From positions 1 to 64,000 of the forward strand of contig NZ_JALBWV010000004.1 of the NCBI RefSeq assembly GCF_022678645.1: a DNA stretch of 64,000 bases, read 5' to 3'. This DNA is from Saccharopolyspora soli. Lineage in GTDB: Bacteria; Actinomycetota; Actinomycetes; Mycobacteriales; Pseudonocardiaceae. This document shows positions 1-64,000 of the stretch, one piece after another. Position numbers and translations under genes: made by a program. The notes below the pieces were generated by a model. That model was not told the origin of the DNA and searched no databases. It saw nothing but the letters and a program-made list of their open reading frames with translations. Positions within the stretch are counted from its first letter, which is position 1, and each line of letters opens with the position of its first letter.

Positions 1-380
1 ATACCCAACACAAACACGAAATACAACGCCAACAACCCATAATCCACAGCATTGGCATCGAGAAGCTGACCCTGGGCTAGCTGCACCGCCACCCCACCTC
101 CAGATCCAACAAATTCCAACGACAACCACCACACTTGCGACCGCAGCCGGACAGTACCGCACAGCACGCCGGACCACAGCAGGCCGATATCAATTCGTTG
201 GATCCCGACTCTAAATCGATCAGGCGAGTGCCGCCGAGCAGCGCCGCCCGACCCGGTCGCCACAGCGACCTATCCAGGGCATGCAGGGCCATGCGAGTGA
301 TATGCGCAAATCCGCTCCCCGACAACAGAATGTGACGGTATCGTCACTGTAGGCACATGCGCAGCCACTGGGGAGGAGCT
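1..380. other. Left-edge segment with no recognised gene
   Basis: Six-frame reading shows only short open stretches and no recognisable family. The first 60 bases are visibly less GC-rich than the rest. A plus-strand frame open from base 2 to about 214 and another from base 3 to about 80 could be the tail of a gene starting outside the window, but neither resembles a family I know. The only structured element is the palindrome at 332-347. Confidence 0.4.
332..347. promoter_or_regulatory. Palindrome GTGACG-GTAT-CGTCAC, possible operator
   Basis: A perfect 6-bp inverted repeat with a 4-base centre lies 33 bases before the GTG of the small ORF at 381. Its size and position fit a repressor operator, for example of TetR type. 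The regulator is unknown; the TetR gene at 583-1134 has a different palindrome of its own. Confidence 0.4.
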
Positions 381-572
381 GTGAACGCCCGGATCGACTT
401 GGCGATCATCGCCGGACTCGCGGAAAGCCCGAACGACCGGACCACGAAAGACGCAGAAACCACGCGCCGACAGCAGGACGGGTTCCTGCAGCATCTCGCC
501 TGGCTGCTGACCCCGGGAGCGACCGTGCGGCTGCGGCCGTGCGGCTGCGAGGCCGAATCGGACGGCCGCTGA
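381..572 (+). CDS. Small hypothetical protein (63 aa)
   Basis: Short ORF starting at GTG 381 just after a strong purine-rich ribosome-binding stretch (GGGGAGGAG). The palindrome at 332-347 lies upstream, which together makes it more credible than the other short frames here. The product is hydrophilic, with a charged middle and a Cys-Gly-Cys near the C-terminus. There is no recognisable domain, signal or membrane segment. It ends 10 bases before the convergent TetR gene. It could still be a chance ORF. Confidence 0.35.
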   Translation: MNARIDLAIIAGLAESPNDRTTKDAETTRRQQDGFLQHLAWLLTPGATVRLRPCGCEAESDGR

Positions 573-582
573 CGCGAATCCG

Positions 583-1134
583 TTAAGCGCCAACACCTTT
601 CAGCAGCGTGTCGATGACGCGCGCGGCCATTACGTCGGTGTCAGCACCGGCCTTGCCCGCTTCGGCGGCTTCGTGGATCAGCGCGTAGTAGACCCGGCGC
701 ACCCACTCCACGTCGACGTCCTCGCGCAGCACACCGGCTTCCTTGGCGCGGCTGATCAGTCGGATGCAACTCTGCCGCACCTCGTCGTGGATGCGCTCGA
801 CGTCTCCGGTGCCCGACCGGCTCATCGCGAATCCCCAGCCGACCTTGACGCGCAACACGTTCGCGGTCACCTGGTGCAGCGCCACCAGTGGCGGAGCGAT
901 GTCGGGCCGCGCGGCCTCGACCGCGTCGCGGAACTGCTCGGCCGCCCAGGCGGTCATCGCCTCCACCAGCGCATCACGGCTGGCGAAGCGCCGGTGCACT
1001 GTCGTGCGGGCGACTCCGGCGACCTTGGCGATCTGTTCCATCGATGCCGCCGGGTGTTCGCGGAGCACGCGCTCGGCGGCTTCCAGGATCGCTTGCACCG
1101 TTCGTTCGGAGTCCGCGCGCATTGCTCGTGTCAC
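583..1134 (-). CDS. TetR/AcrR family transcriptional repressor
   Basis: 183-aa one-domain regulator. An N-terminal helix-turn-helix lies at about residues 32-50 (MEQIAKVAGVARTTVHRRF), followed by an all-helical ligand-binding region without an obvious ligand signature. I chose GTG 1134 because GGGAGG precedes it by four bases; the internal ATG at 1122 lies too far from that site. The gene is divergent from the SDR oxidoreductase at 1256, and the space between them contains a perfect 18-bp palindrome. The simplest reading is autoregulation plus repression of the SDR gene, relieved by a small-molecule substrate. That role is inferred. Confidence 0.85.
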   Translation of the reverse strand: MTRAMRADSERTVQAILEAAERVLREHPAASMEQIAKVAGVARTTVHRRFASRDALVEAMTAWAAEQFRDAVEAARPDIAPPLVALHQVTANVLRVKVGWGFAMSRSGTGDVERIHDEVRQSCIRLISRAKEAGVLREDVDVEWVRRVYYALIHEAAEAGKAGADTDVMAARVIDTLLKGVGA

Positions 1135-1189
1135 AGCACCTCCCACGCCCGACGAAAGACTACAGCACAGTTCCATCTTCAGATAAAGT

Positions 1190-1207
1190 TGCAACATTAA
1201 TGTTGCA
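1190..1207. promoter_or_regulatory. Perfect 18-bp palindrome, TetR operator candidate
   Basis: TGCAACATTAATGTTGCA is fully self-complementary and AT-rich against a GC-rich background. It sits in the middle of the 121-base gap between the divergent TetR and SDR genes. Its length and position are typical of TetR-family operators controlling both directions. Confidence 0.75.
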
Positions 1208-1255
1208 TGTATATCGTCTGGTGCATCGCAAGGGACGCAACAAAGGAGCCACGCT

Positions 1256-2038
1256 GTGGATCTGCAACTGACCGGAAAGACCGCCCTCGTGACCGGAGCC
1301 AGTCGCGGCATCGGGCTGGCGATCGCGTCGGCGCTGATCACCGAAGGCATGCGGGTGGTCGGGGCAGCACGCACCATCTCGCCGGAGCTCAAGGCGACCG
1401 GCGCGATCGGCATCCCAGCCGATCTGTCCACACCGGACGGACCGGCTGCCCTCGTCGAACAAGCCCGCACCGCCGTGGGCGAACTCGACCTGCTGATCAA
1501 CAACGTCGGCGGCGGTGACGGTGGACTGGTCGCCGAATTCGCCGACCTCACCGAGGACAACTGGCAGCAGACCTTCGAACTGAACTTCTTCAGCGCGATC
1601 CGCACCACCCGCGCGGCACTACCGAGCCTGCTGCGCCGCCAAGGCGGGATCATCAACATCTCCTCGATCGGCGCCCGAGTTCCGAACTCCGGCCCGATGC
1701 CCTACACCACCGCCAAGGCAGCGCTGACCGCCTTCAGCAAGGCACTAGCCGCGGAAGTCGGACCAAAAGGCGTGCGGGTCAACACCGTCTCCCCCGGCCC
1801 GGTGCACACGGCCCTGTGGAATGCACCGGACGGGCACGGAGCCGCACTGGCCGAATCGCTCGGCGTGCCACTCGACGTGCTGCTCGCCCAACTTCCCGCC
1901 GAAGCTGGCATGACCACCGGCCGACTCATCGAGCCCGCGGAAGTAGCCGCCCTGGTCGCCTTCCTCGCCTCACCACACGCGGCGAGCACCGCAGGCGCCG
2001 ACCACCTCATCGACGCCAACGCAACCAAAACCGCCTGA
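1256..2038 (+). CDS. SDR family NAD(P)-dependent oxidoreductase
   Basis: 260-aa classical short-chain dehydrogenase/reductase. Visible motifs are the cofactor loop TGASRGIG (residues 13-20), the NNVG segment, the catalytic Ser at about 137, and YTTAK with Tyr about 150 and Lys about 154. The start is GTG with AAAGGAG upstream. The substrate cannot be read from the sequence. Its divergent TetR neighbour and shared palindrome suggest induction by a small carbonyl or alcohol compound. The gene ends in the repeat cluster that separates it from nucS. Confidence 0.9.
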   Translation: MDLQLTGKTALVTGASRGIGLAIASALITEGMRVVGAARTISPELKATGAIGIPADLSTPDGPAALVEQARTAVGELDLLINNVGGGDGGLVAEFADLTEDNWQQTFELNFFSAIRTTRAALPSLLRRQGGIINISSIGARVPNSGPMPYTTAKAALTAFSKALAAEVGPKGVRVNTVSPGPVHTALWNAPDGHGAALAESLGVPLDVLLAQLPAEAGMTTGRLIEPAEVAALVAFLASPHAASTAGADHLIDANATKTA

Positions 2039-2046
2039 CGGATGCG

Positions 2047-2198
2047 AGCAAGGGAACCTTCCTGCCACCGCCCACACGCAGTCGGGCGCCCGCACGCCGA
2101 TCGGAGAACGGGAACCTTCCGGTCCGCTGAGCGCGCAGCGGCACCGCACTGACCGCAGCAAGGGAACCTTCCTGTCACTCAACGGCCGGAAGGTTCCC
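2047..2198. repeat. GGGAACCTTCC repeat cluster between convergent SDR and nucS
   Basis: Three forward copies of the dispersed element lie here. The core at 2052-2067 has one change (CCTGCCA), the copy at 2110-2120 keeps only the left 11 bases, and the core at 2162-2177 is perfect. An inverted partial copy at 2188-2198 (GGAAGGTTCCC) pairs with the third to make an 11-bp stem with a 15-base loop. Its place between two gene 3' ends suggests a bidirectional terminator or mRNA-end structure. Confidence 0.85.
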
Positions 2199-2318
2199 GT
2201 GCGGTTGGAAGGCGCTAGAAAAACGACAGGTGCGCCAGCACCCGAGCTGCTCACCAGGCGGCTGGTCGACGATGCCGCCACCTACAGCCGGGTACGAACA
2301 CCTCGAATCGGGCGTCGA

Positions 2319-2978
2319 TCAGAACAGTCGGTACTCGTCCGATTCGATGCCGCGCAGCTTGTCGTAGTCCAGGACCACACATCGGATCCCGCGGTCTTCG
2401 GCCAGGGTGCGGGCCTGCGGCCGGATCTGCTGCGCGGCGAACACCCCGGCTACCGGTGCCAGCAGCGGGTCGCGGTTGAGCAGTTCGAGGTAGCGGGTCA
2501 ACTGCTCGACACCGTCGATCTCGCCGCGCCGCTTGATTTCGACCGCCACGCTCGCGCCTCCCGCGTCGCGGCACATCAGGTCCACCGGACCGATCGCGGT
2601 CGGGTACTCGCGACGCACCAGCGACCAACCGTCGCCGAGGGTCGTGACGTGCTCGGCGAGCAACTCCTGCAGATGCGCCTCCACACCGTCCTTGACCAGG
2701 CCCGGCTCGACCCCCAGCTCGTGCTTGGAGTCGTGCAGCACCTCCTCGACGGTGATCACCAGCTTCTCACCGGCCTTGTTCTGCACCGTCCACACGCCCG
2801 GATCCTCGATCAGCCAGCACGGCGGGCTCATCCAGTTCAACGGCTTGTAGGCCCGGTCGTCGGAGTGCACCGACACCGATCCGTCGGCTTTCACCAGCAG
2901 CAGGCGCTGCGCCATGGGCAGGTGCGCGGTGAGTCGGCCGACGTAGTCCACCTTGCAGCGGGCAATGACGAGTCGCAC
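2319..2978 (-). CDS. nucS: NucS/EndoMS mismatch-specific endonuclease
   Basis: 219-aa nuclease of the archaeal/actinobacterial NucS family, which cuts both strands at mismatches and replaces MutS-MutL in most actinobacteria. The N-terminal DNA-binding part contains the highly conserved stretch around [13 protein letters not shown]. The C-terminal RecB-like nuclease domain shows [10 protein letters not shown] and [18 protein letters not shown], with the acidic and Lys metal-site residues present. I chose GTG 2978 because the family begins with (M)RLVIA. The C-terminus ends in YRLF, resembling the sliding-clamp motif known for the family. In mycobacteria nucS also lies near the atp-murA region, so the context fits. 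Confidence 0.95.
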
Positions 2979-3099
2979 CCGGCACAGAGTACGGGCGTCG
3001 ATCGAGAAGTCGAGCACCCCCGTGGCGCACCGGCCGAGATCACCGGTTCGGACACCTCGGACCTCGATCTTCCCGCTCATCGAGTTACCGTTACGCCCC

Positions 3100-4512
3100 G
3101 TGTCATTCGCCCGAACCTTGCTTCGCGTCAAGCCCGCCGAGCAACTCGCCGACGAAGGCTCGCACACCCAACTGCGCCGGACCCTCGGCCTGGTGCCGCT
3201 GGTGGCGCTGTCGGTCGGCGCGACGCTCGGCACCGGGATCTTCGTGGTGCTCGCCGAAGCGGCACCGGCAGCTGGTCCCGCCGTGGTCGTCTCGTTCGTG
3301 CTGGCCGGGGTGGCCGCGCTCTGCTCCGCGCTGTCCTACGCGGAGCTCGCGGGCAGCGTGCCGGTGTCCGGTTCGGCCTATTCCTACGCTTACGCCACGC
3401 TCGGCGAGCTGGTCGCCTGGATCTGCGGCTGGTGCCTGCTGCTGGAGTACGGGGTGTCGGTCGCCGCGGTCGCGGTCGGGTGGGGCGGTTACCTGAACGA
3501 ATTCCTGCAAGGCACCATCGGCGCCACCATCCCGGACGCCTTCGCGGCGCCGCCCGGCGACGGCGGAATGATCAACTTCCCGGCAGCGCTGATCGTGCTG
3601 CTCGCCATGGGCGTGCTGCTGCTGGGCGTGCGGGAGAGCGCGCGAGCTACCACGATCACCACACTGCTCAAGATCGCCGTGCTGGTGTTCTTCTTCGCCG
3701 TGGCGATCACCGCGTTCCGCTCGCAGAACATGACCCCGTTCGCCCCGGCGGGCTTCGCTGGCATCTCGGTTGGCGCCTCCGCGGTGTTCTTCTCGTTCAT
3801 CGGCTTCGACGCGGCCTCCACCGCAGGTGAGGAAGCCTGCAACCCGTCCCGTGACCTCCCGCGCGCGATCATCCTGTCGCTGGGCATCGTCACCGCCGTC
3901 TACGTGTTGGTCGCCTTCGCCGCAGTCGGTGCGGTCGGCGTCGGCGTGCTCGGCGAATCCGATGCGTCGCTGGCCACCGCGCTGCGCATCGTGACCGGCC
4001 AGGGCTGGTCTTCGGTGGTGCTCGCGTTCGGTGCCGTGATCGCCATCGCCTCGGTGGTGCTCACCGTCCTGTACGGGCAGACCCGGATCCTGGTGTCGAT
4101 GTCCCGCGACGGGCTGATGCCCGGCATGTTGTCCCAGGTGAACCGGCGTGCCGTACCGGCTCGCAACACGCTGGTGGTCGGCATCGTGGTGGCGTTGCTC
4201 GCCGCCGTGGTGCCGCTCGACCAGCTCGCCGAGGCGACCAGCATCGGCACCCTGGTCGCCTTCGGGCTGGTCAACATCGGTGTGCTGGTGCTGCGCCGCA
4301 CCCGGCCCGAACTGCCGCGCAGCTTCCGCACTCCGCTGATGCCGTTGGTGCCGCTGCTCGGCTTGGCCCTGTGCGTGTACCTGATCGTCGGCCTCGACGC
4401 GATCACCTGGCTGACCTTCGCGATCTGGACCGTGGTCGGCCTCGTCGTGTACTTCGGCTACGGCCGCCGCAGATCCAAGCTCAACCACCCCCAAACCGAG
4501 CCGACGAAGTGA
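3100..4512 (+). CDS. APC superfamily amino acid permease
   Basis: 470-aa integral membrane protein with about 12 hydrophobic segments. The APC signature is near the N-terminus ([20 protein letters not shown]), where the glycine-rich unwound helix 1 binds the substrate backbone. It looks most like the cationic amino acid transporter (CAT/YfnA) branch, but I cannot assign a substrate. I chose GTG 3100; no strong ribosome-binding site is visible, so the true start could differ by a few codons. It is divergent from nucS (121-base gap) and converges with the glucosidase with a 4-base gap. Confidence 0.85.
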
Positions 4513-4516
4513 GCGG

Positions 4517-6148
4517 TCAGCGCGGACGCAGCCAGGCGGTCGTGTTGGCAGGAAGAGTGCTCGTTTCCAGCGGGACGCTCGACAGCAGGACTTCGCCGTC
4601 CGGGAGTGGGATGGCGGTGGCGCCGGTGTTGACCAGGACGAGGATGCTGTCCGCCCGGCGGAACGCCAGCACGTCCCCGATGTTGTACTGGTCGTCCCAG
4701 CGGAATGTCTCGTCGCCGCCGAACTCCCGGCGGACGCGCAACGCCGTTCGGTAGAGCTCCAACATCGAGTCGGGGTCATCCCGCTGCACTTCGACCGCGT
4801 ACTCGCCCCAGTCGGCGGGTTGCGGCAGCCAAGGTGCCGCGCTGCTGAAACCGAAGGCCACCCCGGTCCTCGTCCACGGCAGCGGCACCCGGCAACCGTC
4901 GCGGCCCTTCTCCTTGTGCTGGGAGCGCACCCACTTCGGGTCTTGCAAGACCCCCGCGGGTAGGTCCGCGACCTCCGGCAGCCCCAATTCCTCGCCCTGG
5001 TAGAGGTATGCGGAACCGGGCAGCGCCAGCGCGAACAAGATCGCCGCGCGAGCCCGCCGGGTGCCCAGCTCAAGATCGGTCGACGGTTCGGTGCCGTTGG
5101 TGGCCAACCAGACCCGCAGGTCGACGTCGTCCGGCAGCCCCAGCGCCGACACCTGTCGCACCACGTCGTGGTTGGCCAGCACCCAGGTCGCGACCGTCCC
5201 CACCGAGCGCGCCCCGGCGATCGACTCCGCCACGATCCGCCGATACTCGGCGGCATTCCAGCGAACCCGCAGGAACTCGAAGTTGAACGCCTGCTGCAGC
5301 TCGCCCGGCCGGATGTAGCGGACCCGCCGGTCACCGCGCACCCACGCCTCGGCGACCCCGATCAGCGGCGGATCGAACTCGTGGAACACCCGGTTCCACT
5401 CCCGGTACACGTCGTGCACCTCGGGCCGATCCAGGAACGGGTGGTCGGGGTTGGCGGCGAAGTCGTCCAGCCCGCTGCTGCCTTCCCCGCCGACCACGTC
5501 GCGCAACGGCTCGCGCAGGTCTTTGATCAGGGCCGCGGCCACGTCGATCCGGAAACCGTCGACACCACGACGCCCCCAGAAGCGCAGGATGTCCAGGAAT
5601 TCCGCGCGCACCTCGGGGTTTTCCCAGTTGAGGTCGGGTTGTTCCGGGGTGAACAGGTGCAGGTACCACTGGCCGTCCGCCACCCTGTGCCAGGCACGGC
5701 CGCCGAAGCGGGATTCCCAGTTGCTCGGCGGGTTTTCACCGGCTGGTCCCTTGCCGTCGCGGAAGATGTAGCGATCGCGCGCCGGGGAACCGGGTTCGGC
5801 GGCCAGCGCCCGTTGGAACCACTCGTGCCGGTCGGAGGTGTGGTTCGGGACGATGTCGATCAGCACCCGGATGCCGCGCTCGTGCGCGGCGGCCAGCATT
5901 CGGTCGAAGTCTCGCAGGGTGCCCAGCGCGGGGTCGATGTCGCGGTGGTCGGTGATGTCGTAACCGCCGTCGAGCCAGCGCGACCGGTAGCACGGAGTCA
6001 GCCAGATCGCGTCCACGCCCAGCCAGGCCAAGTAGTCCATCTTGGACGTTATTCCGGGGAGATCGCCGATGCCGTCGGCGTTGGTGTCCGCGAAGCTGCG
6101 GGGGTAGATCTGATAGGTGACCGCGCTTCGCCACCAGGTCTCTGGCAC
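4517..6148 (-). CDS. GH13 alpha-glucosidase (oligo-1,6-glucosidase type)
   Basis: 543-aa retaining glycoside hydrolase acting on alpha-glucosidic bonds, with no signal peptide, so cytoplasmic. GH13 regions in order are DIVPNHTSD near the N-terminal third, GFRIDVA with the nucleophile Asp about 202, GVAEAW with the acid/base Glu, and ANHDV with the third catalytic Asp. Length and the YQIYPRSFADTNADGIGDLPG-like start match the alpha-glucosidase/oligo-1,6-glucosidase subfamily. The GTG start at 6148 follows GAGGAGGGAG. No sugar transporter or LacI regulator lies next to it, so it appears to act alone. Confidence 0.92.
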   Translation of the reverse strand: MPETWWRSAVTYQIYPRSFADTNADGIGDLPGITSKMDYLAWLGVDAIWLTPCYRSRWLDGGYDITDHRDIDPALGTLRDFDRMLAAAHERGIRVLIDIVPNHTSDRHEWFQRALAAEPGSPARDRYIFRDGKGPAGENPPSNWESRFGGRAWHRVADGQWYLHLFTPEQPDLNWENPEVRAEFLDILRFWGRRGVDGFRIDVAAALIKDLREPLRDVVGGEGSSGLDDFAANPDHPFLDRPEVHDVYREWNRVFHEFDPPLIGVAEAWVRGDRRVRYIRPGELQQAFNFEFLRVRWNAAEYRRIVAESIAGARSVGTVATWVLANHDVVRQVSALGLPDDVDLRVWLATNGTEPSTDLELGTRRARAAILFALALPGSAYLYQGEELGLPEVADLPAGVLQDPKWVRSQHKEKGRDGCRVPLPWTRTGVAFGFSSAAPWLPQPADWGEYAVEVQRDDPDSMLELYRTALRVRREFGGDETFRWDDQYNIGDVLAFRRADSILVLVNTGATAIPLPDGEVLLSSVPLETSTLPANTTAWLRPR

Positions 6149-6669
6149 GCTCCCTCCTCGGCTGGATGTCGGCGCGGCGCATCTCGACCTGCCCGGTTCT
6201 ATGTGGCCATCCCCGCGCTCGTCGAGTGTGCGGGCTGCGTTTCGGATGTCAAACCGGTCTTGCTCGCGCTTCGGAGGGCGTGTCCTCGATGCGGCCGTGC
6301 GGTGCTCGATCCGATCTGGAGTGGGCTCCTCGGGTTGCGCGGCCGGGTGGCGGGCTTGGCGTTTGCCGTTGCAGGGCTTGGATTTCGCACTCGGACGTGC
6401 ATGTTCACCTGATCAAGCGATCGAAAAAAGAATGCAAACAGTTGTTCGAGTACGGGATGATTGTGGCATGACTGCACTGACGAACACCCAGTACCCGACT
6501 GCGGAGACGCCACCGCAGTCGGCGGTGGCGTCGTGTTCCGAGGCCCTGCCATCCAAAACCGCGCGATCATCGAACAGCATCTCCGCCCCCCGCGCGGGTA
6601 TGCGAGCACGCCTGCGGCATGACCGGGCCGTGTCGACCGATCGTGCCCGGTGTCCGGCACCATGGCCGC
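6149..6669. other. 521-base intergenic region between divergent glucosidase and Nudix genes
   Basis: No convincing gene is found. It should hold the glucosidase promoter (minus) and the Nudix promoter (plus), but I see no clear -35/-10 pair. A short AT-richer stretch lies at about 6410-6470. The notable structure is the pair of overlapping hairpins at 6495-6532. Confidence 0.5.
6495..6532 (+). promoter_or_regulatory. Two overlapping, mutually exclusive hairpins upstream of Nudix gene
   Basis: CCGACTGCGG (6495-6504) pairs perfectly with CCGCAGTCGG (6513-6522). GACGCCACCGC (6506-6516) pairs perfectly with GCGGTGGCGTC (6522-6532). The two stems share bases, so only one can form at a time. No U-run follows, so a classical terminator is not indicated. 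A function as a leader switch is speculative. Confidence 0.4.
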
Positions 6670-7209
6670 ATGCAGCAGACGAGCAGCCGCGAGGTGTACG
6701 CCAACCCTTGGATGGTCGTTCGCGAGGACGGCATTCGCCGGGCCGACGGGTCCGAGGGGATCTACGGCGTCATCGACAAGCCGGATTACGCACTGGTTAT
6801 TCCGCTCGACGGCGATCGGCTTCACCTCGTCGAGCAGTTCCGCTACCCGCTGGACCTGCGGCGTTGGGAGTTTCCGCAGGGCACCGCGCCGAACCGGCTC
6901 GACGTCGAGCCAACCGAACTGGCCGCGCGGGAACTGCGGGAGGAAACCGGGCTGCGGGCCGCGAAGCTCGTCGAGATCGGCACCCTCGACGTGGCGCCTG
7001 GTATGTCCAGTCAGCGCGGCCGGGTGTTCCTGGCAACCGGTCTCACACCGGGCGAGCCAGCACGCGAGTTGGAGGAGCAGGACATGCGGACCGGCTGGTT
7101 CCCCAGGACCGAGTTCGAGAAGATGATCTCAGCAGCGGAGATCACCGATGCCCAGTCGATCGCCGCCTACACCCTGCTGCTCCTGCACGAACGCCGGAAT
7201 CCGGGCTGA
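6670..7209 (+). CDS. Nudix hydrolase (ADP-ribose pyrophosphatase-like)
   Basis: 179-aa protein with the Nudix helix RELREETGL and a preceding FPQG strand, as in NudF-type ADP-sugar pyrophosphatases that hydrolyse nucleoside diphosphates linked to another group. The metal-binding REUxEE part is intact. The left part of the Nudix box is shortened: the usual GE pair before it is missing, so the G-x5-E spacing is not canonical. I chose ATG 6670 because the longer in-frame extension upstream has no conserved character. The gene converges with the ABM gene with no gap. Confidence 0.85.
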   Translation: MQQTSSREVYANPWMVVREDGIRRADGSEGIYGVIDKPDYALVIPLDGDRLHLVEQFRYPLDLRRWEFPQGTAPNRLDVEPTELAARELREETGLRAAKLVEIGTLDVAPGMSSQRGRVFLATGLTPGEPARELEEQDMRTGWFPRTEFEKMISAAEITDAQSIAAYTLLLLHERRNPG

Positions 7210-7527
7210 TCACAGCCCGACGCCACCGAGCGTGGTCACATCAACGCGCTCCGGTGGCTTCGCCAGCATTCCGAGCACGCTTTCGATGCTGACGTCCCCA
7301 CCGGATTGCGCGGCCGCGGCCAGCGCGGCATCGGCGCTGGCTTCATCCGCCCACGCCTCGACCACTCGCACCGTGTCCGGGTCATCGGAATCCTGACTGA
7401 TGACGTAGAGCTCGCAGTCCGGCACCTCCCGCAGACCTTTGGCCACCTGCAACATCACGGCTGCGAGCTCGCCACCTTTGCCCGGCTTCGCGGTGAAGGC
7501 CATCAACCGGCCGTACTTCTCTGACAT
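7210..7527 (-). CDS. Antibiotic biosynthesis monooxygenase (ABM) domain protein
   Basis: 105-aa single-domain protein of the dimeric alpha/beta ABM fold, also called quinol monooxygenase-like. Visible features are the N-terminal strand GRLMAFTAKPG, the central CELYVISQDSDDPDTVRVVEAW core and a C-terminal helix. These proteins oxidise small aromatics without a cofactor or detoxify quinones; the substrate here is unknown. The ATG at 7527 is preferred over the longer upstream start, because the family normally begins just before the first strand. It lies 34 bases downstream of ehuA and could be its last operon gene. Confidence 0.75.
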   Translation of the reverse strand: MSEKYGRLMAFTAKPGKGGELAAVMLQVAKGLREVPDCELYVISQDSDDPDTVRVVEAWADEASADAALAAAAQSGGDVSIESVLGMLAKPPERVDVTTLGGVGL

Positions 7528-7561
7528 CGGCTGAACTCTAGCCGCCGCAGCCGACAACTCG

Positions 7562-8353
7562 TCAGGCTTCCTCCAACACCGACCGCAAGAATTTGCGCGT
7601 CCGCTCCTGCTCCGGCCTCTCGAACAACTCGTCGGGCGGTTTGTCCTCGATGATCTTGCCGCGGTCGAACATCAGCACCCGGTCCGAGACGTCGCGGGCG
7701 AACTTCATCGCATGCGTCACGCACAGCATCGTGATGTCGCTCGTGTTCGCGAGATCTCGCAGCACGTCGAGCACCTCGGCGGCCAGTTCGGGGTCCAGGG
7801 CCGAAGTGATCTCGTCGAGCAGCAGCACGTCCGGGCTCATCGCCAGCGCGCGGGCGATCGCCACGCGCTGCTGCTGGCCACCGGACAGCTGCGTCGGATA
7901 GGCATCGATCTTGTCGGCCAGGCCGACCATTTCCAGCAGTTCCCGTGCGCGTCGCTCGGCGTTCGCCGGGGACTGGCCGAGTACGTGGATCGGGGCTTCG
8001 GTGACATTGCGCAGCACCCGCATGTTAGGGAACAGGTTGAACTGCTGGAACACCATGCCGATTCGCTTCCGCACCGTCCGCAGGTGCTTCTCGTCGGCAA
8101 TCACCAGGCGCTCGCCTCGGCGCACGTGGGTCAGGCACTCGCCCCCGACGTGAATCCTGCCGCCGTCGACCCGTTCCAAGGTCATCAGCAACCGCAGGAT
8201 CGTCGTCTTGCCCGATCCGCTCGGCCCGATCAGGGTGACCCGCTCGCCCGGCTGGACCGCGAAGTCCAACTCGTCGAGGACCACGTTGTCGCCGAACCGC
8301 TTGATCACCCGGTCGAACCGGATCATGTGCTGGCCGTTCTCAGATCCCAACAC
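7562..8353 (-). CDS. ehuA: Ectoine/hydroxyectoine-type ABC transporter ATPase (EhuA-like)
   Basis: 263-aa ABC ATPase of the polar amino acid family. Walker A is GPSGSGKT, the Q-loop is QQFNLFP, the signature is LSGGQQQR and Walker B is LLLDEITSALD. It energises uptake through the two permeases encoded just upstream. The GTG start at 8353 has GGAGG ten bases before it and overlaps the ehuD 3' end by 14 bases; ATG 8326 is an alternative. The ehu assignment rests on gene order B-C-D-A and overall similarity. Another polar amino acid substrate is possible. Confidence 0.82.
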   Translation of the reverse strand: MLGSENGQHMIRFDRVIKRFGDNVVLDELDFAVQPGERVTLIGPSGSGKTTILRLLMTLERVDGGRIHVGGECLTHVRRGERLVIADEKHLRTVRKRIGMVFQQFNLFPNMRVLRNVTEAPIHVLGQSPANAERRARELLEMVGLADKIDAYPTQLSGGQQQRVAIARALAMSPDVLLLDEITSALDPELAAEVLDVLRDLANTSDITMLCVTHAMKFARDVSDRVLMFDRGKIIEDKPPDELFERPEQERTRKFLRSVLEEA

Positions 8354-8990
8354 GGCGTTCCAACCTCCGCACCAACAGCGATGACGGGTAGCTCAGCAGC
8401 AGGAAGCAGATGCCCGCCAGGGTGAGCGGCTCGACGTACCGGTAGGCGTCCGATCCGGCCTCCTGCGCCGCTCCCACCAAGTCGAGTACCCCGATCGCTA
8501 GCAGCAGTGGCGTTTCCTTGAACATCGAAATCGTGTAGTTGCCCAGCGCGGGCAGCACCCGCGGAATCGCCTGCGGGAGGATCACGCTCGTCCACACCCT
8601 GCGAGTGGGCAGGCTCAGCGCCGTCGCCGCCTCCCACTGGCCGCGCGGCACACCTTCTATCCCGGCTCGGTAGACCTCGGCGGTGTAGCAGGCGTAGTGC
8701 ACGCCGAGCCCGATCACCCCGGTGGTCAGCGAGGAGAACCGCAGGCCGATGTCCGGCAGCACGTTGAACAGGAAGTACAGCTGCACCAACAGCGGCGTGC
8801 TGCGGACGAACTCGATGAACAGCCAAACTGCCCGGCTGACCAGCCGAATCCGCGAACGCCGCAGCAGGGCCAGCACGAGACCGAGCACGAACGCCACGAT
8901 CGAGCCCAACACGGTCGCCTCGAAGGTCACCACCAGACCGCCGAGGATGTCCGGAATGATGCGCCCGGTGAACTCCCAGTCCCAGATCAT
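8340..8990 (-). CDS. ehuD: ABC transporter permease (EhuD-like)
   Basis: 216-aa inner-membrane permease of the His/Glu/Gln/ectoine family, with about five hydrophobic segments. The family features VRSTPLLVQL and the cytoplasmic EAA loop (GVPRGQWEAATAL...) that docks on the ATPase are both visible. Its ATG directly abuts the ehuC stop codon, so the two permeases are translationally coupled and probably form a heterodimer. It lies in the ehuB-C-D-A operon. Confidence 0.85.
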   Translation of the reverse strand: MIWDWEFTGRIIPDILGGLVVTFEATVLGSIVAFVLGLVLALLRRSRIRLVSRAVWLFIEFVRSTPLLVQLYFLFNVLPDIGLRFSSLTTGVIGLGVHYACYTAEVYRAGIEGVPRGQWEAATALSLPTRRVWTSVILPQAIPRVLPALGNYTISMFKETPLLLAIGVLDLVGAAQEAGSDAYRYVEPLTLAGICFLLLSYPSSLLVRRLERRVGI

Positions 8991-9704
8991 CTACACCGCC
9001 CCGCCTTCGACCCGGCCCAGGGCCTGCGCCGGTTCGACGGGCGTGCGGCCGACGGCCGCCGCGGCACGCCGTTCCAGGACGCGCATCACCGTCGTGATCA
9101 GCACCGACAGCACCAGGTACAGCGCCAGCATCAGCAGGTAGATCAGCGCGGTCTGGCCGGTGAAGTTCGGTTCGAGGACATCCCGGCCCTGGTAGGCGAT
9201 ATCGTGCACGAAGATCAGGGACAGCAGCGAACTGCTCTTCAGCAGTTGGATGAACAGGTTGTTGAACGGTGGGATCATCTCCACCATCGCCTGCGGCAGG
9301 ATCACCCGCCACATCCGCTGCACCGCGCTGAAGTTCAGCGCGACCGCGCATTCGTACTGCGCTTTCGGCACCGCTTGCACCGCGCCCCGCACTATCTCGC
9401 CGCCGTATGCGCCGTGGTTGAGACCTAGCACGAGGATGCCCGCCCAAAGCGGCAGCAGTTCGAAGCCGACCAGCAACGGCAACGCGAAGAAGATCCAGAA
9501 CAGTTGGACCACTTCGGACGTGCCGCGCCAGACCTCGACGTAGACGCGCGCGATGACCCGCACCCACCGCCACGGCGACAGCATGCCGAGCCCAGCGATG
9601 AACGACAGCACGATGCACAGCGCGATGCCGCACAAAGTCGCGATCACCGTCGCGGGCACGCCTTGCAGCAGGACCGAGAGGAAGTGCGAGAAGTTCGCGA
9701 ACAT
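8991..9704 (-). CDS. ehuC: ABC transporter permease (EhuC-like)
   Basis: 237-aa membrane permease paired with EhuD. It has an N-terminal hydrophobic region, the WRGTSEVVQLFW motif and an EAA loop (AVPKAQYECAVALN). I chose ATG 9704 because GGGAGG precedes it by four bases. A GTG at 9734 would add ten residues and overlap the binding-protein gene. It is encoded immediately after ehuB. Confidence 0.85.
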   Translation of the reverse strand: MFANFSHFLSVLLQGVPATVIATLCGIALCIVLSFIAGLGMLSPWRWVRVIARVYVEVWRGTSEVVQLFWIFFALPLLVGFELLPLWAGILVLGLNHGAYGGEIVRGAVQAVPKAQYECAVALNFSAVQRMWRVILPQAMVEMIPPFNNLFIQLLKSSSLLSLIFVHDIAYQGRDVLEPNFTGQTALIYLLMLALYLVLSVLITTVMRVLERRAAAAVGRTPVEPAQALGRVEGGAV

Positions 9705-9726
9705 GCCGCCTCCCGCCACGCCGTGC

Positions 9727-10641
9727 TCAGCCACCGGCGCACAGCGTGTCCGTGGTCACTCCGGCCGGTGGCAGGTTGTCCTGGGTGAAGCCGAACGGTT
9801 CGGTGATCCGGACCCATTCGCCGCTGTTGTGCAGCTTCGTCAGCTCCGCGTTGAACGCCTCGCGCAGCGCGGCATCCGCTGAGCGGAACACGAACGCTCC
9901 CGCCTGCACCTCGGCCTTGCCGTTGATCACCGGCGTGAATCCCCTGGTCACCTCGACCGGTGCGCCGGGGCTCTTCCGCACCACGTCGTTGAGCGAGATG
10001 TTGGTCAACGCGGCGCAGTAGACGCGCTTGTCGGTCACTGCCTGCAACAGCGCGTTCTGCGTGTCGAAGACCTGCACCTGGGAGTCCGGCACGCCCAGCC
10101 GCTGCGCGTAGCTCTTCTCAACCGCGCCGCTGAGCACTGCGAGGTTGAGCTTCTTGCGCACGACATCTTCGAAAGTGGCGACGCCTTCCGGGTTTCCCCT
10201 GGGCACCAGGAACGCGGTCGGGGCGACGTAGTCCGGGACCGAGAACGCGGCGTTCCTGCAGCGCTCCGGGGTGATGAACATGCCAGCCGCGACCACGGCG
10301 AACTTGCCCGCGTTCAGGGCCGGGATCAGCTGGTTGAAGTCGACCTGCGACGCCTGCACGTTGTTGACGCCCAGGTTCCGGAACACCGCGCGCGCCACCT
10401 CCGGCGCCTCGCCGGTGACCTTGCCGGTCTGGTCGGTGAACCCGTAGGGCGCCTCACCAGCGATGCCAGCCTGGATGGTGCCCGAGCTGCGGGCCGCGGC
10501 CAGTGGATCACCACCGGCACCACCGCCGCCGGTGCGAGTGCACCCGGTGAGCACGCCGCCACCCAGGACCAACGCACCTGCGGCGACACCCGAGCCCTTC
10601 AGGAAGTCCCGACGCGTCCACCCCGTGTTCGCCATGACCAT
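9727..10641 (-). CDS. ehuB: Ectoine/hydroxyectoine-type solute-binding lipoprotein (EhuB-like)
   Basis: 304-aa extracellular binding protein and first gene of the transporter operon. The N-terminus combines a twin-arginine motif (RRDFLKG, residues 10-16), a hydrophobic stretch and a lipobox ending LTGC with Cys about 34. This predicts a Tat-exported lipoprotein anchored outside the membrane. The mature part follows the type-3 periplasmic binding protein pattern (APYGFTD, GKFAVVAAGMFITPERC). The EhuB assignment is favoured by the PERC-containing segment and the operon order. ATG 10641 follows AAGGGG; ATG 10635 is also possible. Confidence 0.85.
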   Translation of the reverse strand: MVMANTGWTRRDFLKGSGVAAGALVLGGGVLTGCTRTGGGGAGGDPLAAARSSGTIQAGIAGEAPYGFTDQTGKVTGEAPEVARAVFRNLGVNNVQASQVDFNQLIPALNAGKFAVVAAGMFITPERCRNAAFSVPDYVAPTAFLVPRGNPEGVATFEDVVRKKLNLAVLSGAVEKSYAQRLGVPDSQVQVFDTQNALLQAVTDKRVYCAALTNISLNDVVRKSPGAPVEVTRGFTPVINGKAEVQAGAFVFRSADAALREAFNAELTKLHNSGEWVRITEPFGFTQDNLPPAGVTTDTLCAGG

Positions 10642-10726
10642 CGCCCCTTCAAAGCGGGAGCAGGGTCTCCGCCTATGGTCAGGGCCAAAGTTGTGATTTG
10701 CATCACGAAACCGGTAGTGGAACGGC

Positions 10727-11983
10727 TCAGTCGGTCACTCGTTCGATATCAGCGCCGAGGGCGCACAGATTTTCCACGAAGTTCGGGTAGCCGCGGTCGA
10801 TGTGGAAGACATCCCACACCTCTGTCACACCATCCGCGCACAGCCCCGCCAGCACCAGCCCCACACCGGCCCGGATGTCGGTCGCCCACACCGGGGCGCT
10901 GGACAGCTTGTCCAGGCCGCGCACCACCGCGTGGTGCCCGTCGGTGCGCGCATCGGCGCCCATCCGCACCAGTTCCTCGATGAACCGGAAGCGGGATTCG
11001 AACAGGTTCTCGGTGATCATCGAGGTGCCGTCAGCCACTGCGGACAGCGCCAGCGCCATCGGCTGCAGATCGGTCGGGAATCCCGGGAACGGCAGCGTCA
11101 CGAAGTCCACGGCGTGCGGGCGGCCGGGCAACACCACCCGGAAGCTCTCCTCGGCGGTGGTCACCTCGGCACCCGCGCTGCGCAGCTTCTCCAGCACCAG
11201 GTTCACATGCCGGGGGTCGACGCCCCGCACCGTGATGTCACCGCGAGTGGCAGCGGCGGCGAACGCCCAGGTCGCACCGACGATCCGGTCGCCGATCACG
11301 CGATGTTCGACGGCCTTCAACGCGGACACGCCGTGCACCGTCAGCGTCGAGGTGCCGGAGCCTTCGATCTTGGCGCCCATCTGCTGAAGCATCACGCAGA
11401 GATCGACGATTTCCGGCTCCCGCGCCGCGTTGTCGATCACCGTGGTGCCTTCGGCCAGCACCGCGGCCATCAGGATGTTCTCCGTCGCACCCACGCTGGG
11501 GAAGTCCAGCCAGATCTGGGCGCCGCGCAGGTTCTCCGCCTCGGCCACCACCGCGCCGTGCTCGATGTGGCTGCTGGCGCCGAGCTGCCGGAGGCCGTTC
11601 TGGTGCATGTCCAGCGGCCGCGAACCGATCGCGTCGCCGCCTGGCAGCGTCACCACCGCGCGACGGCATCGGGCGACCAGGGGCCCCAGCACGCACACCG
11701 ACGCGCGGAGCTTGCCCATCGACGGCGAGATCGCTTCGTGGCTGATCGTCGCCGGAGTCGTGATGCGCACCGTGCCGCCGTTGATCGACACCTCGCAGCC
11801 GAGGCTGCGCAGCACGTCGGCCATCAGCGGAACGTCGAGGATCTCCGGGCAGTTGACGATCGTCGTCGTGCCCTCCGCCAGCAGCGCCGCCGCCATCAGC
11901 TTCAGCACGCTGTTCTTCGCCCCGACCACGTCGACCTCGCCGACGAGGCGCGCTCCGCCGTGTACCCGGAAGTGCTCACTCAC
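10727..11983 (-). CDS. murA: UDP-N-acetylglucosamine 1-carboxyvinyltransferase MurA
   Basis: 418-aa enzyme transferring enolpyruvate from PEP to UDP-GlcNAc, the first committed step of peptidoglycan synthesis in the cytoplasm. The family hallmarks GAKNSVLK near the N-terminus, [16 protein letters not shown] and the [12 protein letters not shown] end are all present. The catalytic loop reads GGDAIGSRP with Asp at residue 117, where fosfomycin-sensitive enzymes have Cys. This is the same substitution as in Mycobacterium tuberculosis MurA and predicts intrinsic fosfomycin resistance. I chose GTG 11983, which gives the usual actinobacterial length. It is divergent from the cobalamin adenosyltransferase, as in mycobacteria. 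Confidence 0.97.
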
Positions 11984-12040
11984 GAGGAACGAGGTTACGA
12001 CCCAACCCCCGCCACCGTCAGAGCGGGTGCGGCCGCGCGA

Positions 12041-12124
12041 GCATGGGAACCTTCCTGTCATCCAAAGGCCACCGTGCTCGGCTCCGCCGCCCCGCACACG
12101 TGCAGCATGGGAACCTTCCTGTCA
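12041..12124 (+). repeat. Two direct copies of the dispersed repeat in the murA-pduO divergent gap
   Basis: Perfect cores occur at 12045-12060 and 12109-12124, both preceded by GCAT and both in plus orientation. The second ends 42 bases before the ATG of the adenosyltransferase, so it probably lies in that gene's promoter or 5' leader. This is one of only two repeat loci not between gene 3' ends, and there is no inverted partner to make a hairpin. Confidence 0.85.
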
Positions 12125-12166
12125 CTGCTGGCCGCCGCACCGGCCGGGGCCGCCTACGCTGTCGGC

Positions 12167-12739
12167 ATGGCAGTCCACCTCACGAGGATCTACACGCGGG
12201 CCGGTGATTCGGGCACCACTCGCCTGTCGGACAACTCCAAAGTGCACAAGACCGACCCGCGTCTGGTCGCTTACGCCGATGTGGACGAGACGAATTCGGT
12301 ACTCGGTGTCGCGTTGGCCACCGCGCGGTTCGACGACAACGTCATCGAGGTGCTGAGGGCGGTGCAGAACGACCTGTTCGACGTGGGCGCCGATCTGTCC
12401 ACGCCAGTGGTCGAGAACCCGAAGTACCCGCCGCTGCGCGTGACCCAGGCATACGTCGACCGCCTCGAAAAGTGGTGCGACGAGTTCAACTCCCGGCTGG
12501 GCAAGCTGGACTCGTTCATCCTGCCCGGCGGCACCCCCGGCGGCGCGCTGTTGCACCAGGCCCGGGTCGTGGCTCGACGCGCGGAGCGGTCGGCGTGGGC
12601 GTTGCAGGAAGCCGATGGCGAGCGCACCTCAGCACTGCCCGCGAAATACCTGAACCGACTGTCGGATCTGCTCTTCATCCTCGCGCGCGTGGCGAATCCG
12701 GACGGCGACATCCTCTGGAAGCCCGGCGGCAACGCCTAG
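12167..12739 (+). CDS. pduO: Cob(I)alamin adenosyltransferase, PduO type
   Basis: 190-aa ATP:corrinoid adenosyltransferase that makes adenosylcobalamin from reduced cobalamin and ATP. The N-terminal ATP-binding signature IYTRAGDSGTTRL is followed by DVDETNSVLG and the C-terminal arginine-rich RARVVARRAERS-like helix and YLNRLSDLLF, all diagnostic of the PduO family. ATG 12167 begins the conserved MAVHLTRIYTR. The longer frame upstream is antisense to murA and is not coding. The 3' end overlaps the convergent GNAT gene by four bases. The M. tuberculosis orthologue also sits beside murA. Confidence 0.95.
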   Translation: MAVHLTRIYTRAGDSGTTRLSDNSKVHKTDPRLVAYADVDETNSVLGVALATARFDDNVIEVLRAVQNDLFDVGADLSTPVVENPKYPPLRVTQAYVDRLEKWCDEFNSRLGKLDSFILPGGTPGGALLHQARVVARRAERSAWALQEADGERTSALPAKYLNRLSDLLFILARVANPDGDILWKPGGNA

Positions 12740-13206
12740 AGGTCCTTGGCGAAGCACCTGCTCAGCGGGTCGTCGCGGTACACACCGAACTTCTCCATCT
12801 CGGTGTAACCGGAGGAGGTGTAGAGGCTGATCGCCTCTGGTTGGCGCGTGCCGGTTTCCAGCACCAAGCGCTTGCGACCGGCCAAGGAGGCGGTGGTCTC
12901 CAACTCCGCGAGCAGCCGCCGGGCCAACCCGTTGCCGCGCGCCTCGGGAACGATGTACATCCGCTTGATCTCCGCGTCACCGTCGCGGAACCCGGACTCC
13001 TTGCCGTCGTGGATCCGCCACCCGCCGGAGGCGACCGCCAGGCCGTCGCGGTAGCCCACCAGGAACAGGCCGTTGGGTGGCTGGAACTCGACGGGGTCCA
13101 CCACCGTCACATCCTCCTCGCCGTAGCGGACCACGTACTCCAGTTGCAGGGCGTCGATCAACTTCTTGGAGTCGGGGTGGTCGTAACCAACCGTCTCGAT
13201 GCGCAT
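12736..13206 (-). CDS. GNAT family N-acetyltransferase
   Basis: 156-aa single-domain acetyl-CoA-dependent acetyltransferase. The acetyl-CoA pyrophosphate loop is PEARGNGLARRLL, preceded by the strand EIKRMYIV and followed by LVLETGTRQPEAISLYTSSGY. The acceptor substrate is unknown. A second GNAT gene lies 29 bases upstream on the same strand, and the two proteins share the RM(Y/W)I-PE-RG-G and ALY-SSGY layout. They look like a diverged tandem duplication. Confidence 0.85.
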   Translation of the reverse strand: MRIETVGYDHPDSKKLIDALQLEYVVRYGEEDVTVVDPVEFQPPNGLFLVGYRDGLAVASGGWRIHDGKESGFRDGDAEIKRMYIVPEARGNGLARRLLAELETTASLAGRKRLVLETGTRQPEAISLYTSSGYTEMEKFGVYRDDPLSRCFAKDL

Positions 13207-13235
13207 TTCCGCAGCCTACGACGGCCCTGATCCGA

Positions 13236-13712
13236 TCAACGCATGGTTTTTTCGAACCAGTGCTTCGCATATTGGTTGTCGTTGTAGGCCGGGACTTCCC
13301 GGTAACCGGACGACGCGTACAGCGCGCGGGCCTCGTGGAGTTCAGCGGCGGTGTCCAGGCGCACCAGAGCGCAACCGTGCTGTCGCGCGCGTTCCTCCAG
13401 TGCCGCGAGCAGTGCCCGACCGGCGCCCTTGCCGCGCAGTTCGGGCGCGATCCACATGCGGCGGATCTCGCCGATGCCGCCTGGCTCGGTGCGTAGTGCG
13501 CCGCAGCCCAGCACCTGCCCGTCCACGCGCACCACCAAGAACTCCCCAACCGGCGGGGTGAAGTCGCCTTTCGCGGGTGGGGCGGCGCGGCTGGTGTCGA
13601 ATCCTTCCGGGAAGCGGCGGCCCAACTCCGCGACGTACTCCCCGAGGGCGTACTGGGCAGCTGGGCTGTCGATGGGCTCTGCTTCGATCGTGAAACTGGC
13701 TTGCTTCGTCAC
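13236..13712 (-). CDS. GNAT family N-acetyltransferase
   Basis: 158-aa acetyltransferase with the CoA loop APELRGKGAGRALL and the C-terminal ALYASSGYREVPAYN motif. It is upstream of and probably co-transcribed with the second GNAT gene at 12736-13206. It is divergent from the LysR gene at 13784, whose candidate operator (13757-13775) lies in the short gap, so the LysR protein may control both acetyltransferases. No substrate can be assigned. Confidence 0.85.
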   Translation of the reverse strand: MTKQASFTIEAEPIDSPAAQYALGEYVAELGRRFPEGFDTSRAAPPAKGDFTPPVGEFLVVRVDGQVLGCGALRTEPGGIGEIRRMWIAPELRGKGAGRALLAALEERARQHGCALVRLDTAAELHEARALYASSGYREVPAYNDNQYAKHWFEKTMR

Positions 13713-13756
13713 GCCACCAGTCTCCCCCCGATCATTGATTCACTTCCAGTTACGCA

Positions 13757-13775
13757 ACTTTAGGGCGCGTAAAGT
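13757..13775. promoter_or_regulatory. LysR-type operator ACTTTA-N7-TAAAGT
   Basis: A perfect 6-bp inverted repeat with a 7-base spacer contains the T-N11-A pattern of LysR-family sites. It lies nine bases before the LysR start codon, in the gap divergent from the GNAT pair, as expected for an autoregulatory site. Confidence 0.6.
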
Positions 13776-13783
13776 AGAACTTC

Positions 13784-14689
13784 ATGCTTGATCCGTCGCG
13801 CCTGCTCATCTTGCTGGCCCTCCGCGAACAGGGCAGCGTCACCCGCGCCGCTGAGCAGTTGAGGCGCACTCCTCCGGCGGTGTCCCAACAGCTGGCTCGC
13901 CTGGAGGACGAGGTGGGCGCCCAACTCGTCGAACGGCACGCCCATGGTGTCCGCCTGACGCCGTTGGGCAACCGCCTGGCCGAACAAGCCGAGCGCATCG
14001 CCGCGGCGCTCGGTGACGCGACCGATGACGCCGCGCGATTTCGCGACGAGCACCGCAACCAGTTGCGCCTCGGCGCCTTTCCCACCGCTGGGCTCGCCCT
14101 GCTACCGGAAACGTTGGCCGCGTTGCGACACCGGCACCCAGAAGCCGAATTGTCCGTTGTCGATCTCGGCCCCGCGGAGGGCATCGAACGGGTCGCCGCG
14201 CACCAGCTCGACTTGGCACTGGTCGGCGAATACGACGAAGCACTCGACGTGCCACCGGGCGTGCGACTCGTTCACCTCCTGGACGATCCGATCCACGCCG
14301 TGCTACCCGGTGATCACCGGCTGGCCGGACGGCTCGCGCCTCGGCTGCGCGACTTCCGGAGCGACGCGTGGGCATGCGCCCCGCGCAGCCTGCCGAACCG
14401 CCGCCAACTGGAAACCGCGGCCCGCGCAGAGGGATTCACGCCGAACGTGACCTTCGAGTTCGAGTCCTACGCCGTCGCCCAGGCAGTGGTCTCGGCCGGA
14501 GTGGCGGTGGCGTTCGTCCCCCGCCTCGCCGTCACCGACCCTCCGGGCACACGGCACCGGCCGCTGGCATCCGGGCTGCACCGCCGCATCCACGCGGCAG
14601 TGCCGACCAGCACCCGCCACGCGCCGCTGACCGACGTCTTCCGCCAACTGCTCCACGACATCTGCGCCGAACTCGTCCAACGGCGGTGA
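13784..14689 (+). CDS. LysR family transcriptional regulator
   Basis: 301-aa regulator. The N-terminal winged helix-turn-helix reads SVTRAAEQLRRTPPAVSQQLARLE at about residues 17-40, followed by a linker helix and a periplasmic-binding-like effector domain. The start is ATG 13784, which matches the usual beginning of the family just before the first helix. The effector is unknown. It is divergent from two GNAT genes and ends immediately before the perfect repeat hairpin at 14695-14732. Confidence 0.88.
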   Translation: MLDPSRLLILLALREQGSVTRAAEQLRRTPPAVSQQLARLEDEVGAQLVERHAHGVRLTPLGNRLAEQAERIAAALGDATDDAARFRDEHRNQLRLGAFPTAGLALLPETLAALRHRHPEAELSVVDLGPAEGIERVAAHQLDLALVGEYDEALDVPPGVRLVHLLDDPIHAVLPGDHRLAGRLAPRLRDFRSDAWACAPRSLPNRRQLETAARAEGFTPNVTFEFESYAVAQAVVSAGVAVAFVPRLAVTDPPGTRHRPLASGLHRRIHAAVPTSTRHAPLTDVFRQLLHDICAELVQRR

Positions 14690-14690
14690 A

Positions 14691-14736
14691 GCATGGGAAC
14701 CTTCCTGTCAGCCACGTGACAGGAAGGTTCCCTTGC
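14691..14736. repeat. Perfect inverted pair of the dispersed repeat (hairpin)
   Basis: A forward core at 14695-14710 and an inverted core at 14717-14732 are perfect complements over 16 bases, with a 6-base loop GCCACG. The flanking GCAT and TTGC keep the extended consensus. It starts two bases after the LysR stop codon and lies 50 bases from the end of the convergent DUF2550 gene. It is probably a terminator or mRNA 3'-end stabiliser for the plus-strand gene. Confidence 0.9.
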
Positions 14737-14750
14737 TGACACACGGGCAC

Positions 14751-14779
14751 AAAAAAGCGGGGTCCGTTGTGGACCCCGC
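14751..14779 (-). terminator. Rho-independent terminator of the atp operon
   Basis: On the minus strand the hairpin GCGGGGTCC-ACAAC-GGACCCCGC is followed directly by six Ts. It lies seven bases after the DUF2550 stop codon. This is a classical intrinsic terminator closing the atpB-to-DUF2550 transcript. Confidence 0.9.
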
Positions 14780-14785
14780 TGCCGG

Positions 14786-15223
14786 TCAAGATGCCCAAGG
14801 CACCGATCGTCCCGGTGGAGCGGATTCGAGCCAGGACAGGAAGCCGGTCAACGCGTCCCGGCCCATCGCGAGTTCGAGTTTCGGGCCGGTCAGGTCGAGC
14901 ACCGTCGACCCGGTGGGCATCGCGTACGCCTCTGCCACCGACGGTTCACGGCGCCGCGCGATCTCCACATCCCGCCGGTTGATCACCCAGTTCGGCCCGG
15001 ACCGCAGGCTCAGCACGCGGTACCAGGCGAATTCCTCGCCCCGGTAGTGCGCGACACCCAGATGCCAGCCGCGGCCGCTGCCGTCCTTGTGAGCGCGCAA
15101 CGCCACATCGATGCCCCCGACCCGCAGTTCTCTCAGCCGCCGCCACGCGAGCACCCCGACGATCAGGGCCGCGACCAGCAGCAGCCCGAACGCCACCACG
15201 AACAATACGACCGGGGAACCCAT
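14786..15223 (-). CDS. DUF2550 membrane protein
   Basis: 145-aa protein with a single N-terminal transmembrane segment (VVLFVVAFGLLLVAALIVGVL, about residues 4-24) and a cytoplasmic domain containing WHLGVAHYRGEEFAWYRV and RRREPSVAE. This matches the actinobacterial DUF2550 family encoded just after atpC, as in M. tuberculosis Rv1312. The biochemical role is unknown. It follows atpC by 12 bases and is the last gene before the operon terminator. Confidence 0.88.
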   Translation of the reverse strand: MGSPVVLFVVAFGLLLVAALIVGVLAWRRLRELRVGGIDVALRAHKDGSGRGWHLGVAHYRGEEFAWYRVLSLRSGPNWVINRRDVEIARRREPSVAEAYAMPTGSTVLDLTGPKLELAMGRDALTGFLSWLESAPPGRSVPWAS

Positions 15224-15235
15224 GCGAGGCCCGGA

Positions 15236-15601
15236 TCAGGCCGAGTGGCCAGCTGCTCGCAATCGGCTCAGCGCCCGTGCTCGGGCCTGTTCATCAGCGC
15301 TCTTGACGTCCTCGCGGGCCTGCGCCACGTCGATCTCGTCGGCGAGCTCCGCGGTCTCAGCGAGCACGCTCACCCCATCCGAGGTGACCGACAGGAACCC
15401 GCCGTGCACCGCCGCGGTGACGGTCTCCTTCTCGGTGGTGGTGATGCGCACCACGCCACCCTCGATCAGCTCACCGAGCAGCGGCTCGTGTCCGGGCAGG
15501 ATGCCGATTTCTCCCTCGGTGGTCTGCGCGACCACGGCAGTCGCCTCCCCGGACCACAGGCGGCGCTCGACGGCGACCAGTTGGACGGACATGTTGGCCA
15601 C
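15236..15601 (-). CDS. atpC: ATP synthase F1 epsilon subunit
   Basis: 121-aa subunit of the central stalk that couples rotation to catalysis and can inhibit ATP hydrolysis. The N-terminal beta-barrel ([19 protein letters not shown], then [13 protein letters not shown]) is typical. The C-terminal helix is present but short. GTG 15601 follows AAGGAG by six bases. It is separated from atpD by an unusually long 226-base spacer containing a GC hairpin, so its expression may be tuned apart from the rest of the operon. Confidence 0.95.
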
Positions 15602-15827
15602 GCGCGTCTCCTTTGTCGGGTGTGTGCCCGCAGTCTAGCCAATGCCACCAGGGCGATCGTGACTGGCTGGGCTGGCCATCGGTCTTCTCACCACGCTCGC
15701 GCCGCCGCAGGATCTCGGACGTCGCACCGGACCACGAGCCTGGAGCACTTCATCGGCGACGGGGCCGGGGCCCGTGGGACCCCGACCCCGTCGCCGGTGC
15801 GCCGACCCCGTCAGCGGGGTCCGCCAC
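15602..15827 (-). other. 226-base spacer inside the atp operon (atpD to atpC)
   Basis: All other junctions from atpE to atpD are 1-67 bases, so this gap stands out. Near the atpD end it has a GACCCCG-CTGA-CGGGGTC hairpin (15804-15821) without a U-run, preceded and followed by further GGGGTC blocks. Near atpC, a minus-strand TAGACT sequence resembles a -10 element. It may be an attenuator plus a weak internal promoter. No ORF is seen. Confidence 0.55.
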
Positions 15828-18189
<2,362 letters not shown>

Positions 18190-18199
18190 GGCTATCCGG

Positions 18200-19846
18200 T
18201 CACTTCTTCGGAGCGGGTCGGTTGACCTTCACGGTCTCCTGGCCCACCTCGTCGGCCGCCAGCGCTTCCGCCTCCGGCTGTTCGGGCGTGACCGCGGAAC
18301 CGTCGGCAGCGGTGAACTGCTTCTTGAAGTCCTCCACCGATTCCACGATGAACTTGACACCGTCGTCGGAGAGCTGCTTGGTCTCGACGATGTCCTTCAG
18401 CACGGATTCGTGGGTGCGCCGCAGGTGCGCCAGGAACTCCGATTCGAACCGCCGCACGTCGCTGACCGGCACCGAGTCGAGGTGTCCCTGGGTGCCCAGG
18501 AACAGCGAGACGACCTCTTCCTCGACCGGCAGCGGGTCGCCCTGCCCCTGCTTGAGGACCTCCATCAGCCGGGCACCGCGCTCCAGCTGCGCCTTCGACG
18601 CGGCGTCCAGGTCGGAGGCGAACGCGGAGAACGCCTCCAGCTCGCGGAACTGGGCCAGGTCGATCTTCAGCGAGCCGGTGACCTTCCGGATCGCCTTGAT
18701 CTGCGCGGCACCACCGACGCGGGACACCGAGATGCCGACGTCGATGGCCGGGCGCTGACCGGAGTTGAACAGGTCGGACTGCAGGAAGCACTGCCCGTCG
18801 GTGATGGAGATGACGTTGGTCGGGATGTAGGCCGACACGTCGTTGGCCTTGGTCTCGATGATCGGCAGCCCCGTCATCGAACCGGCGCCCATCTCGTCGG
18901 AGAGCTTCGCGCAGCGCTCCAGCAGACGCGAGTGCAGGTAGAAGACGTCACCCGGGTATGCCTCGCGGCCCGGCGGGCGACGCAGCAGCAGCGAGATCGC
19001 CCGGTACGCCTCGGCCTGCTTGGTCAGGTCGTCGAAGACGATCAGGACGTGCTTGCCCTGGTACATCCAGTGCTGGCCGATGGCCGAACCGGCGTACGGG
19101 GCCAGCCACTTCAGGCCCGGCGCGTCGGAGGCGGGCGCGGCGACGATGGTGGTGTACTCCATCGCCCCGGCGTCCTCCAGGGACCGCTTCACCCCGGCGA
19201 TCGTGGAGCCCTTCTGCCCGATCGCCACGTAGATGCAGCGGACCTGCTTCTCCGGGTCACCGCTGTCCCAGTTGCTCTTCTGGTTGATGATCGTGTCGAC
19301 CGCGACGGTGGTCTTGCCGGTTTTGCGGTCGCCGATGATCAGCTGCCGCTGGCCGCGCCCGATCGGGGTCATCGAGTCGATGGCCTTGATCCCGGTCTGC
19401 AGCGGCTCGCTCACACCCTGGCGCTGCACGACCGTGGCGGCCTGCAGTTCCAGCGCGCGCTGCCGCTCCGCGACGACCTCGCCGAGCCCGTCGATCGGCT
19501 CGCCCAGCGGGTTGATCACGCGGCCGAGGAAGCCGTCGCCGACCGGCACCGACATGACGCGGCCGGTCCGCTTGACCTCCTGGCCTTCCTCGATCTTCTC
19601 GGATTCACCCAGGATGACCGCGCCGATCTCCTGAGCTTCCAGGTTCATCGCGACACCGTAGATGCCGCCGGGGAACTCCAGCAGTTCCTCGGTCATCACC
19701 GAAGGCAGACCCTCGACATGGGCGATGCCGTCACCGGTATCGGTGACGACCCCGACCTCCTCGCGGCTGACCTCCGGGGAGTAGCTGGAGACGTACTTCT
19801 CGATCGCACTGCGGATCTCGTCCGACGAGATCGTCAGCTCCGCCAT
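18200..19846 (-). CDS. atpA: ATP synthase F1 alpha subunit
   Basis: 548-aa non-catalytic nucleotide-binding subunit. It has the Walker A-like GDRKTGKTT, the [10 protein letters not shown] segment and the conserved ending [16 protein letters not shown]. The C-terminal about 35 residues (after the KKQFTAADG region) form an extra charged tail beyond the E. coli-type end, as commonly seen in actinobacteria. ATG 19846 is the conserved [11 protein letters not shown] start. Confidence 0.98.
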
Positions 19847-19913
19847 GTCTCGTTCCTGCCCTCGGTTCGTTCGTGGAAGGGAGTTGGTGTTCGGCGCGTC
19901 GCCGAGCCTTCGG

Positions 19914-20744
19914 CTAGTCGGCGAGGTCGCGTCGAAGGGACTGCAGGCGTCCCGTGATGCTGCCGTCGATGACTTCGTCGCCGACGCGGATCAGCAGCCC
20001 GCCCTCGACCTCGGGGTCGATCTCCAGGTGCAGGGCGATCGGCCGCGAGTAGATCCGCTGCAGGGTGCGCGACAGCCGCTGCTGCTGCTCCTCGCTCAGC
20101 GGGATGGCAGAGCGGACGTGCGCCACCGAGCGTTCGCGGCGCTTAGCCGACAGCTCGGCCAGCTCTTCCAGCCCCTCGCTGACCCGCCGACCGTGCGGCC
20201 GGGCCACCAGCTGGCGGACCAGGTTCAGGGTGACCGGCTCGACCTTGCCCTCGATGAGCTGGTCGACGACCGCGTGCTTGCCCGCTTCGTCGCCGGTCGG
20301 GTCCGACAGCAGCCGCTCCAGGTCCACCTGGGAGCCGATGATGCGCCCCAACCGGAACAGCTCGTCCTCGACGGCGTCGAGCCGACCGGCCCGCTCAGCC
20401 TGCACCAACAATGCGACGCGGGCCAATCGTTCCAGCCCGGCGACCAGGTCCTTCGGACTGGACCAACGGGCCGCAACGGCTTCGACCACGACCGGCAGCG
20501 CCCGCGCGCCGAGCCGGTCCGCCAACAGCCCGCGGGCCAGGTTCTCCCTGGACCGCGGGTCGGTGGAGGCGTCGGCGAGCGCCCGCCGCAGCGTGGACTC
20601 GCGGCCCAGCAGGGCGGCCACGCCGAACAGCTCGTCGGCGAGCCCGGTGATCTCCGCGGCCTGGGCCCCATCGGTGGCCTGCAGCAACTGCAGCTCGGTG
20701 GCTGCCAGTGCCTCGCGGCTCGCGGCGTTCACGAGGGTGCTCAA
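19914..20744 (-). CDS. atpH: ATP synthase F1 delta subunit
   Basis: 276-aa peripheral stalk subunit joining F1 to the b subunits. It is about 100 residues longer than the E. coli protein, as in streptomycetes. It is a free-standing protein, not fused to a b-like domain as in M. tuberculosis AtpH. The C-terminal part ([24 protein letters not shown]) is the conserved OSCP signature. The likely start is TTG 20744, ten bases after AAAGG; a 16-base element shared with the atpE leader lies at 20754-20769. Confidence 0.95.
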
Positions 20745-20753
20745 CTCTCAGCG

Positions 20754-20769
20754 CCTTTCACTCGGTCCG
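20754..20769 (-). repeat. 16-base duplicated leader element, copy before atpH
   Basis: On the minus strand CGGACCGAGTGAAAGG occurs here and identically at 21638-21653 before atpE. It carries the AAAGG ribosome-binding core of both genes. See findings. Confidence 0.7.
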
Positions 20770-20775
20770 ATCGTG

Positions 20776-21342
20776 TTAGGTCGTGGCCGATTCGGACGAT
20801 GCCGGGGCCGAGGTGGCTTCCAGCTCGTCGAGGAACCGGTCGACGGTGCCCCGCCGACGCGCCTCGTCTTCCAGGGACTCGCCGACCACCCGGCTGGCCA
20901 GGTCGACCGCGTGGCGGCCGAGTTCCAACCGCAGTTCGGCGACGATCTGCGCCCGCTGGTGCGCCAACTGGGCCTGGCCCTGGCTGACGATCCGCTCGGA
21001 CTCGGTCTGCGCCTGGGTGCGCATCTCTTCCAGGATCTGCTGGCCTTCGGCGCGGGCGTCGTCGCGGATCCGAGCCGCTTCGGCGCGGGCCTCGGCCAAC
21101 TGCGACTTGTACTGCTCCAGCGTCCGCTGGGCCTCGGCCTGCGCGGCCTCGGCCTTGGCGATACCGCCTTCGATCCGTTCGCTGCGCTCCGCGTAGATCT
21201 TCTCGAAGCGCGGGATCGCGTACTTCCAGAGCACGAACAGCAGCAGCAGGAACGCGATCAGCCCGATCACGATCTCCGACGGTGCCGGAATGATCGGGTT
21301 GTGCTCGCCTTCGGCCGCCAGCAGCATCTGCGTCTTCACCAC
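20776..21342 (-). CDS. atpF: ATP synthase Fo b subunit
   Basis: 188-aa stator subunit with one N-terminal transmembrane segment (IVIGLIAFLLLLFVLWKYAIP, about residues 24-44) followed by a long charged helix rich in Ala, Glu and Arg that dimerises. There is no fused delta domain. It lies between atpE and atpH with gaps of about 30 bases. Confidence 0.96.
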   Translation of the reverse strand: MVKTQMLLAAEGEHNPIIPAPSEIVIGLIAFLLLLFVLWKYAIPRFEKIYAERSERIEGGIAKAEAAQAEAQRTLEQYKSQLAEARAEAARIRDDARAEGQQILEEMRTQAQTESERIVSQGQAQLAHQRAQIVAELRLELGRHAVDLASRVVGESLEDEARRRGTVDRFLDELEATSAPASSESATT

Positions 21343-21371
21343 AACGTCTCCCTACGCGTTGAGCCGTCTAC

Positions 21372-21635
21372 TCAGGCAGCGGACGCGATGAAGTAGACGA
21401 CCAGACCGATCAGCGCCAGCACCTCGACCAGAACGAAGGAGACCCAGGCGATGCCCATCAGCTGGCCCTGGGACTCCGGCTGGCGAGCGGTGCCGTTGAT
21501 GACCGCCGCCCAGATCAGGCCGACGCCGATACCCGGGCCGACAGCGCCCAGGCCGTAGCCGATCGCGGCCAGACCGGGGTTGATGTTGACCGCGGCCTCA
21601 GCAGCCTGCGCAAGAACGATGTTTTGCACTTTCAC
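21372..21635 (-). CDS. atpE: ATP synthase Fo c subunit
   Basis: 87-aa hairpin protein forming the rotating c-ring. Helix 1 carries the glycine-rich GYGLGAVGPGIGVGLIW motif. The loop RQPE contacts the gamma and epsilon subunits. Helix 2 contains the proton-carrying Glu at about residue 71 (FVLVEVLALIG). Two GTG starts are possible, 21635 or 21629. The second has better spacing from AAAGG, giving 85 residues. Confidence 0.97.
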   Translation of the reverse strand: MKVQNIVLAQAAEAAVNINPGLAAIGYGLGAVGPGIGVGLIWAAVINGTARQPESQGQLMGIAWVSFVLVEVLALIGLVVYFIASAA

Positions 21636-21637
21636 TA

Positions 21638-21653
21638 CCTTTCACTCGGTCCG
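21638..21653 (-). repeat. 16-base duplicated leader element, copy before atpE
   Basis: Identical on the minus strand to the element at 20754-20769 (CGGACCGAGTGAAAGG). It places AAAGG in front of the atpE start. Confidence 0.7.
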
Positions 21654-21686
21654 CTTCTCGGCGCGGATCGGAGGTCTTGGTCCTTC

Positions 21687-22499
21687 TCAGTGGCCTTCGG
21701 CCATCGCCGCACCGATGAAGTTGGCGGCCAGCAGCGCGAAGATGTACGCCTGCAGCACCTGGATCAGGGCTTCGACGAACGTCAGGGCGATGGCGAAGGC
21801 GAATCCGACGATCGAAACCGGCTTGAACCCGGCACTCGCCTGCAGCAGCAGGAACTCGCCGCCCAGGGTGAACACCAGCAGGATGAGGTGCCCGGCGAAC
21901 ATCGCGGCGAACACTCGGATTGCCAGTGCCAGCGGTTGGAAGAGGAACTTCTGCAGGAATTCGATCGGTGCCAGCAGGACGTAGATCGCCTTCGGCACTC
22001 CGGGCGGGAACATGATGTGCTTGAAGTAGCCGAGGAAACCGTGCCGCGCGAAGCCGACCGCGTGCATCACCAGGTACACCATGAGCGCCAGCGCGATCGG
22101 GAAACCGATGCGCGACATCGTGGGGAACTGGATGATCGGGATGATGCCGAAGAGGTTGTTCACCAGGATGAACGTGAACAGCGTGAAGATCAGCGGTACG
22201 AACGGACGGAAGTCCTTGGCGCCGATCTGCTCCCGCGCGATCTTGTTGCGGCTGAACTCGTAGACGAACTCCGCCACGAACTGCCCCTTGCCCGGAACCA
22301 GCTTCAGGTTGCGGGTGGCGATCACGAAGTAGGCGCCCACGATGATCGCCGAGAGCACGACGAGAACCATCGGCTTGGTGACTCCGCCGAAGATCGGCGG
22401 AAGGACAAAGGCATCGGCACCCGGCGGTTGGAACGTTCCGCCCTCGGCCAGCATCAGCGCGCCCAAGTGGGCTCCTTCCGGTTCTCCCGGCAACTTCAC
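21687..22499 (-). CDS. atpB: ATP synthase Fo a subunit
   Basis: 270-aa membrane stator forming the proton half-channels. The essential Arg is in PLALAIRVFAAMFAGHL; the last helices (FVEALIQVLQAYIFALLAANFI) are highly conserved. The start is uncertain. GTG 22499 has no clear ribosome-binding site, whereas TTG 22466 is five bases after GGAAGGAG and would give 259 aa. It is the first of the eight subunit genes, 241 bases after atpI, a gap that may hold the main operon promoter. Confidence 0.95.
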   Translation of the reverse strand: MKLPGEPEGAHLGALMLAEGGTFQPPGADAFVLPPIFGGVTKPMVLVVLSAIIVGAYFVIATRNLKLVPGKGQFVAEFVYEFSRNKIAREQIGAKDFRPFVPLIFTLFTFILVNNLFGIIPIIQFPTMSRIGFPIALALMVYLVMHAVGFARHGFLGYFKHIMFPPGVPKAIYVLLAPIEFLQKFLFQPLALAIRVFAAMFAGHLILLVFTLGGEFLLLQASAGFKPVSIVGFAFAIALTFVEALIQVLQAYIFALLAANFIGAAMAEGH

Positions 22500-22740
22500 T
22501 CAGCCGGGGGAATCGTCACGTTTTGCACTTAACGTACCTGATACGCGATCTGGCACGCAGAGGGGCCCTCCCCGCCCGAGTGGGATCATGGGACCTCTAT
22601 CGAGTCCACAGATCCACGCTGTGCAGGGAAGGCTTCTGCCGCGGGACGATACCAACAGGTAGGTAGCCACCCGACATGCCGGTCCGCTACCACCCGTCTG
22701 GCCTAGTGGCGGACCGGCCCGGAAACTCGACCGAAACGGT

Positions 22741-23220
22741 TCAGTTGCCGGGCACGATCGTAGGGATCTTGGTGCGCTTGAAGGCGACCACCTCGGCACC
22801 GGCCCACACCATCACGGTGGCCAGCATGGTGAACGCCAGCGATTCCCGGTGGATCGCCTCGATCCCGCCGAGCAACGTCATCACCACCAGCAGCACGATC
22901 ATCTTGCCGATGTAGCCACCGAGCGCGGCGACCATCACGAACGCCGGGTTGAGCCCGCCGGTGGTCCGCATCAACCAGATCGTCAGCAGCGACGACGCGA
23001 ACGCCACCGCGCCGCCGATCAACGCGCCGACCAGGCCGGACACCCCGACCAGGACGGTGGCGACGATCGCCCCGACGACCACGGTCGCGGCCCCTGGCCA
23101 CACGGCGGTGCGCAGCATCGCCGACGCCAGCTTGCGCACGATTTCGCCGTGCGGGTTGACCGGCTCGGCCTGCTCGGCCGGGTTGTCTGCGGTGGTCTGC
23201 GGGGTGACTTCGTCGCTCAT
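22741..23220 (-). CDS. AtpI-like membrane protein of the atp operon
   Basis: 159-aa small membrane protein with about four hydrophobic segments after a charged N-terminal tail. The WPGAATVVVGAIVATVLVGVSGLVGALIGGAVAFASSL segment and the RTTGGLNPAFVM loop match the actinobacterial AtpI-like protein (M. tuberculosis Rv1303 position). Such proteins help c-ring assembly in some bacteria; that role is not proven here. The ATG at 23220 overlaps the stop of the upstream transferase gene. Confidence 0.85.
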   Translation of the reverse strand: MSDEVTPQTTADNPAEQAEPVNPHGEIVRKLASAMLRTAVWPGAATVVVGAIVATVLVGVSGLVGALIGGAVAFASSLLTIWLMRTTGGLNPAFVMVAALGGYIGKMIVLLVVMTLLGGIEAIHRESLAFTMLATVMVWAGAEVVAFKRTKIPTIVPGN

Positions 23221-24386
23221 CAGGACTCTCGATCGGTTCGGGCTCGCATCCGCGGAATCACCGAGATGATAGCCGCCAACAGCACCCCGAGGCCGACGAC
23301 CCAGGCCACCACGACCGCGTTGAACAGGGTCAACGACACCGCGCCGAAGGCGATGACGGCCGCCCACAGGTAGATCAGCAGAACGGCGCGGCGCTGTGAA
23401 TGTCCGATTTCCAGCAGTCGGTGGTGCAGGTGCATCTTGTCGGCGTGGAACGGGCTCTTACCCGCTCTGGTGCGCCGCACCACGGCCATGATCAAGTCGA
23501 GCAGCGGCACGAACAGCACCGCCGTCACCACCAGCAGCGGGGACAGCAGCGCGATGGTGTCGGTGGCGCTCGTGACGGAGTAGTCCATCCGGCCGGACGC
23601 GGACGTGCTGGCGGTGGCCAGCATCAGGCCGATCAGCATCGAGCCCGAATCGCCCATGAAGATCTTCGCCGGTTGGAAGTTGTGCGGCAGGAAACCCAGG
23701 CATGCCCCGGCGATCGCGGCGGCGATCAGCGCTGGCGGATAGGCGGTGACGTCGCCGTTCTGGCGGTTCAGCACGCCGAGGCAGAACACGAAGGTGGCGG
23801 TGGCCGACACCAGGCCGATGCCGGAAGCCAGTCCGTCCAACCCGTCCACGAAGTTCATCGCGTTGATCATGGCGACGGTCAGCAGCACGGTCAGCAGCTG
23901 TCCTTGGTTGCTGCCCAACAGCATCAGCTGCCCGACGTGCCCTTCGGTGCCTCCCCACGGCGCCCAGAACACGTACCACTGGACACCCGAGAGCACCAGG
24001 ATCCCGGCGGCGGTGACCTGCCCGGCCAGTTTCGTCAGCGAATCCAGCTCGAACCGGTCGTCCAAGGCGCCGACCAGCACGATCAGCCCGCCAGCGGCGA
24101 TCACCGCCCAAGCGTCGTTGGAGTAGTCGAAGCCGCGGGAGAGCGCGGGCAGGTTGGCGGCCAGGAACATCGCCGCCAGCACCCCGCCGTACATCGCGAC
24201 CCCGCCCATCCGCGGCATCGGCGTGACGTGCACGTCGCGCACGCGGGGGTAGGCGACCGCGCCGACCCGGATCGCCAGCAGCCGGACCAGTCCAGTTAGC
24301 AGGAAGGTCACCGCGGCGGCGGTGAGCAGGACGAGCAGGTACTCACGGGCGGGAAGCCCGGCCGGAGCCCAAGATGCGTTGCCCAT
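23220..24386 (-). CDS. wecA: Polyprenyl-phosphate GlcNAc-1-phosphate transferase, WecA/Rfe type
   Basis: 388-aa polytopic enzyme that transfers GlcNAc-1-phosphate from UDP-GlcNAc to a polyprenyl phosphate. In actinobacteria this begins the linkage unit joining arabinogalactan or other wall glycans to peptidoglycan. Catalytic features are ALDDRFELD, the cytoplasmic NAMNFVDGLDGLASG and the HLHHRLLEIGHS nucleotide-binding loop. About 11 hydrophobic segments are visible. It has the same neighbour order as M. tuberculosis Rv1302 and overlaps the atpI start (ATGA-type coupling). Confidence 0.92.
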   Translation of the reverse strand: MGNASWAPAGLPAREYLLVLLTAAAVTFLLTGLVRLLAIRVGAVAYPRVRDVHVTPMPRMGGVAMYGGVLAAMFLAANLPALSRGFDYSNDAWAVIAAGGLIVLVGALDDRFELDSLTKLAGQVTAAGILVLSGVQWYVFWAPWGGTEGHVGQLMLLGSNQGQLLTVLLTVAMINAMNFVDGLDGLASGIGLVSATATFVFCLGVLNRQNGDVTAYPPALIAAAIAGACLGFLPHNFQPAKIFMGDSGSMLIGLMLATASTSASGRMDYSVTSATDTIALLSPLLVVTAVLFVPLLDLIMAVVRRTRAGKSPFHADKMHLHHRLLEIGHSQRRAVLLIYLWAAVIAFGAVSLTLFNAVVVAWVVGLGVLLAAIISVIPRMRARTDRES

Positions 24387-24531
24387 ACCGGTGGCTCACC
24401 CGCGCCGAGCCGAAGCCCGCGGGATTTCGAATTCCAGCCCCCAGAACGGATTGTTCAAGCCCGGCGCTCCTCATCGCTGCCCACGTTGCGGATCCGAGCA
24501 CTAACGCTATCGGCACGCGCCGATGCGGCTT

Positions 24532-25182
24532 TCACCGGTCCGCTTCGAGCTCCACACCGAGCACTTCGGACAGCTCAGCCAGGCTCACCGCGCCTTCCCG
24601 CAGCACCCGGGGCGCGCTCTGGGTGAGGTCGACGATGGTGGAGGCCACCGGCTCCCCGGAGGGACCGGCGTCGAGGTAGACCTGCACCGAATCGCCGAGT
24701 TGGTCGCGGGCTTCAGCGGCGTTGGCGGCTGGCGGATGACCGGTGCGGTTCGCGCTGGACACCGCCATCGGGCCGACCTCGCGCAGCAGGTCCAGGGCCA
24801 CCGGGTGCAGCGGCATCCGCAGGTTCACCGTGCCCCGGGTGTCACCGAGGTCCCAGGACAGCGACGGCGCCTGCGGCAGGACCAGCGAAAGCCCGCCAGG
24901 CCAGAACGCTTCGATCAACGCGCGCGCCTGCTGCGGAACCGACATCACCAGACCATCCACAGTGGACCAGGAGCCGACCAGCACCGGCACCGGCATGTCC
25001 CGGCCGCGCCCCTTGGCGGCCAGCAGCGCGCCGACCGCGTTGGCGTCGAAGGCGTCCGCGCCGATGCCGTAAACCGTGTCGGTGGGCAGCACGACGAGCC
25101 CACCCGCGCGAACCGCGTTGGCCGCGGCGGCTAGACCGGATTCGCGACTGTCCGGAAGAGTGCAGTCATAGACGGTGCTCAC
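24532..25182 (-). CDS. sua5: L-threonylcarbamoyladenylate synthase (Sua5/YwlC/TsaC family)
   Basis: 216-aa enzyme making threonylcarbamoyl-AMP from Thr, bicarbonate and ATP for the t6A37 modification of ANN-decoding tRNAs. The family motifs LVVLPTDTVYGIGADA, AAKGRGRDMPVPVLV, FWPGGLSLVL and AVSSANRTGHP are all visible. It is a YrdC-domain protein without the C-terminal Sua5 extension. It follows prmC in the conserved block, as in M. tuberculosis Rv1301. Confidence 0.95.
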   Translation of the reverse strand: MSTVYDCTLPDSRESGLAAAANAVRAGGLVVLPTDTVYGIGADAFDANAVGALLAAKGRGRDMPVPVLVGSWSTVDGLVMSVPQQARALIEAFWPGGLSLVLPQAPSLSWDLGDTRGTVNLRMPLHPVALDLLREVGPMAVSSANRTGHPPAANAAEARDQLGDSVQVYLDAGPSGEPVASTIVDLTQSAPRVLREGAVSLAELSEVLGVELEADR

Positions 25183-25378
25183 ACCCCGAATCCTGGCACG
25201 CCCGCGAGCGGCCCGTTCGAGTGGTGCAGCAGATCACCATCGGGGAATATTCATCACCAGTAACACCTGGGCGCTCGACCGAGATCCGTTGGGTGTGTTC
25301 GGGGGACGAGCAACTTCGGCGGTGCTCGGAACGTCTGCCGGACGCGGGTACAGCATCGAGTGAGCACGAGGAGAGAGC

Positions 25379-26248
25379 ATGACCGCCCCACCTCAGGGTG
25401 TCGAGGTCGACCAGATCGAATTCCCGGCTGGCAAGATCCGCTTCTACCGGGCGGGGTCCAGCGGCCCGGCGATCGTCCTGCTGCACGGCGGCGGTCCGGA
25501 CAACGCCCTGCTGAGCTGGCGCCACGCCATCGGTGTGCTGGCGGCCGACCACCGGGTGTTCGCGCCGGACCTGCCCGGCCAGGGCGGCAGCATGCCGTGG
25601 CGCGGCCGCGCCGACCAGCGCACCTTCGAAGAGATGCTGCGCTGGCTGCTGGACGCCTGGCGGGTGCCGGAGGCCACCCTGGTGGGCCTGTCGATGGGCG
25701 GCAGCATCGCGGCCGGTTTCACGCTGCGCAACCCGCAGCGGGTCCGCGGACTGGTGCTCGTGGACAGCACCGGCATGCAGCACAAGCTGCCCCGCCACCT
25801 GCTGACCTACCTGCTGCTGCGGACGCGGCTCGCCGGGCCGCTGGCCGCGAAACTGCTGCGGCTGAACCGATCGCTGGTGCGCCAGGCCGTCAACCGACTG
25901 TTCTTCGCCGACGGACAAGCCGTGCCCGACCTGGAGTCCATTGTCGACGAGGTCAGCGCCGAAGCAGCGGCGCGGGGCTCGGTGTTCGCCGACTGGCACG
26001 AGGCTGCCATCGACCGACGGGCGATGCGCATCAACCACCTGCCGCACCTCAGCCAGATCCAATGCCCGGTCATGGTCATCCACGGCGAACGCGACGCGAT
26101 CGTCCCGGTCACGGCCGCCCGAGACGCGGCGGGAGCGATCCCCGGCTCAGCGCTGCGAGTGATCCCGGAAACCGGCCACTGGCCCAACCGGGAAAAGCCC
26201 AACGAGTTCAACGCCCTACTACGGGAGTTCGTCAACACCCACAACTAA
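25379..26248 (+). CDS. Alpha/beta-fold hydrolase
   Basis: 289-aa serine hydrolase. The oxyanion region is LLHGGGPDN, the nucleophile elbow is VGLSMGGS with Ser at about residue 109, the acid is in the GERDAIVP segment, and the catalytic His is in PETGHWPN. It resembles the meta-cleavage-product hydrolase/epoxide hydrolase branch, but the substrate is unknown. It interrupts the conserved sua5-prmC junction on the opposite strand, so it is an insertion relative to the ancestral order. ATG 25379 follows GAGGAGAG. Confidence 0.88.
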   Translation: MTAPPQGVEVDQIEFPAGKIRFYRAGSSGPAIVLLHGGGPDNALLSWRHAIGVLAADHRVFAPDLPGQGGSMPWRGRADQRTFEEMLRWLLDAWRVPEATLVGLSMGGSIAAGFTLRNPQRVRGLVLVDSTGMQHKLPRHLLTYLLLRTRLAGPLAAKLLRLNRSLVRQAVNRLFFADGQAVPDLESIVDEVSAEAAARGSVFADWHEAAIDRRAMRINHLPHLSQIQCPVMVIHGERDAIVPVTAARDAAGAIPGSALRVIPETGHWPNREKPNEFNALLREFVNTHN

Positions 26249-26396
26249 CAGAGTGCGCGGATCGGCTTGCATGGCGGTGCCGGTAGCGGTGCCGGTTGCG
26301 GGAGTGGGGGAAGCGGCTGCCGCCGCTTGCCTGACGACCACCCCGGCACACCAATCCGCGTGCCCTCTGACCAAACCCACCACCCCGGTGACCAGA

Positions 26397-26523
26397 GCAA
26401 GGGAACCTTCCTGTCACCAGCGGCACGACGGATGCGAGCAAGGGAACCTTCCTGTCACACGCGCCCCAGCCGTGACGCCGCGAGCATGGGAACCTTCCTG
26501 TCACTTTTGGCACGGGAGTTCCC
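26397..26523. repeat. Three direct copies plus one decayed inverted copy of the dispersed repeat
   Basis: Perfect forward cores are at 26401-26416, 26442-26457 and 26488-26503, spaced 41 and 46 bases. A degenerate inverted partner (GGGAGTTCCCATGC) begins at 26514 and could fold back on the third copy. The cluster lies between the 3' ends of the convergent hydrolase and prmC genes. The intervening segments differ in sequence and length. Confidence 0.88.
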
Positions 26524-26547
26524 ATGCTTTCCCTCGCGGGAGGCGCG

Positions 26548-27429
26548 TCAGGCGGTCGGCTCAGTCCGGGTGCGGCGGGCGGTGGCGAAGCGGGGGCGGC
26601 CTGCCAAATCGGTGTGGTCTTGGACGTCGCTGAGAACGCGGCGGGCCGACAGCAGGGCGGGCACCGAGCCGCCGTGGGTGTCGTCGTGTTCGATGGCGAC
26701 ACCGCCGCCGGGGCGCAGCAGCCGGGCCGCGCTTGCGATCACGTGGCGGACCACGTCCAGGCCGTCGCGCCCGGCGAACACCGCTTCGTGCGGATCGTGT
26801 TTGCGGACCTCGGGCGGCACCGGCGTGCCCTCCGGTACGTACGGCGGATTGCAGAGCACCAGGTCGACCGTGCCTTCCAGCTCCATGAGCAGCATCGGAT
26901 CGGTGACGTCCCCCGCGTACAGGTGGATCGGCGTGTCCCCGGCTTGGGCCTGCTGGTCGGCATTGCGGCGGGCCCAAGCCAGGGCGACGGGCTCTTTCTC
27001 CGCGGCGTGCACGGCGGCGTCCGGTCGGGCGTTGGCCACGGCGAGCGCGAGTGCCCCTGACCCGGTGCAGAGGTCGACCACGGTCGGCTGGTCCACCCCT
27101 TCCAGCGTCGCCAATCCCCAGGCGAGCAGCAGTTCCGTCTCCGGGCGGGGCACGAACACGCCTGGCCCGACGCTGAGCGTCACGTTCCCGAGCGATGCGT
27201 TCCCGGTCAGGTGCTGCAGTGGCACCCGCGCGGCGCGTTGCCGCACCAGGTCGTGCAACGCCTGCACCACTGGTGGATCCACCAACGGCACCATCATCAG
27301 CTTGGTTCGTTCGACCCCGAGCAGGTGCGCCGCCAGCAGTTCGGCATCGGTGCGCGGGCTTGCCACACCCGCTGCGGAAAGCATGCGTTCCGCTTCGAGA
27401 ATGGCCAGGCGCAGGGGCTGTCGGGTCAC
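26548..27429 (-). CDS. prmC: Peptide chain release factor N5-glutamine methyltransferase
   Basis: 293-aa SAM-dependent enzyme that methylates the Gln of the GGQ motif of RF1 and RF2. It has an N-terminal helical substrate-recognition domain, the SAM loop DLCTGSGALALA and the catalytic NPPYVPEG. GTG 27429 is the start. It follows prfA, the gene for its substrate, but with a 215-base gap in which I see no gene, only a small ACCCCG-GAG-CGGGGT hairpin (27558-27572). Confidence 0.94.
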   Translation of the reverse strand: MTRQPLRLAILEAERMLSAAGVASPRTDAELLAAHLLGVERTKLMMVPLVDPPVVQALHDLVRQRAARVPLQHLTGNASLGNVTLSVGPGVFVPRPETELLLAWGLATLEGVDQPTVVDLCTGSGALALAVANARPDAAVHAAEKEPVALAWARRNADQQAQAGDTPIHLYAGDVTDPMLLMELEGTVDLVLCNPPYVPEGTPVPPEVRKHDPHEAVFAGRDGLDVVRHVIASAARLLRPGGGVAIEHDDTHGGSVPALLSARRVLSDVQDHTDLAGRPRFATARRTRTEPTA

Positions 27430-27644
27430 ATCGTCAGCTTAGAGAACACGCGGGCGGGGAGGTCCCAACTCCTTGGTTCGCTTGACCGCCGCCAGCCGAT
27501 TGGGTCCGCCGTTGCGATTCGCGCTGACGCGGACACCCCGCTCGCGCAGGGTGTCGGACCCCGGAGCGGGGTATTGCCGTAAGGACCTCGACCAGGTGAA
27601 ATCGACCGTCGCGTTGAATCCGCGATTTCGCCTGCCGCCCTGTT

Positions 27645-28712
<1,068 letters not shown>

Positions 28713-28760
28713 CGGCGACCCCCTTCACATGCTGCGGACATTCGGACACCAAACGCAACA

Positions 28761-28799
28761 ACGGCGCCCGTCCCGCGGTGCTCGCGGGACGGGCGCCGT
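28761..28799 (-). terminator. Strong hairpin downstream of rpmE
   Basis: A perfect 17-bp stem (ACGGCGCCCGTCCCGCG) with a 5-base loop starts eight bases after the rpmE stop on the minus strand. It is followed there by a weak T-rich stretch (TTGTTGCGTTT). It probably terminates or attenuates rpmE transcription before prfA. Confidence 0.8.
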
Positions 28800-28807
28800 C
28801 GGCGCAG

Positions 28808-29029
28808 CTACTTCTGCGTCTTCTGGCGCTTGCCGTAGCGGGCCTCGAAACGGGCCACGCGACCGCCGGTGTCCAGGATCTTCTGCTTGCCCGTGTAGAA
28901 CGGGTGGCAGTTCGAGCAAACCTCGACGGTGATCTGGCCGGTGGTGCGGGTGCTGCGGGTGGTGAAGCTGTTGCCGCAACCGCAGTTCACCTGCGTCACC
29001 ACGTACTCGGGGTGGATTCCACTCTTCAA
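28808..29029 (-). CDS. rpmE: 50S ribosomal protein L31, zinc-binding form
   Basis: 73-aa ribosomal protein at the subunit interface. Four Cys ligands are present (CGCG early, CSNC later), so this is the zinc-containing C+ form, the one used when zinc is sufficient. The start is TTG 29029 (KSGIHPEYV), with GAGAGG about seven bases upstream. It is followed by a very stable hairpin. Confidence 0.96.
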
Positions 29030-29225
29030 CGGCTTGTCCTCTCTTCTTGGCCGCCGGGTCCACGCGGCCGCTGCCGCGCGGTGAACCGGTGCCGGATCAG
29101 CCTTGCATTCTGCCAGACCAAGGCTCGTGACCTGCAACGCAGGGGGTCCGTCCGGTATTCCGGGCAGCCGCTCGGCGCGCCTGCGTTACCGCCCGGCGCA
29201 GCAGAGGGACCGCCTGCCGAGCCGG

Positions 29226-29690
29226 ATGGGTCCGGGGGTGCATGCGGTCCGGCTGGCCGCTCATCCTCGACGGGTGCTGCTGTGTTCGGTGTTGGGAACG
29301 CTCACGGTTCGGTCGTGGGTGTCCCTTCCGCTGCTCTTCCTCGGCAGCGTCGCCGGAGTCGCCGCCCTGCTGGATCTGCTGTTCGAGCAGAACCCGGCCC
29401 CCAACGACGACCTGAGTCTGTCGGCCCCGCTGCTGTTCGGGTTCGCCGCCGGGTTGAGCCTGCTCAGCGGCAGCCACGTCCGCTGGAGCTTCCAGTGGCA
29501 GCGCCGTGGTCTCAGGTTCACCTACCCGCTGCTGATGGTGGCCTGCGCCCTCGCCACGGACGGGCTGCAACTACCGGTCTTCGCCGCCCTCACCATCGGT
29601 CCGGTCGCCGCCGCACTGCTGGCCGTGCTGCTGATCCGCGCCTACCAAGATCGAGACGCACCAGAATGCGCCCAAGCCCCGGTGACATGA
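29226..29690 (+). CDS. Hypothetical membrane protein
   Basis: About 154 residues with four to five hydrophobic segments (LLCSVLGTLTV, LPLLFLGSVAGVAALLDLLF, APLLFGFAAGLSLLSG, YPLLMVACALAT, LQLPVFAALTIGPVAAALLAVLLI). I do not recognise the family. The start is uncertain: ATG 29226 or GTG 29238, neither with a strong ribosome-binding site. It lies alone on the plus strand between rpmE and rho, an insertion into the conserved block, and ends just before a repeat hairpin. Confidence 0.5.
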   Translation: MGPGVHAVRLAAHPRRVLLCSVLGTLTVRSWVSLPLLFLGSVAGVAALLDLLFEQNPAPNDDLSLSAPLLFGFAAGLSLLSGSHVRWSFQWQRRGLRFTYPLLMVACALATDGLQLPVFAALTIGPVAAALLAVLLIRAYQDRDAPECAQAPVT

Positions 29691-29788
29691 GGAAGGGAAC
29701 CTTCCTGTCATTTTCGTGACAGGAAGGTTCCCATGCTCCGGTCAGTGCGGGGTCGGCCGTGTTCGGGGTGACAGGAAGGTTCCCTTGC
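29691..29788. repeat. Hairpin pair plus one inverted copy of the dispersed repeat
   Basis: The forward core 29695-29710 and inverted core 29717-29732 form a perfect 16-bp stem with loop TTTTCG. A further perfect inverted core lies at 29769-29784. The cluster begins at the stop codon of the plus-strand membrane protein and ends 77 bases short of the rho stop codon. Confidence 0.9.
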
Positions 29789-29811
29789 TCTCGTCACACC
29801 CCCGGAACGTG

Positions 29812-29846
29812 ACAGGGCCCGCGCCGGTGGTCGGCGCGGGCCCTGT
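29812..29846 (-). terminator. Hairpin downstream of rho
   Basis: A perfect 15-bp stem (ACAGGGCCCGCGCCG) with a 5-base loop lies 18 bases after the rho stop on the minus strand. No clear U-run follows. It is likely the rho terminator, backed up by the repeat hairpins beyond it. Confidence 0.75.
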
Positions 29847-29864
29847 GGTCGGGTGGGACTGGCG

Positions 29865-31661
29865 TCAGTCGTCGTCCTTGCCCGGAGTGGTCTTGGCGAC
29901 CTGCATCAGGAACTCGATGTTGGTGCGCGTCTTGCGCAGCCGGTCCTGCAAGAGTTCCAGTGCCTGCTGCGCGTCGAGCGCGGCGAGCACCCGGCGCAGC
30001 TTGTGCGTGACGGCCAGCTCGTCCGGCGAGAGCAGGATCTCGTCCTTGCGGGTGCTGGAGGAGTCCACGTCGACCGCAGGGAACAGCCGCTTGTCGGCGA
30101 GCTTGCGGTCCAGCTTGAGCTCCGCGTTACCGGTGCCCTTGAACTCCTCGAAGATGACCGTGTCCATCGTGGATCCGGTCTCCACCAGCGCCGTGGCGAA
30201 GATGGTCAGCGAGCCGCCGTTCTCGATGTTGCGGGCCGCGCCCAGGAACCGCTTCGGCGGGTACAGCGCCGTGGAGTCCACACCACCGGAGAGGATCCGC
30301 CCGGACGCCGGGGCCGCCAGGTTGTAGGCACGCCCCAACCGGGTGATCGAGTCCAGCAGGACGACCACGTCGTGGCCCATCTCGACGAGCCGCTTGGCCC
30401 GCTCGATGGACAGCTCCGCAACCGTGGTGTGGTCCGACGGCGGCCGGTCGAAGGTGGAGGCGATGACCTCACCCTTGACCGAGCGCTGCATGTCGGTGAC
30501 CTCTTCCGGCCGTTCGTCGGCGAGGACGACCATCAGGTGGCACTCGGGGTTGTTGGTGGTGATCGCGTTGGCGATCGCCTGCAGCACCATCGTCTTACCG
30601 GCCTTCGGCGGTGAGACGATCAGCGCGCGCTGCCCCTTGCCGACGGGCATCACCAGGTCGATGATCCGGCCGGTCAGGTTGTGCGGTTCGGTCTCCAGGC
30701 GCAGCCGCTCGTTCGGATAGAGCGGGGTCAGCTTGTGGAACTCGGGGCGGTTCTTGGCCGCGTCCGGCTCCAAGCCGTTGATGGAGTCCACCCGCACCAG
30801 CGGGTTGAACTTCTGCCGCTGCTGCTCGCCCTCGCGCGGCTGCCGGATGACGCCCTTGATGGCGTCCCCGCGACGCAGCCCGTACTTGCGGACCAGCGAC
30901 AGCGACACGTACACGTCGTTCGGGCCAGCCAGGTAGCCGGAGGTGCGCACGAAGGCGTAGTTCTCCAGCACGTCCAGGATGCCCGCCACCGGCAGCAGCA
31001 CGTCGTCCTCGCGGACCTCCGGCTCGCCGCCCTCGCCGCGGCCGCGGTTGCGGCGGCGGTCCCGGAACCGGCGGCCACGACCGCGACGACCACCCTCGTC
31101 GTCTTCGTCCTGGCGGTTGTCCCGGTCCTGGCGGTTGTCCGGCTTGCGCTCGGTGGCGCGTTGCTCCTCGGCACCCGACTCGGTGGCCGCGTTGCTGCGC
31201 CCGGACGAGCGGCGCCGACGGTTGCCGCCGCGCCGGTTGTCGTCCTCGCCAGCGGGCTCGGCCGCCTGCTGCCGACGGGCGCGGCCGCGGGTGGGAGAGG
31301 TTCCGTTGTTGCTCGGCTCGGCCGGGGCCTCCCGCGTGGCGGTGTCGGTCTCGGCCTCGTCGAGCGCAGGCTGGTGGGCCTTGGCGACCGCGGTCTCGTC
31401 GACGCGGACCGGGCTCTTCTTGGGAGTGCGGGACCGCGGCGCCGTGGTGCCGCCCTGCTTCTCCTTGATGGCGGCGATCAGGTCGCCCTTGCGCAGACCA
31501 CCAGTCTCGATCCCCAGTTCCCCCGCGAGTTGGCGCAGTTCGGCAAGAACCATGCCGGATAGTCCACCGCGTCGCCGCGGAGTGCCGTTGGCCTCGGATT
31601 CCTGCTGGCCAGCCGAAGAGGCGTTGGTCGCCTCGCTGCTCAACAGTTCGGTGTTGCTCAC
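29865..31661 (-). CDS. rho: Transcription termination factor Rho
   Basis: 598-aa hexameric RNA helicase that ends transcription. In order: a Rho N-terminal helical domain (about residues 37-70), a long low-complexity insertion rich in Arg, Asn, Asp and Gly (about 72-218), the RNA-binding OB fold (GILDVLENYAFVR), and the ATPase with Walker A PPKAGKT and the Q- and R-loop regions. The insertion is typical of high-GC actinobacteria and absent from E. coli Rho. The gene is preceded by a 774-base region with a good promoter match about 590 bases upstream, giving a long leader in which autoregulation could occur. Confidence 0.97.
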   Translation of the reverse strand: MSNTELLSSEATNASSAGQQESEANGTPRRRGGLSGMVLAELRQLAGELGIETGGLRKGDLIAAIKEKQGGTTAPRSRTPKKSPVRVDETAVAKAHQPALDEAETDTATREAPAEPSNNGTSPTRGRARRQQAAEPAGEDDNRRGGNRRRRSSGRSNAATESGAEEQRATERKPDNRQDRDNRQDEDDEGGRRGRGRRFRDRRRNRGRGEGGEPEVREDDVLLPVAGILDVLENYAFVRTSGYLAGPNDVYVSLSLVRKYGLRRGDAIKGVIRQPREGEQQRQKFNPLVRVDSINGLEPDAAKNRPEFHKLTPLYPNERLRLETEPHNLTGRIIDLVMPVGKGQRALIVSPPKAGKTMVLQAIANAITTNNPECHLMVVLADERPEEVTDMQRSVKGEVIASTFDRPPSDHTTVAELSIERAKRLVEMGHDVVVLLDSITRLGRAYNLAAPASGRILSGGVDSTALYPPKRFLGAARNIENGGSLTIFATALVETGSTMDTVIFEEFKGTGNAELKLDRKLADKRLFPAVDVDSSSTRKDEILLSPDELAVTHKLRRVLAALDAQQALELLQDRLRKTRTNIEFLMQVAKTTPGKDDD

Positions 31662-32076
31662 GAATGTCCTTCCTGACCGGACCGCGCCTCCTACGCGGCC
31701 CAGCGGATTGCCCGCCCGCTCTGGAGTGCGGGCGGCCGGTGTGTGCTACCAGCCCTTTTGCCGGTCGGATTTGCTCCACGCACGCGGCGCGGCCGACTTC
31801 GGCCATGGCTCGGGGAACCAGCAGCACCGGGCGGTGGGAGGTACCCGGCTCGCGTGGTCCATGTGCGACGCATCCACTCCGATCCACACGTGCCGATGCA
31901 CGCCCTGCTGCCGCCTCATTCCAGGAATCCCCGACTCAACTCGTGCCCCGGTGGTGAACCGGGTAGCTCCAGGTCGTCGGGCGGCGTAATGGTCACCTCG
32001 GAGGCCACACCTGTGGAACTTAAGGCCCCCAACCCGACATCGGCAACGATGTGTACCACCGAATCGTCCCGAAGCG

Positions 32077-32098
32077 AACTCAATTGAGTTGACAACTC
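32077..32098. promoter_or_regulatory. Overlapping palindromes AACTCAATTGAGTT and GAGTTGACAACTC
   Basis: The first is a perfect 14-bp palindrome. The second is a perfect 6-1-6 inverted repeat sharing the GAGTT arm. The three half-sites form an AT-rich operator-like array between the candidate rho promoter and the rho start. The binding protein is unknown. Confidence 0.45.
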
Positions 32099-32245
32099 CT
32101 GCCTCGGTCACCGCGATGCCGAACCCACCTAGGTTGATCTCCACCCGTGTCGGGCGGAGTTCAATTCACGGCGGGAGATGCGCCCCGGAAAACGATGTTC
32201 CGGACACGGCACCGGCGCCCTGGGCGCGGTGACTGATTGACCTTG

Positions 32246-32274
32246 AGGGTAGACGCCCCATAGTTCAGGTGCAA
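32246..32274 (-). promoter_or_regulatory. Predicted sigma-70-type promoter for rho
   Basis: On the minus strand TTGCAC (32274-32269) and TACCCT (32251-32246) are separated by exactly 17 bases, a good housekeeping-sigma match. The expected transcript would start near 32238 and have a leader of about 575 bases before rho. Confidence 0.5.
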
Positions 32275-32435
32275 CAACCCCCTGGGCGCGTGGCACGCCC
32301 TAGTCGGTCGTGCCGTCGACCACGTCTGGTGTGTGCCACTGTCAGCCGCCGACGACACCTCCTTTGTACCACCCCGCCGCAAGGCTCCTGTTCCGGGGCC
32401 GTGAACAGGGCTTTCGTCCCGGTTGACGGCTCCGG

Positions 32436-33350
32436 TCAGGTCTGCGGCACGACCCGCACACCGGTCTGATCGACCGGAAGGCGCACCGCGTCAAAACCGT
32501 TCGCCGCAACATCACCGGGAAGCACTCCACCGGGCGGAAACGCCAGCACTGTCGGGCCCGCGCCGGACACCGCCGCCGGGATGCCCGCCGCGCGCAACCG
32601 GCGGACCAGCGCGATCGTCTCCGGCCAGGCTGGCTCGCGGTAGTCCTGGTGCAGCCGGTCGTCGGTGGCGGCCAGCAACAGCGACGGATCACTGGTAATG
32701 GCGTGCACCGCCAGGGCGGCGCGGCTGGCCGCGAACGCGGCGTCGGCGTGCGGGACCTGTTCCGGGAGCAGACCGCGCGTGGTGTGTGTTGCCGACTCCG
32801 CTTGGGGGACAAGGACGATCGGTGCCAAGTCGGGATGCGGCTGCGTGCGGACGGCGTGGAATCGCCCGGATTCCTGCCAGGCGATGACGAATCCGCCCAG
32901 CAGGCTCGCCGCCGCGTTGTCCGCGTGCCCTTCCCAGACCGCGGCCAACTGCAGCGCGCGGTCAGCATTTTCCTTGTCCCGCAAGTCGAATCCGGCGAGC
33001 CCGAAGCCCGCGGCGACCCCGGCGACGATGGCCGCCGCGGAGGAACCCAGCCCGCGGGCGTGCGGAATCGCGTTCTGGCAGTGCAACCGCAGCGCCGGGG
33101 CCGGGAAACCCAGTTCGGCCAAGGCTTTGTGGATGACTCGCACCACCAGGTGACGCTCGTCGGTGGGCACCGCATCGGCGCCCTGGCCAACGACTGCTAC
33201 CCGCGCCGAACCCGCGGTGCCGTCGACGACCCGCGCGGAAACGGTGTCGTACAAGGACAACGCCATCGCGAGGGTGTCAAATCCGGAGCCGAGGTTCGCG
33301 GTGGATGCGGGCACTGTCACCCGGACGGCCGAAAAGGGCAGCCCGGTCAT
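32436..33350 (-). CDS. thrB: Homoserine kinase
   Basis: 304-aa GHMP-family kinase phosphorylating homoserine with ATP. The N-terminal [20 protein letters not shown] and the ATP loop [18 protein letters not shown] are diagnostic. ATG 33350 overlaps the thrC stop codon (ATGA), so translation is coupled. It is the third gene of the hom-thrC-thrB threonine branch. Confidence 0.97.
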
Positions 33351-34435
33351 GCGAGTTCCAGTGCGGTGGCCACCGCACCGGAGTCCACCGGCAGCGGCTC
33401 GACCTCGACCATGCCGGACAGCGCGGTGTCCGGGTCCTTCAGGCCGTGCCCGGTCACCGTGCACACCACGACCGATCCGGTCGGCAACCGGCCGTCGGCC
33501 GCGGTGGCCAGCAGTCCGGCGACGCTGGAGGCTGAGGCGGGCTCGACGAACACGCCTTCCCTGGCGGCCAGCAGGCGGTAGGCGGCGAGGATCTCCTCGT
33601 CGGTCACGGCGGCGAACAGGCCATCGGATTCCTCCTTGGCGCGTACCGCGCCGGTCCAGGAGGCCGGGCTGCCGACCCGGATCGCGGTCGCGACGGTCTC
33701 CGGCTGGGCGATCGGCTGGCCGTGCACCAGCGGCGCGGCGCCAGCGGCCTGGAAGCCGAACATCCGCGGCGTCGTCCCGACGACACCGTCGCTGGCGTAC
33801 TCGGTGTAGCCCTTCCAGTACGCGGTGATGTTGCCAGCGTTGCCGACCGGCAGGCAGTGCACGTCGGGCGCCCGTCCGAGCACGTCGCAGATCTCGAACG
33901 AGGCGGTCTTCTGGCCCTCCAGCCGCACCGGGTTGACCGAGTTGACCAGCGTCACCGGGTGTTCGGCGGCGGTCTTGCGGGCCAACTCCAGGCAGTCGTC
34001 GAAGTTGCCCTGCACCTGAAGGATTTTCGCGCCGTGCACCACGGCCTGGGCGAGCTTGCCCATCGCGATCTTGCCCTGCGGCACCAGCACCGCTGAGGTC
34101 AGCCCGGCGCGGGCGGCGTAGGCGGCGGCCGAGGCGGAGGTGTTGCCGGTGGACGCGCAGATGACGGCCTTGCTACCGGCGGCCAGCGCGTGCGTGATGG
34201 CCACGGTCATGCCGCGGTCCTTGAAGGAGCCGGTGGGGTTGGCGCCCTCCACCTTCAGGTAGACGGTGCTGCCGGTGAGTTCGGTGAGGTGGTGCGCGGG
34301 CACCAACGGGGTGTTGCCTTCCTGCAGGGTCACGATGCGCGCCCCGTCCGGGACCGGAACCCGGTCCCGGTAAGCCTCGATCAGACCGGGCCACCCGGCA
34401 CCCGATCGCACCGGCACGCCCTGGATGTTCGTCAC
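33347..34435 (-). CDS. thrC: Threonine synthase
   Basis: 362-aa PLP enzyme converting O-phosphohomoserine to threonine. The PLP lysine is K72 in GSFKDRG; the phosphate-binding [12 protein letters not shown] segment is clear. It is the short class I form typical of actinobacteria. Its start overlaps the end of hom by four bases and its end overlaps thrB. Confidence 0.97.
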
Positions 34436-35736
34436 GACGGTTCACCTTCCACGCGCATCACGCTGACCACCTCGCGCACCACCGGGAGCTGCGCGATCTT
34501 GTCCACAGTGGACTTCAATGCCGCGTCGGGCGCGGTGTGGGTGACCACCACGAGGCTGGCCTCCGCGCCCCGACCCTGCTGACGCACCACCGAAATGCTC
34601 ACATCGTGCTCGTTGAACGTGGCCGCGACCTGCGAGAGCACGCCCGGTTTGTCGGCCACGTCGAGGCTGATGTGGTAGCGGGTCGGGGTCTTGCCCATCG
34701 GGCGCATCGGCAGCTGCGCGTGCGCGGACTCCCGCGGTCCCTTGCCCGCCACAACCAGGTTACGAGCCACCGCGACCAGGTCGCCGAGAACGGCGCTGGC
34801 CGTCGGCGCACCCCCGGCGCCCTGCCCGTAGAACATCAGCTGACCGGCGGCCTCGGCCTCCACGAACACCGCGTTGAACGCGTCGCCCACCCCCGCCAAC
34901 GGGTGGCTGCGCGGGATCATCGCCGGGTGCACGCGGGCGGACACCGATTCGGTGCCGTCCTCGTCGACCACCCGCTCGCAGATGGCCAGCAGCTTGACCG
35001 TGCGGTCCAGGGTGCGTGCGGCCGCGATGTCGCCGGGCGTGACCGCCGAGATGCCCTCGCGGTGCACGTCGCTGGCGGTGACCCTGGTGTGGAAGGCCAG
35101 CGACGCCAGGATGGCGGCCTTCGCGGCGGCGTCGAACCCGTCGACGTCGGCGGTCGGGTCGGCCTCGGCGTAACCCAGCCGACCGGCCTCGTCCAGCGTT
35201 TCGGAGTAACCGGCGCCGGTGGAGTCCATTGCGGACAGGATGTAGTTCGTGGTGCCGTTGACGATGCCGATGACGCGGTTGATCCGGTCCCCGGCCAGCG
35301 ACTCGCGCAGCGGCCGCAGCAGCGGGATCGCCCCGGCGACCGCCGCTTCGAAGTAGATGTCGGCGCCCGCGGCGTCGGCCGCCGCGTAGAGCTCGGAGCC
35401 GTGCTCGGCAAGCAGCGCCTTGTTGGCCGTCACCACCGACTTGCCGGACCTCAGCGCGCTCAGCAGCAGCGAGCGGGCCGGTTCGATGCCGCCGATCAGC
35501 TCGACGATGACGTCGACATCGCCGTCCACCAGCGCCTGGGCGTCCGTGGTGAGCAGGTGCTGGGGCACTCCCGGGTGCTTGTGCGGGCGGCGCACCGCCA
35601 CCCCGGTCACCAGCATCGGTGCCCCGGTTCGCGCGGCGAATTCCTCCGGTTGGTCCTGCAACAGCCGCAGCACCTCGGTGCCCACGGTTCCGCACCCCAA
35701 CAGCGCGACCCTGATCGGTTCACGGTCCTGGATCAC
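34432..35736 (-). CDS. hom: Homoserine dehydrogenase
   Basis: 434-aa monofunctional enzyme reducing aspartate semialdehyde to homoserine. The NAD(P)-binding loop is GCGTVGTEV. The catalytic region includes [11 protein letters not shown] and the [19 protein letters not shown] motif. A C-terminal ACT domain ([22 protein letters not shown]) predicts allosteric inhibition by threonine. Its GTG directly follows the lysA stop codon. Confidence 0.97.
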
Positions 35737-37155
35737 TCACACCTCCAGCCGGAGCAGGTCGTCCTCGGTCTCCCTGCGCAGCAGCAACCGCGCCTGACCA
35801 GCATGAACCGCCACCACGGGCGGTTTGGGCAGGCGGTTGTAGTTGCTGGCCATCACGTAGCAGTACGCGCCGGTGGCGGCCACCGCGAGCAGGTCTCCTG
35901 GAGCAATGTCCTCTGGAAGCCAGCAATCGCGCACCACTACGTCACCGGATTCACAGTGTTTGCCCACGATGCGGGACAGCACGGCGGGCGCCTCGGCGCT
36001 TCGGGAGACCAGCCGGGCGTCGTAGACGGCGTCGTAGAGCGAGGTGCGGATGTTGTCACTCATCCCGCCGTCCACGCTGACGTAGCGCCGCTGCACGTCG
36101 CCGCCGAGCGCCACGTCCTTGATGGTGCCGACCTCGTAGACGGTCACCATGCCCGGCCCGACGATCGCGCGGCCGGGCTCGACGGCGATCTTCGGCACCG
36201 GGATGCCCGCGTTGTCGGCTTCCTTGCCGACGATCTCGTGCAGCCGAGTGGCCAGTTGGGCTGGCGGCAGCGGATCGTCCTCGGCGGTGTAGGCGATGCC
36301 CAGCCCGCCACCGAGATCCACAGTGGACGCGCTGGCCAGCGCGTCGGCGCCGTGCTCCTCGCGCAGCTCGGCCAGCAGCCGGACCACCCGGTGCGCGGCG
36401 AGTTCGAAACCGTCCACGTCGAAGATCTGCGAGCCGATGTGGCTGTGCAGACCGGCCAGCACCAGCGAGTCGGTCTTCAGCACCCGGTGCACCGCCTCGG
36501 CGGCCTGCCCGCCCCCCAGCGAGAAACCGAACTTCTGGTCCTCGTGCGCGGTCGCGATGAACTCGTGGGTGTGCGCCTCCACACCGACGGTGACGCGCAC
36601 CAGCACGTGCTGCTGGACGTCGTGCTCGGTGGCGATGTGGTCCAGCCGGGCGATCTCGTGGAACGAGTCCAGCACGACGGAACCGACCCCTGCTTCGACC
36701 GCGGCGGTCAGCTCGGCGACGGACTTGTTGTTGCCGTGGAAGGTGATCCGCTCCGGCGGGAATCCGGCGCGCAGCGCCACGGCCAGCTCACCGCCGCTGC
36801 ACACGTCCAGGCTCAGGCCCTCTTCGGCGACCCACTTCGCGACTTCGGTGCACAGGAACGCCTTCGACGCGTAGTGCACCGCCGCCGGGTCGCCCAAGGC
36901 GTCGGCGTAGTCGCGGCAACGGGATCGGAAGTCGTCTTCGTCGAGCACGAACAGCGGCGTGCCGAAGCGTTCGACGAGTTCGCGGATGTCGATCCCGGCG
37001 AACCGGACGACGCCGTCGGTGCCGCGCTCGCAGCTGCGCGGCCACACCTGCGGGTGCAGCAGGTCGAGCTCTTCGGCGCTGGCCGGAACGGGTCCTGCGG
37101 TGTTGCCGGGTGGCACGACGTCGGCGTGCCGGGGCCCGGCGGGATGGGCGCGCAT
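35737..37155 (-). CDS. lysA: Diaminopimelate decarboxylase
   Basis: 472-aa PLP enzyme of fold type III catalysing the last step of lysine synthesis. The PLP lysine is in [10 protein letters not shown]; the substrate/PLP motifs [28 protein letters not shown] and the C-terminal CESGDVV are present. The N-terminal about 25 residues (proline-rich) extend beyond the conserved core, so a shorter start is possible. It is co-transcribed upstream of hom. Confidence 0.96.
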
Positions 37156-37219
37156 CTACAGCTCCTTCGCGCAGCCTGCCGCTCGACAGGCCATTGGTAC
37201 GTTCATCTCCTCGCGGGCA

Positions 37220-38881
37220 CTACATCTGGTCCGGAGCGCTGACACCGAGCAGCGCGAGACCGTTCGCGATGACCTGGCGGGTCCCCTCGCACAGCTGCAA
37301 CCGGGCGATGGTCAACGGGCTCACCTGGTCGTCGCCGGGCTGCAGCACGCGGCACGCGTCGTAGAACTTGTGGTAGGCGGCGGCCACGTCCTCCAGATAG
37401 CGGGCCACCCGGTGCGGTTCCCGCAACTGGGCGGCCGAGAGCACCACGCGCGGGAATTCGCCGAGGGTGCGGATCAGGTCGCCCTCACGTTCGTGGGTGA
37501 GCAGCGACAGGTCGGCTTCTTCCACCGGTCCTCGTTCGATGCCGAGCGAGGCGGCGTTGCGCTGCAACGAGGACAGCCGGGCATGCGCGTACTGCACGTA
37601 GAAGACCGGGTTCTCGTTGGTGCGCTTGCTGATCACGTCCAGGTCGATGTCCACTGCGGAGTCCGCGGAGGACCGGACCAGCGAGTAGCGGGCGGCGTCC
37701 ACCCCCACCGCGTCGACCAGATCTTCCATCGTGACAACGGTGCCCGCGCGCTTGCTCATCCGCACCGGCTTGCCGTCGCGCACCAGGTTCACCAGCTGTC
37801 CGATGAGGACTTCGACCACGGCCGGGTCGTCGCCGAGCGCCGCCGCGGCGGCCTTGAGCCGGGCGATGTAGCCGTGGTGGTCGGCGCCCAGCACGTAGAT
37901 GCACAGGTCGAAGCCGCGGTTGCGCTTGTCGCGCAGGTAGGCGACGTCACCGGCGATGTAGGCGGGCTCGCCGTCGCTTTTGATCAGCACCCGGTCCTTG
38001 TCGTCGCCGTACTCGGTGGAGCGCAGCCACCAGGCGCCGTCGGAGAAGTACAGGTGACCGGATTTCTTGAGCTTCTCGACGGATTCGGCCACCGCACCGG
38101 AGGTGTGCAGCGAGTCCTCGTGGAAGTACACGTCGAAGTCGGTGCGGAACTCGTGCATGCTCTGCTTGATCTCATCGAACATCAAGCCCACGCCGATGCG
38201 GCGGAACGTCTCGTGGCGCTGCTCGGCGGGCAGTTCCAGGGCGTTCGGCTCGGCCTTGAGCACCGCGGCGGCGATCTCGCCGATGTAGTCGCCGCCGTAG
38301 CCGTCCTCTGGGGTGGGCTCGCCCTGCGCGGCGGCGATCAGGGACCGGACGAACCGGTCGATCTGCGCGCCCGCGTCGTTGAAGTAGTACTCGCGGGTCA
38401 CCGCGGCGCCCTGCGCGGCCAGCACTCGACCGAGCGCGTCGCCGACCGCCGCCCACCGGGCGCCGCCCAGGTGCATGGGACCGGTCGGGTTGGCCGAGAC
38501 GAACTCCAGGTTCACGTTCAGACCCGCGTACCGCTGGCCGCGCCCGTAGTCCGCGCCCCGGTTGAGGACCTCGCGCACGATCTGGCCCTGCGCGTCGGCG
38601 GCCAGCCGCAGGTTGAGGAAGCCCGGCCCGGCGACGTCGGCGGCGTCGATGGCGTCCTGCCCGGTCAGCGCCTCGGCCAGCCAGCCTGCGAAATCCCGGG
38701 GCGATACGCCGAGCCGCTTCGCGACCTGCATCGCCACGTTGGTCGCGTAGTCGCCGTGCGCCGGGTTGCGGGGTCGCTCGACCGTCACCGCCTCGGGCAG
38801 CACGGAGGTGTCCAGGTTGCGGGCGGAAAGCACCTCGACGGCGGTGTTGCGAACCAGTTCTGCGAGCGCGGCGGGAGTCAC
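37220..38881 (-). CDS. argS: Arginyl-tRNA synthetase
   Basis: 553-aa class I synthetase charging tRNA-Arg. The HIGH motif is GPMHLGG within [14 protein letters not shown], and the KMSKS-like motif is RMSKRAG. The C-terminal DALR anticodon domain ([10 protein letters not shown]...) ends [13 protein letters not shown] 38881 is the start. It is first in the argS-lysA-hom-thrC-thrB block and is divergent from the DUF3105 gene across 214 bases. Confidence 0.97.
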
Positions 38882-39095
38882 CTTATGCAGTCTAAGGAAG
38901 CGTCACCGCTGTTCAGCGAACGGGTTGGGCAGGCCAGCGGCGGACACGACACGCCGTGTGATCGAACCATCACGCAGATGTGAGAACGTGTGGTGGCGAG
39001 CATTGGACGAGCGGTCACCCGCCGCGCCCGCAATCTCTAGACTGGCGTGCCGGGTCCACCCGGTGTTTCTTGGCGAGACGAGGTTTGCGAACAGC

Positions 39096-39881
39096 ATGGC
39101 GAACAGGAAGAGCAAAGCGGTGCGCGGCGCCGTGGTGCATCAGCGGTCGATCCCCTGGATGCTGATCTCCGGAGTCACCGTCGTAGCGGTGTTCGCGGCC
39201 GTGATCTTCGGGTACGCGTACAGCCGGTGGTCGGCGCAGGAGTCCGTCCGGCAGGCCCAAGCGGCGGCGGAGGCGGCAACCGCCGCGTTCAAGCCGTCCC
39301 CGCAGAACCCGGACCCGTCCAAGACGATCCCCGGCATCACCATCGTCAACTACCAGGGGCAGGTCCACATCCGCTCGGACCAGCGCGTGGCCTACGACCA
39401 CACCCCGCCCTTCGGCGGCCCGCACGACGGCATCTGGGCCGACTGCACCGGCGTGGTCTACCCGGAGGCGGTGCGCACCGAGAACATGGTCCACTCGCTG
39501 GAGCACGGCGCGGTGTGGATCGCCTACAACCCGGATCGGGTCGACGAGGCAGGCCTGGCGCGGCTCAAGGCGCGGGTCGAGGGCAAGCCGTACACGATGA
39601 TGTCGCCGTATCCAGGCCTGGACAGCGCGATCTCGCTGCAGTCCTGGGGTCACCAGCTCAAGGTCGACAACGCTGACGACGCGCGCATCGACCAGTTCAT
39701 CACCGCGCTGCGGTTGAACAACAACGGCGTCTACCCCGAGGTCGGCGGCTCCTGCCAGGCATACCCGGGCGCGTTCGACACGAACAACCCGCCGAAGTTC
39801 GACGCCGCACCGCCGGGCCCGGACGCGGTCACCATGGACGGCCGCGGCGCCACGGCGGCCACCGGCGAGATGGGCCAGTGA
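39096..39881 (+). CDS. DUF3105 membrane-anchored protein
   Basis: 261-aa protein with a short basic N-terminus, one transmembrane segment (about residues 20-42) and an extracytoplasmic domain. The family core contains DHTPPFGGPHDGIW, then HSLEHGAVWIAY and YTMMSPYPGLDS. DUF3105 has no established function, although the conserved His and Cys residues suggest metal or thiol chemistry. ATG 39096 begins MANRKSKAVRG. It is followed after three bases by a DUF305 gene, a common pairing in actinobacteria. Confidence 0.9.
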   Translation: MANRKSKAVRGAVVHQRSIPWMLISGVTVVAVFAAVIFGYAYSRWSAQESVRQAQAAAEAATAAFKPSPQNPDPSKTIPGITIVNYQGQVHIRSDQRVAYDHTPPFGGPHDGIWADCTGVVYPEAVRTENMVHSLEHGAVWIAYNPDRVDEAGLARLKARVEGKPYTMMSPYPGLDSAISLQSWGHQLKVDNADDARIDQFITALRLNNNGVYPEVGGSCQAYPGAFDTNNPPKFDAAPPGPDAVTMDGRGATAATGEMGQ

Positions 39882-39884
39882 GCG

Positions 39885-40562
39885 GTGTCCGGTGACGCAC
39901 CTGCCGCCCGGCGATCGCTGCCGGTGCGGATCTTCGTGGCAGTCGCGGCAGCGCTGGCACTGCTGTTGTTGGGGGCGGCGCTCGGTCTGCTGATCCGGGT
40001 GCCGTCCTTCGACCGCGCCGAACCGCAGCCGACCGCGGTGGACATCGGGTTCGCGCAGGACATGACGATGCACCACCAGCAGGCCGTGACCATGGCGACG
40101 CTGGCGCGCGAGCGCGCCACGGACGTCGCAGTGCGGCAGTTGGCGTTCGACATCGAAACCAACCAGCGCGATCAGATCGGTCGGATGCAGGGCTGGCTGA
40201 GCCTGTGGGGCCAACCCGCGCAGGCCACCGGCCCGCTGATGCAGTGGATGACCCCGGACGGCGGCCACGACCACAACGCCGCTGCGACCGGTGCACCGTC
40301 GGGCGGGCTGATGCCCGGCATGGCCACCAGTGCGGAGATGTCCCGCCTGCAGTCGCTGCGCGGACCGGAGTTCGACGTCTACTTCCTGCAACTGATGCTG
40401 CGGCACCACCAAGGCGGCGCCGAGATGGCCGAGTACGCCTCGGTGCACGCGGCGCTCCCAGCGGTGCGCGAGCTGGCGAAGAACATCCTCGGCTCGCAGA
40501 GCAACGAGAGCACCCTCATGCGCACCATGCTCACCGAACGAGGCGCCCAACCCCTCGGCTGA
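39885..40562 (+). CDS. DUF305 protein, membrane-anchored and His/Met-rich
   Basis: 225-aa protein with an N-terminal transmembrane anchor (FVAVAAALALLLLGAALGLLI) and two DUF305 repeats of ferritin-like character: FAQDMTMHHQQAVTMA and FLQLMLRHHQGGAEMA. Clusters of His and Met, including a GHDHNAA linker, suggest metal binding outside the membrane; copper has been proposed for relatives. It is translationally linked to the DUF3105 gene and convergent with a CDF metal exporter. Confidence 0.9.
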   Translation: MSGDAPAARRSLPVRIFVAVAAALALLLLGAALGLLIRVPSFDRAEPQPTAVDIGFAQDMTMHHQQAVTMATLARERATDVAVRQLAFDIETNQRDQIGRMQGWLSLWGQPAQATGPLMQWMTPDGGHDHNAAATGAPSGGLMPGMATSAEMSRLQSLRGPEFDVYFLQLMLRHHQGGAEMAEYASVHAALPAVRELAKNILGSQSNESTLMRTMLTERGAQPLG

Positions 40563-40566
40563 CCGC

Positions 40567-40644
40567 AGCAAGGGAACCTTCCTGTCACCCCAACCCCAGG
40601 GACACCCACGCCCGCTGACGTGAGCATGGGAACCTTCCTGTCAC
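40567..40644 (+). repeat. Two direct copies of the dispersed repeat between convergent DUF305 and CDF genes
   Basis: Perfect forward cores lie at 40572-40587 (preceded by GCAA) and 40628-40643 (preceded by GCAT), starting ten bases after the DUF305 stop codon. No inverted partner is present, so no long hairpin forms here. Confidence 0.88.
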
Positions 40645-40656
40645 ATCCGGCGGCGG

Positions 40657-41574
40657 TCACCAGGTCAGGGCTTGGCAGCGCTTGGCGCATTCGGCGGGTT
40701 CGACCTGCAGGGTGGCGTGGTCGATGCGGTAGCGCTCGGCCAGCAGGCGCTGCGCCGCCACCAGCACGCCGCCGTGATCGGCGGCCGCGTCGGTGGTCAG
40801 GTGGGCTGAGGCGACCTCCATGCCGGATGTGAGGGTCCACACGTGGAGGTCGTGCACCTCGGTGACCGACGGCAGCGCGGCGAGGTCGGCCCGGAGTTCC
40901 CGCACGTCGACTCCTTCGGGAGCCTGCTGGACGAGGATCCGCAGGGCTTGGCGTGCCAGCTTCCAGGTGCGCGGTAGCACGAAGAGCCCGACTGCGACCG
41001 CGACGATCGGGTCAGCGAGGTACCAGCCGAACGCCCAGGTCACCGCGCCGCCGATCAGCACGCCGACGGAACCGATGGTGTCCGCGAGAACCTCCAGGTA
41101 GGCCCCGCGCACGTTCAGGCTCTCGTTGGCGCCCCGCCGCAGCAGTGCGAAGACCACGAGATTGGCGACCAACCCGGCTGCGGCGGTCAACATCATCGGC
41201 ACACCGGCGATCTCCGGCGGCTCCTGAAACCGGGCGATGGACTCGTAGAGGATGTAACCGGCGACGGCGAACAGCAGCACGGCGTTGGCGAGCGCGGCCA
41301 GCACCTCCATGCGGTACAGCCCGAAGGTCCGCTTGCCCTCGACCGGTCGACGCGCAGCCGTGATCGCGGCCAGCGCCATACCCACGCCGAGCACGTCGGT
41401 GAGCATGTGTCCGGCGTCGGACAGCAGTGCCAGCGAGGACGTGTAGAACCCGACGAGTGCTTCGAGCACGAAGAACGCGAGCAGGATCGCGAACGACGCA
41501 GCCAACCGCCGCACGTAGCGGCCGGATGCGCTGACCGCATCAGCGGCCGTACCGTGCCCGTGCCCCTGACCCAT
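40657..41574 (-). CDS. Cation diffusion facilitator metal exporter (CzcD/ZitB type)
   Basis: 305-aa proton-coupled exporter of Zn2+ or related divalent cations. It has a His-rich N-terminus (GHGHG), six predicted transmembrane segments, the metal-site helices SLALLSDAGHMLTDV and YLEVLADTIGSV, and a C-terminal cytoplasmic domain with EVHDLHVWTLTSG and SAHL. ATG 41574 follows AGGAGGAC. It is convergent with the DUF305 gene. It is the last protein gene before the tRNA. Confidence 0.92.
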   Translation of the reverse strand: MGQGHGHGTAADAVSASGRYVRRLAASFAILLAFFVLEALVGFYTSSLALLSDAGHMLTDVLGVGMALAAITAARRPVEGKRTFGLYRMEVLAALANAVLLFAVAGYILYESIARFQEPPEIAGVPMMLTAAAGLVANLVVFALLRRGANESLNVRGAYLEVLADTIGSVGVLIGGAVTWAFGWYLADPIVAVAVGLFVLPRTWKLARQALRILVQQAPEGVDVRELRADLAALPSVTEVHDLHVWTLTSGMEVASAHLTTDAAADHGGVLVAAQRLLAERYRIDHATLQVEPAECAKRCQALTW

Positions 41575-41661
41575 CGGCTGTCCTCCTCACGTCGACCCCT
41601 GACATATAGTGAAATATGCATGATTGCAGGTGTCAAGCGCGGCGGCCGAGCCCATGACGCG

Positions 41662-41706
41662 AGGAAGGGAACCTTCCTGTCAACCGTGACAGGAAGGTTC
41701 CCTTGC
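41662..41706. repeat. Perfect inverted pair of the dispersed repeat upstream of tRNA-Arg
   Basis: The forward core 41667-41682 and inverted core 41687-41702 form a 16-bp stem with a 4-base loop (ACCG). It lies between the divergent CDF gene and the tRNA. This is the rightmost copy in the window. Confidence 0.9.
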
Positions 41707-41812
41707 TCTCACCGGGCCGCGAAGTGGTGGTGAACGGTGGGTTGGGGTAAGTCGCCCCCCGCCGAGGGCTGTGCCGCCGATGCGCTAGGCTGACGATCGT
41801 CCGCAGCGACAA

Positions 41813-41885
41813 GCCCTCGTAGCTCAGCGGATAGAGCACTGCCCTCCGGAGGCAGGTGTCGCAGGTTCGAGTCCTGCCGAGGGCG
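41813..41885 (+). tRNA. tRNA-Arg (anticodon CCG)
   Basis: Complete cloverleaf: acceptor GCCCTCG pairs with CGAGGGC, the D arm is GCTC...GAGC, the anticodon stem CTGCC/GGCAG encloses the loop CTCCGGA with anticodon CCG at 41846-41848, and the T arm is GCAGG-TTCGAGT-CCTGC. It reads CGG codons. The 3' CCA is not encoded. A TAGGCT sequence 22-27 bases upstream is a plausible -10 element. An intrinsic terminator follows at 41924. Confidence 0.97.
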
Positions 41886-41923
41886 CCGATTTGATCAAGC
41901 GTTTCTGCAGTTCAGGACTGTTG

Positions 41924-41962
41924 TGCCCGGTAGCAGTATGTCGCTACCGGGCATAATTTTTT
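41924..41962 (+). terminator. Intrinsic terminator of tRNA-Arg
   Basis: TGCCCGGTAGC pairs with GCTACCGGGCA around an 8-base loop, followed by TAATTTTTT. It is a textbook Rho-independent terminator on the plus strand. Confidence 0.92.
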
Positions 41963-42049
41963 CTGGACGACGTGCGCAGGTTCATGCCGTCCGGGGTCTA
42001 CCGATGCCGACGAGCGCACGCCGAACACGCTGCCGGCATCGGACGCCCG

Positions 42050-43135
42050 CTATTGGCCGATCCGGGTTTTGCCGAGGTACATCAGCTCCCAGATCGCAGA
42101 ATCCGTGTGGCTGTCCACGATCCTGCCCGCATGGCGGTGTTCGATCCGCAGCTCGCCGGTGAAGCGCAGGTAGGCACCGTCGAAGCCGACGATCTTGGCG
42201 GCCAGCTTCTTGGGGCCGTCGATCTCGTTGATCAGCTTGTTGGCGGTGAGGTCGCGGTGGCGGGTGAAGGTGACGACGTAGCTGTCGTCGCCGTCGGTGC
42301 AGGTGTAGCGGGTGAGGTTGGCGACCGGTTTTCCGGTGGTGGTGTCGGTGTAGGCGCCGAGCCGTTCGAAGGTCACCTTGCCGGCGTCGTCGGCGATGAC
42401 CTTGCCGTTCTCGGCCAGCATGAAGATGGGGATCTCGGCGTAGCCGTACTTCTGTTCCGCTGTCACGTAGGACGCGATGACGCTGTAGGGACCGGCTTGC
42501 CCGCGGGCCCAGTACCAGTTGTTGACCAAGGAGGTCATCGGTGCGTTGCCCCAGTTGTGGTCGTGGTACCCCACACCTGATGCCTCGGTCGACGTGCCGT
42601 TGACGCGGTAGGTCGCCTGCACCTTGCCCTGCGGTACGGCGGGTAGCCAGTTGAACTCGTGCTCGTCGTCGGCCCCGTAGTACATGTGTCCCGTGGCGGG
42701 CCGCCAGGCCGGGACGTGGCCGGTGAGGCTGATTTCGACGGCGATGCCGTCCGCCTCCGCGACGATCTTGTAGCTGTGCAGGTCGCCGCTGAACACGTTG
42801 TCGCCGATGCGCACGTCACACCGCTCGCGGGAAGCCGAGAACTGCTCCGGCGCGAACTTCCCGATCTTGTTGTGGCTGGTGCCGTCGGGCAGGTCGAGGT
42901 CGATGCGGATCGTCGGCGCGAGCGGCTTGGCGATGTCGGTGAAGTTCTTGGTGTGGAAGACCACGACGAGTTTGGCGCCATCGTCGAGGTGGGCGTCGAA
43001 GTACCACCACTCGTAGGTTCCCGCCTCGCCGCCGGTCCGTGTCCCGTCCTCCCACAGTGCGACGTGGTCGGGGCTGATCCCGATCCGCTCGTAGTCCTCG
43101 GCGGTCGAGCCGAGGCGTGAAGGTGTGGCGTTCAT
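42050..43135 (-). CDS. CrtC-like lipocalin-domain protein (hydroxyneurosporene synthase family)
   Basis: 361-aa protein of the CrtC/AttH lipocalin-like family, whose founding member adds water to the end double bond of acyclic carotenoids. Family features are TYEWWYFDAHLDDG, VVVFHTKNF, GHMYYG and GVGYHDHNWGN, the last containing conserved His and Asp. There is no signal peptide. ATG 43135 follows GGAGGG. It is divergent from a TetR gene with a 22-bp palindrome between them, and a second carotenoid-hydratase-family gene follows that regulator. Family membership is clear; the carotenoid substrate is inferred. Confidence 0.8.
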   Translation of the reverse strand: MNATPSRLGSTAEDYERIGISPDHVALWEDGTRTGGEAGTYEWWYFDAHLDDGAKLVVVFHTKNFTDIAKPLAPTIRIDLDLPDGTSHNKIGKFAPEQFSASRERCDVRIGDNVFSGDLHSYKIVAEADGIAVEISLTGHVPAWRPATGHMYYGADDEHEFNWLPAVPQGKVQATYRVNGTSTEASGVGYHDHNWGNAPMTSLVNNWYWARGQAGPYSVIASYVTAEQKYGYAEIPIFMLAENGKVIADDAGKVTFERLGAYTDTTTGKPVANLTRYTCTDGDDSYVVTFTRHRDLTANKLINEIDGPKKLAAKIVGFDGAYLRFTGELRIEHRHAGRIVDSHTDSAIWELMYLGKTRIGQ

Positions 43136-43157
43136 CGTGCTGCCCTCCGGTTCCTTG

Positions 43158-43179
43158 TAATCCGGCAGCTGTCGGATTA
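43158..43179. promoter_or_regulatory. 22-bp near-perfect palindrome, TetR operator
   Basis: TAATCCG-G-CAGCTG-T-CGGATTA is symmetrical except for one base pair. It sits between the divergent CrtC-like and TetR genes, suiting control of both directions. Confidence 0.75.
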
Positions 43180-43214
43180 AGGTTAGCACTGTTCAGACGA
43201 CTACAGGAGGTTCG

Positions 43215-43847
43215 GTGGCGAGAGCACGGCGTGCGCCGGGCCGCCCGGCTGCTGACGCGCAACTGCCCGATCTAGCGGAGATCCTGCAGCGCGGCCTTGA
43301 GGCGTTCGCGGAACTGGGTTACGAGGCGGTGTCCGTGCGGCAGCTCAACGAGCACCTGGGCATGGGGCACACCTTCATCCACGACCGGTACGCCACCAAG
43401 GAAGCGTTCTGGCAGGCGGTCATGGACGCCGCTGTCGCCCAGGTGAAGGAGGAGGTCATGGCGGCCTTCGCCAAAGAGCAACCGACTGACGACCTCGCCC
43501 GGCTGATCGCCAGCGTGCGCGCCTTCCACCAGGTCAGTGCCCGCCATCCACACCTCGGCCGGGTCGTCGACTACGAAGCCGCCCGCGACTCACCGCGCCT
43601 GGCCTACCTCCACACGCTGATGAGTCCGCTCAACAACGCGGCGCGGCCGGTCTTCGACCGACTTGTCCAGCAGGGGGTGTTGCGCGACATCCCGTTCTAC
43701 CTGTTCCACTTCGCCGTCACCAAGCCGCTGGCCATGTACAGCCAGACACCGCTGGCCCGACTGTTCGACCGGCCCGATGACGCCGACGACCACGAACTGC
43801 TCAGCACGGTGGTCCTCAATGGACTGCTCACGCAACCCACCAAGTAG
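43215..43847 (+). CDS. TetR/AcrR family transcriptional regulator
   Basis: 210-aa repressor. The N-terminal helix-turn-helix reads AVSVRQLNEHLGMGHTFIHDRYATKEAFW (about residues 39-67); the remainder is an all-helical effector domain. GTG 43215 follows AGGAGG by four bases. It is divergent from the CrtC-like gene and 13 bases upstream of the CruF-like gene, so it probably controls a small bidirectional carotenoid-type module through the palindrome at 43158-43179. Confidence 0.88.
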   Translation: MARARRAPGRPAADAQLPDLAEILQRGLEAFAELGYEAVSVRQLNEHLGMGHTFIHDRYATKEAFWQAVMDAAVAQVKEEVMAAFAKEQPTDDLARLIASVRAFHQVSARHPHLGRVVDYEAARDSPRLAYLHTLMSPLNNAARPVFDRLVQQGVLRDIPFYLFHFAVTKPLAMYSQTPLARLFDRPDDADDHELLSTVVLNGLLTQPTK

Positions 43848-43860
43848 TTGGAGTCGCCAC

Positions 43861-44787
43861 ATGTCCGCTATCCAACGTTCATCGAGGACCCTGTGGATCC
43901 TCACCGCCGCCATCGCCGCCGGCCTGCTCGTCGCGGCCTTCCTCCCTGGTGCGGGCGCACGGCTGCCGGTGATCGTGGTCCAAGTCGGGTTCGTGCTCCT
44001 GCACGGCGCGCACCGCTACGGCTGGCGCGCCATCGGCGTCTTCGTCGCAGCAGGCCTGATCATCAGCAACATCCTGGAAAACCTCAGCATCCAGACCGGC
44101 TTCCCGTTCGGCCACTACCACTACACCGGCGACGGCAAGATCTTCCAGGTCCCGTGGTTCATCGGCCCGGCCTACCTGGCCACCGGCTACCTCGCTTGGA
44201 TCGTGGCCACCGCGCTCCTCGGCGACGTGCGCCGAAACTCGCCCTGGCTGACCACCCTCGGCACCCCCATCATCGGCGCGTTCACCATGACCGCCTGGGA
44301 CCTGGCGTTCGACCCCACCACGTCCACCATCAACCAGGCCTGGATCTGGGAGAACGGCGGCGGCTTCTTCGGCGTCCCACTGGTCAACTTCCTCGGCTGG
44401 ACCCTCACCGTCTACCTGTTCATGCAGGTCTTCGCCCTCTACCTGCGCGGCCGCGGCCCGGTCGCACAGCCGGACCGAACCACCGTCAGCGACCTGCAAG
44501 CAGTATTGCTTTACGCGGCAACGACAGTCTCCTACTTCGTCACCTTCTTCACCGCCGAGCGCACCACTGTCACCGATGCCACCGGCGCGATCTGGCGCAC
44601 CGCCGACATCTACGAGACCTCGGTGCTGCTCACCGTCTACGGAATGCTCTTCATGACCCTCCTCGCGCTGCTGCGCATCGCCCAACGACGCTCCACCACA
44701 ACGGCATCGACGCCGGAGAGCAACACCGTCCATCGAGCAGACCACGGAGGTGACGACATCGATCGAGCCCTGCTGTCTCAACGGTGA
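43861..44787 (+). CDS. CruF-like carotenoid biosynthesis membrane protein
   Basis: 308-aa polytopic protein of the carotenoid synthesis family that includes CruF, a 1',2'-hydratase of carotenoid end groups. Conserved elements are FPFGHYHYTG, PWFIGPAYLATGYLAW, TMTAWDLAFDP and WENGGGFFGVPLVNFLGW. Seven to eight hydrophobic segments are visible. It is co-directional with TetR. Its stop overlaps (TGATG) the start of a truncated second TetR gene. No phytoene synthase or desaturase is nearby, so it would act on a carotenoid made elsewhere or on another lipid. Confidence 0.8.
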   Translation: MSAIQRSSRTLWILTAAIAAGLLVAAFLPGAGARLPVIVVQVGFVLLHGAHRYGWRAIGVFVAAGLIISNILENLSIQTGFPFGHYHYTGDGKIFQVPWFIGPAYLATGYLAWIVATALLGDVRRNSPWLTTLGTPIIGAFTMTAWDLAFDPTTSTINQAWIWENGGGFFGVPLVNFLGWTLTVYLFMQVFALYLRGRGPVAQPDRTTVSDLQAVLLYAATTVSYFVTFFTAERTTVTDATGAIWRTADIYETSVLLTVYGMLFMTLLALLRIAQRRSTTTASTPESNTVHRADHGGDDIDRALLSQR

Positions 44788-44897
44788 TGAATTCACCCGA
44801 GCCGCGGGGACGCAGGCATGGAAAGCCGGAGACTCGCGCCAAGATCCTCGACGTCGCGCGCCGACGCTTCTTTGGAACTCGGACCGAACGATCTTGA
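44787..44897 (+). pseudogene. Truncated TetR regulator remnant
   Basis: A 36-residue frame begins with a typical TetR N-terminus: a basic start, then GKPETRAKILDVARRRFFG. It breaks off after the first helix, where the ERGYxxTS and helix-turn-helix should follow. The next bases carry stops in this frame. Its ATG overlaps the CruF-like stop codon, so it was once the next gene in that operon. It was probably cut by a deletion. Confidence 0.65.
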
Positions 44898-45725
44898 CCA
44901 GCTGTCGCGCCTGCGTGGCGCCGATCCCCGTGTCACCGACTTGTCAGCGTCCGCTGACATCGTGCCGGTATGGGCAAACTGAGTATCTTCGCGGTGCTGG
45001 CCTCCGCCCGCCCACCGCACGTCGAACATGGCGATCAACGTCGAGAAGTCCAGCAAGGCCAGTGTCTCCCAGGCGGTCGTGGAGTTCTCCCGCTCGCCGG
45101 AGACCGCGCTGTCCGACGTGGCGACGAGCCTGCCAAGGGCCGGTACGTCTTCTACCTGCAGCACTGGTACGACGGCCCGGTTACGGGTGCACGTCCGTCG
45201 GCATGTGCGTCGTCGGCGTCGACGGCGACACCTTCGCGACCCGCGTGATCCCGGTCTGGCCGAGGACATGCGCGCCGAGGGACGCGTTCCCGTGAAGAAC
45301 CAGGCGCCGTCACCGGACGGGCTGACGGTGGAGCAGATCTTCACCAGCAGCGCCGCCTCTGTGCCCGCCTCCTGACCTGCCCTCAGTTCCGCGCTCACCC
45401 AGTCCGTGACCGCGGAGATCGGCTCCGGATCAACGGGTCGTCGGTACTGCTCCGCGTGACGAAGCCGCCGGATCACGAGCGATCCACCTGCCGCGGCTCG
45501 TCATCGTCGTCAGGTTGGCGGGGACTGCGCCGTTACTCCGATCAAGCGACACCCGGCGCTCAACGACCAGACGTCCTCCCAAGAAACCCCTGGTCGGAGC
45601 TGTTCCCATCTGCTGTGTGCTCTGCCGAGGGCGCTTTCCAGAACCCACTAATCCCGGCCCCTGAGCAGGCATTACGCCGCCAGGGGCCGATTTGCTGATC
45701 CTCTGAACAAGGTGTGGACACGGGT
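44898..45725. pseudogene. Decayed segment with frame-broken coding remnants
   Basis: No intact gene is seen over 828 bases. Protein-like stretches change frame: MGKLSIFAVLASA at 44970, then NVEKSSKASVSQAVVEFSRSPETALSDVA at about 45035-45120, then KGRYVFYLQHWYDGPVTG, then SVGMCVVGVDGDTFATRVIPVW, then RAEGRVPVKNQAPSPDGLTVEQIFTSS ending near 45375. This is consistent with one gene broken by frameshifts. I do not recognise the parent. The part from 45376 to 45725 shows nothing clear. Confidence 0.4.
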
Positions 45726-46667
45726 TCAGCGGCGCAGGGTTGTCTCGCGCTGCATGTGTGACAGCTTCTCAGGATTGCGCACGGCGTAGAGCCCGGTGAT
45801 GAGGCCGTCGTCGATTCGCACCGCCACGACGGTGTCGATCTCGCCATCGAGCCGGAGTACCAGCGCCGGGTAGCCATTGACCTGTGCTGGCCGCAGCGAC
45901 GCCGTGTCGGCGATCCTGCCCAGCCCGGCGACCAGCACGCTGGCCACCTTGTCGGCCCCCACGATGGGCCGCGGGATCGCCTGCTTGATTCCGCCACCGT
46001 CACCCAGCAAGACGACATCCGGCGCGAGGATGTCGAGCAGGCTCTGCAGATCTCCCGTTTCCGCCGCCCGCTGGAACGCATCGAGCGCGTATCGGGTCTC
46101 GGCCGCGGAAACGACCCCGCGCGGCCGACGCGCCGCGACGTGGGCCCGTGCCCGGTGCGCGATCTGGCGGACCGCGGCCGGGCTCTTGTCGACGGCTTCG
46201 GCGATCTCGTCGTAGGCCAGATCGAACACCTCGCGCAGCACGAACACCGCCCGCTCGGTCGGCGTGAGCGTTTCCAGCACCAGCATCATCGCCATCGAAA
46301 CGCTGTCGGCCAGCTCGACGTCCTCGGCCACATCGGGCGAGGTGAGCAGCGGCTCGGGCAGCCAGGGGCCGACGTAGGACTCCCTGCGGCGGCCGAGCGT
46401 CCGAAGCCGGGTGAGCGCTTGGCGGGTGGTGATCCGGACCAGGTACGCCCGCTGCTCCCGCACTGTGCCGAGATCGACGCCCGCCCACCGCAGCCAGGTC
46501 TCCTGGAGGACGTCCTCCGCGTCGGCGGCCGAGCCGAGCATTTCGTAGGCGACGGTGAACAGCAGGTTGCGGTGGGCGAGGAACACCTCGGTGGCGAGGT
46601 CCGGGCGGTCGTCGCGACTGCTGCCCCTGCCGCGATCGTCGGGTGTGGTCTGCGGCGTGCTGGCCAT
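45726..46667 (-). CDS. ECF41-type RNA polymerase sigma factor (SigJ-like)
   Basis: 313-aa extracytoplasmic-function sigma factor. Region 2 includes HRNLLFTVAYEMLGSAADAEDVLQETWLRW, region 4 includes TLTPTERAVFVLREVFDLAYDEIAEAV, and the C-terminus is a SnoaL-like domain with the NGYPALVLRLDGE and NPEKLSH elements that regulates activity in the ECF41 group instead of a separate anti-sigma factor. ATG 46667 follows AGGAG. It is divergent from a carboxymuconolactone-decarboxylase gene, the classic ECF41 partner, and both genes have matching promoter elements. Confidence 0.93.
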   Translation of the reverse strand: MASTPQTTPDDRGRGSSRDDRPDLATEVFLAHRNLLFTVAYEMLGSAADAEDVLQETWLRWAGVDLGTVREQRAYLVRITTRQALTRLRTLGRRRESYVGPWLPEPLLTSPDVAEDVELADSVSMAMMLVLETLTPTERAVFVLREVFDLAYDEIAEAVDKSPAAVRQIAHRARAHVAARRPRGVVSAAETRYALDAFQRAAETGDLQSLLDILAPDVVLLGDGGGIKQAIPRPIVGADKVASVLVAGLGRIADTASLRPAQVNGYPALVLRLDGEIDTVVAVRIDDGLITGLYAVRNPEKLSHMQRETTLRR

Positions 46668-46704
46668 GAGTGGCTCCTGTTCACTCTCGACTGCGTCGCC
46701 CATC

Positions 46705-46732
46705 AGATGCCGGACCCCGCCGTTGTGTGACA
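46705..46732 (-). promoter_or_regulatory. ECF41-type promoter of the sigma factor gene
   Basis: On the minus strand TGTCACA (46732-46726) is followed after 14 bases by GGCATCT (46711-46705). The same arrangement occurs in the opposite direction at 46833-46860. TGTCACA is the known -35 motif of ECF41 promoters, and CATC at spacing 16 resembles their CGTC -10. Confidence 0.75.
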
Positions 46733-46832
46733 TCGAGACGGTAGCCATTCCTTGTCGTCCGGCGCCGAATTCCGTGACGGCGAGGCAGTGTCGTGTACCC
46801 ATCTGACTGTGGCGGGCGTCACGTAGCCGTGC

Positions 46833-46860
46833 TGTCACAGGGGTCGGGTCACCGGCATCT
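46833..46860 (+). promoter_or_regulatory. ECF41-type promoter of the carboxymuconolactone-decarboxylase gene
   Basis: TGTCACA (46833-46839), 14 bases, GGCATCT (46854-46860). It mirrors the promoter found before the sigma gene and lies 40 bases before the ATG at 46901. Confidence 0.75.
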
Positions 46861-46900
46861 CGTGTTCGTCCAGTGCGACACCACGAGTGAGGACGAAGTC

Positions 46901-47386
46901 ATGGAACCCCGATTCAACATGTTCGACAACGAGATCGCCGTCAAGTTCGCCAAGCGGTTCGCCAACGCCAGCCTGGTGATCCACCAGTCGCCGCTGCCGA
47001 AGTCCACGCAGGAGCTGGTGGCGCTGCGCGCCAGCCAGATCAACGGCTGCGGTTGGTGCGTCGACATGCACACCAAGGAGGCCGCAGCCGCCGGTGAAAC
47101 CTCGGTACGGCTCAACCTGGTCGCCGCCTGGCGCGAGTCCACCGTGTTCACCGAGGCCGAGCGGACCGCGCTGGCGCTCGCCGAAGAGGGCACCCGACTC
47201 GCCGACGCCTACCACGGCGTGTCCGACGAGACCTGGGCCCAGGTGCGCAAGCACTACGACGACGACCAGATCGCCGCGCTGGTCGCCCTGGTCGCCCTGG
47301 TCAACGCGGCCAACCGGCTCGCCGTCATCGTGCACCAGCAGGGCGGTTCCTACGAACCCGGCGCATTCGCCGCCGCGTTCAACTGA
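46901..47386 (+). CDS. Carboxymuconolactone decarboxylase / AhpD-like protein
   Basis: 161-aa protein of the CMD fold with the AhpD-type active site GCGWCVDMHTKEA, whose CxxC and His suggest a thiol-based peroxidase or reductase. It is a typical COE-group gene beside an ECF41 sigma factor. ATG 46901 is chosen because it is preceded by GAGGACG and by the ECF41 promoter. It is probably the main target of the divergent sigma factor. Confidence 0.92.
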   Translation: MEPRFNMFDNEIAVKFAKRFANASLVIHQSPLPKSTQELVALRASQINGCGWCVDMHTKEAAAAGETSVRLNLVAAWRESTVFTEAERTALALAEEGTRLADAYHGVSDETWAQVRKHYDDDQIAALVALVALVNAANRLAVIVHQQGGSYEPGAFAAAFN

Positions 47387-47402
47387 TCGGCCGACGAATC
47401 CG

Positions 47403-47435
47403 GCCCGGCCCAGGATCATTCGATCCGGGCCGGGC
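47403..47435. terminator. Hairpin between convergent CMD and NmrA genes
   Basis: GCCCGGCCC-a-GGATC pairs with GATCC-GGGCCGGGC, with one bulged base and loop ATTC, 16 bases after the CMD stop. No U-run follows. It is likely a bidirectional terminator. Confidence 0.65.
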
Positions 47436-47622
47436 ACGCGGCTACCGCGACTCTGAACTGCCCGCCGTCCGGGAAGGCTGACGTGGGCCGCGGTGCGCGA
47501 GTACCTGTCGCGCGCTCGTATGTCCAAATTGGACTCTCATGTGCGCCGCGACGAGATGCCTTTCGCCGCAACGCCACTGCTGACAACTTCGGCATCGGGA
47601 ACGGCATCCGATCCCCTATCGC

Positions 47623-48468
47623 CTACCGGTTCTTCCCGAGCCACGCTTCGAGGGTCAGCAGCTCCGGGTACCGTTCGCGGAGCGCGGCGATATCGGCCTG
47701 GTACCCCTTCTCGTTGAACCAGTCGAACATGTTCGCCGCTTCGGCTGGCAGCTCCTCGATCGGCTGCCGATCGAGGCGAGTCGGGATGCCGTCGACCTTG
47801 GTGAACACCTCGGCGATCTGCCGCACGGTCAGCTCGTCGCCCGCGATCTCGATCTTCTTGTCGATGAACTCAGTCGGCTTGTCGAACGCGTCCGCGGCGA
47901 TCCGGCCGATGTCGACCAGCGCGATCATCTGCAGCGACGTGTCCGCGTCCAGCGCGATCGAACCGACCCGCGCACCGTTGTCCGCCTCCCGCACCATGTA
48001 CGACCAGTTCTCCATGAAGAACACCGGCCGCAGCACCGTCGCGGGCACGCCGATGGCACCGATGTGCGCCTCGATCTCCGCCTTGGTCTCGAAGTGCGCC
48101 ACGCCGGAGTTGCGCTCGGCGCCGCCAACGGAGCTGTAGACCAGGTGCGCGACGCCCGCGGTTTTGGCCGCGTCGGCGACGTTCTTGCCCTGCCGCACCT
48201 CGACTCCGGGGTGCGGGTCGGCCAAGTCGGCGGGCTGCACGCTGAAGACGCCGTGCACGCCCTGCGCTGCCGCGCGCAGCGACTCCGGGTCGTCGAGGTC
48301 GCCGGTGAAAAGTTCCGCGCCGAGCGCCTTTAGGCCCTTGGCCCCCTGCTTGTCCGGGTCACGGACCAGGGCGCGCACCGCCCAGCCGTCGTCGAGCAGC
48401 CTGCGGGCAACGGCGCCGCCCTGGCCGCCAGTCGCGCCCGTGACCAGGATGGTCTTCTTGTTCGACAT
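47623..48468 (-). CDS. NmrA-like NAD(P)-binding protein
   Basis: 281-aa atypical short-chain dehydrogenase. The dinucleotide loop is GATGGQGGAV, with YSSVGGAERNSGVAHFETKAEIE following and no canonical catalytic Tyr-x3-Lys. This suggests redox sensing or a non-standard reductase. ATG 48468 follows AAGGA; the extension upstream overlaps unrelated sequence. Epimerase/oxidoreductase-type genes also occur with ECF41 sigma factors, but I do not see the TGTCACA element before this one. Confidence 0.88.
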   Translation of the reverse strand: MSNKKTILVTGATGGQGGAVARRLLDDGWAVRALVRDPDKQGAKGLKALGAELFTGDLDDPESLRAAAQGVHGVFSVQPADLADPHPGVEVRQGKNVADAAKTAGVAHLVYSSVGGAERNSGVAHFETKAEIEAHIGAIGVPATVLRPVFFMENWSYMVREADNGARVGSIALDADTSLQMIALVDIGRIAADAFDKPTEFIDKKIEIAGDELTVRQIAEVFTKVDGIPTRLDRQPIEELPAEAANMFDWFNEKGYQADIAALRERYPELLTLEAWLGKNR

Positions 48469-48600
48469 TGCGAAATCCTTCCAGTGGTGAAGCCGGTTCC
48501 GCGGGAACGTCATCCCGGTGGTCTCTTGGCCGCGCAACAGTGCCCCGACCACCACTTGACCGCCCACGTTTCCGACCGCTGACGAATACGGTGATGGTTC

Positions 48601-49833
48601 TCAGCGGACCCCTCGGCGTTCCAGCACCCACAGCACGAAAGTCCCGCAGGCCAGCAAGCCACCCAGGACGCTCACTGCCGTCCAGCCGCCACGCACCCAC
48701 GCCACCGCGGCAAGCGCCGAGCCCGCGGCACCGCCAGCGAAGAAGGCCGTCGTCAACGCGGAGTTGAGCCGATTGCGGATCTCCGGGCGTAGCGCGTAGA
48801 TGACGTTCTGGTTGCTGTTGAGCACCGCCTGGTGTGCCACGTTGAGGACGATCATGCCGCCCGCGAGCCACCCGAGCGAGCTCTCGCCCGCTCCGATGAG
48901 CAACCAGGCCGCGGCCAGCGCGGCGGTGCCGAGCCCGGTGACCCATTGCACGTAGCCGCGGTCCGCCAGCCGACCGGCCATCATCGTTGTCACCGTGCCC
49001 ACCGCACCCACCAGCCCGAACAGCCCGATGCCCGCCTCGGACCACCCGTACTGCGGACCGGCGAGCAGGAAGGTCAGCGCCGTCCACAGCACGTTGAACG
49101 ATGCGAGCGAAAGGGCTGCGATACCGGCCCGCCACCGCAGCACGGGCTCGTAGCGGAACAGCGCGATCGTTGAGCGCAGCAGCGCCGGGTACGACAGCCC
49201 GATCGGGGTGCGCAGGGGCGGCAGGAAGCGCCACAGCAGCACTGCCACTCCGGCGATCAGAATCGCGCTCACCCAGTAGATCGTTCGCCAGCCGCCGAGC
49301 TCGGCAAGCCCTCCCGAGACCGCACGGGACAGCAGTGCACCCAGCATCAGGCCGGTCATGACCGTGCTGATCACGCGACCGCGCTGCCCCGGTGCCGCGA
49401 GCGTGGCGGCGTACGGCACCACGACCTGGGCCGCCACCGAGGTAAACGCGGTGAGCACCGTTCCGGCGAGCAGCAGGGTTCCGTTGGGTGCCGTTGCCGA
49501 GATCAGCAGGAACACGGCGGTGGCCGCGTACAGCACGACGGCGAGCCTGCGGCGTTCCACCAGGTCGCCGAGCGGGACGAGCAGCATCAGCCCCAGCCCG
49601 TAACCGACCTGCGCGGCCGTCACGATCAGTCCGGCCATCGTGGTGCTGAGCTGCAACTCCCGGCTGAGCAGGGCCAGCAGTGGCTGGGCGAAGTAGTTGT
49701 TCGCAACCGAGAGTCCCGTGGCCGCGGCCATCAGGAGCAGCAGCCCGCGGCTCAACGGCGGGTGGCCGTCTTGCGCCTCGGTGGCCTTGTGCTGCGTACG
49801 GCGCGGAGTCGTTGGCCCGGTTGCGTTTGTCAT
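48601..49833 (-). CDS. MFS transporter, drug/metabolite exporter type
   Basis: 410-aa protein with 12 predicted transmembrane segments. The motif-A loop is GDLVERRRLA after segment 2, with a second copy GRLADRGY in the C-terminal half. It resembles the DHA1/YdhP-like sugar or drug exporters. It is divergent from a LysR regulator with an operator-like palindrome in the gap, so efflux is probably induced by a small ligand. The substrate is unknown. Confidence 0.88.
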   Translation of the reverse strand: MTNATGPTTPRRTQHKATEAQDGHPPLSRGLLLLMAAATGLSVANNYFAQPLLALLSRELQLSTTMAGLIVTAAQVGYGLGLMLLVPLGDLVERRRLAVVLYAATAVFLLISATAPNGTLLLAGTVLTAFTSVAAQVVVPYAATLAAPGQRGRVISTVMTGLMLGALLSRAVSGGLAELGGWRTIYWVSAILIAGVAVLLWRFLPPLRTPIGLSYPALLRSTIALFRYEPVLRWRAGIAALSLASFNVLWTALTFLLAGPQYGWSEAGIGLFGLVGAVGTVTTMMAGRLADRGYVQWVTGLGTAALAAAWLLIGAGESSLGWLAGGMIVLNVAHQAVLNSNQNVIYALRPEIRNRLNSALTTAFFAGGAAGSALAAVAWVRGGWTAVSVLGGLLACGTFVLWVLERRGVR

Positions 49834-49891
49834 GCCCTTAGCCTCGGACTTCGCGGATCAATGAGTCCAACGCATCTTTGTCAACCCAGCG

Positions 49892-49906
49892 ATCGTGATT
49901 CACGAT
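49892..49906. promoter_or_regulatory. LysR operator ATCGTGA-T-TCACGAT
   Basis: A perfect 15-bp palindrome with the T-N11-A spacing lies in the MFS-LysR divergent gap, six bases before the LysR start codon. A site this close to the start fits autorepression. Confidence 0.6.
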
Positions 49907-49912
49907 GGATTC

Positions 49913-50833
49913 GTGGAGCTGCAGCAAATGCGCTATGTGGTCGCAGTGGCGGAGACGGCGAACTTCACCCGTGCCGCCGAGCGTTGCCGGGTCGTCCAGT
50001 CCGCACTGAGTCACCAGATCGCCCGGTTGGAACGGGAGCTGGGCGCCCGGCTCTTCGACCGCACCAGCCGCCAGGTCAAGTTGACCCCCGCTGGCGAAGC
50101 GTTCCTGCCCGCGGCCCGGCAGGCGCTCGACGCGGCGGAACGGGCTCGCGCCGAGGTGGCGGCGGCATCAGGGGAGCTTCGCGGCCGACTAGCCATCGGC
50201 ACCATTCCCACCGTCACGGCAGTCGACCTGCCGAACGCGCTGAAGAGCTTTCACGTGCGCCATCCGCAGGTGCGGATCACGCTTCGCGTGGGGGCGAGCG
50301 ACGAACTGGTCGAACAGGTACGGCAGGGCACCATGGACCTCGCGTTCCTCGGACTGCCGCCGAACGTCCAGCCGAAGGGCGTCCGGGGGCGCGCCTTGGC
50401 GCGGGGTGAGCTGGTCGCGGTGATGGCGCCCGGCCACCCGCTGGCCGACGAGGCCGACGTGGATCTGCACCGGCTGTCGAACGAGGTGTTCGTCGACTTT
50501 CCCGCCGGTACGGCCGCACGCGCTCAGTCTGATGAGGCGTTCGCCGCTGCGGGGGTCAGCCGTGCGGTCGCCTTCGAGATAGCGAACGCGGACCTCTTGG
50601 CGCGGATGGTCCGGCTGGGCCTGGGTATCGGCATGATGCCCGCCGCCTTCGTGCCCCAACTCGCCGACTTGCACGTGGTCGAACTCCGTGATCCACCCAC
50701 CCGGGTGGAGCACCTGATCTGGAGCCGACTGCGGCCGTCACCGGCCGCCGCCGCGTTCCTGGATGCCCTGGACATACCGGCAGATCGGATATCCGAGGGA
50801 CGGAGTCCGCACGAGGCCAGGGCAAATCGCTGA
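49913..50833 (+). CDS. LysR family transcriptional regulator
   Basis: 306-aa regulator with the winged helix-turn-helix ANFTRAAERCRVVQSALSHQIARLE near the N-terminus and a type-2 periplasmic-binding effector domain. I chose GTG 49913 (VELQQMRYVV), the usual family start. GTG 49895 would add six residues and fall on the operator. It is divergent from the MFS exporter. Confidence 0.88.
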   Translation: MELQQMRYVVAVAETANFTRAAERCRVVQSALSHQIARLERELGARLFDRTSRQVKLTPAGEAFLPAARQALDAAERARAEVAAASGELRGRLAIGTIPTVTAVDLPNALKSFHVRHPQVRITLRVGASDELVEQVRQGTMDLAFLGLPPNVQPKGVRGRALARGELVAVMAPGHPLADEADVDLHRLSNEVFVDFPAGTAARAQSDEAFAAAGVSRAVAFEIANADLLARMVRLGLGIGMMPAAFVPQLADLHVVELRDPPTRVEHLIWSRLRPSPAAAAFLDALDIPADRISEGRSPHEARANR

Positions 50834-50915
50834 AGGAGCGGCGGCTGGCGTTGAGCCGCGAGGTGACGTCTTCCCGGCTGGGAACCGCGCTGTGGCGCAA
50901 GCAACCGCCAAATAC

Positions 50916-50928
50916 CTCTCAATGAGAG
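50916..50928. promoter_or_regulatory. Palindrome CTCTCA-A-TGAGAG upstream of MarR operon
   Basis: A perfect 6-1-6 inverted repeat lies 13 bases before the MarR start codon, overlapping where a leader or promoter would be. It is likely the autoregulatory site. Confidence 0.55.
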
Positions 50929-50941
50929 CTATTCTTGGCGG

Positions 50942-51475
50942 GTGAGCGAGTTGGACCCGCAGACCGTCGCCGACGAGCTGATGACCGTGACCACGGCGCT
51001 GCGCCGGGTGGTGCGGCGCAGCTTGCGCGACGAGCTGCCGGGGCCGCACCCGCGAGGCGCCCAGATCGAGTTGCTGCGGGTCGTCGAGCAGCGACCCGGC
51101 ATCAGCGTGGCTGCTGCCGCCGTGCAACTGCGCCTGGCGGCGAACTCCGTGAGCACGTTGGTCAACCAGCTCGTCCGGATCGGCATGCTGCACCGCGAAA
51201 CCGACCCGGACGACCGCCGCGCGGTCCGGCTGCGCCTGACCAATGCCGCCGCGCATCGGCTCGTGACCTGGCGGCACGCGAGGACCGACCTCGTCCGCGA
51301 AGCCTTCGCCAATCTGTCCACAGTGGATCAAGAGGCGGTTGCCGGTGCCTTGCGCGGGTTGAACGCGTTGGTCGACGGCCTGGAAGGGAGTAGTGCCGAT
51401 GACCGAGCCGATGGCGGTGCGCTGCACGGGGCTGCGACAGACGTTCGGCGAACACGTCGCGGTGGACGGGATTGA
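50942..51475 (+). CDS. MarR family transcriptional regulator
   Basis: 177-aa winged-helix regulator: recognition helix in LRLAANSVSTLVNQLVRIGM, wing DPDDRRAVRLRLT, and flanking dimerisation helices. The GTG start lies just after the palindrome at 50916-50928. The last 77 bases overlap the ABC ATPase gene in another frame, so all three genes (regulator, ATPase, permease) form one tight operon, typical of self-regulated drug export. Confidence 0.88.
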   Translation: MSELDPQTVADELMTVTTALRRVVRRSLRDELPGPHPRGAQIELLRVVEQRPGISVAAAAVQLRLAANSVSTLVNQLVRIGMLHRETDPDDRRAVRLRLTNAAAHRLVTWRHARTDLVREAFANLSTVDQEAVAGALRGLNALVDGLEGSSADDRADGGALHGAATDVRRTRRGGRD

Positions 51476-52208
51476 CCTGGCCGTCCCCGCCGGGGCGGTG
51501 TTCGGGCTGTTGGGCCCCAACGGTGCGGGCAAGACCACCACGATCAGGGCGATCACCACGCTGCTGCCCACCGCGGCGGGCACGGTCGAGATCTTCGGCG
51601 TCGACGTGGCGCGCCACCGGCTCGCGGCGCGACGGCTGATCGGGTATGTGCCGCAACAGCTGTCGGCGGACGGCACCCTGACCGGGCGGGAGAACGTCGC
51701 CCTGTTCGCCCGGCTCTTCGACGTGCCCCGCGCGCAACGGCGGTCCGCGGTCCGCACCGCGCTGGAGGCCGTCGGGCTCACCGATGCCGCCGAACGCCAG
51801 GCCAGCACCTACTCGGGCGGCATGGTGCGCCGCCTCGAACTCGCACAGGCACTGGTGAGCGGGCCGAAGTTGCTGGTGCTGGACGAGCCGACGATCGGCC
51901 TCGACCCGATCGGCCGGGAGAGCGTGTGGGAGCGGATCCAGGAGATCCGCGCCGCGACCGGGATGACCGTGCTGGTGACCACGCACTACATGGACGAGGC
52001 CGACCAGCACTGCGAGCAGATCGCCCTGATGCACCGCGGCCGGATTCGCGCGCAGGGAACTCCGGCCGAGCTCAGAGCTTCGGTGGGACCGGAGGCCACT
52101 CTCGACGACGTCTTCCGCACGATCAGCGACGACGCCTTCGACGCCGAGACAGGGGAAGGAATGCGAAATGTCCGCTCGACTCGACGTACCTCAAGCCGCC
52201 TCGGTTGA
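51399..52208 (+). CDS. ABC exporter ATP-binding protein (DrrA-like)
   Basis: 269-aa ATPase of the drug-exporter (DrrA/CcmA) class. Walker A is GPNGAGKTTT, the Q-loop is YVPQQLSADGTLTGREN, the signature is YSGGMVRRLE, Walker B is LLVLDEPTIGLDP, and the H-loop is VTTHYMDEAD. ATG 51399 is chosen by its spacing from GGGAG. It overlaps MarR upstream and the permease by 41 bases downstream. It probably exports a hydrophobic compound. Confidence 0.93.
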   Translation: MTEPMAVRCTGLRQTFGEHVAVDGIDLAVPAGAVFGLLGPNGAGKTTTIRAITTLLPTAAGTVEIFGVDVARHRLAARRLIGYVPQQLSADGTLTGRENVALFARLFDVPRAQRRSAVRTALEAVGLTDAAERQASTYSGGMVRRLELAQALVSGPKLLVLDEPTIGLDPIGRESVWERIQEIRAATGMTVLVTTHYMDEADQHCEQIALMHRGRIRAQGTPAELRASVGPEATLDDVFRTISDDAFDAETGEGMRNVRSTRRTSSRLG

Positions 52209-52989
52209 ACCGGTGCGGCGGAGCCTGCCGGGGCTGGTGCTGTCGCGCACCGCGGCGATGTGCCTGGTCGAGTTGCAGAAGTTGCGGCATGACCGGTCCG
52301 AACTGCTCACCAGGGCCATCCAGCCAGCGCTGTGGCTGCTGATCTTCGGTCAGGTGTTCACCAGGCTGCGGGCGATCCCCACCGGCGACACCCCGTACCT
52401 CGACTACCTCGCGCCGGGCATCCTCGCGCAGTCGGCGCTGTTCATCGCGATCTTCTACGGCATCCAGATCATCTGGGAACGGGACGCTGGTGTGCTGGCG
52501 AAGCTGCTGGTCACCCCCACGCCGCGGGTCGCGCTGGTGACCGGCAAGGCGTTCGCCGCCGGGGTGCGCGCGCTGGTGCAGGCGCTCGTGGTGCTGGTGC
52601 TGGCCGCGCTCCTCGGTGTTGGTCTCACCGGAAACCCGCTGAAGCTGGTCGCGATGGCCGTCGTGGTGGTGCTCGGCTCGGCGTTCTTCTGCTGCCTGTC
52701 CATCACGATCGCCGGGCTGGTGCTGTCGCGGGATCGGCTGATGGGGATCGGGCAGGCGATCACCATGCCGTTGTTCTTCGCCTCCAACGCCCTGTACCCG
52801 GCCGATCTGATGCCCGAATGGCTGAAGGTGATCAACTACGCCAACCCGCTCGGCTACGAGGTCGACGCGCTGCGCGGGCTGCTGATCGGCACACCCGCGC
52901 ACCTGGCGCTCGACTTCGGCGTCCTGGTCATCGCCGCGGGCGTGATGATCAGCATCGCTTCGGCCCTGCTGGGGCGCTTGGCCCGGTGA
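52168..52989 (+). CDS. ABC-2 type exporter permease (DrrB-like)
   Basis: 273-aa membrane protein with six hydrophobic segments. It has the ABC-2 family pattern: an N-terminal cytoplasmic tail, LRAIPTGDTPYLDYLAPGIL, ERDAGVLAKLLVTPTPR, and the late FFASNALYPADLMPEWLKVINYANPLGYEVDALR signature of DrrB/NodJ-type permeases. It is the partner of the upstream ATPase. It ends two bases before a long hairpin. Confidence 0.92.
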   Translation: MSARLDVPQAASVEPVRRSLPGLVLSRTAAMCLVELQKLRHDRSELLTRAIQPALWLLIFGQVFTRLRAIPTGDTPYLDYLAPGILAQSALFIAIFYGIQIIWERDAGVLAKLLVTPTPRVALVTGKAFAAGVRALVQALVVLVLAALLGVGLTGNPLKLVAMAVVVVLGSAFFCCLSITIAGLVLSRDRLMGIGQAITMPLFFASNALYPADLMPEWLKVINYANPLGYEVDALRGLLIGTPAHLALDFGVLVIAAGVMISIASALLGRLAR

Positions 52990-52990
52990 G

Positions 52991-53036
52991 GTCGTGAGTG
53001 GCAATGGTCGCTCTAGCAGCCATTACCACTCACGAC
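52991..53036. terminator. Bidirectional terminator between DrrB-like and YCII genes
   Basis: GTCGTGAGTGG pairs with CCACTCACGAC. After one mismatch AATGG pairs with CCATT around a 12-base loop. It fills the whole 46-base convergent gap and abuts the YCII stop codon. Confidence 0.75.
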
Positions 53037-53329
53037 TAGAACTCCTTCGCCAGCGGCCCGATCACCGGCTCCCACTCGGTGACGGCGACCTCCGCGATCA
53101 GGCCCCGGATCTTGAACGGATCCTTCTCGACCAGCGCGAAGACCTCGTCCTTGCTGCTGGCTTTGAACACCAGCAGGGCACCGGCCTGCTCGTCGGCGCC
53201 GTAGGGACCGGAGACCGCGACGATGCCGCGGTCCGCGAGGCCGCGCAGGTAGTCGCGGTGTTCCGGGCGGAACTCGTCGCGGGCGGCGGGGTCGTCGGTG
53301 TAGCGGTAGGTCACGGCGAAGACGGTCAC
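53036..53329 (-). CDS. YCII-related protein
   Basis: 97-aa protein of the YciI-like dimeric alpha/beta family. FAVTYRYTDDPAARDEFRPEHRDYLRGL contains the conserved His-Asp pair, followed by GPYG and ALLVFKASSKDEVFALVEKDPF. Such proteins may be small hydrolytic or dehydratase-like enzymes; the function is not established. GTG 53329 follows AAAGGA. It lies 34 bases downstream of the GntR gene and may belong to the tartrate cluster. Confidence 0.85.
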   Translation of the reverse strand: MTVFAVTYRYTDDPAARDEFRPEHRDYLRGLADRGIVAVSGPYGADEQAGALLVFKASSKDEVFALVEKDPFKIRGLIAEVAVTEWEPVIGPLAKEF

Positions 53330-53363
53330 GGGTGAGTCCTTTCGACCTGGTGTTGGTGGGTTT

Positions 53364-54071
53364 TCAGTCCGGCGCCGGGTGGAAGTAGGCGTAGCTCGGC
53401 GTGTTCTCGCGCTGTTCCAGCTCATTTATCGCCGAGGCGGTCAGGCTCCTCGTGATGTGGTCGCGCATCAGCTGCGCGGCGCCGGGTCCGTCTCCGGCGA
53501 GGACGAGTTCGAGGATCTGGTGGTGTTCCTCAAGATCCCTGGTGCGGGGCTCGTCGCCGGGCGGGAGTTCCAGTCCGACGCGGCGGTAGCGGTCGGACTT
53601 GTCCCACAGGTCGTCCAGCAGCCGGATCAGCACGTCGTTGTGCGAGGCGAGGTAGAGGGCGCGGTGGAACTCCCGGTGCGCGGTGAGCGCCTCCTCACCC
53701 CAGGTGCGCGTGACGGGCAGCAGTCGCTTGACGGCGGTTCGCATCGCGGCGACGTCTTCGTCCGTGCGGCGGGTCGCGGCGAGCTCGGCGGCGCTCGGGT
53801 CGAGGGAGAGGCGGACCTCGAACAACTGGCGGGCCTCGGTGGCGCTCATCCGGGCGACCCGGGCGTCCCGGTGGGCGTCGAGGTCGACCAGACCTTCGCT
53901 GCTGAGCCTGCGGATCGCCTCGCGCAGCGGAGTGATGCTCATGTCCAGCGATCCGGCGAGCTCGTGCTGGGCCAGCCGTGAACCGGGCAGCAGGACACCG
54001 GTGAGGATCAGCTTGCGGAGCTCGACGTAGGCGACGTCGCTCTTGCTGGAGAAGACGTTCGTGCTGGTCAT
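53364..54071 (-). CDS. GntR family regulator, FadR subfamily
   Basis: 235-aa regulator. An N-terminal winged helix-turn-helix (LPGSRLAQHELAGSLDMSITPLREAIRRLSSEGLV) is followed by an all-helical FCD effector domain with conserved acid and His residues (FHRALYLASHND, HHQILE) that bind a metal and an organic acid. It is divergent from the D-tartrate dehydratase gene across a 110-base gap with an AT-rich operator-like repeat. It is most likely the repressor of that operon, with tartrate or a product as inducer. Confidence 0.9.
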   Translation of the reverse strand: MTSTNVFSSKSDVAYVELRKLILTGVLLPGSRLAQHELAGSLDMSITPLREAIRRLSSEGLVDLDAHRDARVARMSATEARQLFEVRLSLDPSAAELAATRRTDEDVAAMRTAVKRLLPVTRTWGEEALTAHREFHRALYLASHNDVLIRLLDDLWDKSDRYRRVGLELPPGDEPRTRDLEEHHQILELVLAGDGPGAAQLMRDHITRSLTASAINELEQRENTPSYAYFHPAPD

Positions 54072-54144
54072 CGCCTCCGGCCGCCTCCGTCTCCGAACTG
54101 GGGCTTGTGTTCACGGTCGGCGCGATCGTAGCATCCGTCGCATC

Positions 54145-54162
54145 TTATAAAACAGATTATAA
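54145..54162. promoter_or_regulatory. AT-rich repeat TTATAA-N6-TTATAA, GntR operator candidate
   Basis: Two self-complementary TTATAA blocks, six bases apart, stand out strongly from the GC-rich surroundings. They lie 19 bases before the dehydratase ATG, between it and the divergent FadR-type regulator. They may also supply the -10 region. Confidence 0.6.
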
Positions 54163-54181
54163 ATTACGAGGAGATCGTTCG

Positions 54182-55348
54182 ATGAAGATCGTCTCTGTCC
54201 ACGAGGGCGTCGTCCCGATCAGCTCCTCGATCCGCAACGCCTGGATCGACTTCAGCGCGATGGACTGCTCGATCGTGGCGATCGTCAGCGACGTGGTGCG
54301 CGACGGCGAACCGGTGGTCGGCTACGGCTTCAACTCCAACGGCCGCTACAGCGCCGGTGAGATCCTCCGTCGCCGGATGATCCCCCGCCTGCTCGGCGCC
54401 GAACCGGAGACGCTGCTCGCCGAAGACGGTCAACTCGACCCGACCCGCGCGTGGGACGTGATGATGCGCAACGAGAAGCCGGGCGGTCACGGCGAACGGT
54501 CCGTGGCAGTCGGTGTCCTCGACATGGCGCTGTTCGACCTCGCCGCCAAGATCGCCGGTCAGCCCCTCTACCGCTGGCTCTCCGAGCGCTACGGCGACGG
54601 CCAGCCCGACGACTCGGTGTTCGTCTACGCCGCTGGCGGCTACTACGCCCCCGGCAAGGGCCTGCGCGACCTGCAGGACGAGATGCGGGGCTTCCTCGAC
54701 CAGGGCTACCGGGTCGTCAAGATGAAGATCGGCGGGGCCGACCTCGCCGAGGACCTCAAGCGGATCGAAGCGGTGCTCGAAGTTCTCGACGGCGATGGTT
54801 CCCGGCTCGCCGTCGACGTCAACGGCCGGTTCGACCTGGCGACCGCGCTTGAGTACGGCAGCGCGATCGAGCAGTACGGCCTGTTCTGGTACGAGGAGGT
54901 CGGCGACCCGCTGGACTACCAGCTCAACGCGATCCTCGCCGAGCACTACGGCGGGCCGCTGGCCACCGGCGAGAACCTGTTCTCGCTGCAGGACGCGCGC
55001 AACCTGATCCGCTACGGGGGTCTGCGCCCCGACCGCGACTTCATCCAGGTCGACCCGGCGCTGAGCTACGGGCTGGTCGAATACCTCCGGATCCAGGACA
55101 TGCTGCGCGCGCACGGCTGGTCCTCGCGCCGCTGCATCCCGCACGGCGGGCACCAGTTCTCGCTGCACATCGCCGCGGCGCTCAAGCTCGGCGGCAACGA
55201 GTCCTACCCCGGTGAGTTCCAGCCCACCGGCGGTTTCGCCGACGACGCGGTCGTCCGCGACAGCTACGTGGGGCTGACCGAGATGCCCGGAATCGGATTG
55301 GAGGGCAAGGCAGCGTTCCACCGGGTGCTGCGCGAGCTGCACAGCTGA
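54182..55348 (+). CDS. tarD: D(-)-tartrate dehydratase, enolase superfamily
   Basis: 388-aa member of the mandelate racemase subgroup. It closely resembles the characterised Bradyrhizobium TarD, which dehydrates D-tartrate to oxaloacetate. The KMK motif at 180-182 supplies the catalytic base, metal ligands are Asp 212 (VDVNGRF), Glu 239 (YEEVGDP) and Glu 264 (TGENLF), and the general acid/base His is in IPHGGHQFS near residue 321-324. The early substrate loop SSIRNAWIDFS also matches. ATG 54182 follows GAGGAGATC. It lies in an operon with a dicarboxylate symporter. Confidence 0.9.
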   Translation: MKIVSVHEGVVPISSSIRNAWIDFSAMDCSIVAIVSDVVRDGEPVVGYGFNSNGRYSAGEILRRRMIPRLLGAEPETLLAEDGQLDPTRAWDVMMRNEKPGGHGERSVAVGVLDMALFDLAAKIAGQPLYRWLSERYGDGQPDDSVFVYAAGGYYAPGKGLRDLQDEMRGFLDQGYRVVKMKIGGADLAEDLKRIEAVLEVLDGDGSRLAVDVNGRFDLATALEYGSAIEQYGLFWYEEVGDPLDYQLNAILAEHYGGPLATGENLFSLQDARNLIRYGGLRPDRDFIQVDPALSYGLVEYLRIQDMLRAHGWSSRRCIPHGGHQFSLHIAAALKLGGNESYPGEFQPTGGFADDAVVRDSYVGLTEMPGIGLEGKAAFHRVLRELHS

Positions 55349-55441
55349 GCGTCCGTTCTTCCCCCGCAACACCGCCGCTGAGGTTCCAACTTCTTCGTCC
55401 CGCTTCAACTCTCACAACGTCGTGCCAAGGGAGCATCCGCG

Positions 55442-56785
55442 ATGTCGTCCACGATTGCCGCCGACCGCCCGCAACGGTCCCGGTTCGGCAAACTTCTCCG
55501 CGAGTTGTGGTTCCAGGTCGTGCTGGCAGCGGTCCTCGGCGTTGCCGTCGGCCTCCTGCTGCCCGATGTCGGAGCCGCCCTCAAACCGCTCAACGACTGG
55601 TTCATCGCACTGGTCAAGATGATCGTGATCCCGGTCGTGTTCTGCGTGGTGACCACCGGCATCGCGTCCATGGACAACCTCCGCAAAGCTGGCCGCATCG
55701 GGGTCAAGGCGATCGGCTACTTCCTGGTGCTGTCGCTGGTGTCCATGCTGATCGGGCTGGTGGTCGCCAACATCTTCAAGCCCGGCGCCGGGATGCACAT
55801 CGACCCGGCGACCCTCGATGCCGGGGCGGTTCCCTCGGAGGCCACCGAGCAGCACGCGACCTTCACCGGATTCGTTTCGAGCCTGATCCCCGACACCCTC
55901 TTCGGCGCGATCACCAGCGACAACATCCTCGCCGCGCTGCTGGTCTCCATCGTGTTCGGGGTGGCGCTCAACGTGAGCGGCCCGGCGGCGGCCCCGCTGA
56001 CCAGGGGCATCTCGGCGCTGTCGGTCGTCGTCTTCCGGATCGTCGGGTGGGTCATGCGGCTCGCCCCGATCGGCACGTTCGGCGCGCTGGCCACGGTCGT
56101 CGCCACCTACGGCGCCAGCAGCCTGCGGCAACTCGGTTTCCTGATCGTCTTGTTCACCGCCACCTGCGTCGTGTACGTCGTGGTGGTGCTTGGCGCGATC
56201 ATGCGGGCCTGCAAGCTGAGCTTGTTCGGGCTCATGCGCTTCCTCAAAGCCGAGCTGCTGGTGGCGCTGAGCACCTGCTCCAGCGAGGCGGTCCTCCCGC
56301 AGATGGTGCGCAAACTCGAAATCCTCGGGATCGGCCGCCCCGTCGTGGGAATCGTGATCCCATCGGGCTTCTCGTTCAACCTCGACGGTTCCGCGGTCTA
56401 CCTGACCATGGCGTCGCTGTTCCTCGCGCAGGCCGTCGGCATCAACCTGAGCTGGCAACAGCAGCTCGTGATGGTCGGCATCATGATGCTGACGAGCAAG
56501 GGCACCGCTGGCATCGCTGGCGGCGCGTTCATCGTCCTGGCGAGCACCATCACCGCGGTCGGGCACGTGCCGCTCGCGGCGCTCGCCCTGATCGTCGGTG
56601 TGGACCGGATCCTCAACGAAGGCCGGGTGTTCATCAACGTGCTCGGCAACGCGGTGGCCGCGATCGTCATCGGGAAGTGGGAGAACGACTTCGACCAGGA
56701 CGGAGCCCGGCGCGTGCTGAGCGCCGGAGCCGCCGAGCCGGAATTCGACCAGCCCGCGGTCGAAGAGGCCCCCTCGAAGGGCTGA
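55442..56785 (+). CDS. dctA: Dicarboxylate:cation symporter (DctA/DAACS family)
   Basis: 447-aa secondary transporter of C4-dicarboxylates. The serine-rich STCSSEAVLP hairpin, the NLDGSAVY motif, SKGTAGIAGGAF and the NVLGNAVAAIV region that hold substrate and cations are all present, with eight transmembrane segments and two re-entrant loops expected. It follows the tartrate dehydratase by 93 bases, so the likely substrate is D-tartrate or a related dicarboxylate. ATG 55442 follows AAGGGAG. Confidence 0.92.
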   Translation: MSSTIAADRPQRSRFGKLLRELWFQVVLAAVLGVAVGLLLPDVGAALKPLNDWFIALVKMIVIPVVFCVVTTGIASMDNLRKAGRIGVKAIGYFLVLSLVSMLIGLVVANIFKPGAGMHIDPATLDAGAVPSEATEQHATFTGFVSSLIPDTLFGAITSDNILAALLVSIVFGVALNVSGPAAAPLTRGISALSVVVFRIVGWVMRLAPIGTFGALATVVATYGASSLRQLGFLIVLFTATCVVYVVVVLGAIMRACKLSLFGLMRFLKAELLVALSTCSSEAVLPQMVRKLEILGIGRPVVGIVIPSGFSFNLDGSAVYLTMASLFLAQAVGINLSWQQQLVMVGIMMLTSKGTAGIAGGAFIVLASTITAVGHVPLAALALIVGVDRILNEGRVFINVLGNAVAAIVIGKWENDFDQDGARRVLSAGAAEPEFDQPAVEEAPSKG

Positions 56786-56811
56786 CTCCCGACACGGTGC
56801 GGGAAAAGCGC

Positions 56812-56932
56812 CGATTTCGCGCGAAATCGCCGCACCTGCATCCGGGCGCCGCGAGCACGGTGCACTCATCGGTCGGAGCATCGAAGGTTCGCAATTTCGC
56901 GAGAAATTGCGAAGACCCGCGATGCTCCGACC
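56812..56932. repeat. Palindrome plus two-tier hairpin downstream of dctA
   Basis: First, CGATTTCGCGCGAAATCG (56812-56829) is a perfect 18-bp palindrome. Second, the outer arms GGTCGGAGCATCG (56871-56883) and CGATGCTCCGACC (56920-56932) enclose an inner 11-bp stem (56888-56898 with 56903-56913) closed by a GCGA tetraloop. Both share the ATTTCGCG...GAAAT theme. It could be a terminator or a copy of a mobile palindromic element. Confidence 0.7.
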
Positions 56933-57059
56933 GCCGGAGTGTTCGCCAGTGGCCCTGGTTGGTCGATGTGGCAACGTCGCCGCGTCTTGGTTCGACTCGA
57001 TGTGGTCACAGCGCTGTTGTTTGCTGCGGGTCAGGACATAGCTCCGCTAGAGTCCGCTC

Positions 57060-59474
57060 ATGCTCACGGTTGTTGCCGGGGGGAGAGCCCGTGGGAATCT
57101 GCCCGCTCCTGCTTCCGAATTCGTGGGCCGCCTGCGCGAGTTGGACGAGGTCCACGAGAAGTTCCGTCGCGCGCGGGTCGTGACGTTGACCGGACCCGGT
57201 GGGGTGGGCAAGACCCGGCTGGGGCTGAAGTTGGCCACCGCGGTGCGCGAGCAGTATTCCGGTGGGGCGTGGTGGGTCGACCTCGCGCCGCTGCGGGAAC
57301 CCAACCTGCTCACCCAGCATGTGGCGCAGGCGCTGGACGTGCCGCCGCACGACGGGAACAAAGCCGCTGAAGCGTTGCGCGACCACGTCTCCAACATGCC
57401 TACGCTGCTGGTGTTGGACAATTGCGAGCATTTGACGCGGGCTTGCGCAAAACTGGTCGACTACCTGCTCAAAGGTGCGCCCGATCTGCGAATCCTCGCT
57501 ACCTCTCGGCAACGGCTCGCAGTGGATGGCGAAGTGCTCTACTCCGTGCTGCCGTTGTCGCTGCCAGCGAGACGCGGGGGCGCATCTGATTCTAGCCATC
57601 CCGTTCATCAGCAGCGCAGTGCCGAGGAACAGCCCCACGTCGACTCGGAAGCTCTCACGTTGTTCGCGCAGCGTGCCTCGCAGGTGACCTCGTTCTCGTT
57701 GACCAGCGGCAACTACGACGCGGTCGTAGATGTCTGCCGCATGCTCGACGGACTCCCCCTGGCCATCGAACTGGCCGTCCCGTGGCTGCGCACCCTCACC
57801 ACCGCGCAACTCCGCGACCAGCTGCGCGCGCACCGTTTTGGCCTGCTGCAACAAGAAGGGCGGGTCGGGCATCGACACCAGCAGACCCTCGAAGGGTTGA
57901 TCGGCTGGAGCTACGAGCAGTGCACTCCGCAAGAACAGGGCCTGTGGCAACGCCTCTCGGTGTTCGTCGACGAGTTCGACTTCGCGGCGGCCGCGGCAGT
58001 CTGCGGCCACGACTTGGACCAGCCCGACCTGATCGACGCACTGGGCGGCTTGGTCGAGAAATCAGTCCTGCTCTGCGACAAGGACAACCCGACGGGCGAA
58101 CCCCGGTACCACCTGTTGGAGACGATCCGCGAGTTCGGCTGGCAGGAGCTGAAACGCACGCAACCTGACGCGGAAACCGAAATCCGACAACGCCACCGCC
58201 GCTGCTACCAAACCCTCGCGGCTGAAGCAGGCGACAACTGGCACACGGCCAAGCAGGCGATCTGGCACGCACGGCTGCTGCGCGACCACGGCAATGTTCG
58301 TGCCGCGCTGACCACCTGCCTGGACGATCCGGAACACGCCCAGGACGCGGTTCAGATCTGCGCTGACTTGGTCTACTACTGGGTTTTCAGCGGTCGACAT
58401 GTTGAGGCCCAACTCTGGATCGACCAAGCTTTGGCGTTGAACCCGCAACCCACCGAGCGCCATGCCGCGGGACTGGCCACCGCCGTCTTCATCTCGTCCG
58501 TGCAGGGAAAGCAGGCCAAAGCGAAGGAACTCCTGCGGGATTACCAGGCGATGGTGGCCCAGCTCCGGCTCGACCCGACCACGCTCAAATTCCTCCAGGG
58601 CACGGAGGCCCTGCTCAGCGGAGCGCTGCCGAAGGCGGTCCCGCTGCTCGAAGAAGCGCGGGAGGGCTACCGGCGTGCCCCGCGCGGCCGCGGGCACATC
58701 CACATCGCGCTGCTCTTCCTCGCGCTCACACACGGGTTTCGCGGTAAGGCCGAAGCCAAGGCAGCCAGCGCGGAGTGCCTGCGGGATGCGCTCGATGCGC
58801 TGGCCGAGTGGAACATCTCGTGGGCCAGGTTCGCCGTCGGCCTCGCTCGCTGGCAGCACAGCGCCGAGGCAGCCATGCACGAATGGAGCCAGGCCATCCG
58901 AAACCGACTACCAGGCGACGCTTGGGGGCTGCTGTGGCTCTTCGAAGCACTCGCATGGGGCGAAACGAGGCTCGGCAACTACCACCGGGCGGCTGTCCTG
59001 CTCGGCATCACGCATGCGCGCCGGAAGGCCATCGGGCTGGACATCGGTGGGCTCGTGCCCTTCGAACAACTCCACCGGCGGTACGAGGACAAGGTGCTCG
59101 AATCGTTGGGCCGAGAAGCCTACGACACCGCTGTTGACCGAGGTGTCGCCCTGGGCGCGAGCGATGCGGGCGTCGGCTTCGCGCTCGGCGAGGACACCGG
59201 TCCTACCGGTGGTGGACCACGCCAGGGCCTGGATCCCTCGGCATTGCCGACTGACAAGCTGACCAACATAGAACGTGAGATCGCCGTCCTCGTCTACGAA
59301 GGGCTGCCGAACGCGAGCATCGCCCAACTGCGCGGCGTTTCGGAGAACACCGTGAAGAAACACGTCGCCAGCGTGCTGGCCAAGCTCGGACTCCGCTCAC
59401 GCACCCAGATCGCCAAGTGGATCGCCGAACACCACCAAACATCCCAGCCTCGTTCGTCGCCGCGAGGATGGTGA
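57060..59474 (+). CDS. STAND-type ATPase regulator with C-terminal LuxR HTH
   Basis: 804-aa regulator. An NB-ARC-like ATPase at the N-terminus has Walker A GPGGVGKT (residues 45-52), Walker B LLVLDNCEHL and the sensor ATSRQRL. Then come LPLAIEL and a winged-helix segment, and a long helical TPR-like region (about 370-700). A LuxR-type helix-turn-helix at the C-terminus contains EREIAVLVYEGLPNASIAQLRGVSENTVKKHVASVLAKLGL. Such proteins switch on adjacent metabolic genes on sensing a ligand. The monooxygenase gene 284 bases downstream on the same strand is the obvious candidate target. Confidence 0.9.
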   Translation: MLTVVAGGRARGNLPAPASEFVGRLRELDEVHEKFRRARVVTLTGPGGVGKTRLGLKLATAVREQYSGGAWWVDLAPLREPNLLTQHVAQALDVPPHDGNKAAEALRDHVSNMPTLLVLDNCEHLTRACAKLVDYLLKGAPDLRILATSRQRLAVDGEVLYSVLPLSLPARRGGASDSSHPVHQQRSAEEQPHVDSEALTLFAQRASQVTSFSLTSGNYDAVVDVCRMLDGLPLAIELAVPWLRTLTTAQLRDQLRAHRFGLLQQEGRVGHRHQQTLEGLIGWSYEQCTPQEQGLWQRLSVFVDEFDFAAAAAVCGHDLDQPDLIDALGGLVEKSVLLCDKDNPTGEPRYHLLETIREFGWQELKRTQPDAETEIRQRHRRCYQTLAAEAGDNWHTAKQAIWHARLLRDHGNVRAALTTCLDDPEHAQDAVQICADLVYYWVFSGRHVEAQLWIDQALALNPQPTERHAAGLATAVFISSVQGKQAKAKELLRDYQAMVAQLRLDPTTLKFLQGTEALLSGALPKAVPLLEEAREGYRRAPRGRGHIHIALLFLALTHGFRGKAEAKAASAECLRDALDALAEWNISWARFAVGLARWQHSAEAAMHEWSQAIRNRLPGDAWGLLWLFEALAWGETRLGNYHRAAVLLGITHARRKAIGLDIGGLVPFEQLHRRYEDKVLESLGREAYDTAVDRGVALGASDAGVGFALGEDTGPTGGGPRQGLDPSALPTDKLTNIEREIAVLVYEGLPNASIAQLRGVSENTVKKHVASVLAKLGLRSRTQIAKWIAEHHQTSQPRSSPRGW

Positions 59475-59758
59475 ATCGAAGCGCCCCACCGCAGGCGGAG
59501 ATGTCACCCGAACTCGTCGGGTTTCGGTACCAGACGGCGTGTCGGCAGACAATGGTTACTTTGGGCCATACCGAGGGCGTACCGTCCCTGGAAGTATGCG
59601 TCCGGGCATCGGGCGATCGGCCGACCGCGTTGGTGGGCAGCGAACCGCCGTTGCATTCTCGGCCCTGTCGGGCTGCGCCATCGGGGCTGTACCCAGGGGC
59701 GCGCCTTCTGCAGAGGTACCGGTGTCCCAATCTTTTCGTACAGAGAGAGAGCAGGTCG

Positions 59759-61018
59759 ATGCAGAGGATTCTCATCGTCGGAGCGGGTCAGTCAGGGCTG
59801 CAGCTTGCCCTGAGCTTGCGAGAGCCTCAACACGCGAATCAATACGCGGTCACAGTGCTGTCCGGCAGGAAGCCCGCGGAAATCCGCGATGGTCGCATCA
59901 TGTCGACGCAGTGCATGTTCCACCCCGCCCTGCAGAACGAACGTGCGCACGGGCTGAACCTCTGGGAGAACCAGGCGCCCCGCATCGGCGGAATCGGGCT
60001 GTCCGTCGCAGGCGAGGACGGAACGCCAGCGTTGAATTGGCTGGGACTGCTCGACAATTTCGCGCAATCCGTCGACCAGCGGATCAAGATGTCCACCTGG
60101 CTCGAAGTCGTCGAACAACGGGGCGGCACCGTCGAGTACCGGGAGCCGACGCCAGAGCTGCTGGATGAGATGGCCCGTGACTACGACCTGGTGGTCGTGG
60201 CCGCTGGCCGGGGCCCGCTGGCCGAACTGTTCGAGCGCGACCCGAGCCGATCTCCTTACACCGCACCGCAGCGGGCGCTCGCCGCAGCTTACGTGCACGG
60301 CGCTGGCCGTCGCCCAGAGCACCCGGACACCGACGCGGTGCGCTTCAACGTGATTCCGGGCGTCGGCGAACTGTTCATCATCCCCGGCTACACCTTCAGC
60401 GGGGCGTGCGAAATGCCGCTCTTCGAAGGAATCCCCGGCGGCCCGCTCGACTGCTGGTCAGGCGATCTGGAACCGGCCGAGCACTGGGCGAAGATGCGCG
60501 ATCTGATGCGGCAGTGGGTTCCGTGGGAGTACGAGCGCTTCAAGGACGCGCAGCTCACCGACCAGCAGGCGACCCTGGCTGGCCGAGTCACCCCGGTGGT
60601 CCGCAAACCGGTGGGACAGCTGCCGTCCGGGACTCCGGTGCTCGGCATGGCCGACGTGGTGGTGACCAATGACCCCATCAGCGGCCAGGGAGCCAACAAC
60701 GCCAGCAAGTTCGCCCAGTCCTACCTGAACAGCATCCTCGAACACGGCGACCGCCCGTTCGATCCGGCGTGGATGGCGGAAGCCTTCGAGCGGTACTGGG
60801 CCGAAGCGAGCGTGATCACCACCTGGACCAACAACATGCTGCAGCCACCACCCGGCCACGTCATGCAGGTCTTCGGAGCAGCGGCGATGAATCCGGGTAT
60901 TCGAAACAACGTCGCGAACAGCTTCGCGAACCCCAACAACACCACCCTGGGCTGGTTCCTCGACCCCGCCAAAGCCGAGAACTTGCTGCACCAGCAGCCG
61001 CAGACCGTCAACCCCTAG
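59759..61018 (+). CDS. StyA-like FAD-dependent monooxygenase
   Basis: 419-aa flavoprotein of the styrene/indole monooxygenase family, which epoxidises aromatic alkenes using FADH2 from a separate reductase. The FAD-binding loop is GAGQSG (residues 8-13). RIMSTQCMFHPALQNERAHGLNLWE and GIGLSV are characteristic of the group, and NDPISGQGANNASKFA is the second FAD motif. No StyB-type reductase gene lies nearby. ATG 59759 begins MQRILIVG. It is preceded by the STAND/LuxR regulator and is convergent with a conservon. Confidence 0.88.
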   Translation: MQRILIVGAGQSGLQLALSLREPQHANQYAVTVLSGRKPAEIRDGRIMSTQCMFHPALQNERAHGLNLWENQAPRIGGIGLSVAGEDGTPALNWLGLLDNFAQSVDQRIKMSTWLEVVEQRGGTVEYREPTPELLDEMARDYDLVVVAAGRGPLAELFERDPSRSPYTAPQRALAAAYVHGAGRRPEHPDTDAVRFNVIPGVGELFIIPGYTFSGACEMPLFEGIPGGPLDCWSGDLEPAEHWAKMRDLMRQWVPWEYERFKDAQLTDQQATLAGRVTPVVRKPVGQLPSGTPVLGMADVVVTNDPISGQGANNASKFAQSYLNSILEHGDRPFDPAWMAEAFERYWAEASVITTWTNNMLQPPPGHVMQVFGAAAMNPGIRNNVANSFANPNNTTLGWFLDPAKAENLLHQQPQTVNP

Positions 61019-61084
61019 GAATCGCTGCGGGCTCGCGGCCAACACTTCTGCTGCGGGAACTTCCCCGACGTCCCGATGAGGTCA

Positions 61085-61122
61085 GACCGGCTGCGGCGCA
61101 CTCCGAAGCGCCGCAGCCGGTC
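61085..61122. terminator. Terminator between styA-like gene and cvnD
   Basis: A perfect 15-bp stem, GACCGGCTGCGGCGC with GCGCCGCAGCCGGTC, has an 8-base loop and is followed on the plus strand by TCATTGTTTTCC. It serves the monooxygenase gene and could also stop minus-strand conservon transcripts. Confidence 0.85.
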
Positions 61123-61156
61123 TCATTGTTTTCCTGATCGCCTCGCCGGATTCCGC

Positions 61157-61777
61157 TCATTCGCGCTGGCCGACCGCGTCGACCAGCGCAGCCTCTGCCG
61201 CCACCCGTCGCATGACGTGTTCCTGGAGGACCATCAGCGCCTCCCGGCAGGACTCGAATTCAAGCGCCGAGCAGTCGGTCATGATGGGTATTTCCGGGTC
61301 CAGTTCAAGGGCGGTACGGATCTCTTCGGCGGTGTAGGGTTCCGAGTCGGGGAAGCGGTTCACCGCGATGATGAACGGAATTCCGCGGTGTTCGAAGAAG
61401 TCGATCGCGGCGAAGCTGACGTCGAACCGACGGGTGTCGATGAGCACGACAGCACCCAACGCGCCTACCGCGAGATCGTTCCACATGTACCAGAAGCGGC
61501 TCTGGCCAGGAGTTCCGAACAGGTACAGCACCAGATCCGAGGCGAGGGTGATGCGTCCGAAGTCGAGTGCGACCGTGGTGGTTCGCTTGTCTTCGATGTG
61601 GGAAAGATCGTCGATCGCCTCGCCGGTCTCCGAGAGCCTTTCCTCTGTCCTCAGTGGAGTGATTTCACTGACGGACCCGACGAAGGACGTTTTCCCCGCA
61701 CCGAGACCTCCGGAAACCAGGAACTTGACCGACCTCGGAATCCGTTCGCCGCTAGCGGTATCAGCCACGGAGCGCAT
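61157..61777 (-). CDS. cvnD: Conservon GTPase-like ATP/GTP-binding protein (CvnD)
   Basis: 206-aa small GTPase-like protein of the MglA/CvnD group. The P-loop is GGLGAGKTS (about residues 23-31), with TTTVALDFGRI as switch, FGTPGQSRFWYMW as the G3-like motif and NRFPDS in place of NKxD. It probably works at the membrane with the histidine-kinase-like, roadblock and DUF742 partners. Its start overlaps the end of cvnC by 17 bases. Confidence 0.93.
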   Translation of the reverse strand: MRSVADTASGERIPRSVKFLVSGGLGAGKTSFVGSVSEITPLRTEERLSETGEAIDDLSHIEDKRTTTVALDFGRITLASDLVLYLFGTPGQSRFWYMWNDLAVGALGAVVLIDTRRFDVSFAAIDFFEHRGIPFIIAVNRFPDSEPYTAEEIRTALELDPEIPIMTDCSALEFESCREALMVLQEHVMRRVAAEAALVDAVGQRE

Positions 61778-62168
61778 GCAGACCTTCCCATACTTTCTTC
61801 ATCAACGCCAAGTCCTGTTCGGTGCCAGTGGCGGGTTGACTGAACATCAGAAGTTCCCTGTCTATCAGCTCGCTGACCAAGACTTTGGTCACGGCCATCG
61901 GAATATCGAGCAACGCCGCCACTTCCGCGATCCCGACACCAGGTTGACCGACGTTGTGCACACCTTGGCGGGAGTGGTGCCGTCGGCGGCACAACTCCAG
62001 GATCTGTTCTTGTTCAGGGCTGAGCTCGCCGGATGGGCTGTCGCCGCGCACCGTCCAGATCAAGGTGCTCATGTTGAGCTCAGTGCGGCGCGAGCTGGTT
62101 CGTCCCCTCCGCATGGAGAAGGGGCGAACCAGCCGACCATCGATCGACGAATCATCGTCCTGGCTCAT
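61761..62168 (-). CDS. cvnC: DUF742 conservon protein (CvnC)
   Basis: 135-aa DUF742 protein. RLVRPFSMRRGRT near the N-terminus is followed by a winged-helix-like core (GIAEVAALLDIPMAVTKVLVSELIDRELL). It is the third gene of the conservon. ATG 62168 overlaps the cvnB stop, and its own end overlaps cvnD. The family is thought to couple the GTPase to the sensor-like partner; DNA binding is possible but unproven. Confidence 0.92.
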   Translation of the reverse strand: MSQDDDSSIDGRLVRPFSMRRGRTSSRRTELNMSTLIWTVRGDSPSGELSPEQEQILELCRRRHHSRQGVHNVGQPGVGIAEVAALLDIPMAVTKVLVSELIDRELLMFSQPATGTEQDLALMKKVWEGLHALRG

Positions 62169-62590
62169 GGCACAGTGATCTGCTGCCCCGCTGCGGTCCT
62201 CGGCGCCGACCCCATGTGCTTGCCGACGCTGGCAACCAGCCGATTCGCGGCGTAGACGACATCCCCGATGTCCGCCCAAGCCGCGCTGACGAGGACCAGC
62301 ACGCTGCCCTCCGCCGCGCCGACGAGAACCAGGATCTTGTTCTCGCACTCCAGCACGAGCTGAAGTTGTGCACCGGCGGTGAGCTGCGCTGCCAATCCCT
62401 TCCCGATCGACCACATGCCGCTGCCACCGGCCGCCAGCTGCTCGTGAATGTCGTCGCCGTCCTGGGAATGGGCCATCACCAGCCCGTCCGCGCTCACCAG
62501 AGCCGCGGAGAGCACGGCGCCTTGAGTCTCCTGGACCATGTGGTCGAGCATGCCGCTCAGTTGGGCCCGCGTCGCCGACGATATCTTCAC
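62165..62590 (-). CDS. cvnB: Roadblock/LC7 domain conservon protein (CvnB)
   Basis: 141-aa roadblock-fold protein: LSGMLDHMVQETQGAVLSAALVSADGLVMAHSQ, then IGKGLAAQLTAGAQLQLVLECENKILVLVGAAEGSVLVLV. Such proteins dimerise and regulate MglA-type GTPases, here presumably CvnD. GTG 62590 follows GAGAG and overlaps the cvnA stop codon. Confidence 0.93.
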   Translation of the reverse strand: MKISSATRAQLSGMLDHMVQETQGAVLSAALVSADGLVMAHSQDGDDIHEQLAAGGSGMWSIGKGLAAQLTAGAQLQLVLECENKILVLVGAAEGSVLVLVSAAWADIGDVVYAANRLVASVGKHMGSAPRTAAGQQITVP

Positions 62591-64000
62591 TGTTCGCTCT
62601 CTCCGTTCTGTCCATGTGCTCCGCTGCGGATCCGCCCAGCCCATGCCTTCCGCATCAGATTCGCCGCGGTATCTGGGGTGCGCTCATCCGACCAGGGCAG
62701 TTCGTTGGTGACCGTGGTGGTTGGCTCGTGGAGGAGCTGCGGGTTCAGTTGTGCTCTCGGCGTGCGTTTCGGCAGCGGCGCCCGACCTTGCGATGCCTGC
62801 GGCCGAGCGGCAGCACGGTCCGGCGCGTCAGCGTGCGCGGCTCTCTTCGGTGACGGCTGATCGGTCGCCACTCCTGGGAGTGTTCCGCTGAGCCATTTCG
62901 TGTTCGGCTCCGCCACCGGTTCGGGATCGGCCGCCGACGGCTCGGTCCAGATCCGATTGCGGTGCCTCCCGGATTCGTAGTGCGGATCGATGGCGCCATG
63001 CTCGGCCGTCCCGTTGGACCTCGACGAACGGTCGTCGTTCACGGAGCGCTGGGGTCGTTGTCGGCGACGCCGCGAGGGGGACGGCGAAATCCCATTGTCC
63101 CCCTGGCCAGGAACCAGCGTCCGGACCATGGCGTTGTCACGTGGCTCATCGCTGGAGTCCTCGCGATCGATCAACTTCTCCGGGATGGAAACGGTCGCTC
63201 GGGTCCCACCGAGGTAGACCTGTTCCAGGTCGACCCGGATCCCGTGCTTGGTAGCCAGCCGGGCGACCACGAAATGGCCTTTCCGGTCGGTATTTCCGAG
63301 AGCGATCAGATCGAACTGCGACCGACCGGCGAACAAGTCGTTGGCGTGTTCGAGATCGCGATCCGCCATGCCGATGCCTTGATCTTCGATTCGCACCACG
63401 ATACCGCGCGACCGAGGCTCGACCTGCACCCGGACCGTGTCTTGCGAGAACAACGTGGCGTTGTCGATCAACTCGGCGAGCAGGTGCATGACGTCCGCCA
63501 CGGCCGACGGCACGAGCGAAACGTTCGGAATCTGGTCGTAGTGCACGCGGGTGTAGTTCTCGGTCTCGTCCCCCGCTGCGCGAACGACCTGCGGGAGCGC
63601 GACCGGCTTGCTCCACCGACGCCCAGGGGCTTCGCCACCGAGGATCAGCACGTTCTCGTTGTGCCGACGGATCTTGGTGAGTCCCCGGTCGATCTCGAAG
63701 ACGTAATCCATTGCCGTCTCCGGCAATTCCTCGATCTTCACGAGTTCGTCGACGTTCTTGAGACCGTTGTTGATGGGCACCTTGTTCCGACGGGCCAGCT
63801 TGACCAGGACGGACCGCATGCCCTCCTGCGCCCGGAAGTGTTCGAGGCTGCGATTCACCGCGATCTCGACGACACCGTCGAAGGTCTTCTTCACCATCGC
63901 AACTTCGTCGCTGCCATATTTCTGGGAGGGCAGCATCGAGGTGATATCACGTAGGTCGCCGCGACCCATCCGAGCGAAGATGTCCGGAAGAAGTTTGTCG
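62587..64000 (-). CDS. cvnA: Conservon histidine-kinase-like sensor (CvnA), partial
   Basis: The frame is open to the right edge, so the N-terminal sensor and membrane part is missing. The visible 471 codons contain a dimerisation region (FARMGRGDLRDITSML onward), then a GHKL ATPase with ELIDNATLFS (N box), VRIEDQGIGM (G1) and the GHFVVARLATKHGIRV segment. A long disordered Arg/Pro-rich tail follows. No obvious phosphoacceptor His context is visible in this part. It is the first gene of cvnA-B-C-D, each overlapping the next. Confidence 0.92.
   Translation of the reverse strand, partial: DKLLPDIFARMGRGDLRDITSMLPSQKYGSDEVAMVKKTFDGVVEIAVNRSLEHFRAQEGMRSVLVKLARRNKVPINNGLKNVDELVKIEELPETAMDYVFEIDRGLTKIRRHNENVLILGGEAPGRRWSKPVALPQVVRAAGDETENYTRVHYDQIPNVSLVPSAVADVMHLLAELIDNATLFSQDTVRVQVEPRSRGIVVRIEDQGIGMADRDLEHANDLFAGRSQFDLIALGNTDRKGHFVVARLATKHGIRVDLEQVYLGGTRATVSIPEKLIDREDSSDEPRDNAMVRTLVPGQGDNGISPSPSRRRRQRPQRSVNDDRSSRSNGTAEHGAIDPHYESGRHRNRIWTEPSAADPEPVAEPNTKWLSGTLPGVATDQPSPKRAAHADAPDRAAARPQASQGRAPLPKRTPRAQLNPQLLHEPTTTVTNELPWSDERTPDTAANLMRKAWAGRIRSGAHGQNGESEQ

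Follow-up and report, generated by a model that had tools for sequence, protein, structure and literature searches.

Why one 16-base sequence recurs between genes over the first 42 kb of the window (the whole 64-kb stretch of Saccharopolyspora DNA analysed here) is the question that this locus raises. A preliminary description had taken the sequence for a genome-wide REP or terminator-like family placed at convergent gene ends. When up to 3 mismatches were allowed, 18 matches to the 16-mer were found in the window, whereas 0.34 were expected from shuffles of it (largest 3). Fifteen of these were exact (11 forward, 4 reverse) and lay at seven intergenic loci, which reproduces the described counts; three degenerate copies (2052, 2110 and 2183) were found within 3 mismatches rather than about four. 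The three perfect 16-bp inverted pairs (14695/14717, 29695/29717 and 41667/41687, with loops of 6, 6 and 4 bases) were also recovered. The features are as follows.

2052..2198, unstranded: locus 1, the convergent SDR/nucS junction, with one exact copy at 2162-2177 (+) and degenerate copies at 2052 (+), 2110 (+) and 2183 (-).
12045..12124, plus strand: locus 2, a divergent junction, with two direct copies 64 bp apart on the 5' side of a murA-like gene of the EPSP-synthase family.
14695..14732, unstranded: locus 3, the LysR/DUF2550 junction, with a perfect inverted pair and a 6-base loop.
14756..14780, minus strand: a terminator-like canonical hairpin with a T run (consensus match), adjoining locus 3 and distinct from the repeat.
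26401..26503, plus strand: locus 4, the hydrolase/prmC junction, with three direct copies at spacings of 41 and 46 bp and RNA folding no stronger than in shuffles.
29695..29784, unstranded: locus 5, the junction with rho, with a perfect inverted pair and a third, inverted copy.
40572..40643, plus strand: locus 6, the DUF305/cation efflux junction, with two direct copies 56 bp apart.
41667..41702, unstranded: locus 7, flanked by the cation efflux gene and by a tRNA gene that it precedes, with a perfect inverted pair and a 4-base loop.
42050..64000, unstranded: a stretch of the window without any copy within 3 mismatches; the next exact copy on contig C129 is at 75,905.

The gene labels SDR, LysR, DUF2550, hydrolase, PrmC, DUF305 and cation efflux were confirmed by Pfam, and the ORF beside rho gave no Pfam match. 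The names nucS and rho are those of the preliminary description, the Pfam scan having covered the other labelled genes; nucS homologues are present in all 18 genomes searched. With independent gene calling, the 1–42 kb part of the window has five convergent junctions with gaps exceeding 30 bp, all with copies, and three with gaps of 4 bp or less, all without. The proposed convergent-junction rule holds this far and ends at 42 kb, since the four convergent junctions from 42 to 64 kb with gaps larger than 30 bp are all free of copies. Most genes of this copy-free stretch lack counterparts in the related zones compared. The junction orthologous to locus 2 also holds 2 copies in the related genomes G014 and G006.

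The copies are confined to one chromosomal zone. In the own genome, all 119 degenerate 16-mer copies are on three contigs that belong, by synteny, to a single zone of about 0.3 Mb. The same confinement was observed in G014 (112/112 copies inside 288 kb of 8.1 Mb), G006 (82/82) and G003 (58/58), and in two genomes of another genus, g68 (G161, 83/83 in 180 kb; G177, 64/64 in 136 kb), where the copies sit among genes of the same zone as in Saccharopolyspora. In G034, 32 of 37 copies are within the 120 kb examined and at least 1 of the 37 is far outside. The 13-mer core falls within the zone or at its border in 19 of 20 cases in G014, 46 of 47 in G006, 29 of 29 in G003 and 6 of 7 in G034. The same syntenic zone, about 3% of the chromosome, holds the repeats in three genera, and about 97% is repeat-free. 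The zone is on one chromosome arm, remote from parS and dif. Its distance from parS is about 0.9–1.2 Mb, a similar place on the arm in each of the three genomes in which the zone and parS could both be placed. Candidate dif sites, picked in G003 and G014 by the dif consensus, are about 2.2–2.9 Mb away, so the zone is not a terminus region around dif. A genome-wide REP or terminator family is ruled out by this placement.

Within the zone, the copies persist at the same junctions. Twenty-four junctions of G014 hold an exact 16-mer, and an exact one is also present at 21 of them in the own genome and at 18 of the 21 compared in G006. At the four-fold-site divergence of these comparisons (35% and 33%, respectively), unchanged single copies are expected neutrally at about 0.1–0.2%, an approximate yardstick because junctions often hold several copies and the expectation is per single copy. 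Such retention suggests selection on the copies. At eight aligned junctions the copies align, and most of the DNA between the genes does not. Between the own genome and G014, 25 junctions with copies are shared, 1 is lost and 0 are gained, and the copy number varies between orthologous junctions. Gene islands within the zone are copy-poor (5 of 85 island junctions versus 94 of 321 core junctions).

The repeat can also be missing. The genus tally is 19/22 by the exact 16-mer and 21/22 by the degenerate one, and the repeat shows species-specific subtypes. Besides Saccharopolyspora, the carriers include G034 and four g68 genomes. The repeat is absent from S. erythraea, G013 and most genera of the family, and G090 and G122 are also non-carriers; G019 has 6 copies, and of 20 junctions occupied in G014, 10 are without copies in G003. 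G013 has no match to the degenerate 16-mer anywhere in its genome, and it is the sister of G014 with a tree support of 100. Its loss outpaces the prediction of neutral decay, hence a merely orphaned site would not explain it. As replacement motifs, only small families (10- to 12-mers in 5–11 copies) were found in the syntenic stretch of S. erythraea, and a pair-forming GAGGACCCTCC with 4 copies in 67 kb in G013; neither looks equivalent to the repeat.

The repeat unit is an imperfect dyad of about 27 bp, roughly GTGNNAGSAAGG-GAA-CCTTYCTGTCAC. The dyad is partial, with 9–13 of 16 offsets matching depending on the genome, and the site carries 40–50 bits over 33 positions. Facing neighbours have dyad centres 29–31 bp apart, and direct neighbours have centres 29 bp apart in one genus and 31, 41–42 or 52–53 bp apart in the other. 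The peaks at 41, 42, 52 and 53 bp in the own genome and G014 (at least 3 cases each) come from 3–10 separate junctions each, with mostly unrelated spacers; G014 has additional peaks at 37 and 46 bp. The two orientations mostly occupy different rungs except in G161, where 29 bp is common to both; in G014, 31 bp is weakly so. The best-fitting periods are 11.3–12.6, without a clean 10.5-bp ladder: pure 10.5-bp helical phasing beats jittered nulls (0 of 5000 to 0.0018, four genomes) but is not the best period. Neighbouring copies of the own genome are 61 direct, 19 facing and 1 divergent. In G034, all 14 neighbouring pairs are facing with one geometry, and G161 shows tandem expansion in 29-bp units. 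Spacers within arrays are alike at 29 bp in G161 (1.00, n=24), at 41 bp in G014 (1.00, n=1) and G006 (0.91, n=3), and at 37 bp in G014 (0.76, n=3).

Copies are not limited to convergent junctions. The own genome has 102 exact copies: 34 are in convergent, 52 in tandem and 12 in divergent junctions, and 4 are wholly inside called genes. Their density peaks in convergent junctions on C129 and in G014, and in tandem junctions on C133. Copies in tandem junctions are closer to the upstream stop in 108 of 141 cases. Relative to transcription, tandem-junction copies are oriented 34 same and 36 opposite in the own genome, and lean to the sense direction in G014 (49 versus 22). The family described from the window is real, intergenic, mostly on the 3' side of genes, and maintained.

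The terminator-like character proposed for it is not borne out. Only loci with inverted copies fold beyond shuffles (z of -3.8 to -9.1, the three perfect pairs -6.8 to -9.1); the three direct-repeat loci of the window fold no better than shuffles (z of -1.1 to 0.5) and orientation in the own genome is untied to transcription. A G+C-rich hairpin followed by a T run, as in an intrinsic terminator, is not what the repeat forms. Between 12.0 and 31.9 kb, 7 terminator-like sites were found versus 7.7 in shuffles, and 1 of the 7 overlaps a repeat copy. The separate hairpin at the LysR/DUF2550 junction was also seen by eye in the alignment of G014 and G013, and the junctions of rho and DUF2550 both have non-repeat hairpins, which repeat-free G013 shares (by eye).

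We propose, at somewhat less than an even chance, that the repeat is the site of a putative sequence-specific DNA-binding protein that marks a chromosomal domain, similar to MatP/matS in logic and not in membership. The putative protein, probably dimeric, would bind the imperfect palindromes of about 27 bp in small intergenic arrays, and binding side by side on the DNA would favour the preferred distances between dyad centres. Because the arrays are confined to one stretch of 0.1–0.3 Mb, its coating, bridging or anchoring would be limited to this stretch, and it would thereby define the domain in the way that MatP defines the E. coli terminus. If the repeat is such a site, its placement mainly behind genes reads as avoidance of promoters and coding DNA, not as a 3'-end function. 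The lack of an orientation preference in the own genome and the unstructured direct arrays favour a function at the DNA level, and the zero matches in G013, despite its sister G014 being full of copies, favour dependence on a factor in trans. The full form of the proposal is a lateral macrodomain, at neither origin nor terminus, in Actinobacteria of the Saccharopolyspora group, with a putative dedicated protein whose molecules would assemble next to one another on intergenic arrays of 27-bp dyads and whose loss would have taken all of the about 100 sites with it; we regard this as possible but doubtful.

Several observations count against a domain-marking site: the dyad centres do not follow a clean 10.5-bp ladder and their rungs mostly differ between facing and direct neighbours outside G161, G014 copies lean to the transcribed direction, the loss in G013 outpaces neutral decay, half of the G014-occupied junctions compared are empty in G003, and S. 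erythraea, G013 and most genera of the family manage without the repeat. When most of the zone was compared with its copy-free S. erythraea counterpart (6.96–7.22 Mb, without the C163 end; the G013 zone in part; domain scan of some zone genes), no DNA-binding gene common to all compared carriers was found. The only gene present in all of them yet strongly diverged in the counterpart, C129:110474-111283 of the own genome, lies beside a TetR-like gene; its product seems, by eye, to have a signal peptide, and the gene is no candidate for a zone-encoded factor. Regulator-like genes absent from the S. erythraea counterpart (by eye; C129 78022-78714, C133 2739-3311 and 5891-6481) are present in only some carriers.

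The strongest rival is that the copies are selfish palindromes bred on the spot: a transposase-like gene that was formerly in the zone, or acted on it, would have made REP-like copies mainly nearby, which are now fixed relics or turn over locally. The family shares with REPs that it is a short, extragenic, imperfect palindrome at high copy number (119 copies, a partial dyad). Facing pairs, the 29-bp tandem expansion in G161 and the species-specific subtypes fit an element with turnover, the one-geometry pairs of G034 also suit a mobile palindromic element, and the near-total loss in G013 fits loss of a source. In contrast, genome-wide spread is not seen, and a terminal tag of GTAG type, the class that was compared, is not in the consensus of six genomes; a CGTC class is also on record (PMC3733652). 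Ten genomes were searched for Y1_Tnp (PF01797), the domain of the RAYT transposase suggested to spread the repeat in trans. It was not found in six, of which five are copy-rich (G003, G004, G010, G014 and G034) and the sixth is G019, and that suggestion is rejected. Matches are present in the own genome and G006, and also in the non-carriers G013 and S. erythraea. No transposase-looking gene was common to all compared carriers in the part of the zone compared (partial domain scan). The occupied junctions are conserved, with 1 lost and none gained between the own genome and G014, and the islands are open targets yet poor in copies. To occupy one zone in three genera, the element would also have to be very old or to have entered repeatedly at the same site. 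We consider local breeding rather unlikely.

A passive relic, that is, a functionless ancestral regional family that is slowly lost and that slippage and short-range conversion have spread among neighbours, would account for the differing copy numbers at orthologous junctions and for the alike spacers within one array, as at 29 bp in G161. Sites of 16–27 bp are short for homologous conversion, and exact 16-mers kept at 21 of 24 orthologous junctions are far from the neutral expectation of about 0.1% per copy; we find this explanation improbable. That the repeats are 3'-end elements (terminators or mRNA-stabilising hairpins) homogenised within one region is very improbable: the nearness to upstream stops, the dense convergent junctions on C129 and in G014 and the window's three perfect pairs speak for it, whereas the mostly direct neighbours with shuffle-like folding, the absence of strand preference in the own genome, the presence at the rho and DUF2550 junctions of hairpins unrelated in sequence to the repeat, the tandem peak on C133 and the repeat-free remainder of the chromosome speak against it.

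If the repeat is a mid-arm sign kept at the same junctions and lost as a set, it would offer a direct handle on the partitioning of large actinobacterial chromosomes, and under the domain-marking reading it would be a ready probe to fish out the protein. If local transposition made it, the repeat would be a regionally bred family of unusual age and stability. No description of the repeat was found in the open-access (PMC) literature searched. Transcriptional macro-regions of S. erythraea have been described, and the portions consulted of that account do not mention the repeat motif (PMC3610266).

Compared with intrinsic terminators, some inverted repeat pairs are likewise strong hairpins at convergent gene ends, but here neighbours are mostly direct in the own genome, the tested direct loci are unstructured, and only one region is involved. 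To our knowledge, few systems have sequence signs specific to one chromosomal domain, and the known ones concern the terminus or the origin. REPs are extragenic imperfect palindromes of 20–40 bp (PMC3733652, in part), often in more than 100 copies, inverted and tandem, with local accumulation within about 200 kb of a rayt gene on record (PMC2817692, in part). The present repeat resembles REP/BIME elements in these respects, and differs in that no Y1_Tnp match was found in five carriers, GTAG is not in the consensus and positions are kept between species. In the part consulted of PMC6593407, the centromere-like ram motif of Bacillus subtilis is dense in one region, and the oligomerising protein RacA condenses and tethers the DNA. 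The high density in one region is shared, but ram is dense near the origin and also present elsewhere, whereas the repeat region is about 1 Mb from parS. According to the portion of PMC3116907 drawn on, matS is a 13-bp motif with 23 repeats within Ter of E. coli, MatP binds only there, and the domain-specific distribution is reported as conserved among relatives. In both MatP/matS and the present family, a short palindrome occurs tens of times in a single chromosomal domain and is absent elsewhere, and this restriction is conserved between species, here over three genera. As in matS, an outer GTGAC...GTCAC flanks the right half of the repeat site; in G034 it flanks both halves. Unlike matS, the present site is about 27 bp long, is set in arrays and occurs in Actinobacteria, and with its putative protein it would mark a domain in the middle of a chromosome arm, not at dif.

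The window contains 15 exact copies of the 16-mer GGGAACCTTCCTGTCA (11 forward and 4 reverse), the number given in the preliminary description, and three further matches at up to three mismatches; the mean expectation from shuffles of the window is 0.34. In the whole S. soli genome (9.35 Mb, 184 contigs), 102 exact copies (58 + 44) were found, all on contigs C129, which includes the window, C133 and C163, and the reversed 16-mer pattern used as control gave 0 copies. A degenerate form, GGGAACYTTYCTGYCA, was then counted in the fetched zones and in whole genomes. The family had been described as genome-wide, but all copies fall in one zone in S. soli (119/119) and in its relative G014 (112/112, inside 3,856,801-4,144,528 of an 8.126-Mb contig). 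The same was observed for the relatives G006 (82/82 inside 231 kb) and G003 (58/58 inside 203 kb), and for G161 (83/83 inside 180 kb) and G177 (64/64 inside 136 kb) of another genus, g68. In G034, from a third genus, 32/37 copies were inside the 120 kb fetched; of the copies outside, one lies near the edge at 3.853 Mb and one is distant, at 4.712 Mb. The 13-mer AAGGGAACCTTCC falls within the zone or on its border in 19/20 cases in G014, 46/47 in G006, 29/29 in G003 and 6/7 in G034, with single outliers at 5.126 (G014), 8.647 (G006) and 4.712 Mb (G034). It has 104 matches in S. soli; among those listed, two copies of this core face each other at 3399-3438 of C12, a contig unplaced relative to the zone. 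Scanning a named collection with GGGAACCTTCCTGTCA gave at least 114 loci; among the matches listed, at least 91 Saccharopolyspora loci hold at least 221 copies in total, and at least 23 loci in scattered other bacteria hold a single copy each.

By tblastn of zone genes, C129 (reversed), C133 and C163 are collinear with 3.86-4.16 Mb of G014, as they are with the G006, G003 and G034 zones. The zone includes prmC, a murA-like gene, and also nucS and rho (both names from the preliminary description). Genes of this zone are present at all 30 g68 loci examined (3-kb stretches of four genomes, often overlapping, those of G143, G177 and G192 from one list end) and in the second 40-kb block of G161. 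The zone centre is about 1.0 Mb from parS in G003, 1.2 Mb in G006 and 0.9 Mb in G034, and lies at about 0.26-0.36 of the parS-to-dif path, these being genomes in which consensus searches gave both parS-like and dif-like sites; an exact parS match was absent in G000, G004, G008 and G014. These distances indicate that the zone is neither origin nor terminus. Islands inside the zone are copy-poor (5/85 island junctions versus 94/321 core-core and 41/140 mixed). No exact copy was found at 41.7-75.9 kb of C129, where most genes lack counterparts in the related zones fetched.

With genes placed by our own simple gene caller, all five convergent junctions with a gap above 30 bp at 1-42 kb of the window carry copies, as previously claimed, and 0/4 do so at 42-64 kb. 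Exact copies wholly within called genes are 4/102 in S. soli and 2/73 in G014. Copies per kb of convergent, tandem and divergent junctions were 2.6, 1.1 and 0.2 on C129 and 2.4, 1.4 and 0.8 in G014. In contrast, they were 0.4, 3.9 and 2.2 on C133 and 0, 2.6 and 0.8 on C163. Because tandem junctions are densest on C133 and C163, the convergent preference is a tendency in part of the zone. Tandem-junction copies are closer to the upstream stop in 108/141 cases, and their orientation is the same in 34 and opposite in 36 in S. soli (49 and 22 in G014).

Conserved junctions above 30 bp were compared with G014 as reference, counting copies at up to three mismatches. Copies were present in both genomes, in G014 only and in the other genome only at 25, 1 and 0 junctions for S. 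soli, 22, 0 and 1 for G006, 10, 10 and 1 for G003, 3, 0 and 6 for G034, and 3, 1 and 1 for G010. Four-fold-site divergence from G014 is 35% in S. soli, 33% in G006, 36% in G003 and 21% in G013. At 35% divergence 0.1% of 16-mers are expected unchanged, and the exact 16-mer is present at 21/24 orthologous junctions in S. soli, 18/21 in G006 and 7/19 in G003, a junction rate set against a per-copy rate, since several copies per junction are common.

The degenerate 16-mer was matched in 28/297 family genomes: 21/22 of the genus, G034 (sole sampled genome of its genus), 4/6 of g68, and two genomes with a single copy. The exact 16-mer occurs in 20/61 near relatives and 2/38 genera. Retention at copy-bearing G014 junctions was 1/7 in G013, 1/4 in G019 and 0/11 in S. 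erythraea. G013 has zero degenerate matches genome-wide, with one 1-mismatch copy left within the 67 kb read. In a seven-protein tree rooted by choice on G034, with partial S. soli and G161 data, G013 is sister of G014 (support 100) and nested among carriers; deeper nodes are weak (38-83). At its divergence 56% of copies are expected within three mismatches, but they were seen in 1/10 junctions. Seven of eight aligned junctions are shorter in G013 and one is longer; a palindrome in one may be a repeat remnant. Another facing repeat, GAGGACCCTC, was observed in its syntenic zone:

C127 of G013, stretches L226-L229: GAGGACCCTC in two facing pairs, near 4.8 and 6.7 kb

The six-genome consensus is a partial dyad centred on GAA, with 40-50 bits across 33 positions. 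Two positions are variable, -3 (C or G) and -1 (A or T), and the C found at the former in 63% disrupts a simple hairpin pair; such variation would be tolerable to a groove-reading protein. Nearly all G034 copies and many G003 copies form facing pairs of a single geometry around a short palindrome such as CACCGGTG or CACATGTG, and G161 also has perfect 29-bp tandems. Dyad centres of facing neighbours are 29-31 bp apart in S. soli (16/19), G014 (5/8), G006 (8/13), G003 (14/19), G034 (14/14) and G161 (10/10). Direct neighbours are 29 bp apart in G161 (19/25), and 41-42 or 52-53 bp apart in S. soli (10/61 and 16/61), G014 (17/63 and 7/63, with 7 each at 31 and 37 bp) and G006 (11/30 and 6/30). In S. 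soli and G014 many different junctions contribute to these peaks, and their spacers are mostly unrelated. Contrary to a clean ladder, the best-fitting period is 11.3-12.6 and the G014 spacings also peak at 37 and 46 bp; a rung common to direct and facing copies is clear only in G161.

As RNA, the three perfect inverted pairs of the window fold strongly (z -6.8 to -9.1), with z -3.8 at the SDR/nucS junction (2052..2198) and -1.1 to 0.5 at the three direct loci. Rfam gave two gathering-score matches in the whole window, a tRNA and an L31 leader, the repeat not among them; the latter is an L31-Actinobacteria ribosomal protein leader (RF03158, 29049-29095, minus strand).

A second palindromic repeat, GATTTCMATKGAAATC, often paired 24 bp apart, was observed in G014 (control stretches L188-L207, zone stretches L168-L187), with 801 matches on both strands. 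It is also present in G004, G006, G012 and G013, and none was found in S. soli, G003, G033, G034 or G161. The G014 zone has 2, where the genome mean would predict about 28, and the 100 kb around dif have 0. The half-sites of this repeat, TTTC-N4-GAAA, are similar to ParB-family sites. Between genes of the S. erythraea zone (L237-L242, L325-L331) there are small repeat families around CCGCAAGGCCAG and GGCGAGCGCCCCAG, of 5-11 copies as 10- to 12-mers. C129 110474-111283 (L041) encodes a rapidly evolving protein whose apparent signal peptide was seen by eye; its identity is 47-68% to the homologues of five carriers and 34% to that of S. erythraea. Next to it, also judged by eye, are a small chaplin-like ORF and a gene that is TetR-like.

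Among published alternatives, the local breeding of REP elements in the neighbourhood of rayt genes comes closest (PMC2817692). A REP-associated transposase had been suggested earlier, and the search went against it: Y1_Tnp gave no match in G003, G004, G010, G014, G019 and G034, all but G019 rich in the repeat, and was found in G000, G006, G033 and the repeat-free G013. A mobilising enzyme may have existed and been lost, or may be present but unrecognised. No trans-acting factor was identified: within the compared part of the S. erythraea counterpart of the zone, no DNA-binding gene common to all carriers was missing. Because of the conserved positions, largely empty islands, preferred spacings and negative enzyme search, we favour the repeat being a putative domain-marking binding site. 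Its closest functional parallels are matS (PMC3116907) and ram (PMC6593407).
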